Shown piece by piece: positions 1 through 64,000 of a stretch of 64,000 nucleotides of DNA (position 1 is the first letter of the stretch; the number at the start of each line of letters is the position of its first letter). The notes beneath the pieces were generated by a model. The model made no database searches. It had not been told where the DNA came from and saw only the letters and a program-made list of their open reading frames with translations. The stretch is from Tribonema minus (taxonomy: Eukaryota > Sar > Xanthophyceae > Tribonematales > Tribonemataceae): assembly GCA_017506865.1 (NCBI GenBank), contig JAFCMP010000005.1, positions 372,001 through 436,000 on the forward strand, read 5' to 3'. The position numbers were made by a program, and so were the translations under genes.

Positions 1-360
1 TTGCACTGTCTGAGCACTGAGCGTGCCGCCGCACGTGCGTCGTCGACGGCTCGGCAGACGTCATGCCGTGCGCGTGCGCGTCGTGAGCAGCAGCGCGGCG
101 ATGCCGCAGGCGCAGTGTAGCAGGCTGGCGCCGGCTTCGGGAAGCAGGTGAGCGCGGTATCGAGGTGGCGTGCCAGTGACGCAGGCATACTCAGCCTGGT
201 CCTGCTTGGCAGTTTTTTTTTTATTCACTGTTTGCGCACTGAGCACGACGTGGCCGCGCTACATGGGCGACGGCATGTCATGCGTTGACATGCCGTGCGC
301 GCAGCGCCGACGGCAGCTGCCACTGGCAGTTTTGGCAAGAAGTTGAATGTGAGTGCGTTA
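1..360 (+). repeat. Degenerate direct duplication at the window edge
   Basis: Bases about 1-160 and 231-360 are diverged copies of one segment. Both run through a CACTGAGC-type start, a shared CATGCCGTGCGCG block and a GTGAGTGCG- or GTGAGCGCG-like end. The first copy ends at CAG|GTGAGC, which is a good splice donor. This could be the 3' end of an exon that starts left of the window plus a decayed downstream copy, as seen elsewhere here. No reading frame is convincing. Confidence 0.4.
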
Positions 361-633
361 CAACAGTAACGTGCAGGTCAGAGACCCACGTGGGGGGTGC
401 AGGTGCACACTGTTCCTCACCATAGTCAACGCAGACCGCAGGCCTGGAGCGCACAGAGCAAGCGGCACGTGCGGCAGTGGCGGCGGCGGCAACGGCGGCG
501 GTGACGGCGGCAGCTGGGCCGATGCATATTCTTGCGCCGCTGCTTGTATCTGAGGCAAAGCTTGCGACATTGCAGCGCATCAGGGGGGCCAGCACTGACA
601 GTTGCACTGGCCGCGCCTCCCCCGTGTGTGCAG

Positions 634-941
634 AGCACAAAGGCCGAGTGGGCGGCGCAGGGTCACCGACTGCTGTGCAACGCGCAAGCGCGCGGCGACA
701 CCGACGCACCTTGGAGTTAGCGCTCCTCTGCTTCGAGAAGGCAGGGCTGCAGCGCGCACAGCAACGGATCCGCGCGCAGCTGGCGCTGCATGCGCTGCGC
801 GCTGCCGCCGCCGCTGCGCAGCAGCGGCAGCAGCGGATCGGCAGCGGCGTGAGCGCGGCGCTGCGGCGGCGGGGCGAGGACGCAGCGTAAAAGTGCCTGG
901 CGGCGGGCCTAGTGGAGCACGCGGCGGTCGCGCTGTGGACG
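634..941 (+). CDS. Probable exon, helical TPR-like segment, frame disrupted
   Basis: This GC-rich stretch is bounded by an acceptor (GTGTGTGCAG, ending at 633) and a donor (G|GTACGTG at 942). It encodes in turn EWAAQGHRLLCNAQ, then in a shifted frame LELALLCFEKAGLQRAQQR, then KCLAAGLVEHAAVALW. The pattern W..QG..L...A..CFEKAG......A resembles helical repeats in the C-terminal parts of TRANK1/UvrD-helicase-linked TPR proteins; that is a weak family guess. The frame changes once near 685-715, and a TAA interrupts it at 888-890, so the exon is either decayed or wrongly delimited. It probably belongs with the exons from 1448 onward. Confidence 0.3.
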
Positions 942-1447
942 GTACGTGTGATAAACCTCAACATGAAGTTGGCCCCTGACTCTGTCGGCTTGTGCCTTCA
1001 TCGTAATTTTGGAGTGAGGCTGTGCTGGAAACTTACCATGGCCTCAAAGCTGCAGCCGTCAAATGCCGTTTCAAGTCTGTGATTTGATGGGGTCTGCTTA
1101 TCACAACAGAAACTGTCAGCGCTGTTTCCCATTGTGTGTCATGAGCTCTGCCGCTCAGTTGTGGAAGCCCACAGTTGGATGTCCTTGAATGCGCAGGCTA
1201 ATCTGCATTACTTGTTTTAGGTGAATCTGGTGTGCTTTGGACGACACGGCTCTGCGCCACCTGGCCACAGCACAGAAACCATTCCATCAGCCACACTGCA
1301 GACTAGAACTTTCAAAGTTGCATGATAGTACTTAACTTCCGCATTTTGCACTCCGTCGCTGCAGCATGAGCACCGTGGCACAGAACAGCGCATGCCACTG
1401 ACACCAAATACCCTGTCTCACAATACTGGTGTGATTCGCCTGTTGCC

Positions 1448-1636
1448 ATGCATGCTGCTGCCCGTCACTTGTACCAGGTATGCAACTACCAGAAGGCCGG
1501 CGAGCTCCTGCGAGAGCTCGGGAGGGTTGAACTGGCAGAGGGCAGCAGTGCTCAGGCCCACGCGCACCTCGAGCGCGCCGTCGCAGCCTTTGACGCCGCT
1601 GGCAGTCCTCGCGATGCGCTTGAGTGCTTGCAGCAG
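1448..1636 (+). CDS. Exon of TPR-like protein
   Basis: The open frame contains ARHLYQVCNYQKAGELLREL followed by AHLERAVAAFDAAGSPRDAL, two amphipathic helix-turn-helix units of TPR type. It ends in phase 0 at CAG|GTGCG. The next exon (2174) also starts in phase 0. The 5' limit is unsure: either the ATG at 1448 or the acceptor TTGTACCAG within it. It may continue the helical array of the 634-941 exon. No catalytic motif is visible. TRANK1-like TPR domains are one possible relation, unproven. Confidence 0.45.
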
Positions 1637-2173
1637 GTGCGTCTCTGGCGTGAGAGGCAGCAGTGCTGCAGCCCCCTTCGCCGTTGACCAGTTGTCTCGG
1701 ACACGCTTGCCTGCACCGCATCTCTGGCATGAGTGCTGCGACGGTCACGGCAGAACTGCTATTGTGATCCCACATACAACTTTGAGCAAAGACACAGCAC
1801 CTCGGCTAGCAAACGCTCTCAGTGCCGGCTCTGTCATGATGCGATTGCCGGATGTGCAACGATGCAACTGGCATCAGGCTCCTTGTCAGGAAGCAGAGCA
1901 TATATGCTGTGCGTACATGTGTGTATTAATTTGTTAATGAATCGGTCAAGCTGATGTGCAGACGAGCCGCCGAGCACTAATCAGTGAGTGTTTGAGATCC
2001 CAAAACGCGTTGTTGCCACTGCGTTGCTGCCACCACAGCTGTTGCTGCAGCAGCCGTGCCTCGATTTACCCACTGCCTGCAGCGCATTGTACACCAAACT
2101 TCAACCCCATAGCTAGCGCTACCCCTCTCATGGCTGCAAATCTTCACCCCTGGCCCTCACCCTACCTGCGCAG

Positions 2174-3586
2174 GGCCTGCGCCGATGCGCTGACGGCATC
2201 GACCTGCTCGCGCGGCACGCGCGCCGCGCTCCCCTCTTCACAACCGCCATCAGCGCCGAGCGCTGCCACGCCGGCCAACACGCTGCGCATCAGGAAAGCG
2301 CGCCAGTGCCCGACGAGCGCGCCATCGTTGAGCACTGGCTCAGTATTGCGCACCACCGCGGCGACGACGCGCACCTGCTGGAAGCCCTCGCCAGCGCGCC
2401 GCTGCGCTTCACGGTGGACGAGGCGGCAGAGCTGAGCGCTGCTGCCGGCGGCACGCGCGCGCTCGCCGACGCGCTGGCTCGCGCCAGCCGCTGCCGCGTC
2501 GCCGCCGCGCTGCTGCTGGAGCGCGGAGACCTCGACGGCGCGGAGCAGCTTGCGCGCAGCAGCATTGCCGGCGGTGGCAGCAGCGGCGACGGCGGTAGCG
2601 GCGGCGCAGGCGGCAGCGGCGGACGCGCAGGCAGGCGCAGCCGTCAGCGCCGACGTGGCGGCCGTGGCGGCGGCGGCGGCAGCGGTTTGACTCCGTTGAA
2701 CCTAGTGCCGGCCGAGTGCCTGTTCCGCAGGGCGACAGAAAAGTGGCAGGAAGCGGCACTCAGCACCACTGCAGCTGCCCAACACAAGGTGGAGGCAATC
2801 AAAGCGGGGTTTTGGCTGCAAGGTGTTGCGCGCGCCCCAAGCCCCCCTTACCCACCACCGTCCTCAACCCCGCCTGAGCCCAAGAATGCAAGTACTGCCA
2901 AGCCAAAGCCCGGCACGGACTTCGAGCAAAGCTCGCAAGCGCCAGCTGCACCCCCGCCCCCGCCAAAGCCTGCCAGTGCAAAGCCTGCTACAGCGACGAC
3001 CGGGACCATGACAACAGCGCAAGAGTCAGCTGCAGCTGCCGTCAATCTGGCGTCCGAAGCCATCAACCTGCTGCAGCGAGGCAGCGTGGCAGCGCTGAGA
3101 GCGCTGCCGCCGCCGCAATCGCCGCGCCCTCAAGCGTTGCCGCAGCACCCGCAGCAGCTGCTGCTGCTGGTGCGCGCCGCGCACCTGCGCGCCGTCGCCG
3201 CCGCCGATACGGACGCCTTGACGCACGTCGTCCCCGAAGCTTACGCGCGAGCGAACGCGCCGTACGGCATCCTCTGGTCCCTGTGCCAGGCGCTGGAGCT
3301 GGATGCCGATCGCTGCGGAGCTGTGCTGGAGACCAGACGTGCAGCAGTGCTCAGCGCTGTCACGGACGTGCTTGAGCTCGCGGACGCAGCGGCGGCAGGC
3401 GGCGGCAGCGGCGGCGGCGGCGGCGGCAACGACGGCGGCGGCAGTATCAGCAGCATGGCTGTTGCAACAGAGGCTCTGTTTGACCTCCGCAGGCTGAGCC
3501 GAGACCCCACGCAGCGAGAGGTGCCAGAGTGTCAGGCGGAGCCGCTGAAGGCGCTGCTGATCAAGACCATGGGCGACAATGGGACG
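2174..3586 (+). CDS. Large low-complexity exon, helical flanks
   Basis: The acceptor CTGCGCAG (2166-2173) and donor ACG|GTGAGC (3587) give 471 codons in phase 0 at both ends. The N-terminal third is helical (ERAIVEHWLSIAHHRG, then CRVAAALLLERGDLDGAEQL). It then has a Gly/Ser run with Arg-rich RRSRQRRRGGRGG near 2610-2690, a Pro/Ala/Lys linker near 2830-3010, another helical part (LLLLVRAAHLRAVAAADTDA) and a second Gly run at 3398-3450. The Gly, Ser and Pro runs suggest disordered linkers between alpha-solenoid pieces. The function is unknown. It joins the exons at 1448 and 4451 without a phase conflict. Confidence 0.55.
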
Positions 3587-4450
3587 GTGAGCGGTCGCAA
3601 GCAGTACTCAGCTGCAGTGCTGTGCACTTGCACTTCATCAGCTATCAAATGAGCACAAGCAGTTTAACTTGCGGCTTCAAAGCTTTCTCAAGTGGTAAGG
3701 TGATTTGCATTACGCCTCCGTCTGGTGCCTGGCTAGCGGGTGAGGAGCGCATTCAACAGCCATGGCAAATGCTCGATGTGGTGTAGTTCCATGCAACAAC
3801 AGCGACAAGAACTGCTTGGATGAGCTTACCATGCCGCTCATCACCCCAGACATTTCTGTGACAAGTTTCATAGTAGCAATGGATGCGTGCAGAAGGTTGT
3901 ACGCACATCAAGGCGATGGTGCTGCAGCAGCGTTGAGGTTCCTTGTGAATGGTATCCAGCCTGCTAGTTTTGTCATGCAGCCCTGTGTTTGAGCCAAGTG
4001 GCTGCGCCTGGACTGCACATGTGTGCGCATGGACAGCCAGCTTTGACATTCTCGAGGCCCCGCCAGGAAAAGCACGAGTTGCAAGCAACTCTGTTGCAGA
4101 ATCAACCATCCTTGCTGCATGCTGGAGTGAGTGAGGCGCAGTATTAGCAATAGTGCTATTTCAAACTACTTTAACTAGAACTACTTGGAAGTAGTTGCAG
4201 TTAAGCTCTGAAATTCAATCTTGTCCCATTCCTCAGTGAGCATGGGTTCTCAAATACAATGGCGTCTATCATTCCTGCTGTCCTGCGACCGTCGAGTCGC
4301 GCCATGAGGTCTCAAGCTTAGACTGCACCACTTCAGGCACCTTTTGCGCCAACGTCCTAGATATTGCTGAGCTGACTGCCTAAACATTACATGTACGCGA
4401 GCGCTTACTGCGTCTCGTGCGTCGCATGTATGCGCCCCCTCGCTGAGCAG

Positions 4451-4584
4451 CGCGACACGCTACTGAGGCAATCAGGGCACATATGTGCTGCACGCGCAAG
4501 CTGGATGGCCTCCAGCCGGCTCGCCGTCAGCGCCGACGTTGCGCTCGGCGCCATAGCTCTGGAGGGCGCTGCGATGGCCATCAG
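4451..4584 (+). CDS. Short exon of the same plus-strand gene
   Basis: The acceptor CTGAGCAG and donor ATCAG|GTGATG bound 134 bp. It starts in phase 0, matching the previous exon, and ends in phase 2. It encodes RDTLLRQSGHICAARASW and then LALGAIALEGAAMAIR-like helical residues. The last 45 bases with the donor are repeated about 135 bp downstream (4681-4732). The exon that follows in phase was not found; the candidate at 6546 needs phase 0. Confidence 0.45.
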
Positions 4585-4680
4585 GTGATGCCAGCGGCCA
4601 TGGCAGTAGTCACTGCGTTGAAGTGCCACGGGCAATGTGTCGGTGCCATATCTGCATACACCCTTAATATTTTTAAGCTG

Positions 4681-4732
4681 TGCTCGGCGCCATAGCTCTG
4701 AAGGGCGCTGCAATGGCCATCAGGTGATGCCA
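4681..4732 (+). repeat. Echo of the 3' end and donor of exon 4451-4584
   Basis: GCTCGGCGCCATAGCTCT, a GGGCGCTGC block and ATGGCCATCAGGTGATGCC recur with only two or three changes relative to 4545-4596. The copy includes the exon end and the GTGATG donor. It lies in the following intron and has no open frame leading into it, so it is probably unused. Confidence 0.75.
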
Positions 4733-6545
4733 TGCTAGAAGTTGCTACTCTGAACTGCTATTTACACGTGACCCCTTGGTGTGTCCGTGGCAGACCTGCA
4801 TCAATCCCCCCTCAAAGGAATGGGCCACAGAAGGCTGAGGGATGCGAATGCGGAGACTTCGCAGCAAGGCGCCACAAGGCGCCATACCATCATGCTTTGA
4901 AGATGCAGCAGGCAGCCTACCGACAGACATGTTGCAACACCACAATACTTGTTGAAGAATTGCCGGCATCAACAACTGTTTCTTCCAAGATATCACAACT
5001 ATGGCGGGTAACTCTGTGCTTCAAAAGTGGAGTGCGACCGCTGAGTCTGAGTCCAGCAATGTCATCGTACTGTGGGTACCTGTTCCTCTGATCCTTCTCT
5101 GTGTGTGCCCAAACACTGAAACACTCAGTGCTGAAATGAGTAAAGTGTGATGACGAATTATCAAACAACGCGTTGTTTTCGTTAGTTTTAGTTATTCGTT
5201 ATATAACGAACAACTAACGCGAGCGCTCGACGCAAATTCGTTGGTTCGCATTTTTGTGCAAAGGCTCTGCAGCTCGTTTGCACGAGCTCTGCTGCACCGT
5301 GTGACGACGATGGCGGCACGTATGAGATGCGCTGGTGTGCCAAACAGCGTACCGCCACCACTGCCTGACCCTGTCGCGAGTTCTGCTATGCTTGCGCAAG
5401 GCACCAAACAGCACGAAGACAAGACTTGCACGGGGGGGCACGAGAGCCGAGTGTTTGCACGGGGGCACACGTCGAGAGCTGGCTTGCACATTCAAGTGCT
5501 TGCTTCCATACTAGTCGGCCGCCCACTCTGAGCTCCTCATCTTGACACACGCACACTGCACAAGCACCAATGTTTCCAAGTTCAAGTTCCGGTTGAAGTT
5601 CAACATGAAGTTGTTAACACTGCCTCTTTGGGGTATGATTTATGCAAAGCTTAGCATTGTAGCAACTGCTTTAGAGCTGGAGTAGCTCGCAACAGGGCGA
5701 CTGAGATGCTTTGCAAGTCCGAGAGGGGAAAGTAGCTCCTCTCCAACGCTACCTCATCCCAGGATGGTAGGCATTACTGGTAGTATACAGCAGCAACGAT
5801 AAAATAACGAATATATTGAATAACGAATAACTAACGAATAACTAATGAATGGTTGAGTAACAATACCGAATAACTAACTATAGCAATAGTTGTCACACTC
5901 TAGAAATGATGTGATGAGTGATATGTTTATGTGCACCTTCACGTTGATGGAGCATGCTTGCCCTGAGTAAGCGCCACAACTCACCGTTTGCAGCTGGTGT
6001 AACCATGTCAACTCAAGCAAGTACGATGGCTTGGGTGGTTTGCAAACTGGATGCAGATGCGCCGCTGCTGACCACGCCACATATTTCTCGTCTTCTGCTT
6101 CATTGCCCTGATGGGCGGCAGGTGTTCCCTGCAGTAATGAAAGTGGCTCTCAACCCGCTCCGATGCTTTGTCATTTTGCTCAGATGCAACCTGGAACCAA
6201 TTTCAAAGCAACCATCTGTTTGCCCCATCAGCTGCTCATTTTTTTGTGAGAGCTTTTACGGCTAAACATCAGGACCCTCCTTGACTTCATCCGTCAATTG
6301 CACTTTAGTCATTGCTGGGCTATAACAACACCACTCAGGGATAAACATGTATCAGTCACCCAATCTATTCAGGAATGTAGCACCCTAGTCATAGGTGCAT
6401 CATTATCAGCTTACTTTGCGGAAGTCCGACCACGCATGCATACATAAGAAGCTGTGCAGAAGTCTGAGACTGTGAGGCGCTCAACACTGTGCTGCGCCAA
6501 CTCTGTTGTGACGCCATCTTGAATCCGCACGTTTGATGTTTGCAG
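4733..6545. other. Intron/spacer without recognised gene
   Basis: There is no convincing coding segment here. The stretch holds a possible MITE-like unit (5150-5880) and runs of the TTGAAGTTCAA-type motif near 5575-5615. A short open segment near 6000-6120, ending GGCGGCAG|GTGTTCC, could be an exon but could not be placed in phase. Confidence 0.4.
5150..5880. mobile_element. Possible MITE-like unit with TTATTCGTTA inverted ends
   Basis: The left side (5165-5210) carries GTTAGTTTTAGTTATTCGTT and the right side (5800-5880) carries several TAACGAATAAC blocks, which are its reverse complement. The termini are therefore AT-rich and inverted, about 650-700 bp apart, with no coding capacity between them. 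No clear target-site duplication was found. It may instead be two simple-sequence tracts. Confidence 0.3.
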
Positions 6546-6659
6546 GCTGCTGGGAGTGATGTCTGCGCGAGCCGCCGCACCGCAGCACGCCTGGCCGCAG
6601 CTGCATCCCGGGGGGATGCAGTTGCAGAAGACGCTTGCCGCCGCAGCATCTCAGACATG
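6546..6659 (+). CDS. Candidate 114-bp exon
   Basis: The acceptor GTTTGCAG and donor ACATG|GTGAGA bound 38 codons that are open in two frames. Phase 0 agrees with the next exon at 7110; phase 2 agrees with the previous one at 4584. At least one neighbouring exon is therefore missing from this model. The product is Ala/Arg-rich and has no recognisable motif. Confidence 0.35.
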
Positions 6660-7109
6660 GTGAGATTATTCACCGAGGTTTAGCCACTTCTTGAAATTAT
6701 TGCGCCATAAGAAAGCAGCGTCACCAGTTGAAGCTGTTGCATGACTTCAGTGGTGGCACATACACACTTCTACCAGGTACTGAGGCATGCTACGTGTCTT
6801 GATGCTGCAACACACGTAGTGACTTCCGATTAAACGTGAAATGCAAGCCCGTTTTATAATGAAGCACCGGCACCTGATATGCTGTACATTGCTCAAAGTA
6901 CGTACCTGGCCATGGTTGTATAGTTGTCTGCTACGAAATCTGATATATGTTCAAGTTGAGTGCCTACGCAACAGCTTTGAGCATGTTGCCATCCGCGAGC
7001 ACGTCTGTCCAGTGTGCACTGCACGCTGTTTGGTGCTGCACAGTGACAATTTGACAAGCTGGCGCTTACAACTGAGCCGCGCTTTTTGCACGTGCACCCT
7101 GTCGCGCAG

Positions 7110-7624
7110 GCGGCCATGGCGCAGTGCGAAGCGCGTGCGGTGGCGCTGCACAGCGCGCTGCGCCTCCGCTTCCCCAGCGTTGTGCCAGCCCCCGCCGCGT
7201 GCAGCGTGCGCCGACTGCTCCTGTGGGAGGTCCTGTGCCCCATTGCAGGCGCTGCCGCTGCCGCCGAGCTGCACTGCAGCAGCACTCAGCATGTGAATTC
7301 GTGCGCAGCAGTTGTGCTCGCCTCGTACGCTAATGAAGTCTGGTCTAGCGCCGCTGTGGCGCGTGCGAGCGCGGCAGTCAGATACGGCGCGGATGCAGCG
7401 GTCGCGCTGTGGGCGCTCTGGGCGCTGCCGCGGCGCGAAGGCATGGCAGCGGCAGCGGCACTGAAGGCGGCGGCGGCGGCGCTGCAGCGCTGCCGCAAGC
7501 ACGATGGTCTGTGCGGCGTGTGGCCGCAGTCGAAGGCGCCGCATGCACCTCACGTGCTGCTGGTGGAGAAACCGCGGGGCAAGCAGACAAAGCAGCAGTT
7601 GCCGCCGCCGCCGCCACAGCAGCT

Positions 7625-7673
<49 letters not shown>

Positions 7674-7919
7674 CAAGAGCAGCAGCAGCAGCAGCCGCCG
7701 CCGCAGCAACAGCAGCAACAGCAAGAGCAGACGCAGACGCACCAGCAACAGCAGCACGACGAGCGTTTGTTTAAAGTCATGACCCTCCCGGACTGCTTGG
7801 TGGCGCGCGCGGAGGCAGTAGCGTCCCCATGGCAGCAGGATTGCGTGGCAGCTGCACTGGAGGCAGATGCGCGAGCGATGCAGCTCCTCATGCGCTGCAG
7901 TGAGTGGCGCAATGACCAG
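7110..7919 (+). CDS. Exon with helical region and interrupted polyglutamine
   Basis: The acceptor GTCGCGCAG and donor GACCAG|GTGCGC give 270 codons in phase 0 at both ends. The first 150 residues are Ala-rich and probably helical (LLLWEVLCPIAGA, then VRYGADAAVALWALWALP). A Gln-rich tract follows at 7609-7755, encoded mainly by CAG with CAA and CCG interruptions, then a conserved-looking tail (LFKVMTLPDCLVARAEAVA). It continues in phase into the exon at 8428. The function is unknown. Confidence 0.5.
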
Positions 7920-8427
7920 GTGCGCAGGTAGCTCAATACTTCAACTTGAAGTGGTTGTGACAGGGACATTGGTCCTGCATGGCGCGAGCATGCAACGGTC
8001 GTATGCATACCCGGGGGATTGCAGAAATTGTGCCTTGAAATATGAGCACTTTAGAAGGAGTACACTCCTGCATACTGTAGTCGGATACGCACTGAGATCA
8101 CACTATGCAATTCTTTACAGTGTTATCAGGTATGGTGTATGCATGCATGGTCTCTTGTATAGACTATGCATGTTTGAATGAACTACAAAGAATGTATGTG
8201 CGCATTGACGTATGTATGCGCACATGTATGGTGTTAACATGAATGTGTTTGTCAAACTTCTTTATTTACAGGTGTGTATGCACGTGCATACATACTTGCA
8301 TGCGTACCTACGGAATAACACGTCTCGCAACTCAGGCAGCCCACAACCTGCAGCGCACGCTGTCACTTAGCAACACTCGGCCAAATGCACTAAACGTACT
8401 TTTATGTTCGTGGCTTCAACCATGCAG

Positions 8428-8754
8428 GATGGCAGCGGCAGCCGCCACCTGGCGCTGCTGCTCATGCTCGCGGAGCGCTGCCTTGCGCTCGCAGCAGTGC
8501 TCAGCAGCGGCGTGTGCCAGCAGCGCTGCTACCTGCCGGAGGCCTACCTGCGCTGCTACATCACGGACGACACCAGCGCTCCGGCGGGCGTCGACGTGCT
8601 GGAAAAAGTCAAGGAGGACGTCAGTTTCATGTTAGGCCGTCACAGCGCTGGCGCGGAGCTTAATAAGACGGCCGGACAGGCAGCTGCAGGGGCGCAGGAG
8701 AGGGCGCGGGAGGTGCTCCACAGCAGGCGCGTTGATCCTGCGGCGTACATATGA
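8428..8754 (+). CDS. Exon following the 7110 exon; may end a gene
   Basis: The acceptor CCATGCAG leads in phase 0 into a helical stretch (RHLALLLMLAERCLALAAVL), then RCYLPEAYLRCYITDD and DVLEKVKEDVSFMLGR. The frame runs to a TGA at 8752-8754. A donor at GCGGGAG|GTGCTCC (8713) would avoid the stop, but its phase 0 does not match the phase-2 start needed by the exon at 9001. Either a gene ends here or a further exon was missed. Confidence 0.45.
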   Translation, partial: DGSGSRHLALLLMLAERCLALAAVLSSGVCQQRCYLPEAYLRCYITDDTSAPAGVDVLEKVKEDVSFMLGRHSAGAELNKTAGQAAAGAQERAREVLHSRRVDPAAYI

Positions 8755-9000
8755 GCAGTCTAAGTGATCCTCATGCAGGAGTGAACATGATGCGTTGCGC
8801 CATGTGAGCTGTGTATGCGGACCACCGACGACGGGTAATTACAAAGGTCTGCAATGACGTTGAAAGCTGTTGGTGTTTTTGGCTTCACTTGGCCCATCCT
8901 TGGAGTCAGCTGCTGAATCCATTCACTTGCTACAGGCATACGTTCAAGCACCTTCCTCCCGCCTGCCCCCCCCCCTCACCTTGTTTGCCACCTGCTGCAG

Positions 9001-10984
<1,984 letters not shown>

Positions 10985-11398
10985 GTAGCCCACGGCAGAG
11001 CTTTGAGCTGGTGCAGCTGGCATTGACTTGCAAAAATGCGTGCCTTGCAAAAATGTGACAGTAGGCCCAAGCGTGCACCAGGCTGCCATGTCCGCTTAGC
11101 TTGATGCTTTGCAGCGTGTCGAATGTTTTGCTGACTTCATCGCGATTGTGAATGCTGCAAGATCTGGGGCATTGTTTAGACCAGCTTCACCTGTGCTGCG
11201 CCAGCGCAGGCACTGCTGATAATGCAACCACGAATCAAATAGAAGTACATCATGGTGACAAAAGCGTGCCACACTGCTGTCTGAGAATTTCAACTTCAGT
11301 TTTACTATGCTCACAAAGCTCTAGCCCTGTGCGACCGGCCGACATCACAATTAATTGCCCTGTCCTGCTGGTCACAACCTGCATCCCCCTCATGACAG

Positions 11399-12021
11399 AT
11401 GCACCCGTTGGCAAGCCAGCATCCACTGCAACTGCGGAGCGCCGTGACACGGCTCAGCCGACATCCGCGCCCGACCCGGGCTCCCCGCAATACTTCTTCG
11501 ACGCATTCCTGGCCAATTTTGCCAGCAGCGGCGTGGCCGGCGGCCTCTGCGGCGCTTGCCGCATCGCCGTGCCGGCACCGCATTCGCGGCGGAATGTGCA
11601 GGCCAAAGCGTCTGCGCCAATGAGCACCGCCGCCGCCGCCAGTCCTGTGCAGACGCCAGGCGCAGCGGCGGCAGAGGCAGCGCCGGCATGGCGGTATGGC
11701 TGGGAGACGGCTCTTCAAGTTGCGGATGGGCACACAGCTCAGCCGCTCACGTCGATAGCATCAGCGGAGGCTGACGCAGAGGGCACGCCGTGCGCACGCG
11801 GCAGCAGCAGCAGTAGCAGCAGCAGCAGCAGCGGCGGCAGCAGCAGCAGCAGCGTGCAGCAGCTGAGCGGCGGCGCGGCTGCCGCGGCAGCAGCGGCAGC
11901 AGCGGCGCTCGGCTGCGTGGTCGAGAGCCACGAGGCTTCCGCTGAGCACAGCTCCAGAGCTGTGGCGCAGGCGGCGTTCATGCAGCATGCGATGACGGAG
12001 TGCGCGCCACTGTGGGCCCAG
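11399..12021 (+). CDS. Exon, low-complexity Ala/Ser-rich, donor intact
   Basis: The acceptor CATGACAG and donor GCCCAG|GTGAGG bound 623 bp (two bases, then 207 codons), starting in phase 1 and ending in phase 0. It encodes QYFFDAFLANFASSGVAG, a cysteine pair (GGLCGACR), a Ser run (11801-11855) and an Ala run (11870-11908). It ends with a helical FMQHAMTECAPLWAQ that continues in phase into the next exon. The function is unknown. Confidence 0.5.
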
Positions 12022-12409
12022 GTGAGGGGCTGCGCAAGCAAGCACGGGGCAGCAGCGCTCACAATGTCCGTTTCAGCGAGCAAGGAGCTTTCCAGCGCAC
12101 AAAGACGCTTGTACGGTGATGAGGCGACATGCGTAGCAGGCAGCATATGGGCGTGCGGTCGTCTAGACGGATTGATGTTTGATATATTATTGGCATATGT
12201 ATGCACACTTCTGTACCCGCTGCATACCCCGTGTGGGCATCTGGTCCACGAATGGGATGAATGTGAAGCATGTATTATGGGGTACATGGCGCTCATCCAA
12301 TACGCCAGGCCACATGCTTCATGTTCATGGGCCGACCAGCATCCACGCACACGGACTAAACTGCACGTCAACTGCTCGCGGTCACTTATGTCGCCCGCGG
12401 CCTCTGCAG

Positions 12410-12574
12410 ATGAGTGCTGCGCTGGACACGGTGAGAGAGGTGCGGCAGCGCTCAGCAGTTGTTGCAGGCCAGGACCAGGACAAAGCGCTCCAACGCTCTG
12501 CGTGTCATGTTGCAAACGCTGCGGAGACGCTCATGAGCATGCTGCAGGACCTGGCGGCGACGGGCAAATGGGAG
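12410..12574 (+). CDS. Exon, helical, 55 codons
   Basis: The acceptor CCTCTGCAG and donor GGGAG|GTGTGT give phase 0 at both ends. The sequence MSAALDTVREVRQRSAVVAG followed by NAAETLMSMLQDLAATGKWE is a long amphipathic helix. It leads in phase into the coiled-coil start of the last exon. Confidence 0.55.
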
Positions 12575-13112
12575 GTGTGTACATGCCTGCTCTGCGGCGC
12601 AATGGCTGTTTGCATCTTGGTACGTTGCGAGAGCCGCTTGTTATCTGGTCTGCTTCAAGTTGTATGTCGAGCCATGAACGTCATTGCCTGGTTGAAGATC
12701 GCGGGGCACTGCTGGCATCTGAAACGGTATGACAGTGCCGTTAAAGTCACTGCACATGCGCACACAAGTCTTGTGTGCCCTACAAACACTAAGCGGTAGG
12801 GCAGCTGCCCGCTTCCTCACATACAGCCATCACAAACTAAAACTTCTGCACTTCTTAGTGTCTGACCGTTCTAAAAGGGCTACTCAGGCTGTGAGTACAA
12901 CTTCTGCAGCAGCTTCGCGTGCTCACAGTTTAATTTCATGCAGCGTGTGCGCATTAAAGTTTGAGCTAAATCCCAAAACAGCAGTCATGGGACACATGGT
13001 CTCAGTACGGCCATGCCAGTGCTGATGCATGATTTGCCTGAGCACTGATGTTAGTTGACTCATACATACCCCTCCCATTTGCTGGCCTACCCACTGCTCA
13101 CTCAACGCACAG

Positions 13113-13499
13113 GCCATTTCAGAGCTGGAGCAGCGTGAAGCGGCGCTTGCGCAGCGTCTGCAACGGCACCACGAGCTCATTGCCTCAATCGAGCGCACCG
13201 GCGCGGACGCTGGCAACGCTGCAGGCACGTCCGCTACCTCAGCATACCCAGATTTGCGCGCAAATGCGGCAAGCGACAATGTGTTGGTTGGCATCATGCC
13301 AGACCTTGCGCCGGTGCCGGTGACAGCAGGGGGTGCGGAGGATGCGTACAACTGCTACGGCGATGCCGCTGCTGACTATGTGGAGTTTGAATTTGAAGCT
13401 CGCACAGACACGGGGGGAAAGGGGGGCGGCAGGGGAGGCGCGCGCGGGAGCAGCGCGCGCCGCGATGGTGAAGTAGCACTACTCAGCCAGCCCTTCTAG
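13113..13499 (+). CDS. Terminal exon with coiled coil; gene ends TAG
   Basis: The acceptor CAACGCACAG is followed in phase 0 by AISELEQREAALAQRLQRHH, a heptad-patterned helix. Then come SAYPDLRANAASDNVLVGIM, an acidic and aromatic YVEFEFEARTD segment, and a Gly/Arg-rich tail ending in LSQPF and TAG at 13497-13499. Together with 11399 and 12410 it forms the 3' end of a gene. Whether the polyGln exon belongs to the same transcript is likely from order and strand but not proven. No family was recognised. Confidence 0.55.
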   Translation, partial: AISELEQREAALAQRLQRHHELIASIERTGADAGNAAGTSATSAYPDLRANAASDNVLVGIMPDLAPVPVTAGGAEDAYNCYGDAAADYVEFEFEARTDTGGKGGGRGGARGSSARRDGEVALLSQPF

Positions 13500-13879
13500 G
13501 CCTAGATGCGGTAGTACTGGCATCGTTGTGGCAGTCACTGTGCTTGCAAGGGGCACCATGCATGTGATGCATGTGCAGCGCGGCCGCGGCGCGTCGTCAT
13601 GTGGAGCCAATGGGCTAGGCTGTACCCCGCCTGAAGATGGAGGAAGTTGGCCGGCGCCAGCACTGCCGACGGCTTTCAGTGAGCGCCTCTATATTGCGAT
13701 TGCGGACCATCATACGCACTACTCTGACGAGCATAACGTGTGTGTACATCTGCATGTACACAACTCCAGACGTACATGGCTTCTGGGCGTACGGCAGGAC
13801 GGCCCTTCGAAAGAAGCTGGTGGGGTCGGACATGTACAGGCGATCATATGTGCTCCGCACCAAGTTGAAGGCAAGGGAT

Positions 13880-13945
13880 ATTCAATAATCTGGACCTGTC
13901 CGAGTCTCATGGATCTTCAATAATCTGGACCTGTCCGAGTCTCAT
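13880..13945 (+). repeat. 31-bp direct repeat, two copies
   Basis: TTCAATAATCTGGACCTGTC and the following CGAGTCTCATG occur twice, starting near 13880 and 13915, separated by 4 bp. The copies look identical. Confidence 0.9.
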
Positions 13946-14169
13946 GCGCGCTGAGCACTGATTTCTGTAAACATTGCCCATCTTTACAGGTTGCTGCACT
14001 TCTCTGCGCTTCAATCAAGCTTTCTTCGGGTAATAAATGGGTGGCCAACCTGGCCAGCAATGCACAATGCGTTCAAACTGAGTGTCCTGTGGTTGCAGCT
14101 TGATTCAAGTGGTTGAGTATACGAGCTGCTTGCTCTGCTGCAGTCCCTCAGGTTGGCCACATGAGGGAT

Positions 14170-14550
14170 GTGCCGGTTGTTGCTGACCTGCACAAAAAAG
14201 AAGTCATATTCGCTCCAAGCTGCAGTAAATGCCGCAGTTCAATGTCTAAGCATTGTGTTATCTTGACCTTCTTTACCATTCAACTCTTGTAATCAATGCA
14301 ACATCAGCTTTGATGGCGAGGCAATGCAAACGTCCCGCGTTGCAGCTACTGGACCAGGTCCAGGAACTTCCTCAAAGGCTCTCCAAAAAAAGCCGTACTG
14401 CACCATGAGCGCGACATGAATCAGGGATGCTGCTGCTCAACGCTGAACCTAATGCACCCTTTGACCACTGTGCCATGAGAGAGAGCGCGTCTGAAGATGC
14501 ATACTGCATGGCTGAAACATTTGACTATGCTCGTATTGTGACTCACACAG
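14170..14550 (+). repeat. Dispersed repeat, copy 1 (partner 45200-45570)
   Basis: Shared blocks include GTTGTTGCTGACCTGCACA-like, AGCTTTGATGGCGAGGCAAT, GCAAACGTCCCGC, CAGGAACTTCCTC and GAGAGAGAGCG. The partner is in the same orientation at 45.2 kb with indels and substitutions throughout. No coding frame is kept. Confidence 0.75.
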
Positions 14551-15079
14551 GATAGTATCACAGTGCACATGTGCCGAGACGTGCTCGTTTGACCTTGTCT
14601 CTAGTTAGAGTGCTTAACCGCAAAAGTTGCGCAATTCTTTGACTTCCAAGCTTTCGAACATGTATACTGTAATTAATCCACAAGTATATACAATTTATAA
14701 ATATAATGACAATCTAAATGATAACATGACATTCAAGTTGTCGACTCCTGCCGCCAGCAGCACGATGTGCTGCTGTGCATGTCCGCTACCATTGTGCGTT
14801 AGCTTCAACACCGCCCGCCAGCCTCATGTGAACGCCGAACCCTTCTCTAAGTTACTGCGCACCATCCCAAACTCAGGCCATGTTGAAGTTCAACTTTGCA
14901 TGAGAAATTGCTAGGCAACTTTCTCCCCCTTCCCGAGAAGTTTCATTTGGATATTATACCGAAGGCCCCTGCCGGTTGTAGCGATGTGGGAGAGGCGGCA
15001 GGGTGTCGATCACACGTCTTGCGCTCACCACAGTCGCTCCACTAGCGCCTCCGACAGCTCACCGCAACAACTCCCAACC

Positions 15080-16406
15080 ATGGCCCTTCTCCAGAGCGCA
15101 TCCGTCCTTCTGCTCCTGCTTGTGGCCAGCGCCTTCGGAACACCAGCTCCCACACCTGCTCCTACCAGCTCTGGCGGCACATCAACCACCTGGACGTCAT
15201 CAGCCAGCTACCAAGATGGCTGGTGAGTGCTGCGCATCAGCGCCTTACACTGCAACTGATCCTTCAAGCTTTTGACTTTGCGTTCAAGGAGGTGCTGCAC
15301 TGCTGGTGGTACAGATGTGTTCTGGTGCATCTGCTAAAGGCTTGCAGCGAGAGCAAGTAACGAGACGGCTATCAACAAAGTAGTTGTGGCCGCACTCGTC
15401 GCGCTGTGCGGTCGCGGGTCCGGTATCTCGGCAGCCACCAGCGACAGCCAACTTTTCTCAAGTACGTAGCAGTGCTGAGGTTGCTATGTATGCACTTGAA
15501 TGTACTCCAATTGATGCAATACCAGGAGCACATGCTCCCAGAATGTACCTTGTGAGCATGTGATGCCATCTTCATTGACGGTGCGATGATAAGTAGTGAG
15601 CACAAGTCAATTGCACGCGGTGCAACCACTTAATCACCACGTACTCAGGCTAGCCAGCTGCCACGTGTCTGACATCAAATTTGTGCTGTGCACCGCGCCA
15701 CAGGGCATACAACGACGCGAGTGAGAGCCTCTCCTTCTCATGGACCGATGCCACCACCGTTTCCAAGGCCGACTGCACCGGCGTGTACAAGAGCGCCTCC
15801 GCATACGGCAACACCTACACCTCCAGCGACAGCAAGCACCCTTCCACAGACATCAGTGTATCTTACACCATGGAGACACTGCGCCAGTGCACCGATGCAG
15901 AGAAGAATGCCCCTAGCTCCAGCACCAGCAGCGGCTGGGGCGATGGCCCTTACAGCATGGCCGCAGAGGGTTGCTGCGCTGATAAGGTCAGCCTCAACGG
16001 TGAGAGGGACCTGCACGATGGGGAGCTGACGGTGGACAACTATGGTGCGGACCCATTCACCGGCACGCTGAGCCTCACCATCCCTCTCAAGGGCTCCACC
16101 CCCGATGATCAGAATGCCAGTGACAGCGCCACCATCGAAATCGCCGTCTCGTGCAGCTCCGTCATCAAGAGCACGGGCAGCAGCAGCGACGAGCGCTGCT
16201 TCGAGGGCAGCTGCGCCACCGTCACCGGCACCAGCAAGCACAACTTCTGCTCCACCGCAAACGACAAGGGGTCTGCAACTCTCACCGGCACATTCACCAT
16301 CGCTGCGCTGACCGAGGAAATCGATCTCTCTGCCGTTCCCAATGGCGTGGAGGTGTACGGTGACCTCGACCGCAGCGAGAGCGCGCGCAGCACGAACGTG
16401 CAGTAA
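15080..16406 (+). CDS. Small secreted protein, 281 residues, two exons
   Basis: Exons are 15080-15222 and 15704-16406. The junction is phase 2 (TG|G), using donor CTG|GTGAGT and acceptor GCCACAG. The protein starts with a clear signal peptide (MALLQSASVLLLLLVASAFG, cleavage near residue 19-20). A Pro/Thr/Ser linker follows (TPAPTPAPTSSGG), then a domain with acidic and Ser/Thr-rich beta-type sequence and about nine cysteines, including a CC pair (EGCCADK) and RCFEGSC, which suggests disulfides. It is probably extracellular or in the cell wall. No family was recognised and no enzyme motif is seen. A second copy of exon 2, inverted and broken, lies at 43.6-44.6 kb. Confidence 0.8.
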
Positions 16407-17640
16407 GCAGTGCTCAGTCTTGCGCGTTTTGGCACTTTTGAAGTTCTGAGATTTCTTCTGTGCTGCACAAGATGTTTGTTCCTATTAGTTGTGGCACAAG
16501 AGGGATTTGATCCTTCGCCCCAGGGTGCCTTTCGCTGCACTGGCAGGCGCTCTTGGTGCTGTAGGTTGGTGCTGTGAGTCTTTTAGCTCCCCCCGCAGCC
16601 ATCCAGCATGACCTGTTTACGGCACGCCGAGATGTTTGTAGGTGTCCAGTGTGGTACAACGTGATGCAGTGGCTTGAGCAAGTGAGCTCTCGAACTTGAG
16701 GTTGCTGTGGAGTGCTTTCCCAAAGCAGTCGTAGTATAGCTGCACTAGAGATGTCACAGAGTGCTACAACCACATGTTGAATGTTTCATTCCATCAGTGC
16801 CTCCATTCTGGAGGCAGGCGCCCTTCGGGTTTTAGTACATGGCAAAGAAAATTAAACTTGCACAGGTCGCCTTTGTTGAGTTTTTTGTGCTGCGCGCTGC
16901 TCTTTGCCCAAGCGTCTTCACATTGCATTGCAAACTGCGCTTAGCTTGGTACAAAACCATTTTCAGTGACCTTGAATTTGCAACCATGCACGCGCGTAGA
17001 AATTTGCAGCAGCAGTAGTTGGGCGTCCCCCGCAGGCGCATTCTTTAGCGCAAGTATGCAGCACGTTATTTTAAATCATGCCATACTGGCGCATTTGCAG
17101 TCTCCGCTGAGGTGTCAGTGCAACGGGGAGAACACCACATGATAGTCTGGACCACTAAATGCCGTTATTGCGCACGCGCGGCGGACTGTGCTGGTGCGCG
17201 CTTGCGTGCACAAGTGTTTGAGGGACCTGTACCAGGTTCGGGTGCGTTGTGTACCTATGTAAATGCCACGCGGTTCGCAGCGCACCATGCGATTACCAAT
17301 GGCGTTGCGATGGCAGTCAACGTTTCGAGGCTGTTGGGTGTTAAACACACCCCAACAGAGTGTGTGGGGAAACAACGGCGGATCTTGGTGCCGTAGCCAC
17401 AACCCGCAAGACAAATATTACACAGGCATGCTGATCCCGCCGATAAGTCTGAGGGTCAGATGCCGGTGCCAGTCCCTGTCCTCGCACCAAATACGTAAAG
17501 CCCCCTGTGTCCACAACAGCGTTCTCGTTCACTAGCCCCCCCTTGCCACACCCCTGACCGTGCTGCTGCCTTCCCGAGTCTTGGCACACACTCGCGCTTG
17601 ATTGACTGCACGGGACTGGTGTTCCAACGTGCCGCAATAG
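16407..17640. other. Spacer; no gene seen
   Basis: The first 300 bp (to about 16705) are the 3' flank that was duplicated with the gene into 43.6-43.9 kb. The remainder has only short, compositionally poor open frames and no supported exon. Confidence 0.5.
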
Positions 17641-18330
17641 TTATAACGGAGAGGCACGTGCTGAAGCGGACGCCGCGGAGCGTCTGCAGCGCTTTCACTG
17701 CGTTGCGGTCGCCGTGAGGTATACACAGTCTCAGCGCTAAAACCATTGCACATTGCGCCGGTCAGCTACGTGACACCGACTTCAGCAGCTGTTCACAAAT
17801 TTGTGTGTACTGCAGCAGACCCCGCCGGGCATACTGGAGCAAATGCCATGCACCATTTGCCGCGCCTACGCCGCAGTAGGGCTTCTGACAAGTGCGGCGG
17901 CAGCGACATCGCGCAGCGGCGTTGAACAGTCGATCAAACGCACAACGCCCGCCTGCGCCAGCACGTGTCGGTTGACATACAGGTGCGCCGCTGCTGTGGA
18001 GCGTCCGTTGCAGCCCCCGCTGTGCCATGCCAGCAACGCGACAGTACTCGGCCAGGCGCGGCCATGGGCCCGGGACAGTTGCGACAGCGCACATAGCAGC
18101 AGCGCTGCGCATGCGCAGTCGCGCCGATCACGCGCCCAACACCGGCGCCAGCGCGTGCCGCTTGACGTACAGGTGTTGCGCGGACAGGTGCAGCGCGTGG
18201 TGCACGCTGAAGCCGATGCCGCGGAGCATCCGCTGCACCCCCGCTGGAGCCGCACCCACTACGCGACAGTGCTCCGGGTCGTCGCGACAGAACACACGGC
18301 AGCAGCGGTGCGCATGCCCGGTCGCGCCGA
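17640..18330 (-). repeat. Three degenerate echoes of the last exon of the minus-strand gene
   Basis: Downstream of the stop at 18331, the 3' part of the last exon recurs. The best copy (about 18130-18250) still encodes LRGIGFSV, then a short insertion, then YVKRHALAPVLGA and a TGA. A poorer copy lies at about 17930-18010 (YVNRHVLAQAG), and a fragment at about 17655-17700 keeps the GCTGAAGCGGACGCCGCGGA block. Units are 180-290 bp apart. They would lie in the 3' UTR or beyond. Confidence 0.75.
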
Positions 18331-21300
18331 TCAAGCGCCCAGCACCGGCGCCAGTGCGTGCCGGTGGACGTACAGGTGCAGCGCGCGGCGCACGCTGAAG
18401 CCGATGCCGCGAAGCATCCGCCGCACGTCGGAGCGCGCTGCCGGCGCGGGGCCCGGCCGTGAGAGCCACGCCGCGGCGGCGAGGCAGTACGCGTGGCGCC
18501 GCCCGAAGGCGTGCGCGGCGACGGCGCACTTCGCGGCGACCATGCGGACGTGCTGCTCGGGAGAGGCCTGCAGCGCCACGGAGGGTGAGGGGGGGGGGGG
18601 CAGGGCACTTTCACTAGAAGTCTCCGCAACGTCCATGTTCGAGATGGTACGCAAGTGCGCAAGAATGCTGCACGCACGACGCGTTGCGGAACCGACATGA
18701 TTGCCATGTGAAGCACCCTGCTGTGCTGTTGTGCAGCTGCGCATGCTTGGGAGTCTGCATGCAGTGTAGGTGACGCCTTGTTCAGATTGAAAAGCGGCCC
18801 TGGACAGCAATGTGCTGGCTGTCTTCGGACGCTGCCTGCAGGGGAGCTGAGCGCTGAGGTACTGCAAACATGGTGTTCCCGCTGACATACCGGACTTTTC
18901 TACATTGTGTTTCACAGACAAGCTGGGGGCTGTTGAACAATTGCGCTGCAGGACAGTCGCGAGTTGAGTCTGCGCACGCCTTCACTTCACATCGCACTGA
19001 TATCTGAATCTTGACATTGATTCAAACGTCACGTTTCGCAGTCTTGACAGACACATCATTTGCACCCGAAAGGGCTGTGCTGGGCATACGTGAGCAGGTG
19101 TTGAAATTTCACGTCGTGTTTGTTGCGCATGCACTTCTGCGCACGCTGCACATGCAAAACGTACAGGCACAGCCAACGATGAGGTAGGGCAGCGGTACCT
19201 GCTGCTGCAGCGCGGCAAAATGTGAGGGGCTGTGTTGAGAAACTGAGACTGATTTTCTGTTCAAGCACTTTTGCGCACTATGTGCACGCAATCATTCAGG
19301 CACAGCACACAACAAATGAGGCAGCCGTACCTGCTGCTGCAGTGCTGCAAACTCCTCCCCCACAGCGCCAGAGGCATCCGCTGGTATGAGAAACGGCTCC
19401 GCTTCCTCTATTTGCCCAGCCTGTCAGTAACAGCGGTCGCAACAACGAGTCACATGTCAGATGTGCATTGGCAATGTCATCTAGAGTTATCATCGATGAT
19501 CTCTTGAAGTGCTTTTGTCATCAGAACGGTGGACGTGCACTCCGGTAGCGAGCTTGGCATGTGCATCAACAGTAGAGTTTTGCGCGCTAGGCAAACATTA
19601 ACAAGAGGTGCACAACTCCCATTGACCGCTGTCTACTGCAGAAGCGCATGGCTGCCTGCAAGTGTGCGCCCAGGAAGGCATGAAAAATAAGCCGTATCGG
19701 CTCAGCGCATGCGTCATTACAGTGAACGTAGACTCCGGTAGCAAGCTTGACATGTGCATCAACATTGGAAGTTAGCGCACCACGCAAAATTAACAAAAGG
19801 TGCATAACTCCCATTGACCGCCAGCTACTGCAAACGCGCATGGCTGCCTGCAAGTGTACGCCCAGGAAGGCATGAAAAATGAGCCGTATCGGCTCTGCGA
19901 AGTTTGCGCTCCACAACTGAAGCAGCGAAGATGATGCTGCATCACACCATGAACAGCCATGCAAGCAAATGCATGCAGCAGTGCATTTGCTACATTCGCA
20001 ATCATAATGTGCGGGCGACGCTTCTTTGGACAAAAGAGTGAGCAGCAGCTGGAACAGCGCAACGGAGAGATGGCAATAACACTTGCGAGCGGTCTGCTGA
20101 GCAATGTAACTTCCCAGGGTGGGCGTCATCACTTGCCGTTATCTTAGGGTTAGGGTTAGGTAAATTGCTTCTGCGGCAAAGTACAGCCGCACTGCCGGCC
20201 TACAACCATGCATCCTCAACATGAGCTGTACAGACCTTTCAAGAGACCACAGAATACTGCTGCATACTATCATATATATATCATACAGATTTTTCCAGGC
20301 CAGGAAACAGCTGTGACTCACTTACTCACTCACTCACCGCGGCGGCAGCGCTGTGCTCTGCAACTGAAGACTCTATTGAGTCTGTACAGCTCGTTGTCCT
20401 CGTGCCTGGAGACAGCCACGATTTACTCACTGACTCACCCACTCACTCACTCACCACCACGGCGGCGCCCAGCTCTGCGACTGCGTCTGGCTGAAGACTC
20501 TGTGGAGCCTGTACAAGTCTTTTTCCTCAGCTCAAAGAGCCATGACACACTCACTCACTCACTTGCTCACTCACTCACGGCAGCGTCCATGCCCAGGGCT
20601 ACGCTCTGTGACTGCGTCTGGCTGACGACACGACTGAGCCCGTACGGGTCTTCGCCGTCGTGCCTGGAGACAGCCATGACTCGCTTACTCACTCACTCAC
20701 CTGGAAACAGCCATGACTCTCTTGGTCAGTCACTGACCTGAAAACAGCCACAACTCACAAACTCATTCACTCACCGCGGCGGCGCCCATGCCCAGTGCTA
20801 TGCTCTGCGATTGCGTCCGGCTGAGGACTCTTCGAGCCCGTACAAATCTTTTTCCTCGTGCTCCAAAGAGCCATGACTCACTCACTCACTCGCTCACTCA
20901 CCGTGGCGGCGCCCATGCCCAGCGGCTCTGCGACTGCGTCTGACTGAAGACTCTGTTGAGCCCGTACGGGTCTTCGTCCTCAGACCTGAAAACAGCCCTG
21001 ACTCACTTACTCACTCACTCACCTGGAAACAGCCATGACTCACTTACTCATTCACTGCCCTGAAAGCAGCCTTAAATCACTTACTCATTTACTCACCGCG
21101 GCGGCGCCCATGCCCAGCTATGCTCTGCGACTGCGTCCGGCTGAGGACTCTTCGAGCCCGTACAAATCTTTTTCCTCGTGCTCCAAATCGCCATGACTCA
21201 CTAACTCACTCACTCACTCACTCACTCACTCACCGCGGCGGCGCCCATGCCCAGCGCAATGCTCTGCGACTGCGTCTGGCTGAAGACTCGGTTGAGCCCA

Positions 21301-24300
21301 TAGGGATCTTCGTCCTCTTCGTCGTAGTCAGCCTCCGAGTCGTCTGACGCCATGAGCAGGCCCCATGCGGCGTTGACTTTGTTCTGACCGTCCGCCGCTG
21401 AGTCGCTGTGGCGGCGCGGAGCGATGGGGCAGCACGTGTCTGAGCGCTGCCTGCAGTGTTCAAGTGCGCGCAGCCGGTGCCTTTCATTCCAGGACAACAT
21501 GCGATGTGTGATGGCTGACATTTGTTGGTGTTGGACGCCGACTGATTGCGAACAACATGCAATTTGTGATGGCCAAGATCTGACGTTGCTGGAGATGTTG
21601 TTGGTTTTTCATCGCAGCTGATTTCGCACAAGGCAGTGAGGCTGTTGCTGTCGTTGTCCTCATGGTACGTCTACCATAACTGTTTGCAGTATGGTAAGTC
21701 CTCGTTGCACTTGGCGGCGGTCTCATTGCAGCTCATATGAGGCCCGACCATGAGCTGTCAAGTCATGGCTGGGGAGGTGGAGGGGCAAGCTACAAATTCA
21801 CATTGCACTGCTGCTTGCATGTATCACCGGAATGCGATCACTCTTCAATGCCCAACTGAACAATCCACTACATTATTGATTTCTCCATGCACAGGACGAC
21901 CAATTTGCTGTCTCCCTAGCCTTGAACACGGGCAGACAGAACACATAAAGTACGTTCTCCACTACTTCAACGTCACATCCTTCAAAGCATACGTCCACAT
22001 ATTCAAGCTTGTGCATGCGGATTTGTCCATGCAGAGGGCGTGCGGGGGAGGGAGGGGGCTCATGGATGCGAACCCATGTGTCAAGCAGCACGCGGAATTC
22101 GCATTCGCCATCGCCCCAACAACTCCCACATCTCCCATGCGTAGCCAAAAGTCACCTGTCTGGCTCCGCTTCACGCGCCTTCGCTTTCTTCTTCGTCTTC
22201 TTGCTCGCTCTTGCGCTGCGCTGCGCGGCGGCCTTCGCCTTGCCCCCCTGCTTCTTGCCTCTGCCCTTGGTGGCAATGCCACCGTAAGACGCGTCACTGT
22301 CGCTACTGGCCGTGGCGTTGGGGCTCGGGCTTGGCTGCCGCCGCTTCTTCAAGTGGACGTTGCGGCTGTGCTCCGCCTTCGCACCCCTGCCGCCGCTGCG
22401 GCCGCCGCCGCCCTATTCACAAGGCAGTGAGAGAGGTGGCGCGTGAGCACTGAGCTGCAAGGCACGCGCGTCATGCAGCAATCTCAGGTTCAGCGACGCG
22501 CAGCCGCGCGCGCACGCGGGGTGCAGTTGACGCGCCACAATTGCTAAACCTCAAACAGGCGATCTCACCTCCGCTGGAAGGCAGGCGCGCTATGCAGCGT
22601 TATCAAAATCAGCGAAGCACAGCGCGCGCGCACGCGGGGTGCAGCTGACGCACCACAATTGTTGAACTTCACACAAGTCAATCTCACCTTTGCACGCTTC
22701 CCCGCCTTCTTGCGGGCCCTTTCGCCAACGGCCTCGGCGTCGCTGCTGCCTTCGTCATCCGAGCGCTGCCGCTTTCCGGTGAGCACTGCCGTCCCCTTCT
22801 TTGCCCCCCTCGCGTCGCCGCCGCCGCGACCCGCGTCGCTGCTGCCTTCGCTGCCGCTGCCAGCGTCGTCTGCCGCAGCGCTGCTCGGCGTCTTGCGTTT
22901 CGCAACTGCCTTTGCGTGCGCCTTGCGAGAGCCCCCCCCAATCTCACTCTCATCTCCACTGAAGCCGCTATCAGCAGCAGCAGCAGCAGCAACAGCGGTG
23001 CTGGCGCGCGCCGCAGCTTGCGCTCTGCGCTTCGCCGGCTTCCTGCCCGCAGCAGCGGACGCGTCGCCGCCGCTGTCGCTGGCGCTGCCACTGTTTGAGC
23101 TGCGCCTCCTCTCGCCCCCAGGGCTGCTGCTGCTGCCGCTGCGTCTGCGTCTGCGTTCATGCTGTACCTGTCCTTTCGCTCTCTTACTGCTGTCAGCAGC
23201 AGCGGGGGGCCCACTGTCTTCGCTGCCGCTGCCGCCGCTGCCGCTGCCGCCGCCGCCTCTGCTGCCGCCGTCGTCATGCTTGGTGCACCGCCCCGCACCA
23301 CGCCGCCTGGATGCGGGAGCATCACCGACATCGCTTGTCGTGTCGCCGTCGTCGCTTTCTCGCGGTGCCTTGGCACCGCCAAGCGCCTTCACGCCACCAG
23401 CGCCGGCCGCATTGCTGTCCGTTTCGGTCCCGGATCCATCGCCGCGTGCGTGCGCGCTGCGCTCCGCCCGCTGCCGCTTTTGCCGCCGCGCCGCGCCCTC
23501 CGCGCTGTCAGCGTCGCTGCCCGAGCTGCTGCGCCGCGCCTGCCGCTGCAGCTGCTCCTTCCGCCGGGCCGCGCGCTTGGCAGCGGGGGCGTCACTGTCA
23601 TCGCCGCCGCTGCCGCCGGAGCCGCTGTCCCCTCCACTGCCTCCATCACGCTGCCTCTGCTCGCCGAGCGCTGCGGCGCGGCGCCGCTTCCGGCTGAGCA
23701 CTGGTGCAGCGTCGGCGCCGCCCCTACTACGCCCCATGCCCCCCCTCAGCCGCAGCACATCAAAGCCTCTCCCACCGGCGATCTGAACGCTGCCGCCGCT
23801 GGCATCGGCGCTCAGGCGCTGAGCAGTGACATCGGTCCTGCTGCCGACTGGTGCCCCCGCCGCGGCAGCGCGTCTCGCGAGCGGCAGGCCGCCGCCGCTG
23901 CATGCCCCCGCGCTTGCGGCGGCGCGTGCTTGCCGCCGCTGCGCAGCATAGCTGTCAGCATCGCCCCCCTCATCTGCGCCGAGCGCGCCGCCGCGCAGGC
24001 GCAGCGGAGCGCTGCCCTTGATCCCAGCGCTGCCCTTGCTCTTCCGCGCCGTTTTCCGTCTCCGCCGTTTGTCGCCGCCGCTGCTGCTGTCTGACGCTGG
24101 CGCCCCACGCTCGCCGCCCCCCTGCACGCGCCGGCCCTTCTCGGTTCTGCGGTCACGGCCACCGCTGTCGCTGCTGCTGCCCCCTTCACTCTCGCTTCCA
24201 CTGTTGCTGCCGCCCCGCACCTGCCGCATGCTCGCTGCGATCGCGTCAGCTAGCGACCCAAGGCCGCCGCCGCCGCCGCCGCCCCCGCCGCGCCCAGCTT

Positions 24301-27300
24301 TCCCTCCCCGCAGCACGTTCCCCCTGCCAGCGGCGGCGCTGCCGCTGCCTCTACCCCCTCTCGCTCCTGATGGCTGTGAGGCAGTCCGGCCCTGCGCCCC
24401 CCGGCTCTCATTACCTGAGCTTGAGTCCGCATCGCTGCTGTCATCAGGCGCCGGCGCACCTTTCTTCTTTGACACACCAGCAGCAGCAGCAGCGCTGCCC
24501 TGCGGCCGCCCCTTCTCGTCAGCAGCGGCGCCGCCGCCGCCGTCGTCAGCGCTCGCCTTCTCCGCCCCCGACATGCCGAGCTCAGCATCCGGTGCGGGCT
24601 TGAACTCAGCGTTGAGCGACGCTGCGAGCTCTCTGAGAGGCGTCAAGTCGACTCCCAGATAAGGTTCCTCATCATCGCCGCTGCCGCCACCGCCGCCGCT
24701 TTTCATGCCGCCGACGCTGCCGCCATCATCGGCGCCGGTGGCGTCACTGTTGACGTCGGCGCTTGGGCTGCCAGAATCCTCGCTGTCGCTGCCTCTGCTG
24801 TTGCCGCCGCTGCCTCTGCTATCACCGCTGTCACTGTAAGCGCTGCCGGCCTTGCTGCTGCTGCTGCTGCTGTCGCTGCGAGTGCCGATAGGTTCGGACC
24901 ACTCGGGCTTGCTGCTGCCGCGGCTGCCAACATCTTCAGACCGCTTCACCTTGCTGCTGCTGCCGCTGCTGTGAGTGCCATCTGACCGCTCAGAATCGCT
25001 GCCGCTGCTGCTGCCGCTGCTGCTGCCGGCGCTAGAGGCTCCCGCTGTCGCGCTGCCTCCGCTGCCGCCAGCATCGCCTGCATCACTGTCACCGCCAGCA
25101 GCGCCGTCCGCGGCTTCTGCAACCTCTGAATCTACGTCAACTTCATCCGCGGGAACGTAGAACATCGTGCCGCCAGTCAGGTGAAGAGGGATGTCTCGAT
25201 CACCTACGTTGGTGCGCACGTTTCCGGCGTTGCCATCGTTTTCATCGCAGGGATGAGCGTAGCTCTCGTCGCAGAGCGCGTCGCGGTCCTCGTCTTCGCT
25301 GCTGCAGTCGAACTCGCCCAGAAAGAGGCCCGCCGCTGCGCCAGCGGCGTCGCCGTCGCCAGCAGCGAGGGCAGCAGCAGCAGCAGCACGCGCGGCAGCA
25401 GCAGTGCCAGCAGGCGCCGCCACAGCAGCAGCACCGCCATGGCCCCTGCCGCCTGCGCTGCCGCCGCCGCAACCGCCATCACCAGCACAAGTGCCTGCAC
25501 CGGCGGCGGCGCTGCATTCCGCCTCCGTCGAGCACTGCCCCCACAGCAGCGGGTCGCCCTCCGGGCAGAAGTAGACCTCCGCCCACCACTCCAGCACGCC
25601 GAAGTCGCGCAGCCACGGGTGGCACGTCTCGTCCAGCGGCACGGGCCCGAGCACGCCCATCAGCCCCGCCCTGCTGCGGCCGATGGCGGCAGCGTCGCGC
25701 ACGCGCAGCGGGCCCAGCGCCCATCGCAGCGCGTCCCACGCCGCCGCCGCCGCCGCCGTCGTCGCTGCGGGCGCCGCCGCGCCGCGCGCCTCCACCTGCC
25801 GCGCCGCCGCGCGCGCAAGCGCGCGCCGCTGCGGCAGCGCCGTCGCCGCTGCCGCGTGCGCCGCCGCCGCCGCAGCGGCCTCCGCTGATGCCGTCACTGC
25901 TTCTTCTTTGGCTGTCTCGCCGGCCCTCCGGGCTTTCCGCGCCGCTTTGGTGGCCGCTTTCGCGGCCTTCTTCGCAGCCTTGGCAGCACGCCTGGCCTTC
26001 TTTGCGGCGGCCTTCAACTTTTTTCTGCTCCGCCGCTGCGCCGACGTCGCAGTGCCGCTCGCTCGCGCCGCCGCTGCCGCTTTCACCGCCGCCTTCTTCG
26101 CCGCTGTCGCGTCCTTTGCCGCCTGCGCGTTCCTGTTCACCGCCGCTGCCGCCGCCGCCACCGCCGCAGTGGCCGCCTCCGCTTTCACCTGCGCATCATC
26201 CGCCGCCGCCGCGGACGCCTCCGCCGCTGCCGCCAGCGCCGCCGGCGCCGCAGCCATGGCGCGGTGCAGCCGCAGCAGCGGCGCAGCCGCCAGCGGGTCG
26301 GCATGCAGCCACACCGCCGCGGCGGCGGTGGCGGCGCCGATGCCCGCCCAGCCGCGGCAGCGCCGCTGCAGCTCGCCGCCGCCGCCGCCGTTCACGAGGT
26401 CGAGGTAGCGCAGCAGCAGCTCGGCGTCGCGCGGCGTCGCCCCCGGCGCGAGCGCCAGGAACGCCAGCAGCGCGCCGCCCTGCCGCTCCTCGCGCTGCGC
26501 GGCGAGGACAGCAGCAAGGTACGCGCCCGCGGCGCGCACCGCAGCATCCGGCGCCGCGCCGCCCGTCAGCGGCGCCGCGCGCAGCGCCGCCGTCAGCCTG
26601 CGCCGCGCCTCGAGCGCGTTGTCGTGCGGCGCGGCGCCGGCGCCCGCGGCGAGCGCCTCCAGCAGCAGCGCGCGCAGCGCAGGGCTCAGCGGGTCGCGCA
26701 GGTCGGGCAGGCGCGGCGGCGGCGGCGGCTGCGCGCCGCCGCCGCCGCCGCCGCCGCCGTCAGTGCCGCTCTCGTGCCCCGCGTCGCTGCCGCCGCCGCC
26801 GCCGCTGCCGCCGCGCCGCTGCAGCGCGCCGAGCAGCGCCAGCGTCACGTGCAGCAGCCCCGCGTACGCGGGCAGGCGCGGGTCGCGGTTGATCTCCGTC
26901 CAGCGCCCCTTGTGCGGCAGCATGACCTCGCTGGCGGTGGCGAGCGCGTCGGCGTACGCGCGCGTGTCGGCGAGCATCTCGATGATGCCGCGCATGATTG
27001 GGATGCCCTCCGCCTCTATGAGCGGCATGGGCGAGCGCAGCCTCATGCCGAGGGCCTGCGGAGGCAGCGGCGGCGGCGGCAGCGACGGCAGCGCGGAGAA
27101 GGGCTCAGCTGAGCGGCGGCGGCATGCGGCGGTAGCGGCTGCGGCGCGCACAATGCGCACCGATTGACTGGCAGCAGGGCGCATGCACGCATCGCCAAGG
27201 CTGGCCCCTGGCGAGCATTGAGGGAACCTGTTTGTGTGTGTGCATTTGCGTACTTGGTTCACCGTGCGTGAGGCGGTGCAGAGCGCTGGCTGAGGTGTTC

Positions 27301-29588
27301 GAGTACACATGGCGCATAGTCCGCCTCTGACCTCAACCTCAACCCTCTATCTGCGCTGTCGTTGACTGGCGCAGAGGGCTGCAGCCTCAAGTTCATGTGT
27401 ACATTTGTGCTCAACATTGCAGTTCATCAACAGGCAGGAGACAGAGAGCTGACTGCGTACATGTGAAAGCAGTATTGCCGACTTCATAGGGTACGCCAGG
27501 CACATTTATGCAAACGCTCTGCAACAGTCCCGCCTGCCCCCCCGTTGCCACACTTCATCTGTGACACTCCAGAGCCTGCACTTCATGAAACCAGTGCTCA
27601 GCGCACCGCTGACCACAAATCCCCCTGACCAAACGTCAATGTCCCCAGCGCCGCAGCCGCATGCAGCGGCAAATCGACGTCATTCATGGCACACAAACAT
27701 GCACGCAGTGGCGCGAACGCCGCCCGATGTGCGCGCAGCAGCAGCGCTCGCCCAGCCCGCATGAGCAAGCAGGTGTGTCCTGACGCTATAGCCCCAATGC
27801 TCTCCTCCGCCGATGCTCGGGCGCAGCAGCTCCATCTGCAGTAGCCGTCAGGCTGTCTAGTGCTCATGCTCAGGCGCACCGCGACACCATGTGGCAGCCT
27901 TTACCCACCAAACAAAGTGGCGTGCCAGCATGGCAGCGGCGGCTGCGCAACACGCCCACATCGGCGCGTTACATGCGGAAACCCCGGATCAGCCGCCACG
28001 CTAGCCCTAGCCCCAGGTCGCAGCGCCCGCGCTTGCCACGAAAGCAGCGCAAGGTCGGACTCGCCGTTGCCGCCGCCGCCGCTGTGCGCAGCAGCACCGC
28101 CGCCGTACGTCCAGCGCAGCGCAGCACCAGCCGACGCTCGCAAGTGGCCCTGCTCACGCAGGAGATCCAATCCCCCGCTGGAGCCCCCCTCCCCCCCCCC
28201 CCCCACACACACATGCACACCCTACCTACATACACACCGCGCCACGCACGCGCGCGCGCGCACTCACCTTGCGGAAGTAGCGCAGCGTCAGGTTGGCGTC
28301 GCCGCCGGCGCGCAGCAGCGCGACGGCGGCGCGGTGCGGCGCCGGGTCGAAGGCGCGCGACACGCGCATGAGCGCCGCCGCCGCGCGCGCGGCGCCCGCG
28401 AGGTCGCCCGCCGCCGCCGCCCTTGCGAGCGTCCGCGCGATGAGCTCGCGCGTCGCGTAGCGCAGCGCGATGCCGCGCATGCGCGCGCCCTCGCGCAGCG
28501 GCGGCAGCGCGGCGAGCTCGCCGGCGTACGCGCGCTCGGTGACGCGGCGCAGCGACGGGTCCGCGCGCATGTACGGGTCCGGCGGCGGGTGCACATCGCT
28601 CAGCAGCCTGCGCCCCGACGGCGGTGGCGGCACAAGCGGCAGCGGCGCGCGTCAGGCACGAAGCATTGATCTGGTTGTGAGAGATCGAAGCCTGTTTGCC
28701 AGGTGACAACTTTTATTTGTAGACGACGAAGGCAAATCTGCTGCCAGTCAGGGTGCTGCTTGCATCGAAGCGAGTCTGCTGCATCGAGTCGTGTTTGAGC
28801 AGGCACGCGAGGCGCTCGATGATGCGCTCGTGCGTGCGTGCGCACGGATGTCACACGCAGCGCAAGCGGACGGGTCCGCAAATGCACTTCTATGCTCTTG
28901 CTGGTGACGGTCCATTGCTGCCCGGCGCCTCGCCACAGCAGACTCACGTCATTCAGCCGCATGCACATACGGTAAGTTCATGATGTCTTGCGGTGTCTTG
29001 ACTGGGCGCCACGGCCGCGCTCAAAGCCGTACGCTTCCTCTATCGATTGTGATGGCGGGCGCGAGACCAACCGGCGCGCCCGCTGCACCATGGTACACTG
29101 TTGTTTTAGAATAGCATTCATGTCAAGAGGAAGAAAACTGTGGGTTTTGGCAGGCGACGTACCTGCAGTCTTCCTCATTTTCTTTTGCAACGGCGTTCGC
29201 AAAACGCACGACCAGCCGACGCGCCTGCAGCACTACGGTACACTGCAGTAGACAGTATCATTCCAAGCAAACAATCGTGCCGAGTCTTGAAGTCAGCGAC
29301 ATACCTGTACTCCTCTCTGTTAATGGTGACGGCGGGCGCGAACTGCGACGTCAGCCGGCGCGCCTGCAGCACGGGCAGCGCGCGCCGCCTGCTGCTCTCT
29401 TCCTCCTCCTCGCCGCTCTCCTCGCCTGAGCAGCAGCAGCAGCGGCAGCGAATGTGCGCGCACGCACGCGTCAGCGCCTCCCAGCAAAATGGGCCCGACT
29501 TTTTTTCCTCGTCTCCAGGCACAGACCAAGTCACTTTCTTCGACGCTGATGCGGAGAAGAAAGGGGCGTCTGGCCCCCGATGCTTCAT
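18331..29588 (-). CDS. Seven-exon gene, 1930-residue largely disordered protein, function unknown
   Basis: Exons in gene order are 29588-29305, 28607-28268, 27055-22688, 22412-22156, 21450-21234, 19420-19331 and 18567-18331. All six junctions keep phase, with GT-AG sites, and the stop is TGA. Residues 1-95 contain CWEALTRACAHIRC and an acidic run. Residues 95-420 are helical (MRGIALRYATRELIARTLAR; ADALATASEVMLPHKGRWTE), perhaps TPR-like. Near residue 700 there is a Trp-rich patch (LRDFGVLEWWAEVYFCPEGD). The single 4.37-kb exon 3 also has a Lys/Ala-rich helix and long Ser/Gly/Asp/Lys/Arg disordered tracts, with LRLRGG at residues 1226 and 1309. Exon 4 is a Lys-rich, possibly nuclear-targeting segment. 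The C-terminus is helical. A nuclear role is an inference. A transcription-factor-subunit-like TPR fold was considered but is not supported. Confidence 0.75.
19130..19215 (-). repeat. Echo of exon 6 (19420-19331) 3' end with donor
   Basis: On the minus strand, GCGCTGCAGCAGCAG|GTACCG followed by CTGCCCTACCTCAT-like bases repeats the exon 6 end (GCACTGCAGCAGCAG|GTACGG, then CTGCCTCAT). Flanking CACAGCC and TGCGCAC blocks recur at the same spacing about 135 bp away. The copy lies in the intron after exon 6. Confidence 0.7.
19531..19908. repeat. Tandem duplication of about 190 bp in intron 5
   Basis: Two head-to-tail units (about 19531-19720 and 19721-19908) share CTCCGGTAGC, CTCCCATTGACCG, GCGCATGGCTGCCTGCAAGT and AGCCGTATCGGCTC. 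On the minus strand both read EPIRLIFHAFLG and LQAAMR in one open frame, but no splice sites or phase support an exon. It could be remains of a duplicated exon. Confidence 0.7.
20144..20160 (+). repeat. Interstitial TTAGGG tract (just under three units)
   Basis: TTAGGGTTAGGGTTAGG lies within intron 5 of the minus-strand gene, between the exon-echo array and the 190-bp tandem repeat. A second, similar short tract lies at 62780. This may mark a past break repaired with telomeric sequence. Confidence 0.8.
20337..21233 (-). repeat. Six tandem echoes of the exon 5 end with (GTGA)n donors
   Basis: Exon 5 (21450-21234) ends with DEDPYGLNRVFSQTQSQS and ALGMGAAA, directly followed by GTGAGTGAGTGAG. 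Downstream, this exon end recurs at about 21096, 20899, 20773, 20575, 20453 and 20337 (plus-strand left edges). Most copies are followed by GTGA repeats; units are about 120-200 bp. The 20575 copy keeps an open frame (GEDPYGLSRVVSQTQSQS) and a donor. The 21096 and 20773 copies carry a one-base deletion that leads to a stop. The 20337 copy has an internal deletion. Confidence 0.85.
22445..22687 (-). repeat. Tandem ~122-bp duplication at the exon 3 donor
   Basis: Units of about 22446-22566 and 22567-22687 share GCGCACGCGGGGTGCAG, CGCACCACAATTG-like and CAATCTCACC-type blocks. The right unit abuts the donor of exon 3 (AAAG|GTGAGAT). The left unit has an equivalent GTGAGAT site (plus-strand ATCTCACC at 22562), so the donor itself is echoed. 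Confidence 0.75.
28020..28160 (-). repeat. Degenerate echo of exon 2 3' end
   Basis: On the plus strand, GCGCAAGGTCGGACTCGCCG and the following GCGCAGCAGCACCGCCGCCG resemble the end of exon 2 at 28270-28345 (GCGCAGCGTCAGGTTGGCG, then GCGCAGCAGCGCGACGGCGG). It is more diverged than the other echoes, so composition could explain part of the match. Confidence 0.45.
28755..28900 (-). repeat. Degenerate upstream echo of exon 2 5' part
   Basis: On the minus strand, GCGGACCCGTCCGCTTGCGC through CGACTCGATGCAGCAGACTC follows the order of exon 2 bases 28590-28450, starting at GCGGACCCGTCGCTGCGCCG. It sits in intron 1, upstream of the real exon, where a 5' echo would be expected. Confidence 0.55.
29020..29240 (-). 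repeat. Two echoes of exon 1 3' end with donor
   Basis: The exon 1 end (plus-strand view: TACCTGTACTCCTCTCTGTT, ATGGTGACGGCGGGCGCG, then GCCGGCGCGCCTGCAGCAC) recurs at about 29158-29235 (GTACCTGCAGTCTTCCTC through CAGCCGACGCGCCTGCAGCA) and about 29028-29090 (GTACGCTTCCTCTATCGATT through GATGGCGGGCGCGAGACCAA). Spacing is about 130-145 bp. Both lie in intron 1, downstream of exon 1. Confidence 0.8.
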
Positions 29589-31971
29589 GCCCGTTTTGAA
29601 TTTATTGATAAAAGAGGCCTTAAATGGGGAGTTTGAGCCTCAATGCTAGAAGAGCATCGACGATGAAGCGAGCCTGCTGCACTCATGTGGGGCGTTCTGC
29701 ATAAATCAATGCAGCTGGGGTGCCTTTGCCCATCGTGTCTCACACTGCCAGGCACGCTGACGGCCGGCGCAAATTACAATACATTAGCTGCCTTGATCAC
29801 AGCCTGAATGCCCACAGAGCAGCAGATGAACAGCTGCACGTGCTACGATGATTAGGCATGCAGGTGCTGCAGCGATGTAGGATATAACATTATTGAGTGC
29901 ATCTGAGGGTGCAAGACAAATGCACTGTTCAAAGCTGCTGCGTCTCAACGAAGAAACAAGAGCCATGCTGTGTGAGCTATTTCGTGCGTTGCTGAACCTC
30001 TGCGTTGTTATGCAGTCTCACAACATCCCAGTGGCCCAGTGGAATCCACAACATTGACCAAAGCAACTGCCTCATCTTCAGTGCTTTCAGCTGCACAGAC
30101 TGCACGAGGTGTGCCCAACAAGCAGAACCACCCCCCGGTCTGCCGCTGTTATTGTTATTGCATGGCATGCGTTCCTGGAACTTTTGCGGAGGAAACTTTG
30201 TGCAACCCACTGAATAAAATGCACTGAGAGAAGATCATGTTACCTCGATGCCGGAAGTACACTGCCCAACCCAAGGCAAGTCTGCAAGCTATGGTCAAGA
30301 AGAACCAGTCTCACCATATTCGTCCTTGGCACTCGCTCCATAGATAAGATGTCGCAGCATGGCTCCCACCAGTAAGCTCCACAGCTACAAATCACTTCGT
30401 CCCTCCTATCCACATGGCGCAAGCCATACCCGCCTCCGTCGCATGTTTGCAGAAACAAAATCATCTTCATCGTGACTCGCCTCGAGCGCTCGCCGAAAAA
30501 AAAAAACTCACAAAAAACGCTCTATAGGACAGAGGCCCCACACATACACACAGACACACCTGCATACCATTCATTTTTAAATCCTGCACGAGCACACATG
30601 GTGGCTTGGGGGCAAGAGCAAGTGAGCACCCATACCATTTCTGAAGCCGGTCTGCATGCGTTTGACTCGTGCATGGATCTGTGTACTTCGAACTTTGCTG
30701 CAAAAAATCGTCTGCAATGCAGCTCATATGGTCAATTGTTCGAGCCAGACGCCACCAGACTCGTGGGTACACCGAAGGATGAGTTGAAGGATACACTGCA
30801 AACTTTAAACAAAAAAGGTGCCAAGCCAATTGGTGGTGGTACGCCAACGGACATCTGCATAATGTCCTTGAATTGCACTATGCTTTAAAATGTTTCCATG
30901 ATGTTCACAGCCCTATCCTATGATTCCGTCTAACTCAAATGCGTTCAAGCACGTTCAGGTCAACTACAACGTGCACATCACGGATACTCTGCTAGAGAGC
31001 TGTGCATGATGCGTTCACGGCGGTCGCACATGATACGTCTGAGGTCCACACATGTCTGTGGCTCCCTTCATGTGCACACATGTTGCAACATGATGGCAGT
31101 GACCACCGGTAACGGCACGCTGAGCCTGCCGCACCTTCTTGTTGTACCGTGATCGCCCCTCCTTGCGCAGGCTTTGAATCGATCAGATCTGAGGTGCTCT
31201 GCTTTTTAAATGTTTGGGAACACGCTCATGCCATAATCACATGTTGGACAGCGCCATCAGCTCTGCGGTGGCTGCCAGCCTGAGTCTTTGGTGTTGGCTG
31301 CAGCACCAACTTCCAATACTTCTTTCATTTCCCTGCTGCATCGGGGGGCGGGCGGCTAACAGTGGAGCAAGTGTGACCTGAAACAGTCTTTCCTCATCAA
31401 GCAGCGTACCTAGTATAAATGCTGATTTCAAACTGACTTTGGCCACGGTTTCGTCAAAACGAGAAGATGTGCATTCAGAATATTCTAAGTAGATTGGCCT
31501 TATCTACAAGAACTACCATTACCTATCACCTCAATTGATGCCGCTCAAAGTTGCAAATTACGAGTTGGCATCTGTGCAAGCACTTGGTATTGTTGAATAC
31601 TTTTTGATGGATGTGCACCAGTCTCGGAGACAGAGTTTCTAGCCCTTCATGGGAGGGCTGGTCAAGTGCATGTTCAAAGTTAAAAAGGGCAATCAGCATA
31701 CTCCTGGATGATTGCTGTGAGCACGTTGGTCAAGCGACGAGCACACGCGCGTGCCCCGCCATGATTGGTTGCTCTGAACCGGAAGTTCAACCTCGGGAAA
31801 GCTTGGCGCGTGCTCGCTTGCGTGCTTTTCGATTTTGTGGCTCTAAGAGGCGCAGCCCGTCTTCTCCTAAAATGCTGCAGATGAGAGAGCAGTGCACTGC
31901 ATCCAAGATCGGTGAACCGCCCTTCACGTTGCGCCACCCGCAGTGCTACAAGATCTACAGGGTGAAGCGTC
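29589..31971. other. Divergent intergenic region
   Basis: The minus-strand gene starts at 29588 and the STEAP-like gene at 31972, so this 2.4 kb would hold both promoters. Only short open frames of unremarkable composition are seen. No TATA box or other defined element was called. Confidence 0.5.
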
Positions 31972-34900
31972 ATGTCTGCGAGATCCGCGCTGTCGTCCAT
32001 GGAGTCCGCCACAAGTGAGGCCTCGGATGGTTCCGCGCCGAGGGCAGGCGCCATTGCGCCAGCCAAGGACAAGTGCATATACGATGGCGACAACAAAGGC
32101 CACCCGAGCAAGCTGTTGCAGGTCGCGGTCCTTGGCCAGGTGCGAGAGACATTTGCCGCGCGCATGTGAAAGTAAAGGTTGCCGTAGATGCTTACCTGAG
32201 CGGTAACTTTGAAATTTGCTGAGACTGGAGGATGTCCGATTCTTGCCTCAGAGTATGCGCAGCGATAGTCCAGTCCAGTGGTTGAACAACTCGACATTGT
32301 GCATGAAACATTCAACACAGTGACTGTGAAAAAAGAGGCAGTAACACTGTCATGATGCCATGGCAGTACACAGCAGCAGGCTAAAAGCTCACCGCTTGCT
32401 TGCCTCAAGTGGTTTCTTCAGAGCAGCAGGACCAGCGTGTGATGTTCATTTTCAGTGCCTGGGATCCTCAGACTTGAACCTGGTGCTGTAAATCTTAGAC
32501 TTAAAGTCGAAAAGCTTCCCAGAAGGTGTTGTGCACATGTAGAAGCACTGCAGACCCACATCTTGAGTTTCCATAGGACTGGCGAATGACATCAAATCAT
32601 TCATCTTGATTATCATATGATGTGGCAGCCATGCCATATGTCAGCTCATCGAACTATCGCATGGCTCCATCCTGTGATGCAGGTACGACAGCCTACTACT
32701 ACTAGTACTACAACTTCACATGTACATGTATTGTTCTCATTGTGTTTTCATCGCGTTGTATGTGCGTTTTCACTCGCTGTGACAGGGGCTCCTCGGCACT
32801 GCCCTTGTGACAAGGCTAGAGAGATGCGCCAGCGCCACAGTTCAGGTCTACGCGGGCTCCACCACGTGAGTGGCCTACACCTCGCTCATTGGCTGAACTT
32901 CAAGTTGAAGCGGCAGCTGCTTGTGCTCGTCAGATTTCTGCGGTGCATTGAGCAAGCTCTTGCAGTGCCCTGAGAACTGCAGCAACATGTGTGTCTGGCC
33001 TATCACGCAGTCAAAGCTGATTGCTACGGCTGATACATGCGCATGGGCATTTCACATTCAAAGCTTTACTAGTTTGCAATTCAATGCACCATTTCCTTGT
33101 ACTTTTGAAAGCCTCCATGCAAGCTAGCTAGCTGCCAAGGGCAGCAACTAGTGAATGTTTCCACTGGCAGTTACCAATTGTCAAATTCAACTGGAGGTTA
33201 ACGGTTAACCTCCAGTTGACTTTCTTGCATTTAATTGAAAGATCTTTGCTTTAAGTTCATTTTAGTACTACTTTGACGTGTGACTTCACAGCACTGTCAG
33301 TCAAATCACCACTAACATCACACAATTCATTCAACAAAGTTCACCTTGCATCCCGCACCATGCAAGTACACCGGGCTGGCTGAGTTGCACGCACTCTGAG
33401 GCCGCTGGCGCCCCCAGCGCACTGCAGTCACCGTGACTGTGCACTCTGGAAGGGACTTAACGAGGCTGTCGTTGTGGCACACAGCACAAGCAAATTGCAC
33501 GCAGCATACTCCGAAGTACTATAGTATGCCCGCATGCAGCTGACTGCAGAAGACTGCGCAAGGCACAAGATGCTTCAAGTTGCAGCCTAGGACAGTACAC
33601 GCTTACTGTAGTACACCTGGCAAGCCACATGACACCTCCGACTGCCGCCGCGACATCTCAAGCTCCTCTGCCACTGCGTACGCGCCTCATTGCGCTCATG
33701 TGCTACCGCGGTCTCACGCACTGTGTGGCAGGCCGGGCACCAACACTCTGAGCTACTCGGAGGCCATCGCCGCTGCCCGCATCGTCATACTAGCCATACC
33801 GGCCGGAGCGCACAAGGCCTTCGCCGCTGAGTACGGCGCGCAGCTCCGCGGCCTCATTCTGGTAGATCCAAGCAACGGCACTGGCGAGAACAAGTTCGCG
33901 TATGAGCGTCTCGTCGCCGCGCTGCCGGGGTGCTCTGTCGTCAAGGTACACATGATGCGGAAACACAAGAATGCACTCGCAGCGATGTCGCCAGCGTGGT
34001 GCACGAATCAGATGGCCAGACATAATCTGTGTTGGAGCTCGTGTTGGTTGGTCTGCACTCCGTCGTACGGTATCTTGCCATGTTGACTCTACCACACTCT
34101 CAGTCTGTTAGGCTGCTGTGATTTCTGTAGACTTGCATTACCGACTCGGAAACAGACTCCATGGGTGGCTGGGTGTCCCTTATTTTTGAGAGTTACTCCT
34201 AAGCAGCTTGCTAGTCTGCACTGCTGCTGTACTGTCCCGCAAGCCGACCATCATCCTTTTGCTGGCCCTGCATGGTAGATCCCAAGTCATGGACGACGTG
34301 CTGCTCACGTCTTACCGTTGATCATGCCACAATGCGCCACTTGTGTTGTGTGTGTCAGGGCCTCAATACCATCAGCGCATACGCCCTCGACGACCACGGC
34401 TACGCTAGCGGAGCGACGCTGCCCATCTGCGGCGCCGACGCCGACGCCAAGTGCGTGGTCCTTCAGCTCATTGCGGAGATGGGGCTCACGGTGAGCCATC
34501 TTGAACTTTGAATTTGAGGTTCAACGTGCGCTTACTGTGACTGCCCCCCTGCACTTGTATCAGTTCCCCTGCCTGCACTAATGTAGCACGGGTCCAGGTG
34601 CAGTAGAGTCTGTCGTGTGCCCTCCAGTAGATCCCTGCAGTGCAACACCCTGAGATCAGTACTGAGCGAGGGCACTTGCCAGTGGCGTCAATACTTGCAA
34701 CAGGCGCGTCGTTGTCCGTCGCACTGCCAGGACTGCAGGCGACAGAGCCATTTGGCGATGCTGCAGAACTTCAACTTCAACTGCTGACGCGCTGTCACCT
34801 GCCTCCACAGGGCACCGATGTTGGGGGCGCAGGCCGAGCCCAACACATAGAGGCGCTGCCGCTGGCCTTGTTCTCCAGAGAGACGTGGATCAGCTCCGGC

Positions 34901-37583
34901 ATAGCCCTCATTACGCTTTTCTTCGCATACTGGTATGCGTACATCAGGTGAGTCAGCTTTGAAGATGAAGGTGAACTTGTGGTTTTGATGTTTGCTCTCA
35001 TTGCGGCCAGCAAGTGCTTGTGCTCGTTTGGCCTACGTTCGACCTATGACGATGTGGTACAATGTTTAACTTGTGCACTTGGTGGCTGAACTGACGTTGG
35101 CGTCACTGCGCTGTACATACGTGCGGTCGCGCCCCCGCCACGCACCGCGCTTAACAACATATACATTCAATAGGCCTGATGGGACTACTGCATCAAGATG
35201 CCAGCCAGCTAGCTTCTGATAGCTGGTAGTCCCAAGGCTTAGCACATTGCCATTTACCACGTTCACACTGCTGTTCTTCTTGGCTTGTCTGCAAGCCACG
35301 GCTCTGAATCACTCCAGAGCAGGTGTGCGCCCCGCAACGAGTCGCCGTGTCGCTACATGTCTTGACATACCCCCCGCTTAAGGCCATACCTTGCATCATC
35401 ACTGGCACCCGCCTTACCCTTGCGTTGCTTCCAAGCCCCTTCTTAACCCTAGATGTTTTGCAAATACTACACTGCAGCTTTACAGCCCCCCCCCCCCCCC
35501 CCCCAATTTGACCTGTGCCGAGACGTGAACGCGCACATCTCTGGGTTGTTTACCACCAACCTAGTTGCCAACGATAATATTATTGCTTCCCGAGTTACTA
35601 GCCCGCCTGTGTGTGCAGCAGTGCAATGCCTCTGCTACAACCCAAACAACCGTGCTCACGTGACCGATAAGTTCTGCACCACCTCAACTCTCCGCTCATG
35701 AGTTGCTGAACAGACCCCCCTCCCCCACCCCCCCACCCCTCTGGAACAGATACATCGTCGTCTACAACGGCCCGCCAGCCCACCCCGCCTACCACGGCCT
35801 GCTTTGGGTCATGAACAAGGGGGTCTGCTGGGCGGCCATCACCGTGCTCTCGCTCTCCTTCATGCCGGGGCCGCTCGTGCAGCTGCTGCAGCTGTGGACG
35901 GGGCGCGCGTACGTGACGCTGCGCGAGCCGCTGGCGACCGCCATGGGCTGCCGCAAGGCGCTCGGCCTGTGGGCCGCGTTCTTCGTCGCCAACCACTTCG
36001 GCATGAGCTGCATGCTCATGAACCAGAAGGTGCGCAGCGCTAGTCGACGTTGAACTCGCTGCCGCAAGGCGTTACCAGGTTTGCTCGCCGCGTTCCTTTG
36101 CGGCCGACCACTTCAGCATGAGCGGCATGCTCCTGAATCAGCAGGTGCGCACTAGTTGAAAATGAGCTTGCTGCCGCAAGGCGCTACTAGGGCTGTGGGG
36201 GGCTGCGTTCTTCGTCGCCAACCACTTCGGCATGAGCTGCATGCTGATGACTCAGAAGGTGCATGCGTGGGGCGCGGCGTGGCCGGGGTCACAACATGAT
36301 GCTGTAACAATACCCGAAGTTCCGTCCAAAGTTCTAGTTGAACTTCAACTCGCTGCCTTAGGCCCTAGGGCTGTGATCTGTATTCCTTGCCCTTGCCCAC
36401 TTTGGCATGAGGCGCGTGCTCATAATAAATAGACCCACGCAGGCGTGGCGAGTTGGGTTGTGATGAGTTGAAGTACCACTTTGGTAGGTGTGAAGCTTCA
36501 ATTGCGCACAGCTGCCTCAGCATATGCTTGCAAGTTCCTGAGCAGTACTCTGCGACTTTTGTTTATTGACCCCTTATCCCCCCCCCCACACGGCACTGCA
36601 GGTTTACAAGAAGTTTTATGTCACCGAGGCTGGTGATGGCCACGAAGGATGGCTCAGCATTTCGGTGAGTCACCAGTGTCACTTGATGGCGGACCGCGTG
36701 TGACAACGTCTGAACCAGGTCGCCAACCCCAACGCAAGCCTGCACTGCATATGCTACAGGGCGAGCTCAGCATGCTGCAGGGCGTTGCCGCCGCCACTGC
36801 GCTCAACGCCATGAACCCCGAACCTCAACGTCACATCTTTCACGTAGGCACACTCTGGATCAGAGTGTGCCGTCGTCTTGGGGTCAACCGCATCTTTAAG
36901 TTGCCCCCCCCCCCCCCCCGCCTGCATTTGCGGCCTTGATTGCTGACCTCAACTATTAATTGCCTGTACTGTATCTGCAGGGCGAGCTGAGCATGCTGCT
37001 GGGCATCTTCGCCGCCACGCTGCTCGGTGTCATGACCCTGGCCTCGATGTCACGTCTCTCATGCAGCACACATTCAGAATCACAGTCTGCTGTCGTAGTG
37101 TTCAACTGCATCTTCAAATTGCCCCTGTCCTCCTGCATTTCTAATTATTGCTGCCCCCTACGCCTGCCTTTACTGTGTCTGCAGGGCGAGCTGAGCATGC
37201 TGCTGGGCGTCTTTGCCGCCACGCTGCTTGGCGTCATGACCCTGGCCTCGATGCCCGGCGCGGCGGCCGTCCTCTCCTGGCGCGAGTACCACTTCATCTT
37301 CAGCTACCTCGGCTGGATGGCGCTGGCGGTCTCCACGTGGCACGTCATCGCGACGAGCTACCCCAAGTTCCTGCGGCCGCAGACGCTCGACGCGTACGAC
37401 GGCATGCCGACGGTCGGGCTGCTGAGCATCATCCCGCCGCTGCTCGCCATGGCGCTCAAGCTCGCGGTTCTGGCGTTCACGCCGCGGCTCAACAGGATCA
37501 AGCGCGGCGGGCAGCAGCGTCGCGGGGCGTCACCCGTTGAAGTTCCCGTCAACGCTAAGCTTGCTCCTGGTTCGCAGGTGTGA
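31972..37583 (+). CDS. STEAP-family metalloreductase, 490 residues, eight exons
   Basis: Exons are 31972-32139, 32786-32865, 33732-33945, 34359-34490, 34811-34947, 35750-36029, 36602-36664 and 37185-37583. All junctions are phase-consistent, with GT-AG sites. Residues 47-200 form the NADPH-binding F420-oxidoreductase-like domain. The Rossmann motif VAVLGQGLLG is split by intron 1 (residues 51-60); IVILAIPAGAH and the family motif GLNTISAYAL follow. IEALPLALFS matches the STEAP linker before the membrane part. About six membrane segments follow. Candidate heme ligands are H326 in LGLWAAFFVANHFGMS and H411 in LAVSTWHVIA, after the conserved SWREYHFIFSYLG. The family reduces Fe3+ or Cu2+ using NADPH, FAD and heme in plasma or endosomal membranes; the role here would be metal uptake. 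Length matches four-domain STEAPs. Introns 6 and 7 carry exon echoes. Confidence 0.9.
33187..33219. repeat. Perfect 33-nt palindrome
   Basis: The arms TCAACTGGAGGTTAAC and GTTAACCTCCAGTTGA flank a single G and pair perfectly over 16 bp. It lies in intron 2 of the STEAP-like gene. It could form a hairpin in the pre-mRNA. No terminator role is expected in an intron. Confidence 0.95.
36030..36460 (+). repeat. Three echoes of STEAP exon 6 3' end with donor
   Basis: The exon end (GCTGCCGCAAGGCGCTCGGC through CACTTCGGCATGAGCTGCAT, then CAGAAGGTGCGC) recurs at about 36056-36155, 36168-36270 and, more decayed, 36350-36435. Copies 1 and 2 keep CAGCAGGTGCGC and CAGAAGGTGCAT donors. Units are about 110 bp, and the later one is about 180 bp further on. 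The duplicated segment encodes the helix with the putative heme ligand H326. Copy 2 still reads FFVANHFGMSCMLM. Confidence 0.9.
36745..37090 (+). repeat. Two upstream echoes of STEAP exon 8 5' end with acceptors
   Basis: GCAG|GGCGAGCTGAGCATGCTG with the following CTGGGC...GCCGCCACGCTGCT is the real start at 37185. The block recurs at 36981 (about 75 bp nearly identical, CTGCAG acceptor kept) and at 36760 (more diverged, CTACAG acceptor). From 36981 the frame is open through to the real exon with 204 bp added, so use of this acceptor would add 68 residues in frame. Confidence 0.92.
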
Positions 37584-37740
37584 AAGTAGAGACAGCCAGG
37601 GTTGCAGTTGACGTGGGCCTTGGTTGCGCCTGGCTCGCAGGTGTGAGAGGAGGCCCGTTAGAGTTGGAGTTGACAAGCGGTAGGGGGGGAGAACGGGGGG
37701 CGGGGTCTGGCTCACCAGGCGGCACGTCAACCGCAACTGG
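37545..37740 (+). repeat. Echoes of the STEAP 3' coding end
   Basis: The end of the last exon (GTTGAAGTTCCCGTCAACG through CTCCTGGTTCGCAGGTGTGA, stop at 37581-37583) is followed by similar units at about 37600-37655 (GCGCCTGGCTCGCAGGTGTG) and, weaker, 37660-37735. They lie in the presumed 3' UTR. Confidence 0.6.
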
Positions 37741-38890
37741 CACCCGCCGCACTCATATGTGCGCAGCCCTGACGGTCCAGGGGACCTGTGCGGCCAAGGT
37801 GCGCTGGTGCACCGTAGAAGCTGGGTATGGGAATGCAGGGGGGGGGGAGGGGGGCTGATGTGCACATCTCGTGCACACTGCTTCGGCCTTGTGTGCCGCA
37901 CTGGTTGTTGTTCGACTAGAATTTCGGTCGCGTGCGGCTGGCCATTACTACTCGCGGTAGACTGCGCGTGAGTTTTTAACAAGAGGCGCTGGGGCAATGC
38001 CGTAGCACTGCATGCCACCTTTTATTTGCTAAGTGCCGCAGCGTTGTAGCTGCATGCGCAGTTGATGTTGGGAGCTCACAAGGGTACCTCTTGTGCACAC
38101 ACAGCTGGGTGCGGTCAAGACCCTGCCATAGATTTTTTTGAATGAGAACATGTGTAGTCGTGATCATATGCCCATGTGTTTTTGTATCATGATGTTAAGT
38201 GACTTGTACACAACGCATCTGCTTGATGCAGCGCCGTCTGTCTGCCAGAGTAGGTATGTATCCTGAAGAGGTAACATTACTTCTGAGACTGGCAGTAATA
38301 CATCTACCTCGCCGCCTCTGCCACCTCACCACCTGAGTCATCTTCACTGTCGCAGTACAGCTGTGAACTGCCCATGACAGAAATGCAGCGGTTGTGAGTC
38401 GCCAAGTATGGTACACCGACGATCGCGTGTGTATGATAATGCAGTCCGCATTGAGCTCTGTCAGCCCAGTAAAAATGAACCTATGCAAGAGCACGCAAAG
38501 ATTGTTGTGTCGATGTCGATGGCGCTGCAACACGCAGAGCACACAGAGCACGTGGCATAACGGCATACACATGGTGATGGCATGCCTGGCATGTAGCCCG
38601 GCCGATGTCTGCGGCAGTTTGTCTGGAGATGACGCAGTTTCAGTTACTGCATGTGTTTTGGCTACATGTCATGATCGGCTACCACTCTACCAGCGTGTCA
38701 GGCTTATCAGACCTACGGAGTGTCGCGGGCTACAAGACCGCACCGCATAGGCGTTGCCGTCATCGACTTCTGGTGCCGTCATTGTGTTCATCACCGCCTA
38801 GGCAGCTTCGCCATGTTCTGTCTCGGTGCATCTTGCTTGGCGAGGTGTAGCATAGTGTATGCATGTTGCTGACTTGTCCTGTGAAACTCT
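37741..38890. other. Spacer without gene
   Basis: There are G-rich and C-rich runs near 37840-37860 but no exon with good splice sites and frame. Termination of the STEAP transcript is expected here, but no defined signal was identified. Confidence 0.45.
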
Positions 38891-38959
38891 GAATTGGGCG
38901 GCGCTGGGGCAGTAGGGCCCAGATTGCACAGTGAGGTGATCTTGCCACTGGTGAGCCCA

Positions 38960-39160
38960 GCGATGTAAGTGGTCTTGAATACAAATACACAGGAGACAGA
39001 CTGGTCATAAACGGGCGGCATCTGAGAATCACCATGCGACTGTAGTCGCAGGTTATAGGCAACTGGACAACATGCAACAGCAAAACCAATGTTGCTTTGC
39101 CCGGTATGCCACATTGAGAAACCGCAGTACTAAGTGAAGCTGCATCAACATGCGCAGCAC
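38960..39160 (+). repeat. Dispersed repeat A (partner 43060-43270)
   Basis: Shared blocks in the same order and orientation include ACACAGGAGACA-like/ACACAGGTGACA, TTGGTCA-type, CTGGACAACATGCAACAGCA versus CTGGACAACACGCAAAAGCA, CCACATTG and CAGCATCA-type ends. Divergence is moderate. No frame is kept. Confidence 0.65.
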
Positions 39161-39344
39161 TCACCAGCCATCTTCAAGTTGGTAGCTGGCTGAGGACGTC
39201 CAGGTCGATGATGTGCCGTCAGAGCTGGTAGTAGGTCCTGAAGTGATTTGTATGCGCGCATCTCAGCGAGCTGCCCAACTCGCTACCGTCAACAAGGCGT
39301 GCCATGAAGTGGCCATGCGACTGCAGGGCGAATGGGTCGGCGGA

Positions 39345-39742
39345 ACGCCGGATCTACTAGTAGTACTCGTCCCCGGGTCATGGCGAGTCCGGTACCTGCG
39401 TAATGTGGGGCACAGCGTCTCACCTGGTTCCTACGCGCGGTGAGAGACCTCCGCTGGCATTCAGTGGGTGTTTCAACGTCTGGTGCGTATGCCCCGACGA
39501 CGTTCTCATACTGGCGCACTGCAGTTGGCCGAGAGCGCTGTGGACGGCGCGAATTGGCTTGAGACTCTCGGAAAGGTGCAGCCTGGGCATTGCGAGCGCT
39601 GCGGAGGCTGTCAGCTCTCTTTCCACTATCTCGTCAATGGCAGACCTGCAATATGTGTGTGTTTTGGACCACAGATTTCGGTAAGATGCTCAAGGCGTTG
39701 TTGCGCTCGGCACCTTCGCGCGTGTCAGCCATACTCCCTATC
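39345..39742 (+). repeat. 398-bp direct repeat, copy 1
   Basis: The segment runs from ACGCCGGATCTACTAGTAGT to ATACTCCCTATC. It matches 40119-40516 with two differences noted by eye (G/A at about 39484 and 39542). A 376-bp single-copy spacer lies between the copies. Confidence 0.95.
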
Positions 39743-40118
39743 TTTCAAGTTGCACACAGGAAATTGCTAGACAGCAGGGATAGTTCCTGAAGATTCTCGG
39801 CCAGTTCTGTGGCCAGTTCTGAAAGGTTCTGAAACTGCAAAATGCTTTGCTTTGAATGCTTGGTTCAGAGCCTTGGGGGAGCTGTAGCGGCAGCTTGCAA
39901 GGTAGTAGATTGCGGCATAGCGGATTCGCTGTGCATTGGGATTGCATTGACAGTAGTGTAGCTTGGAGAGGGCTGCAGCATGGGGCTGTAGCTGTGGGGG
40001 CAAATAGAGGGTTGGGCTTTCTGGGACTTGATCACCCTTGGATCTCTACCTGCTGCTTGCTACCAGCACGCTTGAGAATAGCACCATTCTGTTAGTTGGA
40101 GGAGTCTGAGGGAATGTT

Positions 40119-40516
40119 ACGCCGGATCTACTAGTAGTACTCGTCCCCGGGTCATGGCGAGTCCGGTACCTGCGTAATGTGGGGCACAGCGTCTCACCTG
40201 GTTCCTACGCGCGGTGAGAGACCTCCGCTGGCATTCAGTGGGTGTTTCAACGTCTGGTACGTATGCCCCGACGACGTTCTCATACTGGCGCACTGCAGTT
40301 GGCCGAGAGCGCTGTAGACGGCGCGAATTGGCTTGAGACTCTCGGAAAGGTGCAGCCTGGGCATTGCGAGCGCTGCGGAGGCTGTCAGCTCTCTTTCCAC
40401 TATCTCGTCAATGGCAGACCTGCAATATGTGTGTGTTTTGGACCACAGATTTCGGTAAGATGCTCAAGGCGTTGTTGCGCTCGGCACCTTCGCGCGTGTC
40501 AGCCATACTCCCTATC
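40119..40516 (+). repeat. 398-bp direct repeat, copy 2
   Basis: This is the partner of 39345-39742. The downstream sequence continues an open frame that the first copy lacks, so copy 2 is likely the parental position. The ends lack TG...CA, so it is not an obvious LTR pair. Confidence 0.95.
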
Positions 40517-40882
40517 GATGCGGGCTATGCTGACACGAGCGCAGATCAGTCCTGGTTAGCACCGGATGCTTTAGAGGCTCTGCGCGCCCCCTGTAAGCTG
40601 ACGCTCTACGCAGACGTAAAGGTCATCAGCGTAATGTATTTCCGTAAACTTTGAACTTCGCGACGTGTCGCTGCATGCAGAGCAGATCTCAGAGACTGGC
40701 CCGAGTTTATTGAAGCTTTCGCATCTAGGGAGACAATGAAGTCTTTCAGCTTCTTTAGCAATGAGTTGACTAGCCCGGCAGAAGCTTTGGTCGCGGCTGG
40801 GTGTGAAGTATTTGACCCTACCGTAGCAACAGCGGTGCGCACGCCCAGGGACTGCAGCAGCAGGCCGCAGTCGCAAACATGA
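40364..40882 (+). pseudogene. Degenerate coding fragment across repeat copy 2
   Basis: One frame runs from 40364 to 40882 with a single TGA at 40652-40654. It encodes FGKMLKALLRSAPSRVSAI, then DAGYADTSADQSWLAPDALE. After the stop come DLRDWPEFIEAFASRETMKS and ALVAAGCEVFDPTVATAV, ending at TGA 40880-40882. Composition on both sides of the stop is protein-like. A phase-consistent intron that removes the stop was not found. The family was not recognised; it may come from a mobile element or a decayed exon. Confidence 0.4.
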
Positions 40883-41244
40883 GGTAATGGAGGGAGCAAA
40901 GACAGGCGAGAACTAATGATCAGAACGGAGCATACGTGCTCAAATGCTATATGGGGATGCTGGTGCCACGTGAGTGGGGAGTGATCCTTTCTCGGTGTTG
41001 GGCCAGGTACGAAAAAAGAGTTCAAGTTCAAGTAGGGTGGGGGAAAAAAAAGGGTCAGCAGTAGTACCCTACCTTCCCCAGGTGAGCCAAGTTGTTGATA
41101 GCGGCGGCGGTGATGCCGCCACGGCTGGCGGGCCGCCGAGTGAGCTCAGTATACGGCGCCGATTCGCCGGCGCACTAAAGTCTATACTCATCCTTTTAAA
41201 TAAACACTGTCACTTTTGTTCGTTGCCTTCGCTGCCCCTTCCAG

Positions 41245-41614
41245 GGCCTGATCACCAGCAACCATGTGCCGAGCCATAGCTAATCGCACTGGCGAGCGGT
41301 GCAGGACCAGTCCATTGACGGGAGACGTCTACTGCGGCACCCATCGCCGTATGCTGGACGAAGGCCGCTGTGCGCGTGACAGCGGTGGTGACGATGACTC
41401 CAGCAGCGACTCGGAGGCGCCACCGGCACGCGTGGCCGCCGCGACTGGCCGGTTATCACGGTCAAGTGAGCCTTTATGGACGACAGCCCCGCCTTGCACG
41501 CTGTGTCAGCTGCCATCAGTGACCCATAGCTCGGAGCTAGAACTCAATCGGCACTTCGTTTGCGTCCTCTCGCCGTGCTACATACCCATTCAGGACCTGC
41601 CAGACTGCCAGTGA
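41245..41614 (+). CDS. Zinc-motif protein or exon, copy 1
   Basis: After an acceptor-like CCTTCCAG (ending 41244), an ATG at 41264 opens a 116-codon frame. It begins MCRAIANRTGERC and continues to DVYCGTHRRM. C2, C13, C24 and H27 form C-x10-C-x10-C-x2-H, the layout of a small predicted zinc-binding module (an R-C and Y-C-x2-H pattern) known from phage, giant-virus and scattered cellular proteins. An Asp/Ser-rich linker and a second pair of cysteines (CTLCQLPSVTHSS) follow. Function unknown. The same exon start is duplicated 502 bp downstream. Confidence 0.45.
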
Positions 41615-41746
41615 GTGGGCTCCGAGCAAGGGGAGGCATGCTGTGCCAAGCCATACCCGAGCATGCCAGTTCACTGCCAGGGTGGCTGAAAGTTAACATC
41701 ATACTTTAAAATTTGTGCGCTTGCCTTGCTGTGTGCCCCGATCCAG

Positions 41747-42446
41747 GGTCTGATCCACCAGCAGACCGGAAGTGCCAAGCCACACTAATTGCACTGGCAA
41801 GCGGTGCAGGAACAGTCCATTGGCGGGAGACGTCTACTGCGGCACCCACCGCCGTATGCTGGACAACGGTCGCGGTGTGTGTGGCAGCGGTGCTGACGAT
41901 GACTCCAGCAGCGCGGCGTCACCGGCACGTCCCGCCGCCGCGCCTATGCAGCTGGCGAGCGGACGTGTGACACGCAGAGGGGTGCCACATGGCGCAGGCA
42001 TGGTGTGCGTACAGCACACCGAGCACACCAGTCTCTGCAAATGTGGCAGGACGTGCAACAACGTCAAGGCTCTACGACTAGACTGTGGGATGTTCCACCG
42101 TCGGGCCTCTGATGGTCAGCTGGTGCGGTGCACCTGGTCCAACTTGGCAACGCTGCACGCCCACATTAACGATGAAAGCAGAAGCAACTTCAAAGTCTTG
42201 GCTCGTGGTGGCCTGCGCCAGCTGCAACAACAAGCGTGTTTCCACAATGTACGTCAACAGAAACGACTGCATCGATTTCCAGCGCACGCCGGGGTGCAGA
42301 GCACTTCATCGCAGAGAGGCAGGTACGGAGTTTGTTGGGACGTTTGTCACCATTGCGCGCAGCAGGCTTTGAGATGCGCCACAGCGGTGTGGACCACGGC
42401 TGGCTTAGGCCCGGGGGTTGGATTGGGGTGTGGTTCAACAAGTTGA
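41747..42446 (+). pseudogene. Zinc-motif copy 2, frameshifted at the first cysteine
   Basis: The acceptor ATCCAG and GGTCTGATCCACCAGCA match 41245 onward. A one-base deletion near 41790 puts the first Cys out of frame, whereas TGKRCRNSPLAGDVYCGTHR remains open. Downstream it differs from copy 1: it continues through cysteine-rich SLCKCGRTCNNVKALRLDCG and VRCTWSNLATLHAHIND to a stop at 42444-42446. That continuation may be the older 3' part of the gene. No family was assigned. Confidence 0.4.
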
Positions 42447-42449
42447 CTG

Positions 42450-43590
42450 TGGCGCTCTGAATGGGCTGAACGGCGTTGTTCAGTGCCAACTCTTTTCGGT
42501 AGGGTAGAAATTGCGACGCTTCCGATGGGGGTATCAGGCTCCGGCTTTTGTACATATGAGCAAGGCGAACGGCAATGGGTCAGTGCAGCTCTTTACAGTG
42601 GGTTTTGCTAATTGTGGCGCTTCGTCCGGGTTTTTGAGATACATTTCTGCACAGACTGGCATATTCGCTAGCATACTCGAGTTGAGGTGCCCACAAGGGT
42701 GAAGGCGGTGTGTCGGCAAACATATAACAACATTCTGTATAAATTGATGAGCTCGAACGTTCTCCTCTACTTGCCAACGTCTTTACTTGTCTGCATGGCT
42801 GCAGTGCATGCACGAGTTGAAGCATTTGCACGTCCATGCAACTTGAAGGTTGTTGCTGTCTGTTGTGGCTTGCGCAGTATCAGCGCCGTTGTCACTGGAA
42901 CTGTTTGTAGTACTGAGCCATTTCATTTAATAGCATGCGAGGGTTGCACCTACTTGCTTGACTCCTCCTTGCATGTGAAGGTGAGCATCATGTCTTTGCG
43001 TAAGCTCCGGACGTGTCACTGCGTACACGGCATGTCTTGGTATTTCATCAGCTTCAGGCGAGATATTGGAACACACAGGTGACAAGATTGGTCACAGGGG
43101 CCGGCACTTAAGGTTTGCCATGGGATTAAAAAACATACTTCTATCAAAACTGTGGCCGCATATTGTAGACACCTGGACAACACGCAAAAGCAGCATCAAT
43201 GTTACTTCAAAGTTTTTCCATACCACATTGCAAAATTGCAGCACCGAGTAAAGCAGCATCAGGTACCATGTGAAGGCGTGTTGCACAAAAGTCGATGCAC
43301 AGAACCACATAAGAGAAAAAAAGTCAGTCAGCCCTCATAGTCACACAAACTGCATGTTGCAATGCCCTTTGTCATGTAGATGTGAGTCAGGAACGCCGCC
43401 CCCAGGAAATGATCCTGAGTCCAAGGCACTGTTAGGATGTGTTCAGCACCATAATGCTGAGAATAGGGCGCGTGGTATACTTGCATTACGCCGAGGCATT
43501 CTTGCCCTAAACGCTGCATTAGACGAGCTCCACGTGAGCAACACTTGACACCTCTACTGGAGCTACACTACAACTGCTTTGGAAAATCAC
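42450..43590. other. Spacer with repeat A partner
   Basis: There is no supported exon. Bases 43060-43270 are the partner of repeat A at 38960-39160. Short open frames at 42687-43082 and 43270-43548 have no motif or splice support. Confidence 0.4.
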
Positions 43591-43594
43591 TCCG

Positions 43595-44625
43595 CCGCAA
43601 ACTCAAGGTCAAGAGCTCACTTCCTCAAGCCACTGCACCAATATTTACCACTGTGACACCGCACACTTGCCAACATCTCGGCATGCCATCACCACAAAGA
43701 CTCAAAGCACCAACCTACAGCAACAAGAGCGCCTGCCAGTGCGGCGAAAGGCACCCTGGGGCGAAGGATCAAATCCCTCTTGTGCCACAACTAATAGGAA
43801 CAAAACCTCTTGTGCAGCACAGAGGAACTCTCTGAAACTGTCGGAACAGCGCAAGACTGAGCACTGCTTACTGCACGTTTGTGCTGCGCGCGCTCTCGCT
43901 GCGGCCCAGGTCACCGTACACCTCCACGCCATTGGGAACGGCAGAGAGATCGATTTCCTCGGTCAGCGCAGCGATGGTGAATGTACCGGTGAGAGTCGCA
44001 GACCCTTTGTCGCTCACGGTGGAGCAGAAGTTGTGCTTGCTGGTGCCGGGCGCAGCTGCCCTCGAAGCAGCGCTCGTCGCTGCTGCTGCCCGTGCTCTTG
44101 ATGACGGAGGCGCATGAGACGGTGATGTCAATGGTAGCGCTGTCACTGGCGTTCTGATCATCGGGGGTGGAGCCCTTGAGAGGGATGGTGAGGCTCAGCG
44201 TGCCGGTGAATGGGTCCACGCCATAGTTGTCCACCGTCAGCTCCCCATCATGCAAGTCCCTCTCACCGTTGCGGCTGACCTTATCAGCGCAGCAACCCTC
44301 CGCAGCCATGCTGTAAGGGCTATCGGTCCAGCCGCCGCTGGTGATGGAGCTAGGGGCGTTCTTCTCTGCGTCGGTGCACTGGCGCAGCGTCTCCATGGTG
44401 TAAGATACGCTGATGTCGGTGGTGGCGTCGGAAGGGTTCTTGCTGTCGCTGGAGGTGTAGGTGTTGCCGTATGCGGAAGCGCTCTTGTACACGCCGGTGC
44501 AGTCGGCCTTGGAAACGGTGGTGGCATCGGTCCATGAGAAGGAGAGGCTCTCACTCGCGTCGTTGTATGCCCTGTGGCGCGGTGCACAGCACAAAGATGT
44601 CAGACGCGCGGCAGCCTGAGTACGT
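43595..44625 (-). pseudogene. Inverted, frameshifted copy of secreted-protein exon 2
   Basis: This copy matches 15640-16705 in reverse orientation: the end of intron 1 with its acceptor, all of exon 2 and about 300 bp of 3' flank. Exon 1 with the signal peptide is missing. A 9-bp insertion adds residues after SDSKNPS, and an 8-bp deletion after EGSCA shifts the frame, so the last ~60 residues are read out of frame. Substitutions are few across exon 2 and more frequent in the flank. Confidence 0.9.
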
Positions 44626-44634
44626 GGTATCTAG

Positions 44635-44730
44635 TGTTCTGAGCCGGAACCGGCTTAGCCGACCGGCTTCGGCTAAGCCGGCAAGCCGGTGAAGCCGTTC
44701 GGTCAGGTCAACCAAACTTCGGCTTTTTTC
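44635..44730. repeat. GCCGG-rich palindromic repeat, copy 1
   Basis: ACCGGCTTAGCCGACCGGCT followed by TCGGCTAAGCCGG can fold into nested hairpins. It directly abuts the inner edge of the inverted pseudogene. A related unit lies at 52370-52440, which suggests a small foldback element family. Confidence 0.7.
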
Positions 44731-45199
44731 ATTTTTCAAAGTTCTCGGCCTCTGCATGCGCGGAGATGGCCTTCAACATGAGTGCTACTAGTTGTAGGGC
44801 GCGAAATACAAGTATTTTGAAGTAGACTGTTGACAGTTGTCGTTTGGGGTTGAAAAAAAACTTCAATGATGATTGTCTATCTCATCTGAAAGCTACCGGG
44901 TGTCTGTATGTGCTTTGCGATTCTCTGAAATCAGTGGTGTTATTAAGTGGGGGGTGGAAGGTAGGGCTTCCCCCACCAATTCCAATTTTTGTGCCCCTCT
45001 TTTCCTTGTGTTTCAGAAGGAGCGATACAAAAACAATAATTGGTGGGAGAGCCACAACTAGGGTCCCCCCCCCCAGCGGCTGGCGCATAGAAACAGGCGA
45101 CTTGCCTTACTGCCGGCCCGGCCATGATGGCTGCCAGTGTGATGTGAGCATACAGTCGCCGACGCACGGGGGCCAGCGGCGCTTTTGGGGTGTGGGAGC

Positions 45200-45570
45200 C
45201 CATTGTTGCTGACTTGCACATGAAGAAGCATCAAGTTGAAGTTTGCAAAAACTTCTGCAGTACTATTTTTTTACCATTGTGTAGTCCTGAGATACTGTAG
45301 TACTGTACGACGCAATCGTGTAATCAACCAGCTTTGATGGCGAGGCAATTGCAATAATGCAAACGTCCCGCATCGTAGCTACAGTCCCAGGAACTTCCTC
45401 GAAGGCTCCCTACGAAACGAAGTACTGCGCCACGAGCGCAACATACCTCATGGATGCTGCTACTCATAGCTGAATCCTTTAACCAATTTGTGCGTTGAGA
45501 GAGAGCGGCTGCAGATGCACTCTACGTACTGAAACATGTGACCGAATCGGATGTGCGCACTGACTCATTG
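45200..45570 (+). repeat. Dispersed repeat, copy 2 (partner 14170-14550)
   Basis: It is the same orientation as the partner, with CAGCTTTGATGGCGAGGCAA, GCAAACGTCCCGC, AGGAACTTCCTC and GAGAGAGAGCGG. Because the neighbouring gene copy (43.6-44.6 kb) is inverted, the two pieces of the 14.2-16.7 kb region did not arrive as one simple inverted block. Confidence 0.75.
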
Positions 45571-47191
45571 AAGATATATCAATGAAGAGCACACCTACTG
45601 CATTCATATTACTTCGTGAAGTATAATATTATTAACTGCGGTGACAGGCTAGGGTCTGCAGACCGTGACGTTACGTATCAAAAAGAACTGTATGTCAACC
45701 CAAGATGTCGTAACGTAACCAAACGCATGATGAAGTCCGGTGGTGAATTTAGTGGCAGTCAGGGCACATTATAGAACGTGGAAACTTGAATGGTCCCCCT
45801 AAACAGCTGTGTTACAGTAGGGACACCCCCCCCTCTGCATCCACTGGCAGGCACCACCAACACTGCTCTTGGAAGGATTTGGGCTGATGATGACGAATTT
45901 TGCTGCTGCCACCATGCTTATCATCATGATTTTCTTGCGGACGACATGCAAGAGCCCGAATATTTGTGGGGCAGGCTTGCAACTTGAACGGAGTTTAAAG
46001 GAAAATCATGAAGAACTTGTGAATTATATGCTGACCGGCGCTGCATTTCAGCAATAACTTTGCATGAAGTGGTGCAGTGTTGGCGGCACGCGCATACCAC
46101 GGCTATTGATGCTAGCCTGATATATGAGCTCTAATTGCTTTCTATGATGTGATGTATATACCATGCTGACCACTGTGTCACAGTGGTGGACAGGACGTGA
46201 GCGCGTGAGCTATGTGAGCAAACAAAGCCGAACCCGTATTACATACTTCTAGTACATCTATGATGAACCCAAGTGTCCGAGTCGTCGACACTGAGCTAAA
46301 TTAAATCACGAGACATCGGCGAGGTTGAGGTCAAAGGTAATAAGTCGAATCTATAACCATACACTCAACCCGTGATGCAGTGCCAGCGCTGATCCCTTTG
46401 GTGCAGCGATTCTCTGGGGACAGAGAAGCTTGAAGAAGGGGGAGAGGAAAAAAATTATCTGGCGGGCAACCCGTATACTAGAGGGCAACCCGCAATGTTA
46501 ATTCATGAATCGAGTTGAACGATCCCATTATTACGTGAATTAACTTCAACAGTTCGCTACAGCTTGGTCTGCGGATGACGGTGCAACTTTCAAACTTCAA
46601 ATTGAAGATGAGTGACTCGGGACAGGGATACTTCTGTACTTGAACTCAAACCTCCAGTTCTTGGAAAGTGAAGTTCAACATCAACTATCAGGCTCAGGAT
46701 CGACCATTATGATGATGCAAAGTCTTTTCAGTTCTAAAAAGTGGGACACGTGTACAGTGAGTTAGATTGGGATGGTCCGTAGATAGTATTAGTAATACTG
46801 CCAGATCTGGATGTGGTGTTGCCGTACATGTTGTTGCACGTTTTGCAATCGTAGTCAGGCCAAGGGGTTGTGGACCTACACATGATAATAAAAGTACAGT
46901 GACTTGCACCACATTCAATTTGGCCGAACCCACCTGGCCCAGAGGCCCACGGCCGCAGGGTACATTGTCACAGAGCGTACAACTTGAACATACAGCAGCG
47001 ACTGCAGCAACAGCAACGCATGCAGGACGGATAATCGAAAGATGCAAAAGTTACTTTTATGGAACTTTGAAATGGGGCCGCTATCTTAGGCCAGAGAGCA
47101 GACAATTGCAGTTGCATAAAAGGCCATCGCCGGACAGAGCTGCTAATTTAAAAGTGAACTGCCAATGGTATACACTGTCACATGCACGCTG
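45571..47191. other. AT-richer spacer, no gene
   Basis: Many short open frames are present on both strands, none with motifs or splice support. Runs of the TTCAAATTGAAG-type motif lie near 46585-46680. The region is downstream of the stop of the minus-strand beta-helix gene, so it may include its 3' UTR. Confidence 0.4.
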
Positions 47192-50100
47192 CTAGCTAGC
47201 TTGCATTTCTAAAAGAGAGCCTGATGCAGGGCCCGGCACGCCTATGCTCTTCTGCGACCTCTGCGCGGCAGTGCACGCAAGCTGTTGCGGGTCTCCAACA
47301 GCACGCCTTTGCGGGTCCTCAAGAGCACAAACGCTGGTGCTGGTCCCTGGCTTAGCTACACTCACTAGTGTCTGAAACACAGCGGCAGTAATAAGTGCGA
47401 CGTTGAGAGCGACCAGGAGCCAGCCAACGACTCGCCTCGACGAGGGCTCATTGGAGTAGTCAAGCCTCAGGCTTATCAGCAGAGCCGCGGCCGTCGATAA
47501 ATAGATGATGACCGCACCGAGCAAGTATTGCCAATGTACTTGTCGCTCCCGATGAGGCCGTGCAATCATAAACGCCAGCAGCAGAGTAAACGATAAAAGC
47601 ATGGAAATTGCAGCCTGCCCAGCCTCCCCTGGCAACAAGAAAGCGATAAAACCTGTAAGGAGCAATCGCCTTGCGCACTCAAAAACCTTCCAGTACTCTG
47701 CCTGTGTTTTGTACTGCTCCCACAGGAAGCCTGATGCTTCAAAGAGTCTGTCCGAGCGTGATGGCGACCCCGTTGAGTCCTGTGTGGCAGGCACCAGCAA
47801 GTTGGCTTTGCAACGGCGCAGCTTCCGCTTCTGCCACACCAGCACTGCGAAGAGCGCTGGAATGCCGATAGGGTACACCAGCATCGCGCAGAAGGCATAG
47901 GCAGCATACCACCAGTAGCCGTTTGCGAAGCACTGAATGGAGTAGTCAGCTCGCAGGTACCACTCCCCTAGCTCCTCAAAGTGTTCGCACGCAAAGGTGC
48001 GAAAGACGACGCTGGAGACGCTGCCGAAATTGAGAAAGAGGATTCCGAGAAACAAGGTCCAGTGTCGTCGTAGCGCGTCCAGGTCCGCCAGTTGAGCTGC
48101 TGTCTCGCCGGCATCGAGTCGTGCACGCCGCACACAGTGTTGTGCCGCCAGCCATGAGCAGCCCACCAGGGCGATGTACATCAGGGGCGCCAACGTGGTG
48201 GCCAGCAGCTTGTCATAGAAATCTAGGTCCGCGATGCACCCCATCATTATGGTAAAATCGGCTATGAATGCGAGCTTGTCGAGAAACTGCTCATACGCCT
48301 CTGGCAGTGCGAGGCCAGTGATTGCAACGAAGCCGCACAGCAACTGTACGACAATGATAGGCAGGCGCAGGAAGTGGCTGTTCAGCTGCAGCCGACCTAG
48401 CAGCAGGGTGCCCCGGCGCTCAACGGTCCAGGTGGGCATCAGGTACACCGCGGACGCACTTACAAGCAGCAGCAGCACGATGGCCGCAATGACGGTGGCT
48501 GTCACACTACTGGCGCTGCACCTTTTGCACCTGTACCTGCTGCTGGGCATATACCCGTCGTTGTGGTCACAGACGGCGCAGTCTGCATGACAACAAAAAC
48601 CAGATGCACGGCATTGAGTGATCAGCACCATTGACGTACAGCGCTCATAGTAAGGAGAAAATCGAACACACATAGTATGAAGGCGGTCAGTTATGATATC
48701 TGACTCATCCTTTCGCATAGGAGCACGATCACCGAGGTGAGGTGCACAGCTTGCATAAAATATGCCTACATCATCTGCCCAGGTTGCGCTTTGAGATGTC
48801 AAGAAATGTAACAAAGTTCCACGTGATTGTCATCGCCGACACCATGCAACTCGCAGATTGATGTTGAGGATGATTGTGTGCGACGTTACAAGAGGTCAAC
48901 TGAATTCACATCGATGGTATTTGTATTGCACAACATGCAGCTTTTAGGACGCTATGTAGCTGCAGAGCAAAAATCACACAGCATGCCACTTGACGCCTGC
49001 GCATGTTGGTGCATATCGCCCTGACCTTCTCAGCCGATCTGCCGGGCATGAAGCAGTTCATAGCCATCTACCTGTGCGCGCCCTGATGCGAGTAACACTT
49101 GAAGCAGTTAACGATGGGAGAACTTCTCACTCTTCTTCAAGTGGGCATCAAAGAATTGATCACAAAATTAAGCATCAAGTGCAGTGCTCGTTGACTGCCC
49201 CATGCACCCTGTTGAAAAGCACCCCGTCTGCTTCACAGTGAGGTACACACTTTGTACGTGGAAAAAGGAATCAGCCAATTTCCGATTTGCCCAATGCAGC
49301 ATTAATCTGTTGATCTGCTCTGCTATGTCGCAGATTCTCGGACCTAGCAGGCACACATGTGCACGGTCCTGACGCGCTTCTGCAGGCTTGCTGACAATTT
49401 CACGGGCAACTTTCAGAGACGCTGATCTCCCACCAAAATGCCAGCCACAGCACAGTCTCTGGTGCCAGCAGATTTACGAGATGCAGTCGTGTGGCCCATC
49501 ACACACAGGACAGCAGCAGTAGCTGAGTTGCGTGTGCTGACAATGAGTAACGAAGTAATCTCTAAATCTAACGAAATAGTATCTATATTTGACTTTCACA
49601 CGCCGCCAGCCTCAATGCAAGCGGCAACTGGGGGCTGCCAGGTTATGTTAGTGAGCCAGTTGCGTTCTTCATCCTGCACTGAAGCGGAATAGTAGTACTA
49701 AAACAATACAACATAATGGCTGTACTTCAAGAGCAAACACACTCAATGCACCCTGTTTCTTGTCGCACTCTTCTAGAGAGACTTTAGCCAGCCAGCCAAT
49801 TAAGGTGATACTGTGAGTGTGTTTGTAGCAGTGTGTATGTTTGTTTGTTTTCCAGCATGCACGTTCAGCTGGCGGATTTGCTGTGACCGCTCTCTACAAA
49901 CAAGGTAGTGTTCCTAGACGGCCTCGCACGAAGTAAGGGGCGTGCGCCCGCGCGCGCTTGCTGTCGCTCACTCGCGCCGGGGCGCCCGCCAACAATGGAT
50001 ACCACTGGTCGCTCATGTGCTTAGCTTGTCTGCGCACTGCACACTACAGTCCGTGCAATGCCTCCGGTATGTAGGCTGCACCACTAATCAGATACCAACA

Positions 50101-53100
50101 CGATAGCATAACACGCCAGAGGAGTGATGAGAGCACTTACATGTGCCCATGTACCCAGCGTTGCAGTAGGCATCATGCGTCCGAGTTCCAGCACTTGTGC
50201 ACAGCAGTGCTGCTCAGGTTCCCGCGCCAACAGCCCTCTCTGACTGGCAGTGTTGCCACGACAGTGGCGGAGTTTGTGCAGTTGAGGCCAGGGTTGTCCG
50301 CGCACGACGTGCACGACTCGAGGTCCGGGGAGTACTGGCCAACGGGGCAGCTGGTGAAGGAGAGGAGGGACACGTCAAGCTGCGTATTGTCCTTCGCGGC
50401 GGGGCTCAGTGCGGCGCTGGCGGACGGGATGTCGTCAATATCTGCACACGTGTTGCCGGTGGCAACCCAGCTGTCCGAGGAGCCGTAGCCGCCTGTGAAG
50501 CACAGGCTTGCGGCATTGCCCCAGAAGTGGCAGCCAGCCAGGTCCATAGCCACTGCACGAAGGGGGTGGGTGGGGGGATGGGGGGGTTAGGGGCAGAATA
50601 TTGTATGCAGGTGTGGCGGCCGATATGTACTTGCGGCGTTAGGGCTGTGCCCAAAGTACAACTTGAACGTTTATAATATATATAAATCCTCCGTATCAAT
50701 TTATTGACAGTTCACTTTGCAATATATTTGGGCATGAAGATGGATGCATACACCAAAAGTGCATCAACAAAAAATGATCAGGACAGCTGAAAAGTGGCAA
50801 GAAAAGTGTCGCTGCATGTTTGCTGGCCAGGGTAGCTGACCTATGGCAGCGCGTGATTGAGCCGAAAAATGTGCACGCTGCGCGCGCGGATTGCGCATTG
50901 CGGGCGCATTGCGTGGACAACTACCTGCTGTCTGCTGCTTACGCACCCCATTCTGAGGCAGTTTGTACTTGTTATCACCCTCGTGCTCTAGGATGAGGTC
51001 ATAGACGCCAAACATCACAAACCAAGCCCTCTTGCAATTGCAATGCCTCTAGACGCCCGCAACTGCCATCATGAGGCCATCCGCAGGGGTCGTCCAGACC
51101 TGCTGCTGCTTGCCTGAACGGATGATGTACGCTCATGTCGCACAGACTGGGGTTAGCGGTAGTCCTAAGATGATCATTTGGGTTGTGTATGCCCGCGCTG
51201 TGCCGTGTGTTGCAAACACAACTGCAAATTTGCAGTTTGTCGATTTCGTGTGTTCCGAAACGGTGACACAGTCGGCTTTGAACCGCAATAACTTGTTTGA
51301 ACGTGAACCGTTCTCGAAGTTGATTTGAAGCATATGAAAGCTCTCGTTTTTTACAACATACATCCAGCGATCATATGGTAACAACACTGCCGTTTTATTT
51401 CTCTTGCGCAAAGTGAACTGTTTAACCAATTGATACGGAGGAATATACGTTTTGATACATTGTACTATTACTTCTATCATATAGCTTGTGATATCAGAAT
51501 GTTTTTTCGCCCTGTACCTTTTAAAATACTTCCTTGTAGTAGAATGCATGTTTAGCCGTTTCGACGCTCTTGACACCTGCTTGCGCGAGTCTCAGGTGGG
51601 CCGTGGGTTTGGACACATCAGCTTCATCTCCAATCTTTTTGTGCAAAGAATGTGAGCAGCCGGGCCAATGATGAGAAGTGATGCTGCAGCAGCAGCTGCT
51701 GCTTTTGCTGAGCTACTGTACGTGGCAGGCCGCTACGGGTAATTGATGCTGCCCTGTTGCTGTAGGATATATATCTATGTATATATAATATATTTGTATA
51801 TATGCTTCAAAGTATTACATTTGGAAATGTGCAGCTTTACACCCCCATACGCCTGGCACCTAAGCCCAGGCAGTAGGGTGGAAGCATGCACACCCAAGGT
51901 TTGACAGACAGCAAGCAAGGACACGCAAGAGCGGTGTGCTGTTGCAAGGTGTAGTTGATTAGGATGCAGGCAGCAGACCTGTTTGCACAGCTACAAGAAA
52001 CTGCTCGCAGTCGGTAGCAACATGGTGCTAACCACCGAGGCCCTAGTTGAGGGCCCTAAATGCTGGGATAGGCTGACTGAGCACCACTGCAAGCCTACAT
52101 GCAACTGCTGAACATGCTCTTAAAACCAGGCCTCTGAGCCGTTACATCCTGCCCAAATCTGCGCAGCAAACTGCATAATATTGCCGTGGAAATGCGCCAT
52201 ATATCCACACATATATATTTATCGTTCAACTTATCTAGACTAGTACTCTAGTGGAACTGATTATTGAACAATCAGAATCAGCCCATACAATCAAGAATAA
52301 TTAATGATTTTTTTTTCTGAAACATTGTACTATATTGAAAGAAGTAAAAAGAAGAAAGTCGGGTTGTGTGCCGGTGGTCGGCTCAGCCGGTTGGCTTCGG
52401 CTTAGCCGATTAGCCGGTGTGATCGGACCACCGGCAGCTTTTCTTAGATAAACCGAGAAACAGTATTGGACGCATGCGTTAAGGTAGGTACATACAGCCA
52501 CCACAGCTGATCAATCGTAAGTACGCAGTGCCACCATGCTGATTGCGCTCATCTTCTCCCTGAGACTGCTGCCACCAAATTTCTTTATTGAATGTTTTAC
52601 TCGTCATGAGTGTTAGCAGCACATCTTCAACACAATGTGTGCATGCACAAGGAGAGCTGATGGCCGCTGTTTGGAGCCTGTGCTGGAGCTACTGGAGTTC
52701 GTGGCTGGGCTTCAGGGAGAATACCATCGCCCAGGCACCAGATAAGTGACGTACATATGTTTTGCACAGTGTTGCTGCTGAAGCTACGTTGGACTTGAAG
52801 ACTCAAAGACACCAGACGTCAGACAAGTCAAAAGTATATTGCCTGTTTGTGTGACGGAGGCATTTTTGCATCATATTATGTGAACACGTGCACTTGATAT
52901 TTTGTTATATACGTGGCGGCTCACAGCTGGTGCAGGATCGCTGCAGTGCTGCTACTGCTGCTGCTGGTTTGGACTTGCGAACGCAGAACCTACGCCGCGC
53001 GCCAAACAAGTGCAACAAAGTGTGCTGCCTGTTGGCATGAGGGAGGCAATGCCATCCTTACTTGAAAGCAAACTGCGCACACTTGCGACTGTTTCATTCA

Positions 53101-56100
53101 CTCGCCTTGTTTGGAAACTGGAAGTGTCGCCAGCACAGCACTGCCATGCCCAGCAGTGTTGTAGGTAAAGTTGAGGCCCTTCAGGCGCGCTCTCAGAAAC
53201 TCCCCCATCAGCAAGACTCCGCCACCCCCCTGCAGTGCGCTGTTGCCGGAGAATGTGGAGTTTGCTAGTTTCATGGAGACGCTGGGATGAGCGTCCATGT
53301 CCACACTGGCAGCCACCACCGCCACAGCTGCGCCGCCGCTGCCGATGTTGTCATAGAAGGAGCACCCCGTGACGTTTGCGTCATACCTGGGGTGGACACG
53401 CCATGATGCAAGAGTGTAAGCACAGAGTGACCACGGGTATACTGTCCTTGGAGTCACCTTATGATAACGTTTATGTAAGCAGTGTTTTCATGTCAAAAGC
53501 TTGTCCCACACACACAACGTTGCTGCACCATTGTTGCGGAAACGTGTGGGCATGTGATGCGCGGTACTTCCTTGAATAAGCTGTGCAATAACAGCGAAAC
53601 AACGTGCGCCACGGCAGTAGGATAGAGCTCATCAAGATTTTTAACCTGAATGAATTTCAACTGTTTTCCACCTCAGCCGTATGCAGATGTCAGATGCTTG
53701 CGACCTAAGCAATCAAGGGAAAACACATACATGTGTGCACGCTGGCAGCAGCTGCTGCATACGCCACAGATTTGGCCCTGTGGCTGTGTGCTTCAAGCTT
53801 CATTTTGTGAATGAGAACAAGCAAAGCAACAGTTCTGTCACAGGCAGTCTCTTCTGCCTTTCACGTGCCGTTGTCATAATATCTCCTGCTGGCCTGCACA
53901 ACGACCTTGAAGTTCTTTTGAAAACCTTCAACAACAGTCACTGCATTTGATTTAGCTGCAGGCAAGCCCGAATCAACATGCAGCGCAAGGGAAGCCTCAT
54001 GCTCAGAGGCTCTCAACAACGAATTGATGGTGGTGTGGCCTGCCGCTAGATCATGTGATCATCATGTCCACCGTGACAGTGCAGGTCTCATCAACAGTTT
54101 TTCAAGCACAGAAACTACATGGGGGTCCCTGCAAGCACATGATGTCATGGGCGCTTCCACTTTGCAGCATGCACTGAGGAACAAGTGAGTGCATGTTTTC
54201 AGCACATCTTCTGATGATACAATGTCTCAAGCAAAAATGCGCTGGCGCGGCCATCAGGCAATACCAGTTGAGTAATAAGGAGCTGGCTTAGGGAGACAAC
54301 TGTTACACCTATACTTGAATAAAAAGTGCACCTTTGCCCTTCGTCCCAGGGCGAATGTAACACAGCGAACAAGTTCCGTTTGGTGATTGTGAAACGGTGA
54401 CGTCTACTGCAAGGTTTATGAAGATGGCTCAATGACATAGCAAGGACTCGCCTGTAGTTGTTAGAGGGCACATCGTTGATGTTGGACAGGTAGAGCGCAC
54501 CCCCCAGATACTGTGCCACGTTGCCCTCAAAGGTACAGCCACTCCAGCTGAGCGCATCCGACGTGAGTAGCACAGAATTTAACGCACGTGACCGTGTGTC
54601 TTATGCAACGGCTCCCCCGAGCAGCGCGCGGTTGCTGGTGAAGGTGCACCCAGCTGCGACAATCTTAGATGCGGCAAAGACAGCCCCGCCGCTGCCGCTA
54701 CCGCTCGTGACACAGCGCTTGAAAGAGGTGGTCACCAGACTCGCGAGCGCAGCATTGCCGCGGCTGCTGAAAATCGAAGCCTCGTTTGGAGCGTTGAAAG
54801 TGTGAGCTATGCCGCCGCCGCGCATCTTAGCAAATCAGGCTTCGAAGAGGCAGTCAGTCACGGATACGACGGCATCCATAGCCTTTGTGGCGAGGGCACC
54901 TCCGTCGTTGTCCGCTGAGCAGTTGCTGAACGCCACACCCACCAGCTGCCAGTGTATGCTCCCAGCAGTGCTCACACAGCCTCCATTGCCGTTTCCAACC
55001 TTTACGTCTGAATCTCTGATTGAGCCATACTCTGCCCCTGGGCTGAGCTTGACGATGGCTCTACTGTCTGCCAGCTCACTGTAGGCAAGTGTGCCACCGC
55101 CGCTGCCAGTGGTGATGGACCCACCATTGCCGATGGCAGCATTGCCCGTGAACCTGCAGCCCATCACAGCGACGCAGTTGGCGTATATCGCACCACCGTC
55201 TGCCCGCACCATGTCGATCTTGTAACCTGTGGCGTAACCTGTAGACGACAGGACAATGATGCAACACCTTGACTCATCGGATGTGAAGAGGAGAGTTTTT
55301 GATATATAATCAGCAACAGCCAGGACGCCTTGATGCACAAAGCGCTGCCTACAGGCATCTGCAGCTGGTGGTGCACTTTGTAACAAGTATGGGGCAGTTA
55401 ATTGCAATTGCATGCTTAAGCACAGAGAGTGTCATGGTCGCGTAATGTGTTGAGCAGGCTGAGCCTGGACAGACCGGTGACCATACAGCACAAATTTATT
55501 TGGACATGATTAAAAAACAGCTCAGGATAATCAGCCAAGATCTTGCTCTAGCAGGGCGAGGCGCCTCGATCAGCAGAGTGCAGTGCAGAAGCTGTGGGTG
55601 ACACTGAGTTTACGCTCTACGACAACACACGTGTCACACAGTGGACGAATCGATGAGCGACTCGAAAAACGTTTACAAAGTCCAAGAATCGTGGGTAAGG
55701 TACTCAGTCTGCGCCTTGCGGCATCCTAGGATGGTTAGTGGCTTGCCGCACACGTTGTGCGTGCTGCAGCCTGTGCAGGCTATTGTTAAAGGGTAACTTT
55801 GGATCTGTTTAAATATGCTTTCCAGGTTCAGCACTGCCTAGGGGTGTGCTGTGCATGCAGCTGCATCAGGGCTAGGGTTGATGTCACAATCTGCAGCACT
55901 GGCCGGGCGTCCGCCAATCATGAGCAGATGTGCAACGCAAGTCGAAAAGTGCACGCTTGGCTGTTTGTCAACGAGTGGCGACAACCAGGTGCGTAGTGCT
56001 GCTGCAGCAGCAGGCGGGGGAGGCGCTGCTGCAAAGAACATCCTAAACAAGGAGAAGGGTGCAGGCTGCGCAGCCGGACAGCTGCGGCCACCATGGCAAG

Positions 56101-59100
56101 AGCAATTTCTCGGGACCGACTCGGATGCCATCAACAGTACAGTTGGCTGATGCGCAAGAAGGGGAACAGCCTCAGGGTGGACCGGGTATTGGGTGCAACA
56201 GCTGGCACGATGGTGGCCCGAGCACCAAAAGCAATCTATAGACTTGGATTTCAGCAATTAGCCCATATGGGTGGAATGTTCGCGGGTAAGGCGGCATGCC
56301 TTGGCAAATTGCATTGAGCAGTGCAGCCTCTACAGTTGTAGGCATCGCAGCCCGGCAATGTTTTCATGAGCGGCTGCCGCTGGCGCAGGCCAGTACGGCG
56401 AAGGGCACAGTGCAAAGATCAGCTGCAGCACGTGTGGGGGACGGTTTCTAAGGAGACTATTATGTGTCCTTGCTTGATCATCATGATGGTGAACGCTTGT
56501 TAAACACATCTTGAAATCGAAGCCAATTGTCCTCATCAGATCGGTTTGAAGTGACCGGAGCAGAGGCACTACAGTCACTGTGAAAGACTACTGTAATAAC
56601 CACACTTGAGATTTGGAGTGTTGTTTGTTGAACTGGCTCGTCAGACCAACTTGAAGGGGTTGTGGCCCCAAGCATACTACTTAGTAATAAAAGCACAAAG
56701 ATGGCCGCACTTCCATTACCAAGACAAGTCCACACGTGTTGCCAATGGGCCATTGCTGCTGTAGTGCTGGAGCTGACAGCCTTTCTTGAGATCGATCGCA
56801 GGTCTTCCAGAAACTGCGGGCCCTAAGTCGAGCTCATAGACTGATACGATTATAGCCTCACATGGTACACGTAGTTGAAAAAAGGTAAGAAGCAGGATCG
56901 AGAGCTTCACGCGCCTTATCGTGTTCCATACAAGACTTCGGATCGATAGTACCCAAACTTTGAAGGGCAGGCTGCTGCTGTGCTTCTGCAGCTTCCATGA
57001 ATGAGCAGGAATCAGCTCCTCCAACAAAAATACCAGGAAACGAACGATGTCTACTGTTCATGCTTGGACAACGGCTGCCCAACCGACAACTTCCGAAGTC
57101 TAGATGCTGCAAATCTTTGAGTTTTTACCCTTACTCTAATATTAACCCAGGGATCAGGTACTCCTCGTTGACGATAGGTAAGAAGCAGGATCTTCACGCA
57201 CTTTGTTGCGTTTCGATTCATCCTGCATTTGAGCCCCGCAAATTATTGTCACAAAATGACAGCAACAAAAACATACAAAGATCCCACACTTTAAACCTAG
57301 GCTTTGCTGGATTGGTATTGCATTTTCACAACGGTGTAGTGACTTATTTGAAGTTAGCCTGAGGGGAACCTGTGCTTGGCCTAGGTCTTGGCTGTAATTT
57401 AAAGTTGGGCTCAATTGTGCTGGAGTGCTGAGATGAGGGCTCTATGGACTTTGTGAGCCGCAGCTGGGCAGTGAGCCAAATTTGAGCCGTGTGCCAGACT
57501 GCAGGATCTACGACCTTCAAGCAGCATAATACGTTGCGTTTCTCACTTTGGTTGTCCACGAATGCCGAGAAGTTTGCGATCACCATTGAGGCGTAGATGG
57601 CACCACCATTGCTATGTGCTGCAAGGGTACGGCACAGCAAACATGGTGCAAGATGATGGTCATGAGCAGACAGGCTTGTTTTGCTGACATATTCACTCAT
57701 TGAACTTCGAGGCTCTGAGTAAGTAGGATGCTGCATGTGCGTTGACTCGAGCTTTGTGCTACACGTCACGTACTCCACTGGACCAGCCGCAAAAGCATGT
57801 GATGACCTCATGTGCGCATAAGCTGATATACTGCGTCAGGCAAATGTCTGGAAATGCTGTCGTAGCACAGCCCAGCATCACACACTAAGTCTTTCTATTC
57901 CAGGCGCAAAGCGGTAAACAAAGATTTCATGGACATCATCAGCTTCTGCACTGATACCAAAGGTAAAGCTGCAGCACCGTTTCATTCCACATACCCTGGA
58001 AGCTGCCCGACACCTGAAATTTGGCTGTGAGAAAGGCGCTGATCAGGCACAACAGACAGCAGCTTATCGCTTGACTGGTGTTTGCGAAATGGCCTCAGTA
58101 CTAGGTCCTGACACGTGCCATGTGAGAGTGCTCTCCAAAAACACAGCAGCAGCATCAGTTCGAGCACAAACGACTCCCAACATGGAAACGATAGGCAATC
58201 TTGCTGCTTAACCCACGGAGAAGCCACAAATGTAACTGATCCCATACAATGTCATGTGTACCACCTGTACATGGAACCGCAACGAGTGCGTGAACTCTAG
58301 ATCCTACTTCTCACCTATCGTCAACTACGAGTACTGGGCCTATGTGCGCGTTGTCCTAGCCCCCATTTTTTAAGATCGTACGCGGATGTGTCTTGTAGTA
58401 CAGTCTTGCACCCCAACAACACTCCACAAACTACTGTTTCTGCGCACCCGCTGGGCCGCGCCCCCTTCTCCTGGTCAACCTTCTTGACGAGAAAACCAAA
58501 CAAACAACACATTGACCTTCATTAGTGATGCTGCTTTCACAACTGACGCAAAAGTTGGACAATCCTAAAGAGTTCAGCACCGTGACACGGAATGACGCCA
58601 TGTCTGCATCGAGTCCAATTGAATGCTATAACGTTAAAGAGAGCCGCATTGCACAGTGATGCAGGCTGCCTCACCGGCGTTGCCCTCAAACGTACCGCCG
58701 TGCACCTCCACGGTAGAATTGTCTCCGCCCCGAATTGCGCCTCCCTGACAGGCGGAGGTCGGGTTGTAACCCGCATCGCACTTGCAGCAGCATATGTTCA
58801 ACGGTTGTAGTCAGTATGCGGGCCATAGGCGGAGTTGAGGTCACTGGTTGCTTCGCTGCAACAGTCTTCGTATTGAAGCCCCCGACGTGCAACTGAATCT
58901 GAGGCTGTGTCAGACCCTCCTGAGGGAGTATCAGTCGTTCCAGACCCGCCGGCGGAATCCGATCCGGAGGAACTGACGCTCTGCGCAGCATTGACACAGA
59001 CCCACACAAAGTGAGCAAGCTGTGGCTAGCAAGAGAGAAATATGCTGCCATCATGGAACCTTGCTGTCTCTTGCGGAAATTCAGTGCGCCGACCGCAAGA

Positions 59101-59846
59101 GTCTAAAAGTTCAGTTGCAGCAGCAAGTGCGACAGCGCGAGCAGCGAATCCCAGAGATTCTGAAGTCATGAACCAACAACAACCGACTATATCTAAAGCT
59201 GTGTCGAAGTGTCTATGGACGAAGTTGAAGCATACGTGGGAGACATGTCAACGGCCAGTGACATCACCCTAAATACAAATGCGCTCACCGCGGGGCAGCA
59301 CATGCTTTGGACCATGTAATAGTCACGCATGAGCTCCAGGTCCGGTCCGTCTGGGCAGGTGCCAGGGATGCTATCGAAATAGCTTTTCGTTTTCCCCTGA
59401 GCCTGAAGGCACAAAGCCACACCATTCACAATTCGCAGTCCCTGCAGTCGCAGCGTACTGTCCGATTTAACCAGGAAAAGCTGCGTCCTGCATCCCCCAT
59501 CCAATGTCAACTGAGGGACGTCGGCGGTAGGCCCGACGAGCTCGCCGTCAACAACGTCGGAGTAGGCACCTGTTGCTGCTGCTGCCTGCCACTCAGACGT
59601 GGTAATGGCCAGGGTGGTGCGCGTTCGGATCACCAGTGGCTCAACGACTGCGAGAGGCCCCTCCCCCCACTCCGCCATGACCGTGATAGCGACATCGGCG
59701 CAGTCCTTGATGATAGCACCGAGTGTGCTCCAGTCTCCTTCGCTTTTTATCACATAGCCGCCCTTTGCGAGCGCTGTGCAAGTTTGCGCTGCCACTGGAT
59801 ATAGCCACACCGAGAGCACCAGCAGCAGCGCCTGGAACGCACCCAT
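47192..59846 (-). CDS. Secreted beta-helix (Pmp-like) protein with C-terminal polytopic membrane region; probably decaying
   Basis: Exons in gene order are 59846-59289, 58980-58675, 57618-57547, 55238-54452, 53386-53106, 50552-50141 and 48582-47192; introns may hide more. A signal peptide starts it (MGAFQALLLVLSVWLYPVAA). The middle has repeated beta-helix turns (GGTFEGNA, NGGAIYA, CRFTGNAA, STFSGNSA, CTFEGN). A cysteine-rich stalk (CPVGQYSPDLESCTSCADNP; YCNAGYMGTYCAVCDHNDGY) precedes about eight or nine membrane helices in the last 460 residues. Related proteins are numerous in stramenopile algae; surface sensing or adhesion is an inference. Two donors are AG|GCGAGT. Lesions are an in-frame TGA at 54837-54835, TAA at 54603-54601, one base missing in exon 2 and one extra in exon 6. 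The first and last exons are intact. Confidence 0.7.
52370..52445. repeat. GCCGG-rich palindromic repeat, copy 2
   Basis: GTCGGCTCAGCCGGTTGGCT followed by TCGGCTTAGCCGATTAGCCGG, with an outer CCGGTGGTC...GACCACCGG inverted pair. It is similar to 44635-44730. It lies in an intron of the beta-helix gene. Confidence 0.7.
56865..58340. repeat. Three-copy ~45-bp repeat, one inverted
   Basis: TCAACTACGAGTACC-like ends, CCTATCGTCAAC and GAAGATCCTGCTTCTTACC-type bases occur at about 56868-56915 and 57157-57205 on the minus strand and at 58285-58335 on the plus strand. The last two form an inverted pair about 1.1 kb apart. No coding role is supported. Confidence 0.7.
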
Positions 59847-59994
59847 TCATCACGCTCAAGGAGGCCGTGCACTGAAAGCTACCTCTGTGGGAAAAAGCAA
59901 TTCTGTCTGTCGAAAATACCTGCTTTTTCCCCACCCGTTCGGAGAGCTTTCAGCTAAAACGACATTTTGACAATTGCACTACATATATTTGTGC

Positions 59995-60115
59995 CCTACA
60001 AGATCTCCCCCGCCGGGGGGGGGCTCGCGACCGCCGAACAAGGCGTAAATCGCATCCAAAGCACGCCCAACGCCCCTCCCCCCCAAGGATAAATTGCATT
60101 CAAAGCAAGCTGCGC
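59995..60115 (+). repeat. Dispersed repeat C, copy 1
   Basis: CTACAAGATCTCCCCCGCC, then GGGGGGGGGCTCGCGACC and later TAAATTGCATTCAAAGC, is shared in order with 62237-62310. It lies just upstream of the start of the minus-strand beta-helix gene. Confidence 0.7.
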
Positions 60116-60119
60116 CGAC

Positions 60120-61020
60120 GCCATGCGTCGCGGAGGAAAGGTTCAGTCGTGGCGGGTGGCAGTGCGCACACCGCCAGCATCCCCAGGCGAGCGCAGGCGC
60201 CGCAGCCACAGTGTAAGCACATGCAGGCGGCGCCGCCGCGGCACATGCGCAACCACCACGTCAAGCCACGCGCTGCAGCACGTGCAGCGCGCGCACAGGC
60301 GTCGCCAGCTGACATGCAGCTGAGAGAAGCACGTAGGCGGCGCCGCGCGCCAGCACCGCTAGCTGCGGCGCGGGCGACAGTGCGCACACATGACGTCACC
60401 AGCTGCTGCCGCGTGCGCCAGCGCCACCACCTGCCATGCTTCCAAGCATCCACAGCGCAAGCACGCGCGGGCGCTGCCACCGCTGTTGCCGCAGCGCGTG
60501 GGTGGGCACTGTGCTGAGTTAAGCACTGCAGCGGGTGCAGCGTTGCATACAGGCGCCGCCAACTGACAGGCGCGCAGCCGAAACAGCGCGCACCGCGCGG
60601 GCTAACAGGTCATAGCAGTAGTGCTGAGCAGCTGCGCAGCATAGAGCACCGAGCCGCTGACTGCCAGCAGCAGGCGCCGCCGCAGCGCGCATGCGCGCCG
60701 CGATGCGCTCAGCATTGCAGAAGGCAGCATTGCAGAAGGCACGCCACGCTGCGCAGCACAATGCAACTGCGGCAAAACTGTCCTACGTCAAGGTGCCGCT
60801 GACTGAAATACACGCGCAAGCGCCGCCGGGGCACAATAGCACGTGCAAACATCACGTCAGCATCACCTGCTGTGACGCAGACAGCGATGCGCACGAACGC
60901 TGCAGCGCGCGCAGCGTCGCCGCCAAGTGGAAGGCGCGCAGCCGTGACAGACGAGCAGCGCGCGTAGGCAGCGCCGGCCACCAGGCGCGCAACATAATGT
61001 TACTGCAACAGTAGGTAGCC
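60120..61020. repeat. GC-rich island of degenerate internal repeats
   Basis: Blocks of AGGCGGCGCCGC, CACGTCA or TGACGTCA, and CTGCAGCGCGCGCA recur at irregular 70-120 bp spacing. All frames are open for stretches because of composition, so I call no gene. It could be a CpG-rich promoter upstream of the beta-helix gene or a decayed satellite. A palindromic TGACGTCA (CRE-like) lies at about 60390. Confidence 0.5.
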
Positions 61021-61348
61021 AAGCTGGCCTTCAATCAAACAAATGCAGTGCGATGTGTGCGCACGCGGCAGCGCCGCGGTGGCGCTGCCTCTGCAGCAGT
61101 GCAGCACTATATGCCCTTGCAAATCGTTCTGAAAAGTCGCATAGCATACTGACACAGCAGCAGTCGCGTTGAGCCACTCGGAACATGTGTTCGCCCCAGA
61201 CCAGTGTCATTGAACAGAGCAAGTGAGGCAACCTCAACTTTTGCGACGCTGGTTCTGCAGTCAGCTGGCTCGCCATACGGGCGCAGAGATACCACAGCAG
61301 AAAATTGAACAACCTTGCTGCAGTCATAAAAATGCTATCAGACACGAT

Positions 61349-61690
61349 CTAGACCAAATTCCACACCTGCGTCGTCCACAGTTCAAGAGCGCCGCCCGCC
61401 ACCGAAACCGAGCCAGCCGCCATCGCAGCACGCCATGCACACCACCAAGCAGCTCCCCCTTCGACAGAATCCATCCTCAGCAGTAGAAATCGCCATCCAG
61501 CAGCTTTCCAGGCAGCAAACACGCAGCCAGCTAGAGCACGCGCAGGCCCCCCCAATAGAATATAACGTACTTGAAGTCCTCGCGGGGCCTGTAGCTCGAA
61601 GCACACGTTCAACACCCGCTCCCGCAGGCTGCCCGAGAAGAAAGCACGCAGCAGCAGCATATACTGCTGTATCATCGCCTCAGGCAATGT
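61349..61690 (-). CDS. Low-confidence coding segment
   Basis: One frame is open for 113 codons with protein-like sequence (EAMIQQYMLLLRAFFSGSLR; ERVLNVCFELQAPRG; hydrophobic ALAGCVFAAWKAAGWRFLLL). Another reading on the same strand upstream (about 61750-61850) contains a membrane-like SLSTTLLLLTLVLLFTSLCV. No confident splice sites join them. They could be exons of an unknown membrane protein. Confidence 0.25.
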   Translation of the reverse strand, partial: TLPEAMIQQYMLLLRAFFSGSLRERVLNVCFELQAPRGLQVRYILLGGPARALAGCVFAAWKAAGWRFLLLRMDSVEGGAAWWCAWRAAMAAGSVSVAGGALELWTTQVWNLV

Positions 61691-62236
61691 CTGTGGCGCG
61701 CTACACGCACAAACAGAAGCTCGCCGGATTGTCTATTGCAATACAGCCTGCCGAAATCGCCATAGCTGACGACGCACAGCGAGGTAAAGAGCAGGACCAG
61801 CGTCAGCAACAGCAGTGTCGTAGACAGCGATACTGCACACCACCTTCGCCCGCCAGCCGTGTGCCGTTGCCTGGCAATCACCCACGACACGGCTCGAGAC
61901 CCTGCCAAACCGCAACTGATGCCACATCAGCTCACCAAAATCATCACAGGTCGTCTCCCGCTGCATGGCGAGGCGCCATCAGCAGCGATCCTGACGGCAG
62001 AGCAAGCACACGCGCCGCACACACCCCGCGGCCCGCGGCCCCGCCCGTCGTCAGCCGCAGCCCGGCGTCAGGCCCAGGCCTCCCGCCAATAGAAAACTCA
62101 AAGCTAACGGGACCCCTCAGGAAACTTGCCCGAAATTTCCTTAATCACTCGAGCATGGTAGGGCCTCCATCAGCCAGATTTGCTCTCGCGGCTCGCGCCG
62201 CGTCGCTGCCGCTCCGCGGCGTCCGGTCGCTCGCTA

Positions 62237-62310
62237 CAAGTCCCGCAGGGGGGGGCTCGCGACCCTGGCCGGCACCCGGGGGTTAAACTGCATTCAAAGC
62301 TCACAGCGTC
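62237..62310 (+). repeat. Dispersed repeat C, copy 2
   Basis: CTACAAGTCCCGCAGGGGGG, then GGCTCGCGACC and TTAAACTGCATTCAAAGC, matches 59995-60115 with a shorter middle. Confidence 0.7.
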
Positions 62311-62779
62311 CCCGCTCGTGTTCCGTCACCCGTCGCGTCCGTATGCCGTGCATGTACATGCTCTACTCGTCGTGCACATATGCGCATGTACGTTGTTCAC
62401 ATGCGAAATGAACGCCTGCACCTACTGTGCGGCACTTGTTCATACGTACACTCAATGTAGCATATCCATTTATAGTCGTATCCCCAGGTAGCATTTTCAT
62501 GCGTACACCTAGTGCAGCACTTACAGATATGCTGTGTATGTCGAGATTACACATGCTGTATGTAGCAACGCAGGCCATATACGCTGACAGCACAACGACA
62601 GTTGCACCAGAGAAACACAAACTTTGCATAGTGCCTCTTCAGCGCTCGCTACACGTATATCCAGCGCATGTGTATTTATAGACATGCTATTGCTACTTGT
62701 ATACATGCCGCACATCACATGGCAAGTACTGGCTGCCCATATTGTGCAGATGCGCTCGCGCAACACAAGACATAAGTTG

Positions 62780-62795
62780 TTAGGGTTAGGGTTAT
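62780..62795 (+). repeat. Interstitial TTAGGG tract (about 2.5 units)
   Basis: GTTAGGGTTAGGGTTA is a second short telomere-like tract in the window, in the same orientation as that at 20144. Confidence 0.75.
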
Positions 62796-63429
62796 AATGA
62801 ATTCCTGAATTATCAACTTGAAGTTGTTCTCCGCGAACCGTGATTTCTATGTGATGTGCTCGTGCATGCTTCAGTCAGATCAGCTGCAATGTGTAGCACC
62901 ATACTTCCCTGATTCTGTAAATGCACCTGATTCTGTAAATGCATCGAATGCGTGCAGTGAAGACCGGGCTACAACACATGCAGTGACATGGCGCTCACAG
63001 CAATTTTTGTGAACTTTGGAAAGTATATACTATAGGCTGCTGTGAGTACAGGCACAAGCATGCATTGCGCTGACCTCAAACCATCATGTTTTGCCTCATC
63101 TGCATGCACAAAGTTGAATGAGTCACGCATTTGACTAATAACATGCTTCTTTCCTTCACTTGCGCGCGCTTCGCGCGCAAACTTTTATTTCTCGGGAGCT
63201 GTCCCAGTACACCAAAAAATTGCCACGCCACCAACCCCTTACCACCACCATGGTTTCCTCCACTACTACCACCACCACTCCTACCAGCAAGGCTAGCAGT
63301 ACCAGCACAAGTAAGGCCATTCAATAGCGCAGGTTTATTTATCAGCCACATAGACATCTCTTGCTACCATGAGTTACAACCCCTCCTGTTTCACTGGCAT
63401 ACCATGTATGCAGTATGTGCATTTACAGA

Positions 63430-63640
63430 TACGCTGTTGCCGCTGTGTACCTCGTTGCTCCGACACATCAGATTCTACTATCTACATGACACTGTATTAA
63501 CGACATGTATGCAGTTGCCGCTGTGTACCTCGTTGCTCCGACACATCAGATTCTACTATCTACATGACACTGTATCAGCAACATGTATGCAGCATGTGTA
63601 GTTACAGTCACGCTGTTGCTGCTGTGTACCTCATTGCTAC
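63430..63640 (+). repeat. Tandem repeat of about 79 bp, 2.6 copies
   Basis: GTTGCCGCTGTGTACCTCGT, then TGCTCCGACACATCAGATTC and TACTATCTACATGACACTGT, occurs twice head to tail almost identically. A third, diverged unit starts near 63616. Confidence 0.9.
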
Positions 63641-64000
63641 TACACAATGTCAACTATTATCTACATGTATTAACGACACTTGGCTCACTCAGGCTACGCC
63701 AACTGAAGCCCATAGAGTCAGGGAAGGTCATGGTCACTAAGAACATCCTGGAAACCAATTTCAAAACATGCCAACACATGTATGCCACGCTAAGGCAGCG
63801 ATGGCGCTCGCTCTTCAAACACGACACAGCTCGACACCGACCTCGCACCTTCGCCAGCTCCACGCGCCCTCTAAAATCGCGTCCATGCGCCGATAAATAC
63901 TTTAACAGTAGCGTTATCTAAAACCCACGTAAGCTCCTGCCAACCTCTCCACCATCGCCAACGCGAGACATGCGTCGATCTGAGATCAACGCTCCTGCAA

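Follow-up and report, generated by a model that had tools for sequence, protein, structure and literature searches.

In the potato RdRp gene, a single tandem duplication across an intron-exon boundary, splice signals included, made a new intron (PMC4974935). In the AGGT model, tandem duplication of an exonic AGGT segment yields new splice sites (PMC3443670). Direct repeats of 4-30 bp near splice sites have emerged from comparisons between an intron's two borders (PMC11782384), and small tandem duplications have been attributed to break fill-in during DNA repair in a report whose portion considered here describes no preference for junctions (PMC8355091). Introners are a further case, in which one element is copied across genes (PMC9860276).

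Here we describe copies of exon ends that carry their splice sites and lie inside introns, referred to as echoes, in a window of 64,000 nucleotides (the whole stretch of DNA analysed) from the 158-Mb eukaryotic assembly of Tribonema minus, and in unrelated genes outside the window. Like the potato duplication (PMC4974935), echoes cross an intron-exon boundary and carry splice signals, but they stay in an existing intron and affect roughly one in four of the junctions sampled, often repeatedly. As in the AGGT model (PMC3443670), internal gene duplication interplays with splicing, although the arrangement of echoes differs from that of a duplicated exonic AGGT segment; simple AGGT intron birth was rejected because the copies are not placed at the opposite splice site. 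Echoes share with the repeats of PMC11782384 a direct orientation at intron borders, but they are longer and are copies of one border within the intron. They are short and tandem like the duplications of PMC8355091, for which break fill-in is a plausible source of echoes as well. As with introners (PMC9860276), many introns of one genome are affected, whereas the echoes tested are locus-specific. A comparable density of echoes was not found reported in the open-licence literature, judged mostly by titles and the first lines of abstracts.

Exon-end copies in the window

The eight exons of a STEAP-like gene were aligned one by one, exons 1 and 2 included, to P0001, a transcript-derived protein of a relative with 96% identity. 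The joins of exons 3-8 keep the frame intact, and a Pfam match to F420_oxidored scored 20.1 bits, under the cut-off of 21.6. An earlier note on this DNA had placed copies of an exon 3' end at 36030-36460 and copies of an exon 5' end with acceptor at 36760 and 36981. Both sets were recovered, as two echoes of the exon-6 end with a weak third and as two echoes of the exon-8 start. As whole units, the latter (from 36738 and 36962) are 74.8% identical over 313 columns. Each STEAP-like echo sits within one existing intron, and P0001, which covers the exons without an extra segment, has a single copy each of the exon-6 end and the exon-8 start. The end of the coding sequence with its stop codon is also repeated, as had been proposed for gene 3' ends, which suggests that splice sites are dispensable for such duplication.

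Table 1. Positions of the STEAP-like gene, its echoes and other arrays in the window
Feature	Position	Strand	Remarks
STEAP-like gene	31972..37583	+	8 exons
STEAP-like exons 1-4	31972-32139, 32786-32865, 33732-33945, 34359-34490	+	Exon 1-2 borders read off sequence
STEAP-like exons 5-8	34811-34947, 35750-36029, 36602-36664, 37185-37583	+	P0001 alignment
Source: exon-6 end and donor	35947..36033	+	Exon end 36029
Echo 1, exon-6 end and donor	36058..36148	+	Echoes 1-2: 76-87% identity
Echo 2, exon-6 end and donor	36170..36262	+	87% identity
Possible third exon-6 echo	36397..36423	+	Very decayed; 23/27 bases, weak
Older echo, exon-8 start and acceptor	36738..36828	+	
Younger echo, exon-8 start and acceptor	36961..37049	+	93% identity to exon 8 over 89 bases
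Source: acceptor and exon-8 start	37165..37253	+	Exon start 37185
CDS end and stop codon	37561..37612	+	Tandem repeat 37624-37674 beyond stop; 41/52 identical
Putative exon end and GT donor	4540..4593	+	Echo 4679-4732, 51/54; exon without homology support
Putative exon end CAGCAG/GTACGG (slash, exon-intron border)	19262..19351	-	Echo 19128-19219; 29/32 match
About 7-copy array, putative exon end and donor	20305..21317	-	GTGAGTGAG, donor-like end in most copies
Donor and intron start	22573..22689	-	Echo 22454-22570; 81% identity
Putative exon end and donor	29296..29372	-	Decayed echoes 29154-29233 (59/81) and 29038-29088 (43/58)
Zinc-motif segment, putative exon	41215..41446	+	Duplicate 41712-41945; 199/242 identical (82%), spacing 497

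Among the exons of the window, a transcript-derived protein backs only the STEAP-like ones; the rest are putative, read from reading frame and GT/AG. The copies noted earlier at 4681, 19130, 29020-29240 (decayed) and 20337-21233 were all present. In the last of these arrays the first copy ends at about 21232 and the others lie downstream on the minus strand, and the rest of the assembly gives only matches of 30-56 bases. The match at 22445/22570 (41/50) is a copy, but of donor and intron with almost no exon, and the duplication at 41245/41747 stands while its reading as an exon copy is putative. Near 28755, where an upstream copy with acceptor had been claimed, there is only a gappy match of 37/48.

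Echoes at splice junctions

The intron set comprised 61 mapped introns (54 from myosin and kinesin genes, mapped by homology, and 7 from the STEAP-like gene), giving 122 junctions. Splice models beyond the STEAP-like gene are thus predictions from homology, and STEAP-like intron 1 was analysed with its borders displaced by 2-3 bases (32137/32783 instead of 32139/32786). Exon matches without intron pairing were kept out of this set and enter the single-sided junction count only. In total, 57 echoes were spread over 30/122 junctions; these tallies vary with the limits applied, which elsewhere give 28/122 junctions or 52 echoes. When windows were compared with their own intron, 38/120 junction windows scored above every null, as did 5/104 exon-interior windows. 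Single-sided junctions carried an echo in 21/44 cases, compared with 5/41 exon-interior controls. In a third family, dynein, whose genes were chosen unseen, echoes were found at 3/10 junctions; one of the two genes had all three.

The earlier note had predicted an excess of self-matches at exon boundaries over those inside introns, and the outcome was divided. Per-position coverage was equal, with 182/562 intron windows above the nulls versus 38/120 junction windows. However, when arrays were found from intron sequence alone, blind to exons, 19/24 included a junction versus 7.6 expected (simulated p ~1e-5 against uniform placement, with arrays taken as independent), and after removal of the richest gene 14/19 did so versus 6.7 expected (p=0.0004). 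The 19/24 applies with exon context; 13/24 arrays are junction-linked if only junction-touching matches count, and one array (C545) is acceptor-linked by junction-touching matches and interior once exon context is added. When exon sequence was used, array clusters were 14 donor, 11 acceptor, 6 edge and 4 internal, a distribution that overstates the bias.

The exon-blind excess would fit junctions as mutational hot spots, with breaks or nicks at exon-intron borders caused by a nucleosome edge, an R-loop or a step in base composition. So would the density of intron-internal arrays, which are no commoner (5 in 45.4 kb) than arrays in random and non-gene sequence (8 in 61 kb). We consider hot spots a doubtful possibility: junctions and intron interiors are equally covered, and by exon-inclusive copy counts two-copy arrays have no junction bias (2/7, expected 2.0). 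Set against the 17/17 arrays of at least three copies that lie at junctions, this split would argue for exon-anchored renewal of arrays, but with intron-only copy counts it shrinks to 11/19 versus 1/5 (Fisher p=0.32), which speaks against that argument. Somewhat less likely again is uniform tandem duplication combined with detection bias alone, in which junction copies are noticed more often because only one of the two exon parts decays. Equal coverage agrees with this explanation, as does the dominance of exon parts in many alignments, but exon-blind detection still places most arrays at junctions, and coverage is 16-50% in introns versus 6.5-9% in random and non-gene sequence.

Decay and possible conversion of echoes

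Echo spacing ranged from 83 to 371 bp (median 162), and local direct repeats (240) far outnumbered inverted ones (~26). Closely examined arrays (STEAP-like, C7 and C516) consist of tandem units with homologous intron parts. The arrangement is direct and tandem, and no donor copy was found elsewhere in a search that covered the STEAP-like arrays. A search of k-mers for a motif at breakpoints returned an intron-start motif, which is putative as regards breakpoints.

Echoes decay free of coding constraint, and their splice sites decay approximately neutrally. The pattern of echo-exon mismatches across codon positions (100/1060, 87/1066 and 141/1061) is accounted for by the exon's own silent changes. 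GT was kept in 26/31 echoes and AG in 18/22, close to the neutral expectation of (1-0.088)^2=0.83. Divergence ranged from 0/66 to 12/66 within one array, and differences between exon and copy span 0 to ~25%. At junctions with several echoes (39 echoes), the nearest relative was the exon for 22, another echo for 14 and tied for 3. The exon part of certain young units is much better preserved (0/66) than the intron part, which is at odds with simple neutral decay.

Echoes might instead have a function, either as alternative exon ends or in the regulation of splicing. Most retain GT or AG, and one is 94% identical between paralogs although the intron directly beyond it is no longer alignable. This reading is nevertheless improbable: neutral decay would retain as many splice dinucleotides, the codon pattern belongs to the exon, spacing modulo 3 is without frame preference (14/17/21 for 52 echoes), and an echo splice site, if used, runs into a stop in 44/52 cases. 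Functional exon duplication, as raised in the earlier note, was not supported. Mutually exclusive exon duplication was rejected because the copies lack a kept frame and coding constraint; the relative's transcript-derived protein lacks the STEAP-like copies.

Two paralogs, A and B, have an echo in common with the same flank. At 3 sites where A differs from B, exon and echo agree within each paralog, suggesting, from this sequence comparison, exon-echo gene conversion at the locus. Two further A-echo sites give a counter-signal, matching B instead of the A exon, and changes specific to the A exon are absent from the A echoes in the preceding intron.

Local duplications are a known class of assembly artefact, but the divergence of the copies and the echo and flank common to two paralogs make such an origin very improbable. 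Least probable of all are introner-like or other mobile elements, which likewise place repeats in many introns: the own intron outscored 40 samples of other genes' introns in 18/60 donor and 18/60 acceptor windows, whole-genome DNA searches with the best candidates scored returned the two STEAP-like arrays at their own locus only, and this candidate was rejected, as echoes at the tested loci are locus-specific and the same sequence was not found in introns of many unrelated genes.

Origin of echoes and intron growth

The echo pattern holds up and is found again in genes unrelated to one another; it seems to be a side effect of local duplication rather than a device with a function. We favour, as the probable explanation, local tandem duplication combined with splicing that keeps one copy, neutral decay and persistence of exon-anchored arrays. 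Duplications, which would likely arise by error-prone repair or slippage, often span a splice junction in this genome. The spliceosome would go on using the copy joined to the exon body and surplus copies would stay intronic; the protein is thus unharmed, and ordinary local tandem duplication is tolerated because splicing retains one copy. Splicing of a single copy is shown for the STEAP-like gene by the relative's transcript-derived protein, and elsewhere frame and HMM continuity point to it. The intronic copies then decay neutrally, and their splice sites with them. Being constrained, the exon copy would leave the array still recognisable, and gene conversion and unequal exchange may renew the copies next to it; conversion is suggested at one paralogous locus, and we infer a more general role. 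That one copy is a constrained exon is the most likely reason why junction-spanning arrays exceed intron-internal ones.

These results support the earlier proposal of repeated local tandem duplication across junctions, with one copy retained by splicing and the rest decaying. Its direction rule also held in 49 introns, with a downstream copy at 9/9 spanned donor junctions (one also upstream) and an upstream copy at 6/6 spanned acceptor junctions; the rule follows from geometry, since an exon-side copy would break the protein. The suggested creation of introns was not supported, and no new intron was seen. Intron growth was supported: introns would lengthen through added copies, and echo-bearing introns (n=23, median 851 bp) are longer than echo-free ones (n=38, median 568 bp, p=0.013). 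More tentatively, junctions could be preferred sites of recurrent duplication, with constrained exon ends as master copies seeding intronic arrays. Such arrays would drive intron growth onward and hold material for conversion back into exons.

The echoes bear on two open questions, why introns grow and how splicing survives intact decoy splice sites 80-370 bp away. With datable, locus-specific self-copies at roughly one in four sampled junctions, they would provide many natural experiments on how splice sites are chosen, how introns grow and how exons and introns exchange sequence by gene conversion. The frequency of boundary-crossing duplications that make no new intron, unlike the potato case (PMC4974935), could also be read from this genome.

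Intronic copies in the STEAP-like gene

The window (C5:372001-436000 of the 158.18-Mb assembly, 554 contigs) contains an eight-exon gene whose name, STEAP-like, is our reading of its two halves; Pfam returned only a sub-threshold match to F420_oxidored. The joins of exons 3-8 maintained an open reading frame throughout, and these exons were 96% identical across the full query to P0001, a transcript-derived EukProt protein with which all eight exons align. P0001 contains the end of exon 6 and the start of exon 8 once each. The DNA carries two good extra intronic copies of the former downstream of exon 6 and two of the latter upstream of exon 8, and the CDS end, including the stop codon, forms a tandem repeat (41/52). 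Most of the other window places where an earlier note had reported such echoes, that is, decaying copies of an exon edge with its splice site, proved to be real duplications, but that at 28755 did not and that at 36370-36460 was weak.

A whole-assembly search that scored the best candidates found no occurrence of the two STEAP-like arrays elsewhere, and the window array at 20305-21317 gave only short matches of 30-56 bases beyond its own locus. These arrays are therefore neither introners nor transposons.

Coordinates of genes and sequence features
Feature	Location	Strand	Remarks
STEAP-like gene, eight exons	window 31972-37583	+	reading frame and P0001 alignment
Two inverted myosin paralogs	C79:609582-616362; C79:688495-696366		exons ~91% identical, introns roughly 40-80%
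Putative membrane-protein gene	window 47195-48829	-	one of a large family, 94 matches in the assembly
CAG run	window 9230-10252		341 unbroken triplets (1,023 bases), open frame
Direct repeat	window 39345-39742; 40119-40516		398 bases, 99.5% identical, 774 bases apart
GTTGAAGTTGAA-like motifs, examples in first 50 intron bases	C1:1009294; C79:614494; window 34490		
Internal TTAGGG repeats, examples	C7:51068-54728; window 20144-20150		

Frequency of echoes at exon-intron junctions

Two Pfam families, myosin and kinesin, served as queries against the assembly, only the best candidates being scored, and sequence was taken for the best 30 matches of each. Neighbouring exon matches were paired into introns by frame, HMM position and GT/AG; together with the seven STEAP-like introns, these made up a set of 61 introns and 122 junctions in 28 gene pieces. 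Unpaired exon matches stayed outside this set and entered only a one-sided junction test. Two dynein genes (two of four initially selected) were chosen from the match list with their sequence unseen. The overall sample covered these two cytoskeletal families, one window gene and the two dynein genes, with a background of 61 kb.

Local alignment detected 57 echoes at 30/122 junctions (28/122 with slightly altered limits), and echo load varied among genes beyond chance (permutation p=0.0066). In the dynein genes, where 5/8 introns were resolved, echoes were present at 3 of the 10 junctions, all within one gene. When 70-base windows across junctions were counted as positive if they scored above all 25 nulls (chance ~4%), 19/60 donors and 19/60 acceptors were positive, as were 5/104 exon-interior windows, 15/164 windows from four random 10-kb bins and 6/93 from the window's final 21 kb. 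Intron-interior windows were positive in 47/294 cases in echo-free introns and 135/268 in echo-bearing ones. With other genes' introns as the null, the counts were 18/60 for donors, 18/60 for acceptors, 3/104 for exon interiors and 34/120 for intron interiors; one-sided junctions yielded 10/18 donors and 11/26 acceptors, with exon interiors at 5/41.

Two other features were recorded in this material. GTTGAAGTTGAA-like motifs were enriched just past the donors of sampled introns, where the first bin of 50 bases had 26 hits against ~6.6 expected per bin, and telomere-like TTAGGG repeats lay away from contig ends at 41 places in 315 kb, 13 of them within the 61 mapped introns.

Anatomy and placement of the arrays

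The nearest echo lay 83-371 bases away (median 162). Closely examined arrays consisted of tandem units with homologous intron parts, such as a five-unit acceptor array on contig C516, and the intron part of some units was no longer alignable. Local repeats were direct in 240 cases and inverted in ~26. In an earlier 49-intron set, wherever a blast repeat crossed a donor junction a copy lay downstream (9/9, one with an upstream copy too), and wherever one crossed an acceptor junction copies lay upstream (6/6); this direction reflects geometry, because the opposite side is coding. At 99.5% identity, the 398-base direct repeat is much younger than most echoes.

Whether junction self-matches exceed intron-internal duplications depended on the unit of counting. 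Per coverage, junctions were no different from introns (38/120 versus 182/562 windows), but an exon-blind intron search found 24 arrays; 19 of them included a junction, where placement at random along the sequence would predict 7.6 (p about 1e-5 by simulation, with arrays treated as independent). Without the richest gene, on C516, the count was 14/19 versus 6.7 expected (p=0.0004), and 10/12 genes exceeded their expected number of junction arrays. Intron-internal arrays (5 in 45.4 kb) were no denser than background (8 in 61 kb). By exon-inclusive copy counts, all 17 arrays with at least three copies lay at junctions, and two-copy arrays were unbiased (2/7, 2.0 expected); by intron-only counts, the contrast faded to 11/19 versus 1/5 (Fisher p=0.32). 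On these results, we tentatively consider a mutational hot spot at junctions the less likely explanation and exon-anchored persistence the likelier.

Decay, probable conversion and age of the copies

Mismatches between echo and exon numbered 100/1060 at codon position 1, 87/1066 at position 2 and 141/1061 at position 3; the exon's own silent changes would account for the surplus at position 3. GT was retained in 26/31 echoes and AG in 18/22, as expected from ~9% decay per site, and 4/57 did not reach the junction. Use of the echo splice site would meet a stop in 44/52 cases, echo spacing had no frame preference (14/17/21), and introns with echoes were longer than those without (median 851 bases, n=23, versus 568 bases, n=38; p=0.013). 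These results indicate that echoes are decaying, not coding. In a described case from potato, a duplication across an intron-exon boundary created a new intron (PMC4974935); none was seen in our sampled genes.

At three sites that differ between copies A and B of the C79 myosin paralogs, the exon and its echo in the third mapped intron agree within each copy, which exon-echo conversion explains best. At two further sites the A echo matches B rather than the A exon, and the echoes of the intron before it lack the changes peculiar to the A exon; conversion is therefore partial, not general. Yet this third-intron echo is common to both paralogs and has the same upstream flank, so that it probably predates their split; the pair is useful for dating duplications.
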